64,000 nt of DNA from Tetmemena sp. SeJ-2015 (Eukaryota > Ciliophora > Spirotrichea > Sporadotrichida > Oxytrichidae). The notes beneath the pieces were generated by a model. It ran no database searches and had not been told where the DNA came from. It saw only the letters and a program-made list of their open reading frames with translations. Position 1 is the stretch's first letter. Every line of letters starts with the position of its first letter. Positions 1-64,000 of the stretch are shown here, piece after piece. The position numbers and the translations under genes were made by a program. The stretch covers positions 1 through 64,000 of the forward strand of contig JAJKFJ010022485.1 in the NCBI GenBank assembly GCA_027382625.1, in the 5' to 3' direction.

Positions 1-283
1 AAATTTTTGGGGCCACTTAAATTAAAAGTCATGAGGAACACAGCAACTCCTAACTTTCTAATTGAAAGCAATTTTTAAATCAAATAAGTCCCGGGGGCCC
101 CAAAATTTTTCGAGGAGTGGGTTTTGAAATGGTAACCTAAAAGGGGACTACACCCTCCAGAGAAAAATGAAACTGAGAAGGAACATTAAATTTTTTTTGA
201 AATTTGCGGATCCATGATTAATTTAAATAAAGAAATTTTTTTTCAAAACCATTTTCACTTTCTTATCATTTTATGGGGTTTTG
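1..283 (-). mobile_element. Terminal part of a TBE-like transposon (truncated by window edge)
   Basis: The end reads, on the minus strand, AAAACCCC followed by a TGATAAGAAAGTGAAAAT block. The same block lies at both ends of the element at 31242-35858, and the AAATGAAACTGAGA segment near 165-178 recurs near 35745. C4A4-type telomere-like termini are known for TBE elements of Oxytricha. Only the last ~280 bases lie in the window, so the coding part is not visible. The terminal GGGGTTTTG at 275-283 is three bases from the stop codon of the next gene. Confidence 0.6.
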
Positions 284-285
284 AT

Positions 286-3245
286 TCACATGTTGAGGTA
301 TTAAGCTCTGGAGTTGCACACTTTCAACTTAGATATTTCACTGATTTCTTTTAGAGCTTATTTGACTTTTTCTAAAGATTTAGCAGTTGCAAAGATATCC
401 TCTTAGAGAGTAAGTTCAATCCTTATCAAAGGCTTAGGAGATGCTCCAAGATTGCTAAAAATATCTTCTAAGCTAAACACCTTCTGTTGATCTGATCCAT
501 TATTAGCTTGCATATTTTATTTAGGAGAAGATTCTCTAGAAGAGTTATGGCTTTTGTTCTTCATGGTAGTGTATAAGTTCTTATGCAGAAATGGAGATCC
601 TTCACTAATGAGAAAATGATATCAGCAAGACTCTCCTCGTTTTATTTCCTTGAATAATTATATGGCCAATTTATACTAAAAATACTGTGGTGAGGATTGA
701 GAAAGGAAAGATTAAGAAAATTATCCATATCTGAAAACAGTTGCTGCCTCTTGAGCCTGGAGAATTAAAGCAAAAGCATTCAACTTAGCTTTAGGAATAA
801 TCATGAAACTGATAAGAGCTTTTCAATGCCATACCTAGCTATCCCATCTGATAAGCTAGGCTTTCTTCAAGGTTTTCAGAAGCCAAGCTATCTCTACTAT
901 TTATAGAAAACCACAGCAATGATCTAGTTGGGATATTCTATATGAGACAAGATTTTAATAATATATTTCAATTAACATAGATGACCTCTTTTAAGGTAGG
1001 GCCTTTTAATCTTACTAAGATAGATAGTGCTATATATAGTTTTAGAGATAACAAAAGATATTGAGGTCTCTATCGTCGAAAATTTAGGGAGATAGGATTA
1101 CTGCTTTCATTTCAATACCCAAACAAGACGTGAAGTTTGCTATTTACTCCCCATTCAAATTATAAAATTAATGGAGTCTCTCTTGCTTTAGAATCCCTCA
1201 CCAAACAAGTTCAATTGCACAAAGGGCTAATTGCTTAAGATGTGGGAAATGATTTGCATGCTCTGAAGATTCTTCATATATTTATCTTGATTAAGATCCT
1301 TCTCAGTCAAATCTCCTTCCATAGCCTCGATCTCTCTTTCATTTGCGAAGAGGAAGCTTTCATTTTCTTGAATGGATTTGATCAACTACTCCTCTTCTTG
1401 TTTTAAATGAGTAAGATATTCCTCATCCTCCTTGGTATCAATAGCCAAGTAATGATGTCTCTCCTATAAACTATCTATAGCTCGCTCTACTATCTCCTAA
1501 ACCACTGAGAAACATTTTACTTAAACTGGAACTAGAATTAAGTTTATTGCTCGTGAAAGTATTTTTATTCAGAGAGAATTTGGTCGATAGTGTCCTCCGT
1601 CTGTTTGATAAGACAGTGAAATTACTCAATTGCTGTTGTTGCTTCTCTCTCATAGTTTGTTACATTTAAATCTTGCTAGATTATCTTCTGTTCAATATCA
1701 GATATTTTATTGAGCCTGTCTGATAATTCCTTCAAGCTTTTCTCCAGCAAAAGAGATAAATAAATAATAATTTGATTCTTGCTTTGCCTTGACTTCTTAG
1801 TTTTTGTTATTTACGCTATATTTGAGGTCAAGATTACTTGAGAAGTTGCTGCTGGGATTGGCACTCCGAGTTCGATTATTTAAAATATGATAATGAATAT
1901 TGTTTTTAGGAACTGTATTCCGCAACAGCTTAGAGCTCGCAGAAGAAAAAATCTTAGCCCTTCCTTATTGAAAAGTTTTCAAATTCTACGGATTAAGAAT
2001 AGGATTAGCGTTCCTCTAGATATTAACTAAATTAAATTAAACACTAAAAAGATCAAAATTGAAGGCTTTTTTCCTCAATTTATAACTACTTAATCATATT
2101 TATTTAATTTGAATGTTATTTTTAATTGCAGTATATCTTCATTTAAAAAGTTAATAACTCATATTAATTTCTTGAACTTAATAAATTCAAAATCAATATT
2201 ATGAGCTTTTATTTTAAATGTAAAATCAGTTAAAGAGTCGAAATTAAAGTGAGTTGTAAAGATAAATTAATTAGATATAAAGCAATTATGACTAAAAATA
2301 TATTTAATAAAACTTTTTATTAAAATTAAATGAGAATTTTGATAGAATCCATAAAATACTCGTATTTTATAATCCAGATTTAGCATTTTGTGGCTATCTA
2401 ATTTATAGAGGCTTGGGATTGGATTGCATTGAAGCCTTATTTTAATTAGAAATTGTTCTTTTGGAAGAGTGATTGAAGCCTTCTTTCTTTGTAAAATCAA
2501 CTGGGACTGATCTACTCTTTCTGCGATCAAATAATTAAATAAAAAAACAAATTAATATTTTTCCTGCCATTTTGTTGAGCAACTTTTTAATTCTTAATCT
2601 TGAGAAGATCAACTTTTTACTCAATAAAAATATTTGAAAACTTTTGATTGCTTTAACCTCTAATCCTGAGCCTTCATAATCGAAGTAGTGGTAAATTTTG
2701 TTAAGACCTACTAAGTGTTTGAGTTGATATGATTTGTCTAATTAGGCTTTTGAATTTTAATTGAATCTGTTTCTATTTTAGTTGAAGGTTTTGAAAGAGT
2801 TTGCAAATTAGAAGCGCCTAATTTAGCAGCAGATGAATTACAATATTAATATATTATGTTTTATTTTGAATGAATTTTGGGTAAAGCTGTGCTTTAACTT
2901 TGGAATTGGCTAGTTTTCAGGAGAATCAGGCTTCTTATATAATTGAATAAGACGATTAAATAATTCGATGAAGGTTTGGAGGTATTGGTTGCGAATTCAA
3001 AGTAAGATCTCTTCAAAGGATTTTAATCATAGTTATCCGATTAGAAGGATTCCATTTGCAAAGGTTAAGTTGCGCTGATGTTAGTTTAATTAATTAGAGA
3101 ATCTGCCACTTAGTTTTCTTCTTTCATCTCACAATCAACCTCCTTATCTATAAAGTCAAATCTTTAAGGCCGAGGCTTTAATTTTAAAATAGTATTAATC
3201 AGTTTTAACCATTGTGAAGAAATTAAAATTTGATTAGTTGTTCAT
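286..3245 (-). CDS. Coiled-coil protein, IES-interrupted, function unknown
   Basis: Read with TAA/TAG as Gln, successive stretches of the minus strand are coding in shifting frames from an ATG at 3245 to a TGA at 286-288. Clear blocks lie near 3170-2870 (polar, with DFIDKEVDCEMKEE), 2860-2640 (Ser/Thr/Gln-rich), 2530-2300, 1780-1200 (heptad-like, LLEKSLKELSDRLNKISDIE), 1130-670 and 564-286 (VFSLEDIFSNLG, then a Lys/Glu helix). Frame changes between blocks are best explained by short IESs, but several in-frame TGAs remain and decay cannot be excluded. The central block loosely recalls a nucleoporin-type coiled coil; I do not assign a family. It ends against a TBE-like end. Confidence 0.5.
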
Positions 3246-3390
3246 TATTTATTAAACTCTAACAGATTATTTAAAATTTAATGCGATATTACAATCTTTT
3301 AAGAAATTTATTTTGTTCATTTAAATTAATAGTTACGATTTTTTATAATTTTAATTGGCTTGCTATTGACAAAAGGATTTGATATCTACT

Positions 3391-3693
3391 ATGAATTCAA
3401 ATTCTATAAATTTGAGGTGTGATTTGATGAATTAAACTACTGCTGAAAGTAGTTTTCTGCTTGGTGAGAATGATTTGGGTTTGAGTTATGATATAAATTT
3501 GAATTCATATTTAATCTTACAAAATATATTTATACCAAATCTATATCTGATGGATACAGATTTATAAGATATTGTTATAATTATGTCTTTATTTTATTAC
3601 TTTCTGGATTATTGTGTATCTATAGTAAAGATATTAAATTGGATAAGATTAGTAGCTAGTAATTATGAATTAGGAAGATTACTGCTTCTATGA
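3391..3693 (+). CDS. Possible 100-aa hypothetical ORF
   Basis: With TAA/TAG as Gln, an ATG at 3391 opens 100 codons up to TGA at 3691-3693. The translation is hydrophobic toward its end (LFYYFLDYCVSIVKILNW) and rich in Asn and Leu, as expected from AT-rich DNA read by chance, so it may not be real. It sits in the 730-base gap between divergent genes (3246-3974), where I see nothing else beyond AT-rich sequence. Confidence 0.2.
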
Positions 3694-3974
3694 TACATTT
3701 TGCGTATGAGATTTAATTCAATCGTGGTCTCTTTAATATAGATTAGTCTTATATGTTTTAAGATAAAATATAATATTTTTTTAATAGAAATGATGAGTGA
3801 ATTTGTCAAATTAAAAACTCAATCTATCTTATAAATTATCTAGAGAATGAAATTGCTATTTAGTCGAATAGAAATATACTACAGTATACATTTAAATGGG
3901 AATTGATTAATTTATAGATCGTATGTGATAGTAGAGTTTGATTGTATGGATTGTAATCAAATAATTAAAATAAA

Positions 3975-6900
3975 ATGAGCAATAACTTGTTTGTAAATCC
4001 GGAGTCAGAACTCAATAAGTTCCGCCTATCCGCTCTCGTCAAGAGCGATGATAACAATGCAAGCGCCCACAGCCATCAAATAGCAGCAGATCCCCTCAAC
4101 AACTTAGGCGATGAGGAAATGAAGCACGAAGAGGATGATGTTGATATGGACATGGACAGCGATCAAAATCTAAGCCACGATGGAAACAACAACAATAATC
4201 ATGATCATCTCAGCGCAACTCAATCACTTTCCAAAGGTCAAGCTCAACACTCCCCAGTCAAAGTACTAAGCCATGGAGATAATGGTCAAGCTGCCACACC
4301 AAGGAGAAACCACGCACAGAACGGGGATGAGGCAGATGGAGAATTAGAGTTCAAAATCAAGAGCGGGGATTTCCTAACTAGCTCTAACAAGAAGCAAAGA
4401 AACTCTCTCATTTAATAAGTAATGTGCTATAAACATAGTCGAAAGTGATGCTGACGATTAGGAAGATATTTATTGTAAAAGAAGATATGATCCAATCTCA
4501 AAGAGTTCAGAAAGAATCACAATCAGCTCTCAGTCAGGTATCATAGAAAGTGGGAGGTTCTGCTGCCGCACAGGCATAAGCTGATGATGACACTGAGAAA
4601 GAGGTAGAGTCCGAAGAGGTGGAAGTGAGAGTGAGGAGTGGCGGTAATTCTAAAACTGTATCTAGAAATTCACCCGCACCAAGCAGAAAGAGCCAGTCAG
4701 GCACTTAGTCTCTCCCCAACCAGTCAGTTGCATCTGGCAGAAAACTCAAGTAAATGCTTGCAGGCATAGATGAAGAGGATGAGCCAAGCTAAGAGCAACA
4801 TGCTACTGATGAATAGGTAGAGCAATTATAGTAGAGAATTTAATGCAAAATCGTGAATTGTTTCCCTCTTAAATAACTGTCAATTATTAGCCCTTACTGT
4901 AATTGGGGTTTGAAGGCTTAATTGCGAATTTATGTAAATAAGTCTTTTTATACATAGCAGTATTACTATTTTATCTCTGAACGCTCCCTAGTGCTCGAGC
5001 TGTTTTATAGTCTAGTGTGGTATTCCGGGTGCTCAAAGCTCAAGCCATACTGCTTTAGATTCATGCTTTGCCTTGTTGTATTTCGCCTTCCAGCACTAAA
5101 CTTTTATGGCTCTCTCGACTTAACAAAGAATTTTGAAGGTAAGGCATAGCTAATATTTCAGTTGATCCAGCTTCCCTTACTTGCTCTGCACTGTGCCTTA
5201 AGCTATAGGTACATTGAGTTAAGCGAGCAATAGAAGAATGGGGTAAATGAAGAACTAGGCATGAAATCATATTAGAAATTTCAACCCCGCCAATTCGCAC
5301 CACAAACAACCCCGCCATTTCGCACCAAGGAATTCACTTTAGCCTAATGAACTTACCATATGAGAACGTTTACCAATGACCTTCTAATCTTATTTGGCTC
5401 GTGATATCATCCTGCTGTTAGACTACTTTCTAATGAGGTTGAAGCTCCTGCAACCAAGATCAATATAGTAACGTTTTTAGTATCTTGCATCCCTTGAAGC
5501 TGCAGTGCATAATAGAAGACTCAACTCCTGCTCTTCTAGGCCTCCCAAGACATCTCACAAAAATGCCTTTTCAGTTGTCAGCTACTTCACTGCGCTTGCC
5601 TTCGGTCTATCGTAGTATAGCTCTCGAGTGAGGCAGCTTTCCATAATCGTTCTCAAATGAAAGAGTCGCATCTGCTCTTAAAAAAGATCTCTGAAGAGTC
5701 CAAGGTGTAATCAAGAGACTATGACTATTAGGAGTAGTAGATGCTAGTATTGCGTTTCAATATCTCTGGGTTTATAAGTCATTCCATTTTAAAATTATGA
5801 GATGAAACCCCAAATATAATTAAAGAACTCCTTATTAATCAGTCGTTATTTAAGAGGGAAACAATTCACGATTTTGCATTAAATTCTCTACTATATTATA
5901 ATACTTTATTGAGCAGGCAGAGGAGGAATCAAGTGAAGAAGTGGCAGTGACCTTGACTCAAAAAAGCGCGCGCAAAACTTCTCAAAAAGCAACTCCAGCT
6001 GCTAGAACAAGTGCAAGAGTAGCAAGTATCAAGAAGCAACTAGAAGATCAGGATCAAGATGAAGAGGAGGAGGAATAAAAGCAGACCACTACTACTCGTT
6101 ACGGTAGAAACGCCGGCAAGGCATCTGTCACCAGCAGAGCTTCCGGTAAAAGAAGTAAGTATTTTATTAAGTGCAGCAAGAGGAAAGGGTACTCCAGCTG
6201 GAGGAAGAAGTGCAAGCAACAGACGAGGTGCGAAGAAAGGTCTCACTCAAGTTGATGAAGAGGAAGAAGAAGCTGAGTAGCAAGTGGAACAACAAGAGGT
6301 CCAGCCAGAAGAAGAGGTCGAAGCCTCACCGACAGACAAAATGAGTTATTTTTATTTTATAATGAAGTAGAGGTAAGATTCACAGTGTTCTAGAAACTAT
6401 TCTGCCACTTTATTTCAAAGGATTAATGATAGAATAAAAAGTGATTCACCAAAGTGGATATTTGATAGAGTATTAATTATTTTAATAGGTACAGAGTCAT
6501 ATCAGGAACCTTGATGAGGAGTTTGAGGTTATCTCTCGCACTGATTTACAAGGCATCGAAGAATTCCAGAAAGCTTCAGATGAGGCATTTAGTTTAATTA
6601 TTTAAAGGCAGTTGCAGAATAAGAAGAAGATATAATCTATAAATAATTGTTAATGAAGAGAACTAGGATGAAGAGATGGAGGAGCCCGAGCAGCCATCGC
6701 CATCACCTTCTCCTGTTGATTAATAAGAGGACGAATAAATGCAAGAGCAAAGCGTACCAGATGTCTAAATTCAATCAGAGATCGCAGAAGAGGATGAGGA
6801 AGAAGAATCTGTAAAGGCAACAAAAGGTGGAAAATCTGCAGCTAAGCAAACCCCCAAAGGCAGAGCTGCTGCTAAGAGAGGCAAGTCTGCTATAAAAGAG

Positions 6901-9900
6901 GAAGCAAAGAAATCAACTAAACAATCAGCAAAGCCTTCAACTAGAAAAGGTGGTAGAAAAGGAAAGTTGGCTAACCAGCTCACTGAAGAAGAAATAGAGC
7001 AACTAGAGAGTGAAGTGGAAGAGCCTGTTGAGGAAGAACAGTAGCAACCAATTATCGAATAGGAAGAAGTGGCTCCTATTGAAGAGCAAGAGATGGAAGA
7101 GTCTGAGCCTATTCAGCATTAAATCGTTATTGCTGAGGGAATTGAATGGATTCCCCGATCTGAGTCTGAAGATGTAGAGCCTCCTGAAGAAGACTTGGAA
7201 GAATTCCCAGTGCAAGAAGAAGAACCTGCATATGTAGACCAAAGAGCGGTTTTGGTTTTATCGACGAGGATGAGGAGGAAGAAGAGCCTTAAGCTGAAGA
7301 CGAGGAAGAAGGAGAAGACTATGATGAAGAATACGAAGAAGAGAGTGAGGATTTAGAAGAGGAAGGAGAGGAAGATATTGATGAGGAGGATGTTGCAGAG
7401 GCTGGAGAAGAAATGCACCACGAGGAGAGTGTTGAAGTAGTACCACCATAACCATTGGAGCAGGTTGAATCAGATCTTGAGGAGGAGGAGAAGCAAGATC
7501 AATAAATGGAGGAAGAGGAGTCTGAGCCAGAGGCAATAATTGATTTGAGATAGTAGTTTGATGAGGATGCTGACTATTCAGGCTATGAATTACAGCAGAT
7601 TTAAAGTTATACTCCTAATTTTTATAGATTGAGCAATTGTATGTCCAACAATTAGTCGAAGTGGATCAAATGAATATGTCTAAAATATTAAAATTTATGG
7701 ATCTACAACATGAAGATGAAGAAGTGAGCGAGGAGCTAGTCGCTCCAGTAAAGGCTCAGAGCAAGGCATCAGTTAAGAAAACCCCTAAGGCATAAGCAGA
7801 TCCTAAACCTAAGGCATCAGCCCGCAAATCAGAGGCAAAGGCCAAGCCAGAGAAAAAACCTTCAGCAAGAAAGCCTTCAGCCGCAAAATCAACATCTAAA
7901 AGATCTTCTTCGAAGCAAGTTGCTGAACCTGAAGATATTCATTACTTGAATATCATTATTTGCTTTAGACGTTATTATGATCGAAGAAGTTAAAGTAGAG
8001 GAAATTAAACCTAAATCTGCTGCTAAGAGCAAGACACCTAGTAGGAAGCAAGCCAAAACTCCTGAAAAGAAGCAAGCATAGACTCCTAAATAAGCAGCTA
8101 AATAAAGCCCAGTTAAGTTGCCAGCTGTCTAAATAGAGCTAGCTCAACCAAAGCCAGTCGTCAAGACTCCTGCCAAAAAAGCTTCGAAGGAAGTTTCACC
8201 AGCTAAGAAAACAGAAGCTAAGCCCCAGCCAAAGTAAGAAAAGGCACCAGCTTCCAAATCTCCAGCTCCTAAATCGGTTAAAAAAGCAAAGAGCACTTCT
8301 CCAGAGAAGAAACCAGCTCAGCCTGAGCCATAAGAAGAGCGTCAAAAAGCAAGCAGTTGAAAAGGTCCCAGTTAAAGCTGTATAAGCAGAAGTTTAGAAG
8401 CCTGTTATTAACCTCTCTCCTATTAAAGTAGCTAAGTCACAGTCTCCAGCAAAGGCCAGCGAATAAAAGAGAGGAAGAAGCCCTGCTTAGGTTCCAGAAG
8501 TTGATAAGTCAATAAGGCCTCTGTGAAGAAGGTAGTTCCTTCAAGTGCAAAGTAATCAGTCTCAAAGTCCAGACCTTAATCAGTAGCAAAGAAAAGCCTA
8601 AGGAAATCGCCATCGCCTTCTAAGTAGAGTGCCAAGAGAACTGAGATACAATAAGCGGCCTCTAACTTAAGAGAGATTATCAAATTTTTAAAAGCTTAAA
8701 TATCTTATTATATTATCATTCAGTAATATCATAAGGAAGCTTCTCCAGTGAAGTTAAAATTATCCATTAGTTTTTTCCTATAGATTAAGCAGCAACCATC
8801 TGCAAAGAAAAGCGCATCCAAGTCAGTAGTTAAGCAATCTAAATCTCCAGCAAAGCCAAAGTCTGCAATTAAAAGCAAAAGCCCAGTCAAGAAAACTCCA
8901 TCTAAGGTTGTCCAAAAGACTCCTGCAAAGATTGAAGAGCCAGCAAGTGTAAGGAGCACAAGATCTAAGCCTGCTCTGGTAGAACAAAAGCCTGTAGTTG
9001 AGCAAAAGCATAAAGCTAGTAAATCTCCAGCCAAAGCAAAGCCATCAAGTTAGACACCTAAACCAAAGCTACCAGAAGTTAAGGCTTTAAATATTGTAAA
9101 TGTAATTAAAAACTTAAATTATGCTTAAGCTCAAATCAGTCCAAAGCAGTAGTATAATAGGAGGAAAGAAGAGGAAGACCTAAAGCTATTTCTAAATCTC
9201 CCGTAAAGACTCCAGTTCCTGCTAAAAAGGAACAAGCAAAGCCTTTGCCCTTAGTTAAGCCAGTAGATAGTGTCAAAGCTGGAAATAAAAGCGTATCTAA
9301 AGAGCCCATTAAGAGCAAAGAATCTGTTAAGAAATTAGCTTTGAAATAGTCCAAATCTCCGGTCAAGCAAGTTGCTAAAACTCCAGTTAAGGCTCAATCA
9401 AAGTCTCCTTTGAAAGCCAAAAGTCGATAGACCTCTGCCAAGAAGTCAGTTTCTAAATAAATCAGATCTTCTTCAAAGGCCAAGGTAGTTTAAGCAGAGG
9501 CAGTTGCTGAGTTACCTAGAAAGAGAGAGAAGAAGCTTAGTGAAAAAGCTCAAGCATTGCTGGAGCATGCTTAGAAGAAGGTAGTACCTTTCAAAGCCAG
9601 CTAACGCTAACAATATTCTGTTCTCTCCTATTAAAAAGGAAGCACTTATTGCAAATAATAAGAAGATCGACGCCAGGAATAAGTCTCAACCTAAACAAGC
9701 AACCAAAGAAGTCCGCTTAAATTAATCTGCCTCCAAGGCAAAAGCTAAGACACCGGTTAAAGCAAGATCAGTATCTGCTCATAAGGATCTAGCAGCAGTG
9801 AAATAAGCAAGACAACTTTCATCAGTAAATATTTTTTTTTATCAAAGAAGGTCGAATAACTACCTAAAATTGGAAAGAGAGAGGCAAGATCAGTCAGCAA

Positions 9901-11024
9901 GCAGCCCAAAGAATCAGTAATCCCATCCTTAGAAAAGACAAAAAGATAGTGGAAATTCCCAAGTCTATCCCTGCCAAGCCAGCTGAAAAGAAAGTAAAGC
10001 AGCCTGTCTTTGAAAGAAAGGCACAATCACCAGTCAAGTCTAAGACCCCATCTAAGAGTGTAGCCAAAGTAACTAAGGTTGAAGCTTAAATTGAGAAAAA
10101 GGCACGAGGAAGACCTAGATCTCCAGAGAGTGCTGTGGTTCACAAATTCACAAAGTCAAGTGGCTAAATTATTGAAGTGCAGCCCGTGCAGAAGAGAGGA
10201 AGAGGAAGACCTGCTTCAAAGACTCCCGATCCAGTTGTTGAAAAGAAGAGAGAAGTCAAGGCCATTGAGAAAAAGGCAGCTCAGCAAGCTAAATCAGATA
10301 AAAAGCAGATGATTGAGAAGAAAGCCAAAAAGTCTCCATCAAAGCCCCAAAGAGCACTATCTAACCTAAGAAGGCCGTGGCTCCAGTATCAGCAAGAGTT
10401 AAGCAGGTCTAAGTCTCCACTGAAGAAATAACCTCAAATTAAATCATTTTAATTGCCAAGGTTGCACCCAGATCAGCTTCTAAGGTTAAGCCTGTAGCTA
10501 TCAAGCCTAAGGAAACTCATAAAAAGGACGTGAGGCCTAAGTCTAAGTCACCAGTGAAGCAAGAGAGAGCCTCAAGAAGCAAGGATGCTAAATCCAAGAC
10601 TCTGTCTCTGAAAAGCTAATGGCTTTAAAGGTCCCTGCTAAGTCTAAGACACCTGCAAAATCTAAATCACCTGTAAAGGCTTTACGTAAGGTTGAAAAGA
10701 AGAAGGAAATCAAGCCTAAATCAGCTTCAAAGTCCCTTGTTGGTCTCAAAAGAGCCAAGCCAGTTACTCAAAAGGTAGAACTCAAGATAAGAAAGTAAGC
10801 AGGAATCAAGGTCTCAAACAAACTCAAGTCTTAAGGGCCCCAAGGCAAGCAAGAAACCCGCTGCCAAACCACCAAGAAGGAGAAAAAGCAAGGACAAGAA
10901 GAAGCAATCACCTCTTAAGAAGCCAAAGTCTCTAAATACTTCTAAGAAAACTCTGAAAGCTAAGCCCGCAGCCAAAAAAGGCAAGATATCAACTAAGGCA
11001 GCTAAAAGCTTAAAAAAGAAGTGA
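3975..11024 (+). CDS. Giant acidic / SPK-repeat / AT-hook chromatin-type protein
   Basis: Starts at ATG 3975 and ends at TGA 11022-11024; about 1,900 residues once inserts are removed. Three compositional zones follow in order. An N-terminal polar acidic region runs to about 6300. A very acidic Glu/Asp zone (6660-7560) includes a basic patch. A long Lys/Ser/Pro zone (7700-11024) is full of SPVK, TPAK and SKSP repeats resembling linker-histone tails. Two AT-hook cores are visible: RGRP at about 10105-10116 and 10198-10209. Nuclear DNA binding and packaging is therefore likely, by inference. I do not recognise an orthologue. At least ten inserts interrupt it, several with clean pointers listed separately. 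Single-base homopolymer errors near 7241, 8343, 8511, 9943, 10364 and 10611 break the frame; adding one base at each restores it. Confidence 0.8.
4418..4436 (+). other. 19-nt IES, pointer AGT
   Basis: AGT at 4418-4420 repeats at 4437-4439. Removing 4418-4436 joins LIQQ to VESDADDQ in frame. The insert does not start with GT at a position that would restore the frame, so it is not a spliceosomal intron. Confidence 0.6.
4462..4480 (+). other. 19-nt IES, pointer GAAGATAT
   Basis: GAAGATAT at 4462-4469 repeats at 4481-4488. Excising one copy plus the spacer gives ADDQEDMIQSQRVQKESQ in a single frame. The 8-bp repeat and frame restoration make this one of the clearest IESs in the window. Confidence 0.75.
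4820..5910. mobile_element. 1,091-bp IES made of a terminal-inverted-repeat element
   Basis: GAGCA at 4820-4824 repeats at 5911-5915, and removing 4820-5910 joins DEQVEQ to AEEESSEEV in frame. Just inside, about 53 bp at 4827-4879 (TATAGTAGAGAATTTAATGC onward) reappears inverted at 5840-5895 with few differences. No protein with recognisable transposase features is seen inside, so this looks like a non-autonomous, MITE-like element whose excision is needed for the host gene. The surrounding gene supplies the proof of insertion. Confidence 0.8.
6153..6168 (+). other. 16-nt IES, pointer AAGT
   Basis: AAGT at 6153-6156 repeats at 6169-6172. Removal gives ASGKRSAARGKGTPAGG in frame. An extra AAGT copy at 6157-6160 makes the exact left edge ambiguous by 4 bases. 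Confidence 0.6.
6372..6487 (+). other. 116-nt insert: IES (pointer GGTA) or GT-AG intron
   Basis: GGTA at 6372-6375 repeats at 6488-6491. The same borders also fit a GTAAGA...AATAG intron. Removal leads into the coding run QSHIRNLDEEFEVISRTD. The sequence alone does not decide between intron and IES. Confidence 0.55.
7597..7625 (+). other. 29-nt IES, pointer AGATT
   Basis: AGATT at 7597-7601 and 7626-7630 flank an AT-rich spacer. Excision joins GYELQQI to EQLYVQQLVEVDQ in frame. Confidence 0.7.
7931..7982 (+). other. 52-nt IES, pointer GAAGA
   Basis: GAAGA at 7931-7935 repeats at 7983-7987. Excision joins KQVAEPEE to VKVEEIKPKSAAK in frame. Confidence 0.7.
9084..9122 (+). other. 39-nt IES, pointer GCTT
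   Basis: GCTT at 9084-9087 repeats at 9123-9126, around a strongly AT-rich spacer inside the Lys-rich zone. Excision keeps the preceding frame (EVKAQAQ). Confidence 0.5.
9821..9840 (+). other. 20-nt IES, pointer ATCA
   Basis: ATCA at 9821-9824 repeats at 9841-9844. Removal joins ARQLSS to KKVEQLPKIGKREARS in frame. Confidence 0.65.
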
Positions 11025-11423
11025 ATGAATAATAAGTGTGGACATCAGGCATTAAGATGATCCGAGACAATGACAAATAATATGGAAAAGGATGTCACGA
11101 GCTCTTCCCAGCATCGTGATGTCCTCGGAGGAGAGAGAAGAAGTGAAAAGTAAAATTAGTGACAGTAAAGTTGGAAGACTCTGGGAAGAGGAACAGTAAG
11201 ATACTTCTACAATTTTTAGCGTACTCCTGCGTTTACGGTAGGTTTCCATTTCTTGATTGTGACTATTTGTGTAGAGTATTAGGGTATGTGGATGAGTATA
11301 TATTTGATATGTAGAGTCTTGCTAGTGTTTCAACTTTAAATTAATATCTTTATAATCTATTTCTCTTACCCCCGCACCCGCCCAAGCATCCAACTTGAAC
11401 ACCTATTTTTATGCTGATGTTTG
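11025..11423. other. Spacer between chromatin-protein gene and CWC22 3' half
   Basis: A plus-strand ORF from ATG 11117 (MSSEEREEVKSKISDSK) runs 46 codons and could be a coding scrap. The rest is AT-rich with a C-rich patch near 11370-11390. Nothing else is recognisable. Confidence 0.3.
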
Positions 11424-11437
11424 GTATAGTAAATTAT
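11424..11437 (+). other. 14-bp pointer for CWC22 joining (GTATAGTAAATTAT)
   Basis: Identical to the reverse complement of 46033-46046, with mismatching bases on both sides. The first six bases, GTATAG, supply the 3' splice site of the intron completed by joining; TAAATTAT codes for Gln-Ile and the start of Met. Confidence 0.9.
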
Positions 11438-12238
11438 GGATTTCACCGAGAAGGATCTGATAAACTTGAGGAGAGTGATCTATCTAGTGATTATGTCCTC
11501 AGTTGACTACGAGGAGTGCTGCCATAAGCTGCTGAAGCTGAATTTCAGAGAAGGGTAGGAGGTTGAGCTTTGCAACATGATTTTGGAGTGTAACATGTAA
11601 GAGAGGACCTACCTCAAGTTCTTCGGCCACCTAGGACAACGATTGTGCTAGATAAATGAAGTCTATCAGAAACAGTTCCATGACTTGTTCATGCGACAGT
11701 ACTTAACTATCCATAGACTTGAGATCAATAAATTGAGAAATGCAGCCAAGTTCTTTGCTCACCTGCTCTATACAACAGATATTATGGAAAGTGGACATGC
11801 TTGTCCAGCATCCGCCTTACTGAGCAAGATACTACTGCTTCCTCGCGTATCTTCGTTAAGATTCTATTCCAAGAGCTCGCAGAAAATATGGGCATGGAAA
11901 ATCTTCGCAAGAAACTTAATGATGAATCTCTTAAGCCTCATCTTGAGAATCTATTCCCTAAAGACTCAGTGCAAAATGCCAGATTCAGTATCAACTTTTT
12001 CACGAGTATTGGACTCGGAGCACTTACAGAAGAATTAAGAGAGTTCTTGTAGCAGGCTCCTAAACTCTTATTGGAGAAGAAATATGCAGAGTTACTTGCC
12101 TAAACACAGCAGTCAGATTCCTCAGACTCTTCGGATTCTGAGTCTTCTTCAAGCTCAAGCTCTTCTTCATCAGAATCTGAGTCAGAGCAGAGTGAGAGAT
12201 CGGCGAGGAAAGAAAAGAGAGATAGAAAGGGAAGATGA
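11424..12238 (+). CDS. CWC22: CWC22 C-terminal half (MA3 domain), scrambled MDS
   Basis: CWC22 is a spliceosome-associated factor that links splicing to exon-junction-complex loading by holding eIF4A-III. This half begins within [19 protein letters not shown] and runs through the MA3 region: [35 protein letters not shown] and [20 protein letters not shown] are all hallmark blocks. An acidic Ser/Glu tail follows, then TGA at 12236-12238. The MIF4G half is absent here and lies at 46033-47943 on the other strand. The left boundary is the 14-bp pointer shared with that half. One base is missing from an A run near 11788, breaking the frame between HLLYTTDIM and SSIRLTEQ. The 3' end faces the 3' end of the next gene, 84 bp away. 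Confidence 0.93.
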
Positions 12239-12321
12239 TGAATGAAATAAACCAAAGATCATTTTATCTTGGAGTGTAGTAATTAATTTTAAAATACCTT
12301 TTAACTAAGTTAAGCTTATCT

Positions 12322-14715
12322 TCATAATTAAATCTTAGTTCTTGGTCCTGAGTATCTGCTGAAGAAAAATAAAAATAAGGTATATAATAGACTGTTATTG
12401 AAAATTGCCGCACTGTCACTTAAGTTCGGATTCTTTGTTGGCAGCGGTGGTTGAGTTGAGGTTGCTTCCTATTTAGGGAAAATTCCAGAGACGTTAAGGT
12501 CAGTATTCAGAGGTGGGAAGCATACCTGGTCCTCCTCTATATTGATTAGTTGCCAAATTAAATGTGTTCATTGGGATCCAGTTGCTCAAGCATTTGCAAA
12601 TCATTTATATCTGGCATCTCAGTCTAGTTAAGCTAGTCCTTAGATTGCTCATTCAAATTATTATCTCCACTTTTGCCAACAATTCCAGATCCATTAAGCT
12701 CCAAATTTAACCCACTGCTCTTTACCGGTCCGTTACTTCCTTTATTACCAAAAAGAGCCCTGGTGGTTTTGAAACTCTAAGAGCGAGTATTTTGCCCTTC
12801 GTTCTTTCCTTGGAAGGACTAATTTAGCTTTTGCTGAGACTGCTTTAGTTAAGAGAAATTGGATCCTCCCAAGCCTCCTCCTATATTTCCCAGTGCCTGA
12901 CTAGCTCCATGAGATATCTTGGAGGAGTTCTAATTTGAGCTCCTGTTGGGGAAAAGAGCTTCATAAACTTTAATTAGAGTCTTCTCGTTGTTTACGAAGA
13001 GGTCAAGTATATTAAATTTGTCCTTAGATGTGAAGTCACTGAGTCTGATTTTGTTCTTGGCAAGAGCAGCTAACTTTACCAGGCTTTCTTCGAACTCCCT
13101 TGAATCCTCATCATTCTTAGCTGAGTCAAGGTTGCTGAGATTCAGGAGACCCTTCTTCTTCTGGATGATTTCGTTCTTGAGTCTGCGCTTCATGATCTCC
13201 TTCCTCACGTCTTCAATATCAAAGTTAACTATTTATTATTGATTCAAAATATAATTCTTTATAAATGCAATCCACAAAGAGTGATTCTAGTTCATTCTTT
13301 TCAATAGCTGCATTTACCTTCTGACCCTGGATCTTCTTGAGCTTTCTTATAAGTTGCTCGTTATGAGCTCTTAGTTCCTTTATCGTGTCATTGTAAACTT
13401 AATTGGATAAATAAGATAAGATAAGTTAGTAAGATTAGTTTAATTAGTTTCAAGTACTTAGACATAAGCTTTTATCTCAGTCTGGATCTCTTGCTTAGTC
13501 ATTTTTGACTTGTAGAGCAGCTCAATAAAGTTCTCGAACTTGATGTTGTGTGTAGGTATGTTCGCATATCTGGACACGCTGCTGTTCGTTCCCAAAGACT
13601 GATAAAAATATAACAATTTATAGTGATATCTCTTGTGGTGGGTCTTGCTTTTGTGCATAGACGAATTCTCGATGAGAGAAGGCTGCATAGTCGACAAGTC
13701 TTGTAAGTTAGTACTTTCCAGTCCATTCTGACCAGTGGGCTGGCTAGTCATTCGAGGAGAATAACATTTAATGTAGAAGGTTTGAGACTATTGAAGGCCT
13801 GGGTGTTGAAAAGGCCGCTCGTATTTATCTGGTTGGTGCTCTGGTCTGCTAAATTCATCAAGTCTGTTAAGAAGAACTAGCTCTTCTACTGTTGCTACTG
13901 CTCTTTCTCCTTCTGCTCTTGGCCCTTAGTGAGTCGTTCCACTTCTTACTGTAGCTTACCCACTGCCACCTTCAGTAGTTTATTCTTCTTCTTTGTGTCG
14001 AGAGTTTGCTTATGGAGGAAATTATTCTCGCTTTCGAAAGTGTCGGACTTGTTCTTCCATAGTTTGATCTTATCCTTGAGCTCAGCCATTTTCTAGTCCT
14101 ACTTGACTGCCTGCTCCCTCAGTTAATGCACCTCAATCATCTGAGACTTCTCATCTTTGAGAGCATTTCCTCCAGCAGCTGTTCTGTCACTCAGCTTTTA
14201 AATTAGGTCTCTGAGCTCCTTCTCCTTGCGCTTGACGTAGATGTTGTAGCCCTTGAGGTAGTCATACTCCTGCTTCATTAGCACTCTGTTCAGTTTCACA
14301 TCCAAGTCTTTTATTGTATCGTCCAGGTCAGCCCTGATCTTCTCAAGCCTCTGCTACCCATCTCCCATCCCCATAAATTACTCACAAAAGATAATGATTA
14401 TAATGAGATATTTAATAAAGTTTATTAGAATGTGCTTAGTTGTCAGATGTGGCGCTATTCTCAAGAGCGGTGTTGTTGATGCTCGTGCCGTTTCTAAAGT
14501 CAGGTATGTTCATATATTCTAAGTAAAATTATGAATAAATCATGCTATTGGTTTTGCTCATGATAGCAGGGCTGTTGTAGAGTTGCTGTTGCTTGCTACC
14601 TGGCTAGGGACTCAATCCCAGCATCAAGTTTATCTCAAAAATAATATCTTACTGTCTTGGGGTGCTTTCTTGAAACTGAGCCAGGTTGGTTGTTAGTCCT
14701 TCCTTGAGGGGACAT
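12322..14715 (-). CDS. Coiled-coil protein with Ser/Asn-rich C-terminus
   Basis: Begins at ATG 14713-14715 (MSPQGRTNNQPGSVSRK) and ends at TGA 12322-12324. The N-terminus is low-complexity. It is followed by a strong coiled coil at about 14380-13930 (QRLEKIRADLDDTIKDLDVK, then KRKEKELRDLIQKLSD), a polar middle, a second helical region near 13740-13200 (KFENFIELLYKSKMTKQEI; VRKEIMKRRLKNEII) and a Gly/Asn/Ser-rich tail. Small AT-rich inserts interrupt it; one near 14525-14556 has an ATG pointer and joins SKTNS to MNIPDFRNG. A one-base deficit near 12577 is needed to read through to the end. It may be an axonemal or basal-body protein, but no family is recognised. Confidence 0.7.
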
Positions 14716-14739
14716 AGGGACTATCTTGAATTCATTTGG

Positions 14740-15010
14740 TTTTTTCTTTTGGGAATTGAAAATTTAATAGTTTTTGGGGGGGCTTTCCCCTTCCATTTTT
14801 TAATAAAAAATGAAAAATCATTTGCCTAAAAATAAAAAAAAAAATTTTTTGTCCCTAATTTAATTTTGGGGGGATAGTTTTTTTATGGAAAAATAGATTT
14901 TAAAAGCAAAAAAAATTTATTTTTTCAACTTTAAAAATGCTTTTTTTTTTGAATAAAATATAGCTATCAATTTATAAATTTAAGATATAGTTAACTACGA
15001 AAAATATCAA
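14740..15010. repeat. Low-complexity A/T and G-run spacer
   Basis: Long A, T and G runs (for example seven Gs near 14775 and six near 14870) with no coding signal separate the coiled-coil gene from its partial duplicate. Confidence 0.6.
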
Positions 15011-15021
15011 TCACAAAGAGA

Positions 15022-15470
15022 CTTTATCTTTGAGAGCATTTCCTCCAGCAGCTGTCTTACTCAGCTTTTAAATTAGGTCTCTGAGCTCCTTCTCCTTGCG
15101 CTTGACGTAGATGTTGTAGCCCTTGAGGTAGTCATACTCCTGCTTCATTAGCACTCTGTTCAGTTTCACATCCAAGTCTTTTATTGTATCGTCCAGGTCA
15201 GCCCTGATCTTCTCAAGCCTCTGCTACCCATCTCCCATCCCCATAAATTCTTACGAAATTTACAAAATTAATAAATTTATTAGAGTGAGCTTAGTATAAT
15301 GGTGTTTTAGAGGGTTGTTGATCTCGTGTTTCTAAAGTCGGTATGTTCTGTATTCTAAGTAAAATTGTTGAATATGCTATGGTTTTATCATGTCAGCTAT
15401 TGTAGATTGCTGTTGCTGAATGATTATGATGTATGCATCTATGTTGACTCATTGCTGCAGCTGCTTCTAA
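15022..15470 (-). pseudogene. Partial duplicate of the 5' part of the neighbouring coiled-coil gene
   Basis: Bases 15040-15250 are nearly identical to 14160-14375, the first coiled-coil segment, differing mainly by a small deletion near 15056. The next stretch, 15250-15430, matches 14390-14590 only loosely and is shortened by many deletions. The unit order and strand are the same as in the parent gene. Upstream to about 15760, a Gln-rich minus-strand reading suggests further remnants. It is either a decaying tandem copy or spare MDSs of a paralogue. Confidence 0.7.
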
Positions 15471-15765
15471 AATTATCTGTTCTTATGGTAAATCATTATC
15501 TGAATAAATGTTTTCTAAATTAAAGAATTGATCTGATAAGTTTGAGGAATGAATTGCCTAAACTTAACATTGTGTTCTTGCTAAGTTTTAGGACATAGAC
15601 ATGAATTATTTGGCTGTTTTCCTGAATTAAAACTGGTGTAATGAGATTTTAATTGGCGTTGTTACTTTGCTCTTCCATTTAACTTTAATTCTAATCTCAG
15701 TCAATCAATCATGTTTGACAACGATATAATGAAAGATTATAATAAAATTAAGGAAAAGTTTTAAT

Positions 15766-18700
15766 TCAGTCTGCGTGCTTATCAAACTTCTTGGGTCTGA
15801 GTATTTGATAGTGTTCTACGCTGCCGATTAATGAGTGTGAGTTTTCGAGTAGCATCTCTTTGCGACCTTGCAGCTGATCAATTGTTCTTCTTTGTTGCTT
15901 GACTGCGATAGCCATTCTATCTCTGTCCTTTTTAACGTCTACTACTTGCCGTTTTAAACTCATTACTAACTCTGAAACAACAATAAAGAGTCAATTCAAA
16001 CTTATTCCAAGAGATCGTATTCAGAATTAGCCACTACTCTTAATTGCTCTCTCATTTACTGCACTTAGTCATTCTCAATAACTACACTGCTCAGATCTTT
16101 CTTTATATTCACTACTTCCTTCATAAAATATAATTTATTATAGAATTATATCAGTTTAATATTTATAGGTAATAAAAAACTCAGAATTAAAAATAGAGCT
16201 CATCTTAAATACCTAAAATCTCATTAAAAACTTATAAAAAGCTAAAAATCTAATTAATTTAGTGCAGTTTTATTCGGTTTATCACTTTTTATCTTAAAGA
16301 AACATCATTAATAAAATTCTCTTTTATAATTGAATTCACAACAGCTGACGCTTTATCTATGCGTTTATTTTAGGCTATTGATATAGCTTTACACTCTCTT
16401 TCAATGTCTAAATTATCAGATACAATTTTTTTCGTTTCTCTCTTTGCTCTGGCAATTTCCCTTTTAAGGTAAGGTGACTTAATCTAAATGCTCCTTCTTC
16501 TGCTCTAACTTCATATTCTGCAATTCTTGCTTAGCTTGAAGTATGACATGCTTCTTTTGCAGGCCTGTTTGAATTTCAATAGTCCTATTTGAGATCAAAG
16601 CAGTTTACGGCCTATCTTTGCTCTATGTTATATTAAGGAATTAGGTAGTTCTTAGAGAAGATTTACTACTGGGCTGAATAGATTTTGATTATGAGTTGTC
16701 TATGCAGCTTTAATAGCTAATCAGATTAGCTTTGCTTGAATTCAGTCTGATATTGGAGCATCTAGGTTATTATTCCTGATCTTAAAAGTGGTTTATGATT
16801 ACACTCTAATTCAGTTTTACTTTCGATTATTATGGCCCCTTCTTCTATCCCTCAGTAAAATAGTTATTTACATTAAGGGAAGATCCATTCCTAGAAACAA
16901 CTTTATTTTTTGAATTTTCTATCTTCTTTTTTTTTCCAGAATGCTGCTTTTCTTTCTCTTTCAATAGCTTTGAGGAATTGTGACTACTCTTTCTTTTAGC
17001 TTTTGATATTTATTGTTATGAGCTACTCCTGCTTTTTTGAGAATCCATTTCTCTCTTGAAAGAGTTAAACTACTTAGCTTATTTAGTTATAGAAGAATTG
17101 ATCATTAAATCTTATTGTGTTTGTATACTGGAGGACTAGTTATCATCTTAAATGTAAAATTACTGCAGGATACTCTTGTGGTTTAAGTCTGCATTTAGAT
17201 TTAAAGCTCTCACTGCTTTAAAATATTTAGTGGCTCCGAAGGGACTCTACTAAACCACAGCTGGACTTTTGCTTGCTGATTTTTGATTCCCTAAAGTCTT
17301 ATTAGGAGTGAAGTCTTATTTATTTTAAGATTATTTTAGCTTTGAATTAGATGAGTGGGTTTGCTTCATGTACTATCTTTTATTTTCACTATTTAAAATT
17401 AATTTTTTTTCTCACTATTTTTAAATTCATTTTCAATAAATACCTTTCTTTTATAAAAAGACTTAATCATCGAGTAAAAGAAGTCATATTCCAGGCTAAA
17501 ATCTAGAAAATAAGTGTAATGATAATTTAATGTAAATAGTCGGTTATTATTTTAATTTTCAGTGGTTGAGATCTACTATTGAATTAACTTTTAGGGCTGA
17601 TTGTCTCTGGTAACGGTGACTTTGAAAACACAACTCTTGCTGGAACTATCAGTGTCTTCAATTATGATTTGGTTTCTATGTTAAGATGATCTCTCATTAT
17701 CTATATTTATGTCTTTTTAAAAAAGTTTGAGAACTGTTTGACCCTCGTTTTGAGCTAAAGAGTGATCTTCGCCTTAGCAAGAATAATCAGTGACGCTATT
17801 AGACTCAGTATCAATATTTAAAGTATAGAGAGGTTCTTAGTCCTTGCTTTCTTCTTCTCTGCCTGAAGTTGTGAGCTCCTGGTTGCTATGTCTTGAATGT
17901 GCTCTTCTCTTTTAGGGGAATTTCTAATCTCTAATCTTGCTTAAAACTATCATCATTATACTCTGACAGCCTCTGGCAACTTAGTCTTGACTTTTAAGAT
18001 CTCTGAGGAGTGAAAGAACTACTTCCTGAGGAGGCTCCAGTTACAAAGTTGTCCTCATACTTTTCATCATCTCCATATTCACTCTTTGCAGTCCTGGGTA
18101 ACTCCTATTAACTAGGTCTTAGTCTCAGAGAATGGGTCTCTTTCAAAGCTAAACCCTCAAAACAATCCTCTCCAATCATTAGCTTTTTTACTTCCGGGCT
18201 ACATCCCGATTCTTAATTATCCTGATAATCTTCATAGGCTGAGTTTTGTATTTGGGATTACCCCATTACTTGATTAGAGAAGACACCTCTATCCAAATCG
18301 TATTGCTGGTACTACCACTTTGGACTTTGCAGCTTTTAAGGTTAGGGAATGTGAGAGCGTTAAGTAACTGATTGAGATATTTCAGGATCATAGTTGGCAA
18401 AAAGAGGGGCCTCAACGACCACTCCCAAATCCCCTTTAAGATTAATTAGCATGTTCTTGGCAGGTAACGATAAATGAGTAGTAGTGTCCTGAGCTTAATT
18501 TCTGGTACTTTATTGCAAAGGCATGTTGTAATTATTTTCTTCTTGCTTTGTGGTTGAGGATTTCGCTTGCTGTTTATAATTTTAGAGACTTCATTTCCTG
18601 ACTTGATTATTAATTGCTGATTTGATTTTGCGGCTGTTTGAAGCCTTGGAGTCTGATGATCTGTTAGAATGCACTGATTTGCACCCCACATAGCTTAACT

Positions 18701-18899
18701 ACAATTTGTCATTTTAGCCTTTATTAGTGGTTATGCTTGCATCCACAGATTGATTTAGATGAGAGTTTGTAACATTCATGAAGTTTTCTCTCTTGAATAC
18801 AAAAAGCTTGCTCTATCTCAAAGTTTGCTGAGATTGTGAGTGACTCAATGGCTGCTTTGCTTAATTTGCAAACTTCTAACTTTTCTGGTTTTACTGCAT
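15766..18899 (-). CDS. Long coiled-coil protein, IES-rich
   Basis: Starts at ATG 18897-18899 (MQQNQKSQKFANQAKQPLSH) and ends at 15766. A Gln/Ser/Asn-rich N-terminal region covers roughly 18900-17000; the block near 17930-17600 is acidic and polar. A helical region follows at 16620-16330 (LQAKQELQNMKLEQKKEH; EIARAKRETKKIV). The C-terminal coiled coil lies at 16120-15766 (VVNIKKDLSSVVIENDQVQQ; MSLKRQVVDVKKDRDRMAIA). Frame changes between blocks fit IESs; one insert near 15975-16005 resembles a GTTTGA...TTTCAG intron. The architecture is that of a structural or ciliary protein; no orthologue is recognised. It is divergent from the next gene, 220 bp away. Confidence 0.65.
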
Positions 18900-19121
18900 T
18901 GCTAACTGAAACTAAATTTTATTTATTTATCTTGATTAATTACACCTTACTGTCTTTTATCAGATTCATTAAGAGGAAAGAATAATTTAAGTGAATTGAT
19001 CAGGAGTAGAATTATAATCATTCGAGAATAATGGATTAGTGCTGCCCCTCCCCAAATTATCCAATAGTCTAGCCCGACCAACGAGGAGTCTACCTTCGCA
19101 AGGTGCTTTCGGCTCTTTACT

Positions 19122-20038
19122 ATGGCCAAGGCTTAATATGCTTAAATATTGTTTTTAAGAAATGCTTAGTGAAACTAGTATTATACGGCGGGCTTGCAGG
19201 GATCTTCCAGCTAATAAATCTGTGGGTGATTTACACTGCCTTTGCAACATTGCATTTCTGCAGTATACTTGTCTACTTCATCATGTGCAGATATCTTTTT
19301 AATTTAGTGCATGTTTGACTTGATGTTCGCAGCGATGGACTGGCAGAGATATGAGTAGGTGACCAAGGATAATGAGACTTCAATGCTCAAGCAATCTCTG
19401 TTCTTAGTGCAAATAATTTACTTTTCCATCGCAGTGATATACTCTTACAAGGCATACACTCACTTTAAGATGCTTTTCCAAGTTCAGAATGGATTCTTTG
19501 ACAGGGAATACGGAGCGTAATTAAATTAAAATATTAGCAGTTGATTCTGATGATGAAGAAAGAAACGAGCAGTACCATAGATAGCAGGCGCTTTATAGAG
19601 AGAGATTCTAGAGATAGCAGTAAGAGAGATAGCAGCAACAATTCTTAAGCACTCAGTTAGCTCAAAACGCTCTCCACCAGCAGAGAGATGTTAATAACTA
19701 ATCCGATCCACAACAAAGTGCTTATCAGCATTCTTAAACAAGCAGGTAGGGATACCCTCCCATGACCCAAACTCAATAACTTATATAATATTTATCATTA
19801 TACTCCAAATTAGGTAGTGAGTAGTCTGCAGAGAATTACCACTCAATAGCCTTCTTAATTGCAGTATCAACCACCTGTTGAGCATGATTTCACTAAGAAA
19901 ATAAGCGATAACTTGTCAAATCATACTGTCAAAACAGAGGCTAGCCTTAGTAACTCCATCCAAAGAAATCCATAAAATGCTCCAGATAATTATTATTTAA
20001 AAAAAAATCAAACAATAATTTAATCTTAAGCACTATGA
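19122..20038 (+). CDS. Multi-pass membrane protein with Gln-rich cytoplasmic tail
   Basis: An ATG lies at 19122, although the first ~40 bases contain three GCTTA repeats and the start is uncertain. Hydrophobic segments follow: LVLYGGLAGIFQLINLWVIY, ATLHFCSILVYFIMC and SLFLVQIIYFSIAVIYSYK, suggesting three or four membrane passes. After FQVQNGFFDREYGA an AT-rich insert near 19515-19545 is skipped. The tail is Gln/Arg-rich and reads through many TAG/TAA codons to TGA 20036-20038. No family is recognised. Confidence 0.55.
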
Positions 20039-20896
20039 TTCATTAAAATTTTAAAATTCAACATTTTTAAATTGCAAGTAATTAAGCATAAGTATGTGTT
20101 TAAAAAATATCAAAAACTAGTATGTAAAATTTGCGAAAATAATTTTTACAAATGATTCTTAAATTTTAAATAAAAAGTTCTATCTAAGAAGTCTGCATAG
20201 AATGGATCATAAAATATGTAAAAGTATCTGAAATTAGATTAATATTTAAGATTAATTTATTATATTTTACAATTAATTCTGGTCAATAATATCAAAATGT
20301 ACCTCCTGTGAGTACTGCTGCAGCTGTTATTAGCTCAATTACAGGGTATTAACTATTAGATTATCAACGATTGTGATAGTTGAATTAAAGAAAGCTACTT
20401 TCATAAAGTCAACTGAATTAAATTACTTCCTATAAAATTAATAATCAAATTGATAAAAATAAAATGAAAGAACATCAGAAGGAAGTGCTCTTGGACTTCG
20501 CCATCCATTAAATAACTTCTAAATTTATGATTAGTATGAGAATCAAGTAACCTTTTTAGTTTAGCTATAATATTTTTATTTTGGCTATAACTTAAATAAA
20601 TATACAAGGATATTGATTGTAGAAATAGAGAACTTTAATGCCAAAAGTTGAATTGAGATTTCATTTTAGCTAAAAGAAAGTGTAATAGCAGAAGAAGAAG
20701 GAAGATGGAGTTTCAGAAATACTTCTGAATTAATCTAAAGGTTACTTTTCTATCACTTAAAGTCAATTCTTTAGAGATAAAGCCTTCAGAATGATTTGAA
20801 TATGATAATATAAAGAGTCATTTATAATGAAAATATTAAAATAATGAAAAAAAAGCTAAATTCAAGATAATTGCTGAGCGATCAATTTGAAAATAC
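20039..20896. other. AT-rich spacer with possible coding scraps
   Basis: Mostly A/T. Around 20283-20360 a plus-strand reading (NVPPVSTAAAVISSITGYQ) resembles ciliate coding sequence and could be an alternative 3' end of the preceding gene. Another short polar reading lies near 20690-20790. Neither can be linked to a gene with confidence. Confidence 0.3.
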
Positions 20897-21150
20897 ATGG
20901 CAAGTATAAAGAGTTCAACTAATTTTGAACTTTTGTAAAAAGCATTCTCGATCTAATAATCGTATTCTTCATATAATACCCTAAGAACGCAAAATACTCA
21001 AGGAAGGAGATAGAGCCAATTAAATAGTTCGCCTGGTTTCTAAGCATTTGGAGGGTAGGGACACAGAATCTAATGACTATCTCTATGATTTTAAGTTTCC
21101 TTACGCCCTTAACAGCAAAAGAAAAGTGTCTAAGGGAATATACTGAATAT
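20897..21150 (+). CDS. Small Ser/Gln-rich hypothetical protein (fragment)
   Basis: ATG at 20897 (MASIKSSTNFELLQKAFSIQ) opens 59 codons rich in Gln, Ser and Asn, several from TAA/TAG. A one-base frame change near 21068 leads into SNDYLYDFKFPYALNSKRKV before a TGA near 21146. Beyond it is AT-rich sequence up to the convergent gene at 21337. The reading frame is convincing as coding but the gene structure is incomplete. Confidence 0.45.
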
Positions 21151-21336
21151 ATTTTATGATGCTAGGAATACTTAAAATCTATCTTGAGACTAGTTGCATA
21201 TATTGATCAAGCTTTATAGCATTAATTTGTAATTTATTTTAACTCTAAGTCATTAAATTAAAGTAAGCATTATAGCAAACAACACTTTGGAAATAAACAA
21301 ACTGTAGGAGTTCTACTGTTTGCTCTATCCATGCTA

Positions 21337-21770
21337 TCATACCATCTTTCCAGGAATGAACTTTCCCTTCTTCCAGATCATAAATCTGCACAACGTGTTA
21401 ACTTCAGCTCTTGTGTTCTTTCTTTCGGTCGCTTTTTTAGCCTTTCTTAAAACTTCTCCAGGGTAGGTGCCTCCGAAAACTCTGATGCGAGTGTTAGGGA
21501 ACTTTACCAATACACTTTTACTGATTCCAGTCTGCTTCATGAAGTTATTAAATAATTTGACATGCAATTTAAGTTATTGCTAGCTTTGAGCTGCTGAGCT
21601 AGAATGACCTCACTGGGGAGCTCATTATCAAATTTGTAAGTGAAGGAGCAGCCCTTGTACTTAGTCAGATCTGCTACCATTGGATTTCTGTAAATCTTCA
21701 AGAACTGATCGTTGAGTTTCTTTTCAGTGAGAGCACTTTAGCTGCTCTCGTTGCCTGGGGGTGCTGCCAT
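21337..21770 (-). CDS. Small basic hypothetical protein
   Basis: ATG at 21768-21770 (MAAPPGNESSQSALTEKKLN) and TGA at 21337-21339; 134 residues after removing one IES. The C-terminal part is basic with VFGGTYPGEVLRKAKKATER and ends WKKGKFIPGKMV. The IES at 21542-21570 (pointer AAGTTATT on the plus strand) is required to join KASNNF to MKQTGISKS. No domain is recognised. Confidence 0.7.
21542..21570 (-). other. 29-nt IES, 8-bp pointer
   Basis: AAGTTATT at 21542-21549 repeats at 21571-21578. Excising 29 nt restores the frame between KASNN and FMKQTG. It has no GT-AG borders in the position needed. Confidence 0.8.
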
Positions 21771-22097
21771 TAAATTTGGAATTATAAACTTTACATTTCA
21801 ATAAAAATTTTAATGCCCATTATTTTACTAAAGCCCCTTCATTCAGATTTATTTTTAACTTCTCTTAAGAATGTTTTTGCTTAGGAGGACGATTCTGAGA
21901 ATAGCTTGCTCCAAATGATAAAAATTTGTGATTTATTGATAGCGTAAACAAAAGAGTGAAGTGACTGAGAAAGGAGGGTTACAATAACTAAGTTTTTGCA
22001 CTTGAGGCATTAAATCGCACTTTTAATCATGATACAGTCTCAATTATTTTTATTTTTGTCTCAAAATTATTCTCTAATAATAATTAAAAAAATAGTA

Positions 22098-23378
22098 ATG
22101 TAAGAGAAGAAGGAGGATTCCTAAGGTGCTTTTATTGCTAAAATTATCTTGGTGGTGTGTGCTAAGACTAAAGCTAAATTCAAACTTTAAAGAACTAAAA
22201 ATAAGCTGAGCTTGGAATAGATCTCAGAGAAAGCAAATATGTTGATGCTGAAGCAACATTGCTCGATTTCTCTCTTTCAAAAATTGCTATTGTTATGAAA
22301 AAAATACCAGAATGCCTAATTTAGTAAAGTGAGAATTTAAAATCTTAGTAGGCCATTTCAAATCCCTAATTCAGTGTCTCTCTTCCTCCAATTCCAGTTT
22401 AGCTGAGTAAACAGCAATTATAATTTTTATATCTATTATTTAAAGAGTTAAGAGTCTTCAACAAGTCAACTTAAGATCTATTTCGAAGTTGTAAAAGCCT
22501 ACTCAATTGAAAATGCTAAGCTAGCAGGATAACTGAATACAGCCAACAACTATCAGCATAAAGTCTTGATCAAGCAGTCGCTCTTAAATACGAAGATAGG
22601 AATGCAAAACTCTTCTAGTAATTTTGTAGATCAATAAATGCCCTCTCATTCTTCATTCACGCTAAACCCTATTTCATCAGTCAGCTAAGGATACGTCTCA
22701 ACAAGAGCCAAAAGATAGAATACTTAAATTGCTCCTGCTTTTGCTTAGAATTCAGATCTCAAGAGAGACTAAATTGATTAAGAGATGGAAGAACCCTGAA
22801 TCAAATGCCATTTTTAATTATTATCTTAATCTTCAGAAGATCTCTTTCATAAATCTGAAATACATGAGTATCACTAACTTACTATGTTTATAGACTTCTT
22901 CTATCCTTTTGTTTAAATTTCACCTGACGGGAAGCACAAAGTGACTTCCTACAAAGAAAAGAAAATTTTGCTCGATACTTCAAAATCCTCATCAACTACA
23001 GGCCATGAAAATACCAATTCTGATTCTACTCACCCAGTTTAACATTAACAGGCAGGATAAAATCAAGCACCTACACATCATTTTACAAACATTTACGATG
23101 CCGACGTGTCAAATGATAATGAGGTGAACTTTATTTTGTTCTCCAACACTACTGGCTCTATCTTCTTGATCCAAAGAGAAAGAGCGCAGATAAGTTTCAA
23201 ATGGTCCTCAAACTTTTGGATTTATATCATCATTGGAATTCATTTAGGTGCTTTGTTGCTGGGAGTTCTTCATTTCTCCTTCATACTTCACTACTAGTGG
23301 CAAAATAAAGATAGATAAATCTCAAACCAACAGTCACAGCCAGTCCTTGTAAGATTGTTCAATAGATTTTAAAACTGA
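22098..23378 (+). CDS. Single-pass membrane protein, function unknown
   Basis: Coding blocks run from ATG 22098 (MQEKKEDSQGAFIAKIILVV) through KYVDAEATLLDFSLSKIAIV, then a Ser/Gln-rich segment (22480-22795). A region near 22880-23110 reads DFFYPFVQISPDGKHKVTSY, and a transmembrane segment follows near 23215-23295 (WIYIIIGIHLGALLLGVLHF). It ends at TGA 23376-23378. Two or three frame changes imply IESs near 22225, 22440 and 22800-22890. The layout suggests a luminal domain anchored by a C-terminal helix. I do not recognise a family. Confidence 0.55.
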
Positions 23379-23383
23379 TATAG

Positions 23384-23596
23384 ATGGAAATGAACTACAG
23401 AGAAGCAGCCTAGTCAGGATGGAACATGGACCCGATCAACGGAAACAAGATTATCGTAGAGGGAGTGGAGGCAAGTGAATGGGATCCAAGCGACCCTTCA
23501 AAAAAGAAAGTTAAGAAGAGCAGGAAATATTCTTTCGATCAGCCCAGCAATAAGAAACAGCCAGAGCCATCTTATAGAAGGCAGTAAAAGGAGTGA
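23384..23596 (+). CDS. 70-aa Lys-rich small protein
   Basis: ATG 23384 to TGA 23594-23596 without interruption. The N-terminus (MEMNYREAAQSGWNMDPING) is mixed and the C-terminal half is Lys/Arg-rich. It begins 5 bases after the previous TGA, in a different frame, so it could instead be a continuation of that gene after a frame error. There is no upstream AT-rich spacer, which is unusual here. Confidence 0.4.
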
Positions 23597-23745
23597 GAGT
23601 ATTAAACTTTTCCTTAAGACGATAAATTTATCCGACGTTTAATTTCTTTAAATTAGTCTTACAAATCAAACTTATGTTTATCATCCTTCTCCTGTCATTT
23701 TGAATATTCATTAAATAATAACTTCTATTTTTAAGTATATAAAAT

Positions 23746-24268
23746 TCATGATGGCATTCGGGGTCCAGTATTTTCTTGATTAGGTTTGTTAGAAATGAAG
23801 TTAGCTGATTTCTCTGCTTGACTCTACCATAGCCGGTATTCTTTCATTTTGGGGAGAATCTCTTGATCAAGTTTATCTCTGAGTTTATTCCTGAGGTCGA
23901 TCAACTTTATCATTATGAGTGGATTTAGTGACTAGGAAATTGTAAATCAAACTTGCTGCTTCAATGTGTGGGTGAGCCATCAGAAGAGTCAAGATCACTC
24001 TTATCTCGTATGAGAAAGGGAAGATTAATAAGTTAAGATAAATATTTTTTGTATGTAAGAAATAGAGAGTCTTGTGGATGAGGTGGAGCACGCAGTAAAA
24101 TATCCAGTATGTGGTCCAGTGGTTAAGTTTTTGCATATTGGGTCTTTTCTGTTTATTGTGTCTCAGGTAGAATAGCGTCTCATAAATTGGGTAAAGCAGT
24201 CCACAAAAAATGTCTGCTGAAAATAGCAGAATACTAAACTTAACTCTTTACAATAAAACCAACTGCAT
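23746..24268 (-). CDS. REEP / DP1 / HVA22 family ER-shaping protein
   Basis: These proteins insert hairpins into the endoplasmic reticulum membrane and shape tubules. The minus strand from ATG 24266-24268 reads hydrophobic SILLFSADIFCGLLYPIYET, then NHWTTYWIFYCVLHLIHK, then FPFSYEIRVILTLLMAHP followed by AASLIYNFL. The TYW...FPF...AA.L(I)Y pattern is the TB2/DP1/HVA22 signature. A short insert within 24020-24060 (around LHTKNIYLNLL) and another near 23900 shift the frame. The last part reads LRDKLDQEILPKMKEYR and ends at TGA 23746-23748. Length, about 150 residues, fits the family. Confidence 0.8.
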
Positions 24269-24446
24269 ACAAGAATTAAATTTACAGATAAAGCGAAATA
24301 AAGCCATCGATATTGAAATTATTTATCAAGTTAACTTATTATAAAACACTATGTACTTCTTTCTAACTTAATCTGTAATTGTAAATTGTGAAGTTTTTGT
24401 GTGTTTAGAAAATTTAATTATAATAAATAAGAAAGGAAGATTAAAT

Positions 24447-25134
24447 ATGCCTCATTTGATTTCCAACCTCTACGAGAAAGCTTACACCCCCTTCACTGCT
24501 AAGCTTGCCCCAAGACATCTCTGGTCCAAGCCCCAGCTTGGTAAGTTCTGACCCAACACCCAAACTCTTAAAGTCCCCAACTGTTACTTATGATATGGCA
24601 TTATAGGCAGAAAGCCCCAGAAGACTACCAGATTCGGCTAGGACCCCACTGTGAAATCCATCTGGAGATTCGTGAGAGGATGGGTTGCTCAAAACCACAA
24701 GCTATACTACACCTTCGTTCTTCTCTGTAAGTTATACTGCTGTTGCTAATTATTTGTGCAGGCTCTTGGGGAGTATATCAATTCTGGTGGTACACCGTTG
24801 TCGGTTACTACAGACAGAGAAACCACCACGTAAGTCTCAAGTGAAAAGATAGAATTTTCCAACATTTTATTGGCATTATAATGAAATCTCATTATAAGAT
24901 TTGCAATTATTAATTAAGTTGCTTATCACAATGGATGGATTTCATCTTGTTCTGAGTTTAAACCATAACGAGTGAATGCTGATTGTTTTATAGAGATCTC
25001 TCGCTTACGCCATCCAGAAGGAAAAGGAATGGGACCTCATCAAGCCCAAGGAAGAAGAAGAGGAGGAAGAGGAGGAGACTCCCGCCGCCGAAGGTGGAGA
25101 GGCAACTGCTGCCGCTGGAGAAGAGGAAGAATGA
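24447..25134 (+). CDS. Small single-TM protein with acidic tail, three GT-AG introns
   Basis: ATG 24447 to TGA 25132-25134. Introns at 24541-24606, 24727-24761 and 24830-24993 all begin GTAAG and end AG; they join QLG-RKPQKTTR, FVLLC-SWGVYQFWW and RNHH-RSLAYAIQKEK. The mature protein is about 137 residues: a basic N-terminus with an aromatic-rich helix (YTFVLLCSWGVYQFWWYTVV), a basic helix and a Glu-rich tail. This layout recalls small mitochondrial inner-membrane subunits, but I cannot name it. Unlike most neighbours it is GC-richer, has clear introns and shows no IES. Confidence 0.8.
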
Positions 25135-25595
25135 GCGTCTCTCAGTGAGCTCATTCGCACCAAGAATAGCTAGCTCTCCGTCTTGAATGAATAGTCGTTC
25201 TGAAGAAAGCCGAGTAATTAGCGAGATCAGCAACTGCAGTGATCAGCCTACCAGAAGCTTCTCAAGCTGAGCACTCAACAAGCTCTTCACAATCGACTAT
25301 AATTCCTATTTAAAATTATAATTCACAATCCCTCTACACTCAATTATTCCTCTCGTTTTAATGTCGAACTACAGAAATTGAATTTAATGATTAAACGAAT
25401 AGTATTTAAGTTTATATTAATATCAAGATGACAGACGCGCTTTGTTGTGTGCCCTGGCGTCAGAGTTATAAATATAAGGAGGTCCTATATTATTCGCATC
25501 TTCTGGTCGCCACCATTTCTGGATAGAATGGTCAGAGACGCCATTTTCTTGTCTGCCATCAGTTGCTCTAACTTTATAAGTCAGAAAACGACAGC
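25135..25595. other. Intergenic, convergent
   Basis: A possible 3' UTR. A short plus-strand reading at about 25184-25270 (MNSRSEESRVISEISNCSDQ) looks coding-like but ends after about 29 codons. No other feature is seen. Confidence 0.3.
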
Positions 25596-26178
<583 letters not shown>

Positions 26179-26776
26179 TTGAAAAAAAGAATGGATAGAG
26201 TTGGTCGATGAAGTTTAGGTATATTTATTACTATAGAATAATAGGACACGAATCCTTTTGAGGTCATCCTCACTTGAGAGACTAGGCACTTTCAATTATT
26301 TCTCAAGACAAGACCTCCAAAAATGCTATCTTTTTATTCGGACTCCACTTAAATTTCATAATTTCATGGCCTCGTTTTTGTTGTCCAACACTTTAATTAT
26401 GGGAGGAATTAATTTACCATCAAATAGAAGTAAAATGATTAAATTTCTTGTATCTTTAGTTTGTTAAATTTATTACTGAATCTAATTTGATAGCAATTCA
26501 ATTATTTAAAAACTAATTAAGGCAATATGATTAAGACTTATCACATAGCTGAACAGCAAAATGCGAAAAGATTGACCTACTATAAAAAAAATTATAAGTA
26601 AATCAGCGAATCGGAATAGAGAAAAAACATTTATATTTTGATGACTAACTTCTTCTTCTTCTTTTTTATTTATATTTTTTTAAAAATATAAAATCTGATT
26701 TCCTCCCGAATTCAATTTATAATTTATAAGAAAATGATATTAATTGTGCTCTTGAAAGAATTTTTAATTTCTGTGA
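26179..26776. other. AT-rich intergenic
   Basis: Upstream region of the histone gene. No convincing gene; a 69-codon plus-strand ORF near 26258 overlaps the promoter region and is not supported by composition. Confidence 0.4.
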
Positions 26777-27079
26777 AGGATAATAAGTTGCTCTGATAGA
26801 AATGATAAGTTTTCTTTCATTGATAAGAAGCCATGTGAAAAGGAAATAGATCCATTTTCTTATCTCAGGATTCTCCCATCCCGAGGGGTATAATAAATAA
26901 GGGAGTCACTCAGTTCCAAGCCCTCTTCGATTGAATAAGAGCTAGGTCAAGATCTTAAATTTATCTTGAAAGTTGAGAAAATGATAAATAATTTAATTTA
27001 ATTATCGACAATTTCAGCACTTCAATTTATTAATTTAATCTTAGCTTTACTTCACAACGATTATGAGGCATGGCTGTGA
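26777..27079 (+). CDS. Orphan coding segment without ATG
   Basis: With TAA/TAG as Gln, a plus-strand frame stays open for 100 codons to TGA 27077-27079 and has normal protein composition (EKEIDPFSYLRILPSRGVQQ, then KFILKVEKMINNLIQLSTIS). No start codon or upstream exon was found. It may be an MDS of a gene whose other segments lie elsewhere, or the 3' part of a gene with an unrecognised first exon. Confidence 0.4.
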
Positions 27080-27263
27080 ATCTATTGAATTCTTTTAGAT
27101 GAAGTACTTCAATTTGGAGGAATTTGAAAGTGTATAAATCTTTAAGTTTATAACTAGAGCAATAGCTAGAATATCGAATAATAAATCATACTGCACAACA
27201 GCTGCCCGCTCTTCGCTTAAAACGCAAAACTAAGATAGCTATTCTATCTCATCACCCTCAATC

Positions 27264-28175
27264 TCACTGATCGTTCTTGCCTTCCTCGTCTCTGCCTGCA
27301 TCTGCAAGGTCGCTTGTCCAGAGAGTCAGGTTATCTCTCAACAACTGCATGATTGTGGCAGAGTCTCTGTACTCGTCATCTTCAAGTCCATCAAGGTCTG
27401 CGATTGCATTGTCGAAAGCAGTCTTGGCTAGCTTGCAAGCGTGGTCGGGTGAGTTCAATATTTCATAGTAGAACACAGAGTAGTTCAGAGCTAATCCAAG
27501 ACGAATAGGGTGAGTGGTTTTCAAGTTCTCAGCCTCAGTGGTGGCAACCTTGTAGGATTCTTGTGCTTACTGGATCACAATTTTGCGTCTATATTCATAA
27601 TTTTAGCATCCATTACTTATCTGCCATAAAGATTGATCTACATAGGAGAGCGAATTAGAACTTACCTCTCAGCATTTAAGAACTCTCCAAGATATCTGTA
27701 ATAGTCTCCCTTCATCTTGTGGTAGAAGACCTTAGCCTCTGGGTTCTTGGAGCAGGGAATAAGAGGATTATCTAACAGCTTTAGTACATCATTGCAAATA
27801 TCCTCAAGCTCTTTCTCTATCTTTTGGCGATAGCCCTTGATCAGGTCCACGAATTTGGAGTTCTATTTCAAAAGTTAATATGAGCTAGTACTTAAATTAA
27901 AATGCAACTTACTCTGAACTCCTCTCTCTGCTGAATTGCTGAAATGGTTCTCCAGGCAGCTCTTCTTGATCCAACTGAGTTCTTATAAGCAACACTCAAA
28001 AGATTTCTCTCCTCGTTTGAAAGTTCTTGTCCGCTCTATTAACAAAGATATATCTTGAATACCAATAAGAAATACATACATTAGCGACCTCCTTCATGTA
28101 TCTAATCATATCTTCGTAGCGCTCTCCTTGCTCAGCAAGTCTTGCAAAGTAGATGTTGTCCTCTCTCTGGTTCAT
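27264..28175 (-). CDS. 14-3-3 protein
   Basis: Phosphoserine-binding dimeric adaptor. Starts at ATG 28173-28175 ([20 protein letters not shown]) and ends at TGA 27264-27266. Introns at 28036-28079, 27863-27912 and 27589-27665 follow GT...AG. Diagnostic blocks are [36 protein letters not shown] (helices carrying the basic pocket Lys, Arg and Tyr) and [16 protein letters not shown], then [10 protein letters not shown] before the acidic tail. About 245 residues, the normal length. No IES detected. Confidence 0.95.
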
Positions 28176-28295
28176 TTTTGATTTTAGAAATATTAATTAT
28201 TTATTCTTTCAAATTCAAAACATTGATATATTGTAAAAAAAATTTTTATAAAAAATTAAATATGAAATTAATAGCAAAAAATGGATTGTATATAA

Positions 28296-28718
28296 TCAAA
28301 ACCTGTCTCCTCTAATTCTGCGGGCGAGTAAAATATCTTTGGCCATAATGGTAACTCTCTTGGCATGGATAGCGCACAAATTTGTATCTTCAAAGAGTCC
28401 AACGATGTAAGATTCAGCTGCTTCCTGAAGTGCGAGTAGCGATTGACTTTGGAATTTGATCTCAGTTTTGTAGGAAGTTGCGATTTCGCGCACTAGTCTT
28501 TGGAAGGGCAGCTTCCTAATCAGCAAGTTACTTGATTTCTGTAATTTGCGAATTTCTCTTAGTGCCACGGTTCCAGGTCTGAAGCGATGGGCCTTTTTTA
28601 AGCACGGTCTGCTTACCATCTTGCACAGTCACCTTTTCCCCGCAGCTTTGTTCATCAGGTTCTTTCTGGGAGCTTTGGCGCAGTGCATCTTTCTTGCGGT
28701 TTACTTGGTTCTTGCCAT
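28296..28718 (-). pseudogene. Histone H3 variant, frameshifted copy
   Basis: Same protein family as the three open copies in this window. A two-base gain near the KAARK region (about 28635) puts TGA in frame. A further base in the Lys-Lys codons near 28595 returns to the original frame, so the last 100 residues are still readable. I207-type changes are few: SSNLL instead of SSELL and IMAKD instead of IMPKD. The frame errors may be real decay or assembly errors; the substitutions favour decay. Confidence 0.8.
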
Positions 28719-28893
28719 TTTGGATTTTGATTTGGAATGTAGAAGTTCTAGTTTATATTTATTATAGTGGTAAAATTTATTTATTCAGTCACTATAAATT
28801 TTTGAATATTCAAATCAGTTCAAATACTCTTCATAATTAAAATTTTTATAATAAATATATATATCCTTTACTTTTTAAATTCCAAAATCCAAA
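28719..28893. promoter_or_regulatory. Bidirectional promoter region between H3-variant copies
   Basis: The 175-bp AT-rich spacer between divergent ATGs is itself partly palindromic and contains TATAAAT near 28790 and TATATAT near 28856. Promoter function is inferred from the divergent arrangement only. Confidence 0.4.
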
Positions 28894-29313
28894 ATGGCAA
28901 GAACCAAGTAAACCGCAAGAAAGATGCACTGCGCCAAAGCTCCCAGAAAGAACCTGATGAACAAAGCTGCGAGGAAAGTGACTGTGCAAGATGGTAAGCA
29001 GACCGTGCTCAAGAAAGCCCACCGCTTCAGACCTGGAACCGTGGCACTAAGAGAAATCCGCAAACTGTAAAAGTCAAGTGACTTGTTGATTAGGAAACTG
29101 CCTTTCCAAAGACTGGTGCGCGAAATCGCAACTTCCTACAAAACTGAGATCAAATTCCAAAGTCAATCGCTACTCGCACTGCAGGAAGCAGCTGAATCTT
29201 ACATCGTTGGACTCTTTGAAGATACAAATTTGTGCGCTATCCATGCCAAGAGAGTTACTATTATGCCCAAAGATATTTTACTCGCCCGCAGAATTAGAGG
29301 AGACAGGTTTTGA
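28894..29313 (+). CDS. Divergent histone H3 variant
   Basis: 139 residues from ATG 28894 to TGA 29311-29313, with two TAA codons read as Gln (Q5 and one in the alpha-N helix). The tail is [21 protein letters not shown]4, K9, K14 and K18 remain, but S10-T11-G12 is replaced by Met-His-Cys. The segment after K27 is [17 protein letters not shown] instead of the usual sequence, so S28 is also lost. The fold ([40 protein letters not shown]) is well conserved. No intron or IES. It shares the region with three near-identical copies. Confidence 0.9.
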
Positions 29314-29460
29314 TCAACTACAATCCATTTTTTGCTATTAATTTCCGATTTAATTTTTCAAACTACAATAATACTTCTTTGTTTTTATTTTGTAAATTTA
29401 ATTTCACATTTATTCATCAATCTTTTTAACTAACTCATTCAGATTTTCATTCAATTCTTT

Positions 29461-30299
29461 TTTTAAATAATTATTTTCTAAATATATTTTTCTTTGACTG
29501 AACTACACCTTCTCCTTATGTTAAATGTAATTTACTTTTATTCTATGCCTTAAAAAATTAAAATTAAGAGATATTGTTTTTCTTCCAATGGTTATAATAT
29601 AGTTTTTTATTTTTTTAATGAACATTTCTTATTAATTTGCTTTCTTATTCATAAATTTTATATTACACTTTTCATATAATTGCTGAATCTATACTTTGAA
29701 TCCTTAATAGAGAGTTTGACCAATTTTGTATTTAAATATTTTCTTAAAATATAGATAAATCTAATAAAAATGTTGATTTTACTCAACCAACATGAAGATT
29801 ATAAATTTTAAAAAGTTTCAACCTTCCAAGAGTTTTCTTATTCTGATTTAATGTTTTTAAAAAAAAGGTAAATTTTAATATTTTTTACTTTGAATATTTT
29901 ATAATAATTTTAAGGAATTAAAGCACCTCTTTTGACATATATAAATTAGGTAAAGCAAGAAGATTCTATCATTTAATACTTGAGGTCACCCCCTTTTCTT
30001 ACAAATTAAATATAATCATAATTGTCTAACCTATATTTATGTTTTTGACATGTCTAGCAATAAGTTTTTATTCCTTTCTTAAATCTTTTAAATGATGTTT
30101 GGCTTTAATAATAGAAATGTTTCTTTAATTATCTGTTCAAAAATGAGGTAATTGTCATCTTCTCATGCTGACATATTTTAATAAATTGAAGAGATTCTTA
30201 ATTTATTTAATTAAATATTAGATTATAAAAATATTTAAGTAGTATTTTATCTAGTCATATATATAATGTATTAATAATGTAAATTCTTCGAAGCTCTCT
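29461..30299. other. AT-rich spacer
   Basis: Very A/T-rich with no coding composition on either strand that I could find. Confidence 0.5.
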
Positions 30300-30797
30300 C
30301 CTAGCTATATATATTGTTGTGTTAATATTCTAGCTACTCCTACACATGCAGCATTTTCTAATCCAATCTTGGATTCATTGAATGGAGAATCTGTTGGGAA
30401 AGCTTTGAAAGATCCTGTAGTAAATCTTTTGTTGGTTTCAGCTAAACTTTCATGGAAAATAATATCTGCAAACTAAGGAGCTACTGTGACTGTAATGGTT
30501 CTTGCTTCATTTGTTGGACTTGAAACGATTAGATATCTCAAAAATAATTACCCTGATATCCCTATTGAGGAATTACGGCAATACGGAGCAATCGTATCAT
30601 GTGCGGCTGGAGGCTTCATTGGATGGCTTGTACCTGGCTTCGGACAGATTGTAGGATGTATAGTTGGGGCAGCAGGTTTTGTACTATCAACTCTATTGAA
30701 TGATGTGAAGGCTTAAATTGATTGGAAGAAATTAGATTAAATTCTAAAAGAGAATGAAAATATAATATAAAATATTTTAAGGAGGAAATGTTAATGA
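30300..30797 (+). CDS. Glycine-zipper membrane protein (intact copy)
   Basis: Open from about 30300 to TGA 30795-30797; no clear ATG near the 5' end, so the start or an upstream exon is unresolved. The sequence carries LNGESVGKALKDPVVNLLLV, then ETIRYLKNNYPDIPIEELRQ. A Gly-rich hydrophobic pair follows, with AAGGFIGWLVPGFGQIVGCI and VGAAGFVLSTLL, spacing small residues as in glycine zippers. The tail is Lys/Asn-rich. A mirror copy lies at 36060-36500. No family is recognised; a pore- or hairpin-forming role is only a guess from composition. Confidence 0.6.
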
Positions 30798-30974
30798 GAG
30801 CTGAAAGAAGATTTTGTGATATATATTTAAGGATATTTATTTTGTCTTTAATGAAGACCTCAGTAAAGAGATTCTTCCTTTAAAGAATCTAACAAATTTA
30901 TCTTTTTTTTAAGTCTTGGGTTTTAAAGGATAAATAAATGCTAACATTAAATTATTAAAATAATTATTTATTCT

Positions 30975-31135
30975 TTTTTATGCCTAAGGATTTGAAAACA
31001 GTTTTACTGATAGACTCTGAGCAGAATTAGATACACATGAGATCAAGTGCCATGTTGAAGGTGCTTCCATTGATGAATTCAAGATTCTGGAGAGCAGCTT
31101 ACTACCCACTTTCTATCATACCAGTTTTCATTCGT
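30975..31135 (+). other. Orphan coding-like segment
   Basis: A plus-strand reading near 30990-31132 contains AELDTHEIKCHVEGASIDEF followed by KILESSLLPTFYHTSFHS, a composition typical of a real protein. A TGA precedes AELD and no neighbouring exons were found. It lies just outside the left end of the transposon, so it may be a displaced MDS or gene remnant interrupted by the insertion. Confidence 0.35.
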
Positions 31136-31861
31136 GACAATTCAAATTTTATAATCAATTATTTCTTATTACTCTAAGCATATATTGAGTGTGTACAAAT
31201 TAGTCAAGTCTCTTATTTAATCATTTTCATAGCTTTTCATTCAAACCCCAAAACCCCATAAAAATATGATAAGAAAGTGAAAATAAGTTTATGTATATAA
31301 TTAATTTCTTTATTTAATACTATTTAAATATTCTATGTGCTTATAAATTTTTTTAAACCCTAAACATGGCAATCTAAGAGTCTTCTAGGAAGTGTGACCT
31401 TGAACGGTCTGTCTTTCATATTCTTCTGGAATTTTAATTCTTTTAAGTGCTCCTCTTATTCTCGAGAATAACTGAGTGTTATGGGTTTTATAAGATGTGC
31501 TCTTTGATTTATTATCTTCCTCTTCTTAGACTTTTTCATAATGGTTCTGTATTACCGTGTTTGTCCCGTTATCTTTACAGATGTCTTTGTTGCCGAATAT
31601 ATTATGTATCATTCTTTCCACTTTTCTACACTAGTAGTATTTTCCCTGGTGTTCATATGCTATTCAAGTATGATTTGCACTATATGACCTTATAATGTCC
31701 AGCTGCACTTTTGTAACGTTATGAGCCAAGTCTGTTCCTCTAATGGGAAGTAGCTTCTGCAGTTCTTGCCACCGATGCTTCTCAATGTTTTCTTCTTCTT
31801 ACAAACCTCTTGTTGAGGGTGGAGGACAGTTTTGCTCTGCAACTTTGGTTCCAAAATTTAA

Positions 31862-32100
31862 TCATGATTGATGTCTCATGGAGTTGAATTTTCTCTGTGC
31901 TACGAATCCCAACTCATGCACTCCAATCACTCCTTCTATTACGGAGGTAGTGATGAATATGCAGTAGAGCTAGTACTGTGTTGCGCCATCTTTGTGCTTG
32001 AGAAATTTCTTTGTTGATCTTCCCATTTTAGGAAGGCGAATGGCGATGATAATCATGATGGATAAGAACACCAGCAAGATGTAGAGTACGTACTTCAAGT
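31862..32100 (-). pseudogene. TBE-like ORF remnant with a membrane segment
   Basis: The minus strand reads a hydrophobic helix, YVLYILLVFLSIMIIIAIRL, followed by a basic region and an amphipathic C-terminal part ending at TGA 31862-31864. The start is not resolved. It lies close to the left terminus of the element. A small membrane-type ORF of unknown function fits one of the non-transposase TBE genes, but that link is inferred from position. Confidence 0.4.
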
Positions 32101-32527
32101 TTTTGTCCCTCGCTTATCTCAATCAACACGGTCAGTTCGTTCGCGAACTCAAGAACCCCTCTTTGTCCTTCTTGTACTAAATGGTTAATTCGTAAGGGAA
32201 TAATTGTAAGTTCATATTATCTCTTCTTGTATTGATGGTGTCTCTTTCGCTTCGTCATTCAGCAAGGGGGAGGTTAATTTTTGAAACACACTCCTCCAAA
32301 GTTTCATACTCTCTAAAGCATGTGAGTCTTTGCTTTGAGCATAGCTTGAAACTTTATTGATCTATACCATAACACTAAGGCTTCTTGAATATCACGAACT
32401 CATATCTTCTTCTATCTTTCTTTTCTCCCCTTTCGCTTCCTCGTTTTAGTTGAAATCTTGTCAAATGTGTTAGGTCTGTGCTTGTCTTACTGTGCACCAT
32501 CTTTAAAGTTTTCTTTATCCTCAATTA

Positions 32528-32921
32528 TTACGAACTCAGCCATATGCTTCTTCTCCATGTGTTTTTCTTGAGGAAAGCAGAGTTATAGAATTTCTGCTCA
32601 CAAATTGAGCAAGGATAGCGACCTTGTGCCTTTCTAATTGCTTTCATATAGATCTTAGGTTGTCTGAGTGGACTTCCTTGATGTGCCGCTTGATGCTCTG
32701 AGGATATTCGAAACTTGTCGTTGACATTACTGCGCATTCAAAAGTTTTCTTTCTCCTTCATGTGAATCTCTGGATGCAGCAACAAAGAGGAGCATCAGTG
32801 TTGCTGTATATTGTGTTAATATCGCTCTCACCTGACTTCTCAATCTTCTAGGTTGACCATATTTAAGCACAGAGATTCTTCTTGCTCCGAGCTCCAAGTT
32901 CAGAGAGCTCTCCCCTTGCAC
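32528..32921 (-). pseudogene. TBE-like zinc-finger ORF remnant
   Basis: In the minus strand the reading YPCSICEQKFYNSAFLKKH gives a C2H2 finger (C-x2-C-x12-H) once one extra A near 32572 is ignored; the next codons supply the second His (MEKKHMAEF). TBE elements are known to encode a zinc-finger protein beside the transposase. Upstream to 32921 the frame changes at least once more. It is decayed or error-containing. Confidence 0.55.
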
Positions 32922-33647
32922 TTAGTGCACTCACAGCATTTTGTTTGGTTGCTGTTCCGCAACAGTTTGATTTTAGCTTGTGTGTTTAAGGGTTGTACTT
33001 TGTTTTCTATAGCGTAGTTGGTTGCCCATCTTTAAAATTTCAAATTTGTTAGAAAATTAATGAAGAGCGCCTGCCACTTAATTTATTATGTTGCTGTGCC
33101 TAGGTGCAGGCACACACTGAGAGCATCAGAGTGAAAGAGTCAGTTATTGGATGGTTCTTCATCTTCTTATTTATTTTTATATTTGTGCTCCATATTTATT
33201 GCTCTATTCTGCTTGATTTTTGCTACGATTAAGTTCAACGCAGCAGTTAGTAGTGCTTATTACTAATGTCCGTTGGCCACCATGTTAGTAATGTCGACGC
33301 CACGAAAGGCTTAAAAATAGCTGGCTACTTACATACAACTCGATTGTAACTGCTCTATTGTTGCAGCAATTTAGTATTTGCCTAACTTAATTAAAGTTTT
33401 TAAGCAGTATATATTAGTATTAATTTAATGGCCACTTTACTATTAAAAAAGGAGCTCCCATACTTCACATACTTGCACCTGATTCCGCTATAGTTCCTCT
33501 AGCTCTATCTAATTTCAGCTTGTTCACCTATAGATCTCCTATTTGTAAAAGTAGTAAGACTTTTATGCTTCTTTCGGATCTAGATTCATTATTAATAATT
33601 ATAACTTTTGTATTTTCTATATATAGAACTACGAGTAACTCGGCAAG

Positions 33648-34135
33648 ATGGGTGGAAAACTTGAATGTTTAATGAGAATTAAGTAGTGGAGCCGCAATGA
33701 GTTGAGCTAACAGGTTTCCGTAAGCAAGGAGACCTCTAACAGGTACTTACTTAGCAAAGGTGAATTGAAGCTCCTCATGCTATGGAGTATAATAATCTTA
33801 GTTGGTTTTTCCTTCACAATGTATGGAACAAAAGATCTGTTCCCAAAGAATTTCTTTGCTGAATGGAAGAGAAGTCTTTCTCAATTAAAGAGTCGATGTT
33901 CCAACATTGAATGAAGATGCCAAACTATTCCTGAGAATCTCAGTCTATATTGTAATGACGAGAATGTGATGGGAAGATTCCGGAGGTTTTTGCTCTTATT
34001 TCCTTCTAAACAAGTTGGATCATAACCTCAAATACAGATGTTGCCAAGAACTGAATTGGTCTTCTTTGGCCGTCCTTGCTACTGTAAATATCGTGCAGAG
34101 TACCTCAGAAGATATCATTGAAGATGCATCACAGT
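33648..34135 (+). pseudogene. TBE-like ORF remnant, one TM segment
   Basis: ATG 33648 (MGGKLECLMRIKQWSRNELS) opens 88 codons with the membrane segment LLMLWSIIILVGFSFTMYG. One base shift near 33895 continues as VPTLNEDAKLFLRISVYIVM, then a TGA, then further open sequence to about 34135. It resembles in layout the minus-strand remnant near the opposite end of the element. The frame breaks indicate decay. Confidence 0.4.
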
Positions 34136-34499
34136 GAATGAGATTCTTAATGTGTAGTAGGAGAAGATCCAAAAGAAGCAATGAGATAGTTATGTGCAGC
34201 GACTGAATGGTTTGAGCACTATTTCAGTAAGTATCCTAGTTTCTTCTTAGTAAAGTTTGAGAGTTTAACCTGTGTAGAGAAAGCCTTGTTGCACTGTGGG
34301 CGATCTACTTTTAATTGAAGAGAGCAAGGTTTCTTGATGCTAACGGTATAGCAAATATACATAGCTATTGAAAGGTGATCAAGCGTTATCATCTTATATA
34401 TACTTAGGGTGCGGAGGACGTTAGATGCATCTAGTATGCGTGTTAGCATTGGATTTCGAATTGTAATTGAGCGAGTCTTGCTTCCATCAGTGGTTCATT

Positions 34500-35092
34500 C
34501 ATACAGTAAGGATGAGAAATTGTATATCATCTTTTAAAGAATCCTTTCTTCCATAAGTAAGTCAATAAGTGACTTAAGGTCATTAATTGTTAATGCTTAA
34601 TATAGCTTTTCTCTTAAATATTTAACTCTAAACTATCATCTTCTGCAACTATAACTTTGTCTTCCTTCTTTCTCATTCTTTCTCTTGCTACTATCTTACT
34701 TATTAAATTCCTCTGTAGTCGATAGCTATCTTATGCAATTCAAGTGTAAGAGCCAGTTCAGTCTTCTTTATAGTGTTTCTTTAGACTTTAAGTTCTCAGT
34801 AATAACTCAAATGCCGTTTGACTTCTGGTTCGTAGTATGTGAACAATTATAATAACAGTGAGTGATGTTCAATTCTTTCTAGCGTAATTGCCCTTCTTCG
34901 CTCCTTTGCTTGTGTACGCTGGAGGTTGTTCTTACTGAGTAGAACGATCTCTACCTGTCTGTGAAATCTTCTTTCTGAGGCTTTTCTTAAGGAACGCAAC
35001 ATTACCTGCTTTCTCTCTTGATTGAGCGAGGATGAAGGACAATAGCTTCTAAGCCTGAAGTCTTCGCTGATTCCTGCAAGGTAACGCATCAT
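34500..35092 (-). pseudogene. TBE-like basic/coiled-coil ORF remnant
   Basis: From ATG 35090-35092 (MMRYLAGISEDFRLRSYCPS) the frame is open for 81 codons under the standard code and continues, reading TAA as Gln, into a Lys/Arg/Glu-rich helix (EIVLLSKNNLQRTQAKERRR). Several frame breaks follow to about 34500. Function unknown; grouped with the transposon by position. Confidence 0.35.
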
Positions 35093-35899
35093 TGTAGTTA
35101 TATTTTATGACTTTCTAACGTTCGTATACTTTCTATGTTTATCGTGCTTCTTGTATCTAACTCTGTTTTCCTGCATGAAGGTTGTTTGTGTGTGGACATC
35201 TTAGAATTATGTCAGCAGCATAAATAACTTACGCTATCCTCTTCTCACTAATTTCGCTGAGCCAGGTGTAAATTAGATTATTTTCAGTAATTAATTATAT
35301 ATTAAAATTGGCTTTAGTTGAGGGTCTTATATACGCGCTTCACTGCGATTCCCTAAACAGTTTTGATACGTTATGCCATTTAAGGATAGATTGTTTTTGC
35401 TGAGCAGTTCTATTATCGGAGAGATCTTTGAGATAATGTGAATTTACTTATCTTATGGAAAGATCTTTCGCTGCTGACTATTTTATCCAATACTTGAAGT
35501 GCGCTTAGTGTGGGCGAAGAAGTTGAGGTATTAATTTCAATTTATTTAATATGATGTGCTATCTTTTGAAACTTAGAAGTGTCAATTGAGGTAACATTGC
35601 TGCAACTCCTACTTTCTCATCTCTGCAAGCAACTTTCAAATGCGAGAGTATAGTGTTCGCTTGGCACTCTCAACATTTTTTGCGATGGATTTGATTTTGG
35701 GCGGTATTACTACTGATAAGGGGACTAAATCCATCCCTTAGAGAAAATGAAACTGAGATGGATGGGTATTTTTTTGGGAAATTTCCTTTAGTTTAAAGTT
35801 TAAATAAGAAATTAATTTTTCACAACTTATTTTACTTTCTTATCATTTATGGGTTTTTTAATGAAAAAATTTAAAAATTTTAAAATTTTTTAACTAATT

Positions 35900-36059
35900 T
35901 TTATCAATTTTTATTGCTAAAAGATATACATAGTTTGCAATTAAAATTAGATAAATCAAAAAAAAAAAGAAAAGACAAAATTTATACTATATAAATTCAT
36001 AATAAGAATTAATTTTTCGCCTTAGCATGCTGCTTTGTTCTTGTAATTCTTTCATTAGC
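35900..36059. other. AT-rich spacer right of transposon
   Basis: Poly-A/T tracts, no coding signal. Confidence 0.5.
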
Positions 36060-36500
36060 TTTTCATTTTCCTATAGAATTCTTTCTAATATTATCCAATC
36101 AATTTAAGGCTTCGTCATACCATCCATATAAGTACACCCATACCATATAATACCTAACTATGCATCCCATAAATCGCCCAAGCCTGGTATAATCCATCCG
36201 ATGATGACCCCTACATAACAAAAAAATATTGGTCCTATATAAGAGCGTAACTGCTCAATTGGAATATCTGGAAAATTATTTTGTAGGTATTTCATAGTTT
36301 CTGGTCCAGCTTGTGAATCAAGAATTATTCCAGTCAATTAGTTCCTTAGTTTGCAGATAATATTGTCCATAAAGATTATCTGAAATCAATAAAGATCTAT
36401 CACGGGATCTTTCAAGGCCCTCCCAACTGATTCTCCATTAAATGTATTCAAGAATGCTTTAAATACTGTTGCATTTGTTGAATAGCAAGAAGTATCAAAA
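36060..36500 (-). pseudogene. Glycine-zipper membrane gene, decayed mirror copy
   Basis: Clear homologue of 30300-30797 on the opposite strand: FNGESVGRALKDPVIDLY matches LNGESVGKALKDPVVNLL, and ETMKYLQNNFPDIPIEQLRS matches ETIRYLKNNYPDIPIEELRQ. An in-frame TGA follows DPVIDLY and the Gly-rich segment has diverged (GVIIGWIIPGLGDLW). The left copy is open, so this side has decayed. Confidence 0.75.
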
Positions 36501-36913
36501 TATTAAAGCAGGGAAAAATTTGAGATTTCATTTTTATTTTATATTACAAAAGTATAATTTTATTTTAAATATTTTTAAATAGATATTTAAAAATAATTAG
36601 AATATCTTTTAATTAACTTAATTATGGAAAAAACAAACTTTTGGAAAACTAAATTTGCTTAAATTTCAATTCAATCTTTAAAATTAAAAAGATTTCATTA
36701 AAATAAATGTTAAAAAATGAAAATAATTAACAAAAAGTATAAATAAAGCATAAAATTAAAAATAGAAAAGATTTGTATGAAAATCTGAGTGAGTTAGTTT
36801 AAAAGATTGATGAATAAATGTGAAATTAAATTTACAAAATAAAAATGATGAAGTATTATTGTAGTTTGAAAAATTAAATATGAAATTAATTGCCTCAAAT
36901 TAATTGTGGGCTA

Positions 36914-37333
36914 TCAAAATCTGTCTCCTCTAATTCTGCGGGCGAGTAAAATGTCTTTGGGCATAATGGTAACTCTCTTGGCATGGATAGCGCACAAATT
37001 TGTATCTTCGAAGAGTCCAACGATGTAAGATTCAGCTGCTTCCTGAAGTGCAAGTAATGATTGACTTTGGAATTTGATCTCAGTTTTATAGGAAGTCGCA
37101 ATCTCGCGCACCAGTCTTTGGAAGGGCAGTTTCCTAATCAGCAATTCACTTGACTTCTGCAGTTTGCGAATTTCTCTTAGTGCCACTGTTCCAGGTCTGA
37201 AGCGATGGGCCTTCTTAAGTACGGTCTGTTTGCCGTCTTGCACAGTCACCTTCCTTGCAGCTTTGTTCATTAAGTTCTTTCTGGGAGCTTTGGCGCAATG
37301 CATCTTTCTTGCGGTTTGCTTGGTTCTTGCCAT
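36914..37333 (-). CDS. Divergent histone H3 variant
   Basis: Intact 139-residue copy, ATG 37331-37333 to TGA 36914-36916. The protein is identical to that of 37518-37937 and differs from the 28894 copy only at one residue in the alpha-1 region (SSELL versus SSDLL). All Gln codons here are CAA/CAG, so it is open even under the standard code. Met-His-Cys replaces S10-T11-G12, and Val replaces S28. No intron, no IES. Confidence 0.92.
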
Positions 37334-37517
37334 TTTAGAGTAATTTATTTGGAATTTAAAAAGTAGAAGTTATATATTTATTATAGAGGTGAAATTCATT
37401 TATTCAGTCACTATAAATATTTGAATATTCAAATCAGTTCAAATACTCTTCATAATTAGAATTTCTATAATAAATATATAACTTCTACTTTTTAAATTCC
37501 AAATAAATTACTCCAAA
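37334..37517. promoter_or_regulatory. Palindromic bidirectional promoter region
   Basis: The first and last ~65 bases between the two divergent H3-variant ATGs are near-perfect inverted repeats (AAGTAGAAGTTATATATTTA on one side and its complement on the other). The middle holds CACTATAAATATTTGAATATTC. Promoter function is inferred from arrangement and the TATA-like elements; hairpin formation is possible. Confidence 0.45.
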
Positions 37518-37937
37518 ATGGCAAGAACCAAGCAAACCGCAAGAAAGATGCATTGCGCCAAAGCTCCCAGAAAGAACTTAATGAACAAAGCTGCAAGGAA
37601 GGTGACTGTGCAAGACGGCAAACAGACCGTACTTAAGAAGGCCCATCGCTTCAGACCTGGAACAGTGGCACTAAGAGAAATTCGCAAACTGCAGAAGTCA
37701 AGTGAATTGCTGATTAGGAAACTGCCCTTCCAAAGACTGGTGCGCGAGATTGCGACTTCCTATAAAACTGAGATCAAATTCCAAAGTCAATCACTACTCG
37801 CACTGCAGGAAGCAGCTGAATCTTACATCGTTGGACTCTTTGAAGATACAAATTTGTGCGCTATCCATGCCAAGAGAGTTACTATTATGCCCAAAGATAT
37901 CTTGCTCGCCCGCAGAATTAGAGGAGACAGGTTTTGA
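37518..37937 (+). CDS. Divergent histone H3 variant
   Basis: Intact 139-residue copy in head-to-head arrangement with 36914-37333, encoding the same protein (see that entry for residue changes). ATG 37518, TGA 37935-37937. Synonymous differences between the two are few, pointing to recent duplication or ongoing gene conversion between the palindrome arms. Confidence 0.92.
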
Positions 37938-38329
37938 TTATATACAATCATTTTGGTGCAATTAATTTCCGATTTAATTTTTGAAACTTCAATAATGCTT
38001 CTTCATTTTTATTTTGTAAATTTAATTTCACATTTATTCATCAATCTTTTAAACTAACTCACTCAGATTTTCATACAAATCCTTGCCTTTAAACAGTCTA
38101 CTTGCAATTTCTTCTAAAGCATCGAAGAAGCTATTTAAATCCATTTAGCTATTTTCACTTTTTCTTACTACATTCTTGTATAATTTACCTTACTTTATAT
38201 TTGAATATATTTTTAATTTAATCTTTTATTATTTAATTTTTTATATATTGTTTTTATTATTGTATATAAGATCGTAGTGTGCTTTTAAGAGGCCTGCATT
38301 AGTTAATCCTTGAAATTTGCTTAGCCTTT

Positions 38330-38626
38330 AGAATTAAGAACTTGAAATCTGATCGCAACCTTTTGAGCCAGCTAATTTTTAAAAGATATTTTCGGCCACA
38401 GAGTAGAGATAGTACTAATCATAATGAGTTTGCTATGTGGGTAGTATTCGTTTTAGACAGCCAAATTCAGAGAAATCATCATTAATTCAGATTGATTGTT
38501 TGGATCTTATTATTATTCATAGCGAGCTATTTAAGTGTGCCCAACAAGTTTCAAAGTATCTGATATTAACATACACTTCACATATTTATCCAATTCAGAT
38601 AACGTCTGCTCTATGTCAATATAATT
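38330..38626 (+). other. Coding-like segment, gene not resolved
   Basis: Plus-strand readings in two frames (RPQSRDSTNHNEFAMW near 38395-38445, then VGSIRFRQPNSEKSSLIQID to a TGA at 38626) have protein-like composition. No ATG or domain is visible. It borders the outer edge of the palindromic block and could be an orphan MDS. Confidence 0.3.
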
Positions 38627-38869
38627 GAAATAAGACATTAATATAAAATAGAAGAGACAAAATTGTAAATTTTACACTGGTGTTTTATTTACAATTTATG
38701 TAAGAGCCAATTACAAATTAAAATCTTCATTTATTGAAATATAAGATTCGTATAAAATACATAAACGCCATATTTTCAAAATATTTTAATTTGTTTGACA
38801 TATTTACATTTCAAAGACACTTTTTTTTTAAAAAAATTAAATTATCTTAAAAAATCGATTATGCATTTT

Positions 38870-41687
38870 ATCTCAGGAATAATTAGGAAACATTAAATAA
38901 TATTGAATAACTAATCACCATTAGGGAGTTCTTTATCGATGTATACGTTTAAAGACTAGGGTTTGCATTAATCTCTATTAGCCATACATTTAACTGTTCA
39001 TCTATCATTACATCCAACCCAAGTATTTGAAAAGCATTTAGGGTTCGTGTTTTCAGAGTTAATGAAAGCAGTGATATGCATTTTTAAGATAAGGTTCTAG
39101 AGCGATTACTGTTTTGATTGATATATCTTGAATTTATCTTTTGAGATGCCTAATGTCTCTCCCATTTTACAGTAAATGCTTGTATATGTTAGTCAACAAT
39201 CGCTTTGAAGCTTAGCTATCTTTGTAAAACTCCTCTAAATATTAATGATGAGTTATCATTTAAATTCTTACCTTCAGGCTGTACGAACTTGCTTGAATTT
39301 TTATTGAGGGAGAAGTTAGTCAAATGCATGTAGAGGTTTTTGATATTCTAATGATCAGGTTTTCTATAGTTATTGGTACAGAATCTGGCGAGTCCTTCAT
39401 CGCACAGATAAGCCTCAATCTAATCTATGCCTTTAATCACCACATAAATTCTGAAATCGAACTTCTTCTTATCTATAAGATAAGGATTTTCAATGTATCT
39501 CTGCACTATGAAGTCAGTAGTAAGAGCTGATTTAGGTAACTCACTGAACTTCTTTACTAGGAATATGCCATCACCCCCTCTTCCTCTAGAAGGCTTTGCT
39601 ATAAATGTGTAACCTGGAAAGGCTCTCATGTACTCTTCTAGTTCATAGGCTTCATCTGGTAACAAAAATGAGGGAGGGGTAAAATTGAACTGATCAGGGA
39701 AGAAACGCTAAAGCCGACTGAGGATAACACAGAAAACATTTTTCTTTGCAAAATGCTACCTAAAATATAAACAACCAAAGTCTAGGTCTTACATCCATTA
39801 GGGGGTAACGATTCACTTGAGCATTTCTCATCCTTATCACATCTATATCAGTGATCTCTCAGAGCCAGCCCATACCAAAGAATATTTCCATCTCCTGCAG
39901 TTGCTGTCTCTTTATAGCCATTTTTATCAATCACGTACTAGACAGTATCTAACTCTGCTCTACAATAAAAATGAAAATAAAATGATTAGTATTGACTGTC
40001 AGTTTTAGCTTTCTTCTGTTATCTTTTTTCCTTCCTAATTTTATTGTTACTTAGGCAGAGGTTAAATAGTGGTTGTCATGTTTTGCGTTTGATAGTGGCA
40101 TTATAATCTAGCTTTCTTGAATTTGAGTTGGCTGGGTGGATTAATTAGGATGATTTTCAGACATTAAGTTATTGATTAGAGCTTATTGCTAATTATCTTG
40201 TTGACTATTTACTATTGCATTAAGATAGGGCTACTCTTATACTGAGTTTCTCTCTTTCAGTATATTACTGTAATTATCAACCAGCAAGCTATTTTCTTAC
40301 TCGCTCTGAGGATTAAAGCTAGTGAGGGTTTTTCTTTCTAAATTTGTCTAATCAATAAAATAGAGTAATTATATGAGAAGTATAATTATAAATCGGTGGT
40401 GGTATTAGTTCTCTTATAAACCTAGGAAGTAGAAGTATTAACTTTCATATCTTCTAGTCTTTAATTTTGCATTTCAATCTCTTTCTTCAAGTCAGAGGAT
40501 ACAGTTGGCATCGAGAATTGAGGCTTGCAAGGTTCTTCATCTTTATTTCCAACCAAGTTAAACCTTAAAATTATGGATATTCAATTAAAGTCAATTTTTT
40601 TAATATTTAAAAAATCCTTTGAGGTTTCTATAAGTTTATTATAGAAAGAGTTTGAAGATCTATTTTTCTTAGCTGTACTTTAATTTGAGTTATTGACACT
40701 CATGCTAGAGCTTGCAGGTGGCTACAGCCCATTTATGTTACTGGGTTACTAGTTGGATTAGTTTTTCTAACTACTCAATTTAAGTTGAGTTTTATTAGCA
40801 ATGTCCTCTGCTTAGTTGCTTGGAGAGAGTCCATTTACCTTTTGGAATAAAAGTTGATTGAGGTTCTAGTTCATTCCATGAGTTTAGTTTTGCTTTATCT
40901 GGCGAGTCAGTGAACCTAGAAAATTAAATTTGAAGTTAAAATAGAAATAGCTTGTCATTGGATTAGGGCTTTGGAAGAAATGTGCTAGTGTTTAGGGCAG
41001 CTGATGGAGGAGTGGGAGTGGAACTCAAATGCAAAGGCACTGTGTTTATAATTTGCTGTCCATAGTTACTCAAGCCTCCATTTACGTTAGAAGAGGAGTT
41101 GGGGGCTCCACTGCCACTTATGTGCTAAGGAGCATTAAATATCACCATATTAGACCCATTAGAGTGAGTCTGTCTGTTTGTAACTTAAAAAGCATTTGCC
41201 TTGCTTGAAGAGTAGCTCCCGTTATTCATGTGATGACTGCTTGAATTAGCAGTACCATTATTAAGTTTCTTAGCTGTGCCTTGATTAGAAGATGAGGATT
41301 ATTGCTATTGTTGTTTGATCTTAAAGCTGGATTAGTTAGCCATAATTTGTTGCTTAGTGCCGTATTAATTAACCTGAGATACGTTTAGAAACTTAGGATG
41401 CTGAGTTTGTGATTATATGGACTGAGTGAATTAGGGATTGACACTTGGAGAAATATTTAGCGTCATTCTTTTCTAATCAACTTAGGAGGATGATGCCTTG
41501 AAGCTCAAATCTTTCTAAGTTAGGGTTTTGAGTGGGAAGAGCGGAAAGTCTCTTTGGGCTGAGGCCCTTAGACCCCAGGGAATTAGCTGTTATTGAACTG
41601 CTATGGTTTAGCAGTCTGGAAATGGTCTTCTATAGACATGGACTTGAGATTGTTGTTATCCGTGTAGGAGGAGTCTATTTTCTCCAT
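38870..41687 (-). CDS. Tubulin-tyrosine-ligase-like (TTLL) glycylase/glutamylase
   Basis: TTLL enzymes add glutamate or glycine chains to tubulin in cilia and cortex, using an ATP-grasp fold. ATG at 41685-41687 (MEKIDSSYTDNNNLKSMSIE) starts a long Ser/Asn/Gln-rich N-terminal region to about 40700. The catalytic domain includes FIAKPSRGRGGDGIFLVKK, IVQRYIENPYLIDKKKFDFR followed by IYVVIKG, AYLCDEGLARFC, and MHLTNFSLNK, all TTL signatures. Near the end, LNAFQILGLDVMID and WLIEINANPSL supply the Mg/ATP residues. An insert near 39235-39275 has GGTAAG...TTTAG borders. The 3' end is approximate, between 38950 and 38770. Which amino acid it adds cannot be told. Confidence 0.88.
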
Positions 41688-41795
41688 TAAGATTATTCGA
41701 TAATTGGAAATTATCCACGATCAAATAAATTATAACAGGTTAATCTTAGAATAATTCGAATGTTACTCTTCCTTCTTATGTTAAACATAAGTATT

Positions 41796-43099
41796 TCAGA
41801 TTATAGTGAGCGAGTGAGTGACTTACCAAGAGCATTTTAGTTTAAGACTACTACAACTAGCTTGTCCTTCAGAATCAATATTGACAAGTACAAAGTCTTG
41901 AATCCTATCTGAAAAGGCACTGTGTACGATCTGAACTTGAGCCCATTTTTCAATTGTCTTGAGATAAAATAAAAACATCGGTTATAGATCTTGTTGTTGC
42001 TTTTACTTATTAGCTTGGTAGACTATGGAACTGATTTTACGCCAGTAAGCACTGCCAGGATTCTTGAGATAGACGAGCTAATTAGTTTGAGTGTTAGGCA
42101 TAACTATATCGATATAACCATCCTTATCAAAGTCAACCACATAGATGTGAAAGGAAGGCCCACTCAGTCTCTCCATCGTCAAATATTACTGCAGTAACAA
42201 CAAATTATCACTATTTTTTCAGTGAGATGATGTTCTGAGTGATCTCAACGTACATCCAGTTGGGGTCAAAGTTTTTGATGAGTGCCAGTTTCTAACTCTT
42301 GGTGATAATTATGATGTCTTTGTAGTCTCTCTGTTCAAGTGGGGCTGTATCAACAAGCAAGAACTTGCCGCACTCAGGGTCTATCTTATCAGACTGAAAC
42401 TGAAACTTGCCTCCTTGCACTGCTCTTAAAATCACCGTCTTCTCTCCTCCGTCTTCCAAAAGGATGTCCAGGGAAATTATCAAGTCATAAACATCGTCAT
42501 TGTTTATATCATCCACTAGAAAAGAGCCAATCCTAACATCTCCTTATTCTCCTGCAAACATCTGTAGATCTGAGGTGGCTTTCTTGATATCAAAGAGGAC
42601 TGTGGGCGTCCAAATAACTTTGTGGAAGGAGGTCTACTTAGTGAAGATGAGTATGCGTTTTCTGTCAGCTGTTATCTGAAGAACGTCTTCTCTTGAATCC
42701 CTGTCGAAGTCGATGATGAGTGCTCCACTTGAAGCTTGGCTGGAGATGTTATTGAGTCTTAAAGTGGCAGAGGCTCCTCTGATGTTGCTGAGCCAGGAAG
42801 CATTCTTATTGAACTCATAGACGAACAAGTCCATCTCTTTGTCATTGGAGATATAAGCAGGCCACAGCTTGGAGTAGGTGGAGACTCCCTCCGCAACTTA
42901 GAAAGACTTCCAAGTTGAATTCAGTAAATCTAAAGCATGATAAAAATGTAAAGGTCTATTTACTCTGGTAAGTGGGCTGAGTGAAGTTGCTGCGGAAGTT
43001 CTATCCGCGATAAGAGTCTCTGAAGAACCCAAAACAAAAGCACTGCTCTAGGAATAAAGCAGACAAAACTAATATGAGTTGTATGTTGAGTATTTTCAT
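41796..43099 (-). CDS. Secreted FG-GAP/VCBS-repeat protein
   Basis: ATG 43097-43099 starts a signal peptide (MKILNIQLILVLSALFLE, then QCFCFG). A GTAAAT...TTTAG intron near 42930-42965 follows. FG-GAP-type calcium-binding loops are visible: LIIDFDRDSREDVLQ, FLVDDINNDDVYDLIISLDI and VVDFDKDGYIDIVMPN, each followed by a beta strand, as in integrin alpha N-terminal and ITFG/TIP-type propellers. The reading ends at TGA 41796-41798. Small inserts occur near 42190-42235 and 41970. Likely extracellular or luminal adhesion-type protein; the exact family member is uncertain. Confidence 0.8.
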
Positions 43100-43270
43100 G
43101 AGCCCTTTATTTATATTTGTTTTCATTTTCATATTTAAATTAAAATAATTTAACTTATTTACATCGTAATGAGTGTATTTTTGAATAATTTATAGCTTTG
43201 TATACATTGTTTATAAGCTTCTAGTTAACACTTTAGTTTTATACTGTGAAGGAGAAAGAGGTTGCTGCTG

Positions 43271-45973
43271 TCAGAATATAATGCAGTTGTTGGTAAATTC
43301 GTTTTATCCCTCTATCTCGTTATCTTCTACTATATGGTTTATCTTGTCAGCCTTCATCTGCCTCGTGGACACTTGGTAGTAGTTGCTGAAAATCTACACA
43401 CTCAATTACAATAGATAAGCAACTTACTTTATTGTTTAAGATCAAGGCTGTACTATTATCTTGAAATAATGAAATTAAATTACTTTATCTCTAATGATGA
43501 TTCCACTTGTAGTGTTTCCAAAGATACTATTCTTTTCCACTCGAGGGAAACTACTTCCACTGATAATAATTCCCGATCTTTGGTTCTCGTAGATGTTGTT
43601 CTCTGTGATATGAGGACTACTATCAAACATAATCAAGCCATCGTTGTTATCATAGATCTGGTTGTTCTTGATCCAGCAGAATCCACTCTCTATCACAAAG
43701 ATACCCTCACTTCTTGAAGAGTAGATATGGTTGTTGTAGATTACTGTATCAGAGGAGTTGTCTCCACCAAATGCGATGTTAGCTTTGAAGTTGGTGAAAA
43801 TGTCATTGCCTTCTATATGGGCTGAAGTACCCTCCACAAGTAAGATCCCTTGGGCAAAGTTTGAGTTTATCTTATTCTTAATGATAGTGATTGAGGCTCC
43901 CTCAAGAGCTTTAATACCTGCTCTACGATTACTAGCTATGGAAGGATTCTTCTCAATACGTGTGAAGTTTTCCTTGCCAGCACAAACAATTCCATTATCT
44001 TTGTTCTTCTCAATCACGTTGAATTTAATGGTGCCATCGCAGCGCACGAAGTTCTTTGCTATGGTGACAATTCCACTCTCGAAGTTCTAACGAATGGTGT
44101 TCATGATAATTAGTGGGTCTGCAGACAGCACTTCTATTCCACTTTGGCACTTGACGATGTTGCAACCCTTGATCTTTGCTCTGTTGCCTCTGTGCACACG
44201 GATACCCATTCCATCAATATAGTCTATCTTAGCTCTGAGAATGTACTACTTAGCTTCATTTCCTTGGCAGTAGATACCTACGTTAGCTCCTTTGGTTATT
44301 TCACAGTCCTGAATGATAACTTGATTGCTGCTCTCAGCCACTGAGTAGATAGCTCCTGCCTTGAAGTTAGTGAATCTTGTAGAACTCATTACTACGTCAG
44401 AGTTAACGAACAAGCATCCACTAGTCAAAAGAAAAAATAAATGCTGTTGAGTCAAGTTGTTATCGTTTCCCATAAATTCGCAGTTTACTATGTTAACTCT
44501 TGTACCAGGCAGAGACACCAAGCAGGGAATCTTTTGAATGAGATTTTTAGGAAGAGATCTGAGGGAGATGAGGCAGTTACGCAAAATAAGTCCTCCCTTC
44601 TGAACCATGATTACTGTGTTCATGTCTTTCTGAATATCATATTCGGACAAGTATTTAACGTTTGCCTTTCGAGCCATAAATCAAAATATAATTTAATCTA
44701 TCTAACTTAAATAGCTTTGCTAAGTTTATTGTCTTCATTATACTGACTCTGCGCTTGGACTTAGTTGAACTTAGCAACTATATTGATACCACTATGCGCT
44801 AGCAATATCTTCTTTATGACGACGTAAGAGTCTTTGTCTTTTAGGTCTACTCTGATTACAGGCCCATCATTACCGAGTAAATAAACTGGCTTGTCTTTAT
44901 CTCTGGGCTCGATCTTTATTCCAGGCTTAGTTATCTTCACATTCAAAATAAATCATCAATGAATTCCTCCTCTCAGTTACTTTCAAATTGAATTGCAGGT
45001 GTAGACTCCCTCACAAAGTTTAATGATCGTTCCTTCCTCAGCAAGTTAAAGTGCCTCATCAAGACTCTTTACCTCTCCGTTGTCCATGTCCACTATGATC
45101 TTCTTTACAAACTTCTGCTTTCCGAAAGGAGTAGTCTTTTCAACGGGCCTCTCAAGCAAAGAGCTGCCGATAGTCTTGGCTCCAGCATTCAAACTACCTT
45201 ATCCTCCAAGGCCAGAAGCAGTGTTAGATAAAAGCAAGCCGTCATTCCTCGTTTCCTTAGCTTTATTGGTGAGAGTGATTGAGTTTTAATGGTTATGATT
45301 TTTGAGAGTGGGCTGCCCTTATGAAGCAGTGTTCTTTGTCATAATTAGACTTTTGTCTCTTCCTTGCTTTTGCTAAATGAAGGAATGAGATAAAGAAATG
45401 AAGCAATGAGTAACTTACATTTAGCTTTTCCTCTTCTGAGTTGGCAGTCTTTTTATTGGTGATGGTGGCTCCGCTGTCAGCAGCCTGAGTGTTATAGTTA
45501 TCATTCACCCCACTGGGATTAATGCTGCTATCATCAAACTATAAATGAACTTCATAATAAATCATTAAACTCTTATAATAAATACTCTTAGCGTTGTTAT
45601 TGATATTTTGTTAGTTAGAGGTATTTTTAGTATTTGCTTCAATAGAGTCAATAGCAGCTACTCTGTTGGCAGCTCCATTAGAGGGACCTCTACTTTTGTT
45701 CTGCTGTGCCTGAGCTGTTCTCTGTCCCTGCCCGTCCTAATCAAAGTAAGTATAAAAGTTTATAACAAAAAGTAACAAAAGGGAATAAGGAAATACAACA
45801 ACTAATTGACAAGACAGAACTTTTCTCCCTCAAAAATTAACGAAGGAGTATCAATAATATCAAATAACTCTAATGGATGTTTGAAAGTGAAATCTAGATT
45901 CCTTAAACTTGCAAGTTTATTCTTATATAGCTAATCAATTATTTTTAATATTTTTTAAAGATAAGTTTACCAT
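43271..45973 (-). CDS. Right-handed beta-helix repeat protein (pectin-lyase-like fold)
   Basis: Starts near ATG 45971-45973. Blocks follow: SLRNLDFTFKHPLELFDIID (about 45930), an Asn/Ser-rich linker, KKIIVDMDNGEVKSLDEALQ with LAEEGTIIKLCEGVYT (the first beta-helix turn, typical of FBXO11-like CASH domains), then many turns such as GIKALEGASITIIKNKINSN, GILLVEGTSAHIEGNDIF and SGIIISGSSFPRVEKNSIFG. It ends at TGA 43271-43273. No F-box was recognised. Inserts lie near 45735-45790, 45545-45590, 44945-45000 and 43390-43475. It is separated from the CWC22 5' half by only 60 bases. The role is likely carbohydrate or protein binding; no catalytic residues are claimed. Confidence 0.82.
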
Positions 45974-46032
45974 TGCTAAGTTTATGTTTATTTGAAATAT
46001 TTTTTTAAAAATTGTATAAAAGACACAAGCTA

Positions 46033-46046
46033 ATAATTTACTATAC
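46033..46046 (-). other. 14-bp pointer for CWC22 joining
   Basis: Reverse complement reads GTATAGTAAATTAT, identical to 11424-11437. It closes a 63-nt segment starting at the 5' splice site GTAAGT (46103-46098), so MDS joining creates a complete intron ending GTATAG. Confidence 0.9.
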
Positions 46047-47943
46047 GGATGGTTAGACTTCAATGAATTTGTGAATAGAAAATTGGGCTAATAAGTTACT
46101 TACATTCTTATCCTGCTCCTATTCTTCTTCCTCTTCAGACTCGTCGTCTTCTCCCCTCACTAATCCTGCGCCCTCCACATTAATTCTGTGATCCTCCACT
46201 TCTCCTAATAAACAACTCAAATTTTAATTTTATTTATTATATTTATTATTTAATTTATCTCTTTCTTTATTTCGTCCCACTCTGCTTCAGTCTGCTCGTA
46301 GTTGGGGTCATACTGGAATACATTAGTTTCCTCCGCTGTCTCCAGTTAATCCTCACTATCTTCCAAACTCACATTATGAGTTATCTTGTCTTCCTCCTCC
46401 ACCAGGTCTAGCTCAGGGATGACGCCAGGGTGCTCTGCAAAGCGAGTCTTCCTAATCGCAAACAGGTTCTCAATTGTGTATTGCACCTTCTTGGCTATCT
46501 CTCCCTCGTGCAGGATAGTTCTAAATCGCTCGAAGATTGCATTCACTCCTGCGGGAGTCACATCAGTAAGTACCTGTCCACACTCTACCATAAAGTCTGC
46601 TGCTATCTCCACAGAGTCCTCAGTTGGATTTTCTAACATCAGAGTCAGGAGTTCAAGTCCTAGAATCTCATTCACCACTTGCTAAAATTATCCATTTTAT
46701 TGGTTTAGTTGTATATGTTATAGTTAACAAAATGAGCAAGCATGCGAGTTGTAGCCATGCACACGATCTTGTTGTTGCGTTTGTAAGCCTTCTAGAATTG
46801 AACGATATATCTGTTGATGATGAGTCTCACCAGATAAAATAAACATACACATCAAGAGATCTGGGAGCTTGGTATTAATCACAGCAATTAGAGCAGAGTA
46901 GACATGTGAGAAGTTAGGTGAGGCCATTTGTGCTTTCATAATTGCTCTTGCCAGCAGACCCTTTCCTCTCAAGAGGTTTTCGTTGAAGAGTTCAAGAATG
47001 ATGTTTTAGATGTTTGCTGTGTTGACCTTATTGACTATTCCATTGATGGACTTGCGCAGTTGCTCCCACATATACTTTTAGTGCTCCATTGAACTCTTCT
47101 CCTTGTTCTTTAACTCCTCAAGCATAGCCTTCATCTTGAAAGGAGGCATGTACACTTAACGAATAAATTTAACGAAGATTAAATAACACTCCTCCAGCAG
47201 CTGATGGCAAGAAAGCATTCCTCAGTCCTTCTGGCTTAGGAGGTGGCTTTATAGACGCTAAGAGTTCTTCTGGCTTTGAGTCAGGCACTGCAGACTACTT
47301 CTCATTTCTGTCAGCCTCATTCCTTTGCCTGGGATACTTTTATTCTTCTTTTGAAACGTGTTATCTCTTTCTGTCGGACTGAGAGCTATGGTCTCTTGGA
47401 GATCTGCTCCTTGATCTCCTGCTTCTTCTATCTCTAAAAAGAAGGTAAATTAATTTGAGAAGTCTATGAGAACGTTCATCCCTTCCTCTGTTAAAATAAA
47501 ATAGTTCTTATTTCTAGAGTGATATCTATCCCTGCTTGAAGAATGCGATAGAGAACTCCTCCTTCTCTTTCGATCTCGATGACTGTCCCTTCTTCCTTTG
47601 TTGTTGTCTCTGTTGTATTTAGTAGACTTGTCTTTTCTTTCATCAGAAGACGTAAGTTAAAAGAATAAACGAGTGATGCCTATTATGTCTTCTTCTTGAG
47701 TGGTCCCTTGACGAAGATGAGGAAGAGTGTCTCCTCCTCCTTTCTGTGCGGTCTCTGCTTCTATCGCTCTTTTCATTATTTCTACTCTTCTCTCTATTTA
47801 GCAGATAAGTTAACTTCATAATTAATTTATTTCCTTATTCTACTTACTGTTTGAGTGTGGCTTAATGATCACCATCCCTATTCTTAAATTCAGCAGTAGT
47901 AGGCTCTTTTAGCATTTCTAATTTTATTATAATTGTTGCTCAT
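46033..47943 (-). CDS. CWC22: CWC22 N-terminal half (RS region and MIF4G domain), scrambled MDS
   Basis: ATG at 47941-47943 or 47913-47915 (MLKEPTTAEFKNRDGDHQAT). Arg/Ser dipeptides (RSRSPRDHSSQSDRK) occupy about 47860-47330. KPEGLRNAFLPSAAGGVLF leads into the MIF4G domain: WEQLRKSINGIVNKVNTANI, LLRGKGLLARAIMKAQMASP, NNKIVCMATTRMLAHFVN, EILGLELLTLMLENPTEDSV and AIFERFRTILHEGEIAKKVQ. The acidic linker ends EEQEQDKN at a GTAAGT splice donor. The MA3 domain that should follow is missing and is found inverted at 11424-12238. Inserts occur near 46690-46730, 47150-47180 and 47640-47680. Both halves together match the length and domain order of CWC22. Confidence 0.93.
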
Positions 47944-48043
47944 TATTATTTAAACTCAATATTATTAAGGAAGCGCTTAAATTACATAAGAGAGTGACAC
48001 AAATTGTAAACATATCTTCTTATTACATTTGTATATATCTGAA

Positions 48044-49400
48044 ATGGAAAGCTACACTATGGATCCATCAGCTAATCCAGCCCTCAACTACGATTTCTTG
48101 AAGCACATGCAAGATCAGGGCTGCAACATCGAAAGCTTGATAGAGCTGAGACATGACATTCACATGCACCCTGAGGGAGGATTTCAAGAGCACGAGACAC
48201 ACAGGAAAATCAAAGAGAAGCTATTGAGCATTGGAGTCCTAGAGGAACAGATTAAAGTAGTGGCCAAAACTGGCTTCGTAGTGGATATCTAAGGAACTGC
48301 AGAAACCGCAGAAGAGTAGACTGGTGTCAACTGCATAGCTCTTAGGGCAGAATGGATGGACTTCCCCAATTCCTGAGGATAACCCACAGTTGCCTTATAA
48401 GAGTGTTACTCCCTTCGCCCACATGTGTGGCCATGATGGCCATATTTGTGTTTAACTGGCAGCTGCCTAGGTAATCGTGAAAAACAAACACAAAATTTCC
48501 TAAGAACAAGAAAATTAGACTTCTCTTTTAACCGGCTGAGGAGGGTCCAGGTGGTGCTGAGCCTATGATCAAAGAAGGATGCCTCGATGGCGTTGATGAA
48601 GTTTATGGATTCCATAACATCCCTCATTTGATAATCTAAGTTTATTACTCAGTTCAATGAGGGAGAAGTGAGGATATGCGCTGGCCCTATCCTTGCCCAA
48701 GTTTCAGTAATTAAAATCACAGTTTATGGGAAGGGTGGACACGCCTCTGTGCCTCATCTATCTTAAGACGTGATAACTGCAGGTTCCTTCATTCTTAGCA
48801 ACCTCCACACCATCAAGTCACGATGCATTATTACATAATCATTTAATACCTTGCATTGACAGCAAGGAAAATTTCGTGTTCACTCTTTGCCAATTTGACA
48901 GTGGATTCACTCACAACGTTCTTCCAGATAAAGCCTTTATGCAAGGAACGATCAGATCCTACAACAAAGAAGTCCTTGCAAAGATAAAAGAGAAAATTCA
49001 CTTGATTGCAGAGAATACTGCCCTTACCTTTAACTGCAGAGCAGAGATCGAATTCATTGATATGTATCCAGCTACTATCAATCACTTGAATGAGACTAGA
49101 CACGTACAAAGATTAGCACGCAAGTATCTTGGGGATCATCTAGTTCTAGAAGAGGAGCTTCCTCTCACAGCTCTTAATCAGATTTGATTTTTCATATAAG
49201 CGAGTGAAGACTTCTCCTTCTTCTTGGAAAATAAGCCAGGATGCATGTTCTTCCTTGGCACTAAGAAGCCTTCAGAGACAGTCACCAAGTCTCTTCACAC
49301 TAGCACCTACGATTTCAATGATGACATGATAGCCTATGGAGGTTATATCTATGCTCGTATAGTTGAAGACAGATTGGGAGTCAAGATCTTTAATGAATGA
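48044..49400 (+). CDS. M20-family amidohydrolase, frame-damaged
   Basis: Zinc metallo-amidohydrolases of this family cleave N-acyl amino acids. ATG 48044 (MESYTMDPSANPALNYDFLK). Motifs in order: LRHDIHMHPEGGFQEHET, then PFAHMCGHDGH (Cys/His and His-Asp metal ligands), PAEEGPGGAEPMIKEG (catalytic Glu), GFHNIP, and YGKGGHASVPHLSQD of the dimerisation domain. Later come FMQGTIRSYNKEVLAKIKEK and SEDFSFFLENKPGCMFFLGT, ending at TGA 49398-49400. The middle part (48350-48870) needs at least five small frame corrections, more than neighbouring genes, so it is either a pseudogene or poorly sequenced. A short insert lies near 49180-49205. Confidence 0.75.
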
Positions 49401-49517
49401 ACTTATTTACAATAATTATTCATTTGACTCTGTAATTGCTCAGATTAGATATGAGAGATTTTGTGTTTGGATTTTAAAATCAAATTTGAGATAAGTTTAT
49501 AACTGCGCAATAAACAA

Positions 49518-51289
49518 ATGGCTTCCAAATCGAAGGAATTCTTTTCCTCAAATCCTCAGCCAGGTTATGGATCTTTTCAAACCCCACAACCTCCTCCACA
49601 CTTTGTGATAAAGCATCCCTCTATGAGCAGTTAGCAACCTCATGATTTGAGATCCACTTAATTTGCAAATTTGCAATCCCTACAAGCTGCTAGTTCACAA
49701 GCAATACCTCCAACCAGCATTTCAAGAGATAGCCATCACTTAACTCACTAAAACTTCCAGCAGAATAGGTTTCTTAATCACCATCTAGCCTAATTTCCAA
49801 CTCATCATAAAAACAAAGCTGATCTTCAAAACTAAAAGTAACCTTGGTCTCCTGTTAAAGGCAATCCAAATCATGTCTTCAAGCAAGGTTCTGTGAATCA
49901 AAGTGAGAGATTCTCAGGAATAGGTGATCAGAAATTTAGTCAAAGTTTGGTTAAAGCAGCATTATATTTTTATTATAAGTTTGAGACCTCTAGATCAGAA
50001 TCAGCTTCCTTCTCTTGGATTTAGTATTCCCTAGAAATAGAATAGCTTTGACCCAAATGCTTTTGCGACTGACAAGAAGTACTTATTTGGGCGACCTCCC
50101 TAAGTTCTGTTAGCATTTACAGCCCCAGTTAAAGTTGTAAATCTGCTAGGGAATTGATTTGAATGTATTTTAAATTTCCCCTTGACTTTGGATTTGAATA
50201 ATCTTGCGGCATCTTTGACTAACCTCAACAACTTGTAAGTATTAGACTGAATCACTTCTTTAATGAGAAATAACTATCTACATTAGGTCTGAGAGCGCCC
50301 CCAGCCTAGAGAGCAGCCAGTTGTTCCAAGCGCTGTTTCTTTTGAAGAAGATCATGATTAGACTTGGAAACTTGATTATGACTTGGATTTTAGAATTATT
50401 GCTCAATATATGACATGCACTGATGTGAACGAGCCTCTCTTCCAGCAGAACAAGAGCAGACTCCACAGAATCAAGCGAGGACTCAGAGACTTTATCAAGA
50501 GCTTTGCAATCAAGGATGCAGTCAGAACCAAAGTCTCCTAAGTCCTCATTGATACAGAGGCCATAACAAACCAGGCACTTAACTTTAATCCCTAGTGGTC
50601 ATTTGATCACCTAACAACTCAAAATTGTTATAAGCGTAGTGAATAGATTTAAAATTAAGGGAGCCCTTAGAGATAGAGCAACTCTCAATTGTCAGCAGGA
50701 GCAGATTTGAAACCTCCAGTGATTGTGAAGAGTTAAGTTGTAAGAATATTAAAATAAACTATCGTTATTAGGTGTGTGCTGACTTGCTGGGAAAGAGACA
50801 GAGAGAAGTTGAGCAGCAGGTTTACAGACAGATGGCCACTGATCGAAACAAATCTGCTACTTCTTTAGCAAACGTTTCCTGCTTCTAAAAGATTCAAGAA
50901 GGATATGATCCTTGATGACCCAGCAGACTAAAAGCACTCTCAACCCTCAACTAGTTAGTTTACTGCTCCCTCCTCCTAAGATGCTCACCAAATATATAAA
51001 TATATAATATTAGAATATTATATTCATTTAAAGTGATAAGGAGTCATCGTTTTCCTTACTTGTAGGGAAATCTATAGTTATTCCTAAGAAAAGCCGTTTC
51101 TTGACTTTCTAGGATGCAGAGAAGCTCTTGGGCCAAGAAACTGCCAAGCCAAAGGCAAAGTCAGCTGCAGAAACGCATTAGATCCTAAACTTTGAAAAAG
51201 CCAACTTCATCTCTGGCAAGTTCGCTTAATGCAAGTTCTTCAATCCCTCTTCCTCTAAAAAGAAAATTGAGCCTTCAAATGAAAACTGA
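49518..51289 (+). CDS. Gln/Pro-rich N-terminus protein with basic helical domain, unknown
   Basis: ATG 49518 (MASKSKEFFSSNPQPGYGSF) to TGA 51287-51289. The first ~170 residues are Gln/Ser/His-rich. The motif SFDPNAFATDKKYLFGRPPQ follows an insert near 49955-50000. The middle reads LFQQNKSRLHRIKRGLRDFI, then a Glu/Gln helix (GKRQREVEQQVYRQMATDRN). The C-terminal part reads DAEKLLGQETAKPKAKSAAE and NFEKANFISGKFA. Inserts lie near 50140-50285, 50640-50775 and 50990-51110. The low-complexity start suggests a nuclear or nucleoporin-like scaffold, but no domain is recognised. Confidence 0.5.
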
Positions 51290-51655
51290 TCCTACTCTTC
51301 CTTTGCAAACCCATTTATCAATTTGCATATCTTGCTTTATATATTTTGCTAAATTTGAACTTAATCATGTCTGAAGTTGAACAATTAAAAAATAAATTTA
51401 ATTATTAAATAAAGCTTGGCTGAAATTTGAGAAGCAAGCCTTAGACTGAGTTTGAGTGAGGAGTTGAAATGCGAGTGGGCTTGATAATTATTTTTGATAT
51501 TGATTGCTTTAACTGAAATGGTTGTACAAGATTTATAAGATTTGTTTATTTGTAGACTTCTATTCTTTATTATTCTTTCTTTTAAAGAGAGCATTATAAT
51601 TTTAAATTGGCCTAAACATTTGCGTAAGAAGAAATAAAACGAGTACTCTGAGATA
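51290..51655. other. AT-rich intergenic
   Basis: No coding signal. It separates tandem plus-strand genes. Confidence 0.5.
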
Positions 51656-54600
51656 ATGAGCTATTGTATGATGCTGCCATTCGATAACAAGTCTGGAAGT
51701 CTGATGAGTTGCTTGAGAGATCTGACTGTGGCAAAGAGCAGAGACCTTGGAAAGGAGGAGTAACTAGAGTATGATTTGATGTTGGGGGAGATCCTTTGGC
51801 AGGTCAATCTATTTGAAAAGATAAGGCAGTGGTGTCATACCAATTATATAATTAATATTATTATATAGTTTCAGTAGGATTCTTTTATATAAATGTAATT
51901 GAGAAATAATATTTTTATCATCTTAGATTAAGAAACTATATCCTCTTTTGTATGCGGTTATATCGAATTTCAATATAGAAAACTTTAAATATATTAAAAG
52001 AAATATAAGAATCTTGATGGAAAGGCGAGACAATGATTTCCTCTTCTCTAATTTATTCATGAGTATAAATGCAATGCATAATTTGAAGAGCTAGAAACCT
52101 AATTAGAAGAAGGTAGTTGAGAAATACCGAGAGGAGAAGGTGCAGATTTAGACTAATAAACTGCAGGAGGAGAAGGCCTTCGTCCTACAACGCTATCTCA
52201 AAGGCTACTAAGCTAGAATGAAACTCCGCAAACAATAAACACTCACTAACTATATATGTATATTAAATCAGAGTGTGATTAGTTTACGAGGGAGAGCTGG
52301 CCAAGAACATCGGAGATTTAGAAAAACTGAGCCAGTTAATTCTAATGCAAAAGAACCAGACTTTCTATCTCCCTCTTAAGAATATTCATTTCTATTTCAA
52401 TTTTAGAACTTCTTACAGCTTGTGCGATAATTCAACTTGCTAAAGAGACTAAGAATATGGCCTAAACATCGAAATAAAAACTATTATATCAAGTAATCTC
52501 TGAGATAGTGATAGGGCTTTCTAAATGGCTGTAGAGGGGCTTAGAGAAGCCTGAGAATAATTTCTTAATCTCTCTCTTTTCTAAGAGTTCTCAGGCACCT
52601 CCAGCTTTGAAGGAAGTCGGGAGGACAAACTACCCTCTCTTCTTGAAAGCCATTTTTGAGATGCTGCCTGATATAGGAATGTCGATAATATAAGGCAGTG
52701 GATTTTTGCTCCTAGTAGACTAGAGTTGCATGTAGCTTTCGAAGGTATTCCTCAAGAAAGAAAGAACATGGTAACTATGGCCACCAAGACTGCTCTATGC
52801 CTCGTGGCTGGATTTTCAAAGGCAGATAATCAAAGTTATAAAAGATAATAGATTAAAATTATTGCTAATAGTTTAGAACTTATGAGCACTTCATCGCTTT
52901 GCAGTTTAATTTCGTGAATGAGTTCCTCTCTATTCCAAGCATCCTGAGATATGTCGTTCCTTTCTTGAAAGCAAATGCTTTCTCTCCTCTTTCTGCAACT
53001 GATCTCACTTTGCCAGAAGCTATCAGCTTTAAGGATCATAATAGTTTAATGTTATTATATATTTATGATTTAAATCTTTACTCTTCCTACTACTTCTCAA
53101 AGCAAGTGGACATGTCAGTAGTAGAGCGAGAGGAGCAGAAGAAAGACCACGAAGGCAACTTACTGCAAGAACTCAACAAGGATGAGAGAAAGATGTTCAT
53201 CTTTGCAAACACCTTTGAGCTATTGCATACCATTCTGATAGATAAGATGGACGCTTTCAAAATATACCCAGTTCTCCAAGTACTTGAATTAAGTGCGCAA
53301 CACCTTCCTAAACTATCAATCATTAACATCAATAATGTTTTAGTATGGTTATTTAAGATTAGGAGAATCTTTGATTTAGAGAATGCTTCCATAGACGACT
53401 ACATTATGGTTACCATCCTCAGAAACTAGCTCAATATTTATAATCACTCTTTTAAATTCTAAGCTGTCTGCAATCCTTGACTTCAAAACCACTTCAAAGA
53501 TATTCGGACACATCTTCGGAGAGACAGTCAATAAAAAGCACTCTATCTTCGAGGACTCTTTCAATCCCCAAGCAGCCATCGCTCTCACTAAAGTCTACTC
53601 CACAATCCTTATGATCAATAAAAATAAAAGCTTTGTATATTTTTAATTACGATTTCTAAAGGAAGCCAAAGAGTATTTCAGCAGATAATTCTAGGCATCG
53701 CTTTCAACGAACCAGTGTTGTTCAAACTGTGGCGCTTCATTGACGTTTACTGCGGTATAGAGTCTCTGCTTGTGAGGAATGTGCGAGAGTCAGCCTATGA
53801 GTAGTACAACTCGTTTGTGCACTCGCTCAGTCTCTTCTGCTTAGCCTTCACCAGAAACCTGTGGGTGACTAGCTTTGAAGACTTCCTGAAGAACCCTAGT
53901 ACTTTGAGAGGAAGGATGTTGTGGGTATGGTCTAACTACTTCAAATAGAGTAGTTTATTTAAAATGTGTGTGTTTATATTTCTTCGGCCTCTTATAATAG
54001 ACTTGATAGTGGAGAACAAGACAGCATAACCAGCCATGCTTGATGAAGTTCGTACTCTATTCAAGCAGTGTTCTGTTGAGGCTGCTGCATGAGTAGTTTG
54101 CAATTAAGGATTATATTGACCCCACTGCCTGGGACATAAAGGAAGTTAACTGGACAAAACATCCTCAAAACTTAGGACTTCCCTCCAGAGATCAAAACGA
54201 ATCATCTAGTTCATGCCTGAATCAGATATTATAAAGTATAATGAATGCATTCCCTTTGACGTTAGAGCCACCCTCTCTTTTAGTAGACATACTAAATAAA
54301 TGATTATATTTATTGACGATAAAGAATGATGTGTCGAAGAACTAGTACGTTTAGAAGGTGTAAGTGTAAATCAGGAGAAGCAACTTGTTCTAAGATGGCT
54401 TTCACGCCTTCAGTAAGGTTGGTAACCTGAAGTCTATAGTGGGAGTGGTATTTATCAATGAAATGGGAATGAGAGAAGAGGGAATGGATGCAGGAGGTCT
54501 TTTCAAAGAGTTCTTAGTTAATTACAAGTTTATTTATAATTATAATTATAGTAAACTTGGCGTAGATAGTATTCAACCCAGGCTATGGATTATTCCTGCT

Positions 54601-55624
54601 GACTGAAAAGGAAAAAGAGTTGTACCCAAATGCCCAGTCTAGCATTCTTTTTGGGAAGCACGATATAGAGTACTTCAATTTCTTGGGTAAACTTCTGGGC
54701 AAGGCCATGTATCAGGGAATAACTCTCGAACCCAAGTTTGCTGACTTCTTCCTCAGGAAGCTCATAGGAATAATAGAGAGATAATATAATGCTTATTTGT
54801 AAATAGGGAAGTAGAACTCTCTAAACGATTTGAAGTCATTAGATCCAGCACTGTACAAATCCCTTTTGCAGTTGAGGAATTACGATGGAGATGTGGAAGA
54901 TCTGTGTCTCTCTTTCTCTATCACAGATGAAAACGAAGTGACTGGGGAGAGGAAAGAAGTAGACTTGATCCCTGGTGGGTCCTAGATTTCAGTCACCAAC
55001 AAGAACAAGTTCAATAAAATTTTATCAGAGTTTAAATAGATTATAGTTCAGGTACATATACTTGATGGCCGATTTCAGGCTGAATAAGAGAATCAAGGAG
55101 CAGGCAGATGCTTTTGTGAGGGGTTTCCATGAGCTCATCCCTCTCCACTGGCTGCAGATCTTCAACGAGAGAGAAATGCAGATGCTCATCTCTGGCGCTC
55201 AGTAAGGTCTAAATGTCAAGGATCTTATGAAGCACACAAAATATATTATACATTTAATGCGATACAAAGTATATGGGAGGCTTCAGTGCATCTAGTTCAG
55301 TAATAAAGACATTCTGGAAAATTCACAATGCACTATATAGATTTTTGTTCTAAAATGGTAGAGACTGAATTCTCAATAGACGAGCAGAGTAAGTTGCTGA
55401 AATTTGTGACTTCTTGTCCAAGGCAACCACTGATGGGATTCGCAAGTCTGTAACCTCAGTTTTCCATTTCCAAGCTAGATGCCGATGGCAATCCTGATGA
55501 GAAACTCCCCACTGCTAGTACTTGCTTCAACGTACTCAGACTTCCTAGCTACTCAAATTCAAAAGTAATGAAGTAGAAGGTCTTATATGCCATAAATGCT
55601 AATGCTGGCTTTGAACTTGCATGA
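51656..55624 (+). CDS. HECT-type E3 ubiquitin ligase (UBE3B/UBE3C-like)
   Basis: The HECT domain accepts ubiquitin on a Cys before transfer. The C-terminal lobe ends LPTASTCFNVLRLPSYSNSK with the acceptor Cys, then YAINANAGFELA and TGA 55622-55624. Upstream, GGLFKEFLVNLAQ-VFNPGYGL, ILFGKHDIEYFNFLGKLLGK and AMYQGITLEPKFADFFLRKL are typical of the UBE3B/C branch. An IQ-like motif (FVLQRYLKGYQARMKLRK) at about 52170-52225 also fits that branch. It is preceded by about 130 residues from ATG 51656 that would normally not lie before the IQ motif. Inserts occur near 51845-51925, 52245-52275, 53620-53650, 53940-54000, 54780-54805 and 55020-55050, and one exact IES at 54515-54548. The middle (52400-52860) is hard to frame. 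Confidence 0.88.
54515..54548 (+). other. 34-nt IES, pointer TAGT, inside HECT domain
   Basis: TAGT at 54515-54518 repeats at 54549-54552. Excision gives KEFLVNLAQIVFNPGYG, matching the family. A GT-AG intron reading of the same stretch (35 nt) puts the downstream sequence out of frame, so this is a strong case for an IES. Confidence 0.85.
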
Positions 55625-55745
55625 TCTTGAGGGACAAGCCCTTTAATTGTGATAGTATTTTTGAGAATTTAAAGTCTTACTTTATTAGATCTTTCTCAAA
55701 ATCATAAACTGTTTAAGATTCAATAAAATAAAGTATAAGAGTGAT

Positions 55746-56613
55746 ATGGTAGAATTAGGAAAGAGTAAATGGACTGACAAGTTGAAGGAGACAACTCATC
55801 TTGGCAGAATATATCCAGATACTCTAATCTTCAACGATTCAAAGAGACTAAAGCAAGCTTAGTCAAGTGCCTCAAATGCATAAATTAGACGTCTATCACG
55901 ATGGAAGACTTGTCTATGGAATAGAGACTACTTATCTTCAACCAAATTAGCAAGAACATCTTCAAATCCGAAGTTCTCAAAATAGGGCATCACATTGGTG
56001 CTCATGTGACGCCTGATGTAAAGATGCGACACCTTTACTTTTGAAGGCATGTGAATACATTAGTGAAGTCATCGTTAACTCAGGAGATTTAGTAGACTGT
56101 ATTGCATTCACCACTAAATAAAGAGAGGACTTTTAAGGCTGGCGGTGGAGGAGGTGGCCCCAACCCAGCAAGGATGGCTGATGCAAACTAGCCAAGAGTA
56201 GTGGCTTTTGGTTGTGGAATTGGAGGTCACATGCACCATCTCAAAGTATATTATGTGGACAATTAGTAAGATTTGAAATCTTTCTTACTAATTTCTTCAG
56301 TTGGTTATAATGCGATTGAAAAGCAAATAAAATTTAATGAACAAATTTATAGGCTGATGAAAAAATGCAAATCGAAACTAACTACACTTTATCAGATACT
56401 TTGAAGGAACGATATGGACTTATTCTCATCGCTTGCTTGATAGAAGTGCCTTATGTATTTTTCCCTTAAAATGAAGTATTTTAAGCTTGTTAATTGCTAT
56501 CTATAAATTCATGTACACTTTTATACAAAGACAAATCAAAGAGGAGAAAAGGAAAGGTTAAATGTTTCAGAAATATTCCAATAATTTAAAATGAATTAAA
56601 TTAATCCAATTGA
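55746..56613 (+). CDS. Jacalin-like lectin-fold protein
   Basis: ATG 55746 (MVELGKSKWTDKLKETTHLG). The reading MHKLDVYHDGRLVYGIETTY matches the first jacalin repeat with its DG turn. YISEVIVNSGDLVDCIAFTT, then KAGGGGGGPNPARM, then VVAFGCGIGGHMHHLKVYYV match the later beta strands and the conserved GG/GF-G-x-G segments. Frame changes near 55865, 56035 and 56130 are needed. After an insert near 56266-56350 (GTAAGA...TTCAG), the tail reads ADEKMQIETNYTLSDTLKER. The 3' end is approximate. Mannose-type sugar binding is known for the fold, but the binding loop is not verified here. Confidence 0.7.
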
Positions 56614-56881
56614 TAATAATTGTGGTCCGAGTGTGGAGATGAATTTTATGTGAAGTATAATCAAACTTTATGAATTTTAATCATGCTTTATAAATGACTT
56701 GGCTAGAAGCCAATAGAATCAGGCTCCTAAATGGATTATATTGATTAATCGCAGAGTCAAGTTTATCTTAAGAATTTGGGTGATATCGGACAACAAGAAT
56801 GAGATTTTAAAAATATTATTAAAGAACATCAACAAACTATAAGATCGTATTTTTAAGAATGATTCTCTAAAGAGAGAAAAA

Positions 56882-57957
56882 TCATTATGAGTAATTAGAG
56901 CCCGAGTCCGAGTTCTCATTCGAAGATTCTTCCTCATCGGTCAAACTGTCCTCTCGTGACTTTCTTTTGTTTGTTTTTAGCTCTTAATTGATCATAATTT
57001 TGTCTTTCTCAACTTTAAAAACATACCTTAATAATTTGGATGATGCACTGTTTATCTTATTTTGGCATCTCAAAACATAATTTTATTTATTATTCAATTA
57101 AGTATGATCTCTAATGGTTGCAGTCGCAATTTGCGGAGCAATATTTCCCATCTTTCCGGCATGAGCAATAATTCTAAATACAGGGTCTTGTGCATGCGCA
57201 TTTTAATATGGGCTTTTCACTCTTGTTGTTCCTCTTAAGATAATTTTTTCTTTAAGTATTCTTCTCCTTGAAAGCATCTACAAATAAATATACTCTAAGT
57301 TATAATATTACAGAATCAAACATTCACTTTATGCTTTAGGATAGTGTTATGGATATGATCTGGGTATTTTTATTTAATTTGCTGGATTTGGGCCTGTCGC
57401 TCATCTTCATGCTCTCCATCATTTTTACATCCCTCGAGGTAGTTTTATAATTAAATCCTCGAAAAATATTTTAGAATAATTTTAAATAGAAGTAGCAATT
57501 AGTGCAGTGTTTGAGTTTTTAAAAGCAGCGACAGTATCTTTAGATGCACTCAGAGTTCTTGCAATTGCAGCATGCAGGCTCTTCCTCTGCCACTTATTCT
57601 AAATTAATGATTAAGAATTGACTTCAGGGATTTCCTGTGTGCTGTTTGCCGCTGAATAATTTCTTCGTAGCTCCTCCATGCTCTCTGCCGAGTTATTTTG
57701 TCTCGACAGTGAATAGAATATATATTTATCCTTAAAATGAAATGAATCATCTAGATCCTGATCTGACATCATCATCTTTGAGAGCATCCTTAATTTACTG
57801 CATGCTTATGCAGAAGCCAATTTTTCCAAATTCAAAGCGCAGGGCACTTAAGGCGCCTTCAGATTTTCCATGAGAGCTTTAAAGTTAAGGTTTGCTGACT
57901 GCTCTGAGGATTTTGTCGACCCTTAATTTTGATTAGATTATAATTAACCGAATCCAT
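56882..57957 (-). CDS. CXC/CRC-domain protein (tesmin/TSO1/LIN54 type)
   Basis: CXC-hinge-CXC domains bind the CHR element (TTYRAA) in cell-cycle promoters. ATG 57955-57957. After a polar N-terminus comes CCNCKNSECIQRYCRCFQKL followed by KHCTNC (first CXC, about 57590-57510). The hinge reads EDERQAQIQQIKQKYPDHI, with an IES-like insert near 57430-57490. The second CXC reads KCACTRPCIQNYCSCRKDGK followed by YCSANCDC (about 57210-57130). The C-terminus is basic then acidic (KSREDSLTDEEESSNENSDS) and ends at TGA 56882-56884. Further inserts lie near 57265-57330 and 57065-57105. All expected Cys residues of the second motif are visible. Confidence 0.85.
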
Positions 57958-58779
57958 AATATGTATCATTAATTTAAAGAGTGTTATAATTTTTAAGAAG
58001 AAAATAATTTTTATTAAAGATTTTTGGTTTTAAAAATAAAGCATATTTAGAAATGAACAGCATATTCTTCAAATTACTTTTATCTTTAGAAATGTTTATA
58101 AATCCAGAGAGATTAAAATTGAGATGATTGTCATCGGAGTTGCTTTCGTAATTGCTCGCAGCATATTTTGTCTTCGAGTGTGTGACTTAATCAATATCCA
58201 CTACTCAAATTAATTAAATTAATTCAATGAAATAAATAAATTTTATTTTATATAATAAATATAAAAAGCCATTTATTATAAACTTTTATGTTATAATAAA
58301 TTAAAAATTTATAAAAGTAAATATCTTCGTTTTTTGCAATAATTTAGGGAAGAAGCTCTCCAACAAAGGATAATAATAAATTTAGATCCTTTCTCTAGGT
58401 AAGAATTTTTTTTTTTAAATAAATAAGCCTTTTATGCACCTAAGAACTCTATAGAAGGTTTACTTTAATAAAAAAAATACTATTATGAATTAATTTACTT
58501 TCTCCAAAACCATTTTGATGTCTTTTAAACTCAAATAAGATTTAAAACCAGATTTATTTATTTTATAATCAATAATTTTAATATAAATAATTCATTTAAC
58601 AAATTCAAATAAATAAGAAAAGATATCTAATTTTTAATTCTCTGAAGATAAAAAAGAATAGCTAATCGACACGATAATAATATGAATTCTCTTTATTAGA
58701 AAACTTTTAATTATAAAAATTATAATTCTAAACGAGAATAATGAATAATTTAGTTTTTTAATTAACAATACTTTATAAT
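57958..58779. other. AT-rich region, no gene seen
   Basis: Extremely A/T-rich; I find no coding composition and no repeat of note. Confidence 0.5.
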
Positions 58780-60475
58780 AAGATATAAAATTTTTTAAAT
58801 GAATGGTTTAAATGCTATTCCACAGACTCTTTGTCTTGAGTTTTAAATTTTTGCCTTAGCCTTAAGATTTCTTTTAGCTGTTTGTGGAGATAATTTTCTG
58901 AGAGCTATCGTAACTTGAGACATTGAAGGGAGGGGGTTGAGGGTTTGTTGAGATACTTGAGAGAGCTCTTGATAAACTTATTATCAATCTGTTTCATATC
59001 AAGTTCAGAGATTTTACTCAATTTTTATTCTCTGAATTGAAAGTTCCTCTCGTTATATTTATTTATAAATACCTTCTAATCTGTAAATTATTTATTAAAA
59101 AAGAAAAATGGTTTATTTTAATGAATTATTTGCGTTGAATAATATTATAATATCTACAAAATAATGTAACATATATTATTCTGGTTTTTAATTAAATAGC
59201 TTTAATATTATAATCAATCTCTTGCACTAGACGCTGTCTTCTTAATAATTCTCACTATCACATTATACAAGCTCCAGAAGTTAGGTAAATTAATTCTATA
59301 ATAATTATTTAAGAACTTATCTTATTTATAATTAAGCGATAATAAATTCGGAAATTATATTTTAAGGTAGAAATCTTTATATTTTTTAAAATTCTCTCTC
59401 TTTTTCTTTTCTGTAAGTTATTTAAGTACACTCTACTGTGGATTTTTTAAAAAAGAATTTGCGAATTTGGGTAGTAGCTCTGAATAAATAGAGTTCTCTT
59501 TGATTATTTGATTTAGGTTAGCAAATCTATAAGCCCAAATAACTGACGAAGACTCCTTCTCAAAATATTCTAATCTTTACCCCAAGCATAATTTTTTATT
59601 GGCTAAATTTCATCCCTTCTACTTATTCAATAAATAAAAAAATTAATTATCTGCTTATAATGAATTCCTATTTTTTTCTTTTATTTTTATTAGGAATTGA
59701 CGTCACTTAAGACTCTCTTATTCTTAAATTGGGAAAAACACCCCTTAAATTAGATTTACTTGAGGGTTAATGTGAATTTCACACTCTTAGGTAAAGGTCA
59801 TCTCTATATTTCAAGTTATTATTAATCTGAATCTCTCACCAATTCAGTCGTGAATCACTATCACTTATTATCAGGGACATTAAATCTTAAAATATATCTT
59901 CAAAATGCTTAATTTTCTCTAAGTTTACTTTTAAATAAATAACTAATTCAATCATAAATATAAAAGATTAGTCACTTAAAATCTTGGAAAATAACTCAAT
60001 TAAAAAACATTAAGAATACATAAAGACTACTACTTAAAATAATTATTTGATAACAGAAAATTTTTAGAGACCTTTAATTATTTTAATGCTTTATTTAGGT
60101 AATTTAAAATATATTTTCAGCTATTTAATTAAGACATTAAAAACGTTTTTATTTTCCTTGAGCTTAAAATTTTAATTGAGTATTAAGCCTATTTTAATTT
60201 GATCTAATCTTCTAGAAAATCAGTTGTTTGAGAGGCTTTTAGCTTCAAGATTTTGAATCCTTTGCCTCATTCCACTGGGCCAAATATTTTACTTAGCTAT
60301 CATTGTGATTAAGAGGTCTTTGACTTCGGATTCTTCTAATTCAAGATTTAATAGATTGCGATTTCTCGGATTTTATAAAACAGCGCTCTACTCTTTGAAA
60401 TATTCGATTGGTGAAATCATCCTTGAATTGGCATATTATCGATTTAGTTTCCTAGTTTGATGTATCTCAGCTCCT
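58780..60475 (-). CDS. IES-rich coding region, possibly the 3' continuation of the MORN gene
   Basis: Minus-strand coding islands separated by A/T tracts. Near 60498-60220 the reading is [20 protein letters not shown], then LNLELEESEVKDLLITMIAK. Another island near 59280-59215 reads FWSLYNVIVRIIKKTASSAR. A third near 59040-58790 reads KISELDMKQIDNKFIKSSLK, then LHKQLKEILRLRQKFKTQDK. The islands are in differing frames with A/T inserts, as expected for heavily IES-interrupted DNA. There is no independent start except an ATG at 60498 that overlaps the MORN reading. The end is undetermined. Confidence 0.4.
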
Positions 60476-61733
60476 TCACAATTGTTTTCCTTAGCCATTA
60501 TTTGCATTTGGTTTCTCCTTCCAAAGTTTTATATTCTGCGCCATGAAAATGTAAAATTGATGACTTTTTGACTTTGGTGAGAAATCCAGTCTTGCTAAGT
60601 AACTATCTTCGCACATCAATTATTGATTACAAACCTTTTACTCAACTCTTTATGCCTCTCTTAACGAAGATGGATAGATATATAATTAATTGCTATTAGA
60701 GTTATTGAGCCATCTTACTCTCTCGCCTTCATTCCATTCCCCTACTAGCTCCACACCATCTGCTTATTTAAAAACTCCTCTACCGTGCTGCTTTCCATTC
60801 TTCCACATTCCATCGTATACTCTACCGTCATTCCAAACGAAGATTCCATGCCCATGACGCTTATCGTCTTTAAATTCTCCTTCATAGTTCTTCCCGTTCG
60901 GCCATTTCAAGCTCCCTTTGCCGTGCATTTTGTTTGAAATCCACTCTCCCACATACACTTTACCGTCACCCCACAAGTAAGTTCCACTACCATTTATTTC
61001 ATTGTCTTCGAAAGATCCTTAGAATACACTTCCATCTACATTAAGAGATATTTACAATTAAGTTTAATCTGCGAATCTCAGTACTCCCTTACCTTGTTTT
61101 TTGCCATCTTTGAATTAACCTTCATATCTCGCTCCATCTGGCCATATCTCCACTCCATGACCTTCTTGTTTATCATTAATCCAGTCTCCCTCATATACTG
61201 CTCCATTAGCGTGAATGTATTTCCCCTTTCCATGAGCTTAGTCATTTAGCCATTCTCCTTCATAGACATCTCCGTCTGCGTGAAATAGCTTTCCATATCC
61301 ATTTGCTTTATCAGTCTTCCACTAGCCTATGTACCTTGAACCATCTGGCCATTCTTAGTATCCCTAACCTTCTCTAACGCCTTTATTCCATTCCCCTGTG
61401 TAGATGGCACCATTCTCAAGTTAGACTGAGGGAAACTGAGATTATTGTGGTGTCTGGAGAAGACCGGACTACTACTGGTTTTGTCCACTTCTGCTTTGGC
61501 CTTATGTTGGACTTGTCATGATGAACCCACTTTATAAGAATATAATGATATTTAAAGTTTAGTATGACGCTTGAAACCACTTTAGTTATAAGTTAAAATA
61601 AGTTGTTTGCATTACTCCTGTCAGTACGATGAGAGTTATTTAAATTTGGATTTTTTTCATGATTTGCAGAGTCTTCTGGCTGATAAACCGCAGACTTGTA
61701 ATTAGAACAGTATGACGAGCAGGTGTTCCCCAT
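60476..61733 (-). CDS. MORN-repeat protein with acylated N-terminus
   Basis: ATG 61731-61733 gives [14 protein letters not shown]: Gly2 and nearby Cys suit N-myristoylation plus palmitoylation, so membrane attachment is likely. After a polar linker, at least eight MORN repeats follow, e.g. [84 protein letters not shown] and [19 protein letters not shown]. Inserts are near 61035-61075 and 61440-61640. The tail after the repeats stays open to TGA 60476-60478. MORN proteins often scaffold membrane-cytoskeleton contacts or activate phosphoinositide kinases; no kinase domain is seen here. Confidence 0.85.
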
Positions 61734-61905
61734 TATTTTTCACTTTATTATAAAAGAGTTTAAATCAGGAACTATTATCAATAAAATTATTATTGATGAC
61801 TCAATGCTTATAAAATGCCAAAATATTAAAAATAATTAACTCTGGAGGACACCTTCCAGTAAAACATATTTAAGGCAATTCATTTAAGCTGGATCTTCAA
61901 TTTTA

Positions 61906-64000
61906 ATGGGCAAAAGTAATCTTTTAGTTATCTTTTCTATCTAGAATTTCATGAAACCTCAATCAAATGTTTTTTATTAAAAAAAACTATAATAAAATTA
62001 CTCTTTAAATTAAATTAGATCAATTGCGTAGTCTGCAGTTGAGATGAGCCTCTTTCAATTCTAAAATTCTGCACATTTGTCTATTTAAGAAGGAATGTAA
62101 ATAAAATTTGACTACTTTTACAATTTTGAACGATTACATTGCGAAATCTAAAAATACAAGTTTAATAATAAATATACATAAAATTGATCCTTAAATGGAA
62201 CTCTACTATAGTCCTGCAAAATATTAAAATTTAAATGCAAAGAAAGACCCATAAATTTAGGAGTAAATCATTTTACATTAACTGATATATTCCATCAATA
62301 ATAATATTTAAACTTAATGTTAAAAGTGATACCAACTTTTTTATTTTACGAGAGAAATAATTGATAGATCTGACTTATGGAGTTAATACTAATAGGATAT
62401 TAAATAAGAATCGAGTCAAGTCAAGACTTAATACTCTTGTTATAAAAATATACAAATTCTAATTAATAAGGTACTCTTTTAGACTTAGCTCGTAAGAACA
62501 TTACTCATTGACAAAGCGTGGCCACATAATAAATTAAAACAGAACTTAAAAAATATAATCGCTCTTAAAATCACATTAGAAGGAAGGAATGATAAAAAGC
62601 TTAAAGATCTAAGCGCAATCTTAAAACTTCATAGTCTATTTTTTTTAAGAATAAATCTTAAAAAAGGGACACAAGATTTTTTGATTAGTGTAGATCAGAC
62701 GATGATTTTTAATTAAGAGAGCCAACTAACTAGGCTCATAAAGATTTCGTGAAGTGTTATCTAGAAAAGTAAGATAACACATTTTATTTTTAGTCAGACA
62801 TATTTGGAAAAGAAAGTGATAGCTCTTCAACTACGCTAAGAGGGATTTTCAAATTTTAAATTCTCAACAACGATGGGTCAATCCAGTTTAGCAGCGATTA
62901 CTACGATTGCTGGGTTCTATTTCTTTTCAGTATTGTGCTTCCAGCTTTACGATGATTTTTAATTAAGAGAGCCAACTAACTAGGCTCATAAAGATTTCGT
63001 GAAGTGTTATCTAGAAAAGTAAGATAACACATTTTATTTTTAGTCAGACATATTTGGAAAAGAAAGTGATAGCTCTTCAACTACGCTAAGAGGGATTTTC
63101 AAATTTTAAATCCTCAACAACGACGGGTCAATCCAGTTTAGCAGCGATTACTTAATTCTACTAGTAAGGAATGTTATGTTCTTCTTTGAAATATATTTAG
63201 AAGGAATTTTTAATTATTTGACTTTGAAAAGGAAGATTATCTTCTTTAGAAGGTAATTTACTATCTGCAGTTAGACTTGACCTACTTAGACAAAATAACT
63301 CTATCACAAAGATAGTACCTCAATTTAGTTGTGAAATTTCATTTTATTTTTAGTTACTCCTGTTTCGCCTAATCCTTTACACAATGAAGCTATGAGATGT
63401 AGAAAATTACTTAGTTAATTTGTAATTCAGATAAGGAGTGAGTATGAGTCATATCAGTAACAGATAGTGGTAGTTTTCACCATTCAGAAATGATATGCGA
63501 TTCACTCCCTAAATAAATATGAAAAATCACTGTCTTAAAAATGAAGGTAGTTCAAGTGAAGACAGCCAAGAGGATGATGAAGAAGAAAATTCTTTGACGA
63601 GGGGAAGAACAAGTGTTTCTCCAATTACATAAGCGCTTAATTTGTTATATTAATAATCTATAATCTTAAAAGGAAAGATGGTAGGCGTTCATATAAATTA
63701 AATGTGAAAAGAGTATAATTTAAGGTTCATAATTTGAGATATCTGCAAATAAATTGGGTTCTCTTGAGCACGGCGGTGCTAGTGTTTTGAGGCCACTCAT
63801 ACATAAAAGAATTCAGTAAAAAACTGGATTAAGCAGCTGCTCATAAAACAATGGTTAATAGGGCTTTATTTTTTCCGGCCAAAATAATAAGGTATCAACT
63901 ACTTAACAAAACGCTTTCATTTGCTTATATTTAATTCGCAATAGATTAAAGTGATGAAAGAAGAATCAAAGCTATTAAAATTGATATAGGTAAAATAAGC
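61906..64000 (+). CDS. Gln/Asn-rich protein, partial, with duplicated segment
   Basis: ATG 61906 (MGKSNLLVIFSIQNFMKPQS) opens 90 codons. Further plus-strand blocks follow: PQMELYYSPAKYQNLNAKKD (about 62195), LIDLTYGVNTNRILNKNRVK (62360), KNIIALKITLEGRNDKKLKD (62545), then SDDDFQLREPTNQAHKDFVK with SDIFGKESDSSSTTLRGIF (62695-62900). The last block occurs again at 62949-63152 and continues as YLILLVRNVMFFFEIYLEG. A block near 63345-63440 and an acidic stretch (SSSEDSQEDDEEENSLTRGR) near 63550-63610 follow. The gene runs off the window. No domain is recognised. Confidence 0.5.
62699..62902 (+). repeat. 204-bp direct repeat, copy 1
   Basis: Begins ACGATGATTTTTAATTAAGA and matches 62949-63152 with only two differences seen (near 62858 and 62872). 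The period is 250 bp. It encodes the same protein segment in the plus strand in both copies. Confidence 0.95.
62949..63152 (+). repeat. 204-bp direct repeat, copy 2
   Basis: See copy 1. The 46 bases between the copies (62903-62948) are unique. Downstream sequence differs from that after copy 1, and only copy 2 continues in frame into a hydrophobic segment. Confidence 0.95.

Follow-up and report, generated by a model that had tools for sequence, protein, structure and literature searches.

The window analysed here comprises the first 64000 of the 88506 bases of contig C3153, which belongs to an assembly of 146 Mb in 5213 contigs. In this window a gene for CWC22, a core splicing factor that is essential in other eukaryotes, was found in two pieces on opposite strands, 34 kb apart. 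The two halves and the short repeat that they share are listed below.

46033 to 47915, minus strand: first half, with MIF4G; coding from the ATG at 47915 down to the pointer, with seven short IESs inside
46033 to 46046, minus strand: pointer copy 1, GTATAGTAAATTAT, which closes the first half; the identical 14 bp are present in contigs C4000 and C264
11424 to 11437, plus strand: pointer copy 2, GTATAGTAAATTAT, which opens the second half
11424 to 12238, plus strand: second half, with MA3; TGA at 12236-12238, frame break near 11786

The initial annotation had described inverted CWC22 halves with a common 14-bp pointer, and both copies are indeed exact and placed as claimed. The 14-mer GTATAGTAAATTAT occurs twice in the window without mismatch (14/14 bp), and the two occurrences are inverted relative to each other. 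With one mismatch permitted, 0.14 matches would be expected, and two or more were obtained in 2 of 100 shuffles of the window. Random pairs of 200-bp pieces of the window, matched for GC content, shared at least 14 bp in 26 of 20000 cases. Assembly-wide, GTATAGTAAATTAT was found exactly at 11 places, compared with 12 for the reversed control. The motif is thus common in the genome, and the evidence lies in its place and phase rather than in its rarity. As to place, the pointer exactly ends one segment of the gene and starts the following one, and the two segments of this single gene lie on opposite strands of C3153. An inversion is needed to join them, as had been proposed.

The joined protein was built with genetic code 6, in which TAA and TAG are read as glutamine and TGA as stop. 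IESs and a 63-nt stretch at the joint were removed, and the frame break in the second half was bridged by X. This resulted in a protein of 806 residues with Pfam MIF4G at 256-438 and Pfam MA3 at 550-651. The joined protein was aligned over a long distance with the CWC22 of 5mqf, which we take to be the human protein (E 7.1e-187, residues 106-792 on residues 13-701 of the chain), and with the MI-domain protein of 8xi2 (E 6.8e-191, residues 51-804). Both the order of the domains, MIF4G then MA3, and the long alignment with a solved CWC22 identify the product as CWC22. A scan of both halves against NCBIfam gave no match.

The joint itself is in frame and lies in a homologous region; the frame break near 11786 is separate and further on. 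When the 63 nt (GTAAGT...TATAG) are removed, ...EEEEEQEQDKN runs onto the start of the MA3 half. Relatives of the protein were compared at this position (120 listed, 10 fetched). EDKNDPN[A/Q]I[L/M]DFSEKDLINL is found at the joint in five of the ten fetched relatives (P0002, P0003, P0005, P0006, P0008). The remaining five are without DKN and keep the core D-x-T-E-x-D-L. The proposal that EEQEQDKN is joined onto the MA3 half as in orthologues is borne out, with the frame kept and half of the fetched relatives similar at the joint. Since the sequence around the joint is acidic and differs from relative to relative, homology does not place the splice points to the base.

Both regions are present in one protein in all ten fetched relatives. 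Eight of the 120 listed relatives (P0003-P0006, P0008-P0011) have both domains and a longest contig of 2.1-2.5 kb; by their size, these contigs are presumably single-gene macronuclear chromosomes. In a tree of 22 rows (21 relatives and the CWC22 described here; P0001, a plant record of 1204 residues, was left out), this CWC22 groups with P0004, P0007, P0009 and P0010 (99/96). P0007 has W where others have C, as if TGA were read as cysteine, which we take to be euplotid-like. The lineage described here is of interest because its CWC22 is placed together with such an apparent TGA-as-cysteine protein, although its genome reads TAA and TAG as glutamine. DNA of relatives was searched for in viral contigs and none was found.

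Within the first half, the reading frame is interrupted by seven short inserts, all on the minus strand. The lengths count one copy of the flanking direct repeat of 2-4 bp.

47651 to 47669, minus strand: IES 1, 19 bp, pointer CG
47490 to 47503, minus strand: IES 2, 14 bp, pointer AAC
47433 to 47462, minus strand: IES 3, 30 bp, pointer TAGA
47153 to 47186, minus strand: IES 4, 34 bp, pointer AGTG
46831 to 46849, minus strand: IES 5, 19 bp, pointer TG
46683 to 46720, minus strand: IES 6, 38 bp, pointer TA
46209 to 46255, minus strand: IES 7, 47 bp, pointer TA

Because none of the inserts, as cut, has a GT start and an AG end, they resemble short IESs and not introns. Their pointers of 2-4 bp compare with 14 bp at the scrambled joint. 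In the parts of PMC9797194 considered here, pointers of spirotrichs are likewise longer at scrambled than at plain junctions. The MA3 half contains no IES-like insert, but its frame changes near 11786 (11780-11790). Of the copies found, one covers this position, as contig C4851, which carries the end of the second half, begins at 11937. The frame break may be an assembly error, a tiny IES or a real shift. A small IES at this position was tried and rejected, since no candidate of up to 38 nt combined a good repeat with a good fit.

Directly at the joint, the first half ends in a stretch with the properties of an intron.

46041 to 46103, minus strand: putative GT-AG intron, 63 nt; the last 6 nt (GTATAG) lie inside the pointer

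The first 6 bases of the pointer are accordingly the 3' end of the putative intron and the last 8 are exon bases. The GTAAGT start, an internal CTAAC, presumably a branch-like motif, and the TATAG end are unchanged in both diverged copies of the first half, on C4000 and C264. Compared with C264, 10 of the 63 nt differ. Read as codons, 7 of 21 are changed versus 0 of 322 MIF4G codons (Fisher p 1e-9). Bounded by GT and AG and free of coding constraint in between, the 63 nt thus appear to behave as an intron, and their translation as part of the protein was rejected on the same codon counts. The stretch consists of 21 stop-free codons in code 6, and its retention would add 21 residues. Splicing is therefore not needed for keeping the frame.

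The initial annotation had proposed that joining completes the 63-nt intron and that correct DNA joining would be a requirement for correct splicing. The intron-like stretch and the position of its acceptor inside the pointer were confirmed. However, the first half alone holds the full intron, donor and acceptor, as its own pointer copy supplies the AG. DNA joining hence supplies the downstream exon and not a splice site, and the dependence of splicing on joining is not supported in the form in which it was postulated. For an intron right at the end of the first half to make sense, an exon would nevertheless have to follow it.

A complete CWC22 elsewhere had been named beforehand as evidence against a scrambled gene. 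The 146-Mb assembly was searched with the DNA of either half and by tblastn with a 533-residue part, and no intact contiguous CWC22 was found. All 12 tblastn matches belong to the two halves or to their copies. The matches lie on four contigs, none in joined order: C3153 with both halves, C4000 and C264 with the first half, and C4851 with the tail of the second half. C4851 carries the last 302 bp of the second half, identical and at a contig edge. A search with the flank at 9400-11423 found no further copy in the assembly. C4000 and C264 run alongside C3153 for at least 22 kb and are thus haplotype or duplicate copies. In the three first halves (C3153, C4000, C264) the pointer is kept; the AT-rich sequence behind it is common to all three and contains no MA3 half.

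The first half was compared between C3153 and C264, the more diverged copy. After residue 215, 53 synonymous and 0 nonsynonymous differences were counted, and the RS-rich start showed 21.5 synonymous and 26.5 nonsynonymous differences. Judged by these counts, the first half is under strong selection at the protein level. The result applies to the first half; the only other copy of the second half is the 302 bp without a difference. We also considered whether the first half continues beyond the pointer into a conserved C-terminal tail, and rejected this. The tail is unconserved, with 99 residues in C3153 and C4000, 57 residues in C264 and a frame-changing indel.

Selection on the first half, together with the failure to find an intact copy, makes a working scrambled gene the most likely explanation. 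We consider it very probable that the window is germline DNA, that an inversion at the 14-bp pointer brings the CWC22 halves together, and that the intron is spliced afterwards. During macronuclear development, the seven short IESs would be cut out, and the two blocks would be joined by inversion through an exchange between the pointer copies, of which one stays. The macronuclear gene would be transcribed and the 63-nt intron would then be spliced out of the transcript. Both the DNA joining and the splicing are steps that we infer from the sequence. An ancestral inversion of 34.6 kb would have given just such an arrangement. A splicing factor gene would thus apparently be rebuilt from inverted halves before use and then be spliced at the joint.

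It is very improbable that the halves are two separately expressed genes that are never joined, the MIF4G half ending on its own and the MA3 half starting at an ATG at 11436. Such a start does exist, because ATG GAT TTC stands at the edge of the pointer, in frame with MA3. But the first half would then end in the unconserved tail, its intron would lie at an edge without a real downstream exon, and both the matching phase and the shared 14 bp would have arisen by chance. The presence of both regions in one protein in the ten fetched relatives also speaks against separate genes.

An assembly artefact, in which the halves would not be arranged in this way on a single germline molecule, has to be weighed against the DNA between them, and we regard it as very improbable.

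12239 to 46032, no strand assigned: interval between the halves, with unrelated genes for histone H3, tubulin-tyrosine ligase and a beta-helix protein, a TMEM214-like ORF whose match is weak and under the cut-off, and further ORFs with no Pfam match

Some eight genes or gene blocks had been placed in this interval. Unrelated genes are indeed present, but the scan does not confirm this number: at E 0.01, Pfam matches were obtained for 5 of the 30 ORFs scanned, and one of the five stays under its cut-off. The link between the halves is given by C3153 alone. The interval contains palindromic H3 copies at 28251-29460 and 36767-38084, and C4000 runs into 28251-30760 the other way, which could point to a misassembly. 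On the other side, the surroundings of the first half are confirmed by two other contigs, since C4000 and C264 carry the first half and then the same non-CWC22 sequence. A flip between the two palindromes would keep the relative orientation of the outer flanks, so that the orientation of the halves should remain unchanged. Even halves on two chromosomes would still constitute a scrambled gene.

The palindromic copies are about 1.2-1.3 kb long and about 90% alike. The Pfam match to histone H3 lies in an ORF at 28447-29310 within the first palindrome, and a further H3 ORF was found at 25599-26291. At C4000:22530-25077, the sequence passes from the second palindrome into 28251-30760 in the direction opposite to the window; either the segment between the inverted repeats is polymorphic for an inversion, or the assembly is ambiguous here. 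For 23660-28251 and 30760-36763, no long match was found on C4000, C264 or C4851. A genome-wide search with 22500-28200 matched only C3153 beyond 23660, apart from matches of less than 250 bp. The tRNA scan of the window returned 0 genes. A tandem direct repeat is present at 62699-63152 (period 250, 1.8 copies, 99% matches).

A germline inversion that broke the gene, leaving the 14-bp inverted repeat as a scar and the halves dead, would agree with the frame break in the second half and with the continuous gene that is restored by inverting 11424-46046, but it is highly improbable given the 53 synonymous and 0 amino-acid changes in the MIF4G part of diverged copies and the lack of any other CWC22 found in the assembly, and an origin by inversion is equally compatible with a working scrambled gene.

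A scrambled CWC22 is a known kind of arrangement. In the parts of the two genome papers that we draw on, 4.2 to 29.2% of the chromosomes of four spirotrichs are scrambled, many by inversion (PMC10901763), and a pathway of IES excision and joining is established in related ciliates (PMC9797194, PMC10901763). The CWC22 locus resembles the scrambled genes described there for Oxytricha, Tetmemena, Euplotes woodruffi, Strombidium and Halteria, which have disordered or inverted segments and short repeats that are kept once (PMC9797194, PMC10901763). The longer scrambled pointer and the embedding of loci of different genes in each other are shared with spirotrich scrambled genes as well (PMC9797194, PMC10901763). 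Unlike these genes, CWC22 has one scrambled joint found between two large blocks, and it is known here from germline sequence alone. A literature search for CWC22 in connection with ciliate micronuclei yielded nothing.

The overlap of a pointer with a splice acceptor had been called unusual. The coincidence of introns with junctions has been published before, and a pointer that contains an acceptor may itself have been reported. Table 2 of Chang et al. 2007 gives introns at MDS 1-2, 8-9 and 41-42, that is, across junctions, in the scrambled gene of DNA polymerase alpha (PMC1805493). In the passages of Feng et al. 2022 used here, 174 potential intron-IES conversions are counted, together with 306 cases of exact coincidence between species, and intron boundaries fall on pointers above chance in some comparisons (PMC9797194). 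CWC22 shares with DNA polymerase alpha, as tabulated, an intron across a junction of germline segments, but its 14-bp scrambled pointer itself holds the acceptor and the first 8 exon bases (PMC1805493). As in intron-IES conversion, an intron boundary coincides with a pointer; in contrast to that comparison between species, the coincidence in CWC22 is seen in one gene of one genome (PMC9797194).

More tentatively, the joint may be a composite site of DNA and RNA processing. The scrambled pointer would then be fixed from both sides, by the 3' end of the intron and by the codons, and the inversion that split CWC22 would have persisted because its breakpoint hit an intron edge. We see this as a possibility and would rather not expect it to hold. 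If it were true, the evolution of scrambled joints would be tied to intron edges within one gene. With its single joint, CWC22 lends itself well to the question whether scrambled pointers come to lie at the edges of introns.

The short IESs were also compared between C3153 and C264. Three of the seven are identical, and 14 of 201 sites differ in total, below the synonymous sites of the same gene (74.5/341; p 3e-6). This low divergence hints that the IESs may be under constraint.

Nuclear ribosomal RNA genes were found only as short scattered pieces in the searches of the same assembly, and these fragmented genes may exceed the CWC22 finding in interest. A yeast 18S sequence and two yeast LSU segments served as queries. 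For SSU rRNA, 10 matches on 7 contigs were obtained, the longest covering 138 query bases; these numbers are lower bounds, as the search skips very common words. With the same query and the same skipping of common words, the assembly yielded no long match to SSU rRNA. The exact SSU start is present at 4 places, where SSU sequence continues for no more than about 105 nt. Rfam scans of three rRNA-piece loci (L030-L032) gave nothing at gathering threshold or at E 0.1. The assembly may lack macronuclear rDNA because of filtering. The rRNA pieces support the view that this germline may be widely scrambling. They lie at the following loci.

C3484 (5421-34424); C2882:10797; C2641:4534-4821; C4617/C2920; C2382; C2134: rRNA pieces

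On C3484, LSU pieces that follow one another in the queries are separated and distributed over both strands; their ends share 5-12 bp (TGTCC, ACAGCCAA, CAAATGCCTC, GAAAGACTAATC) in a pointer-like manner.
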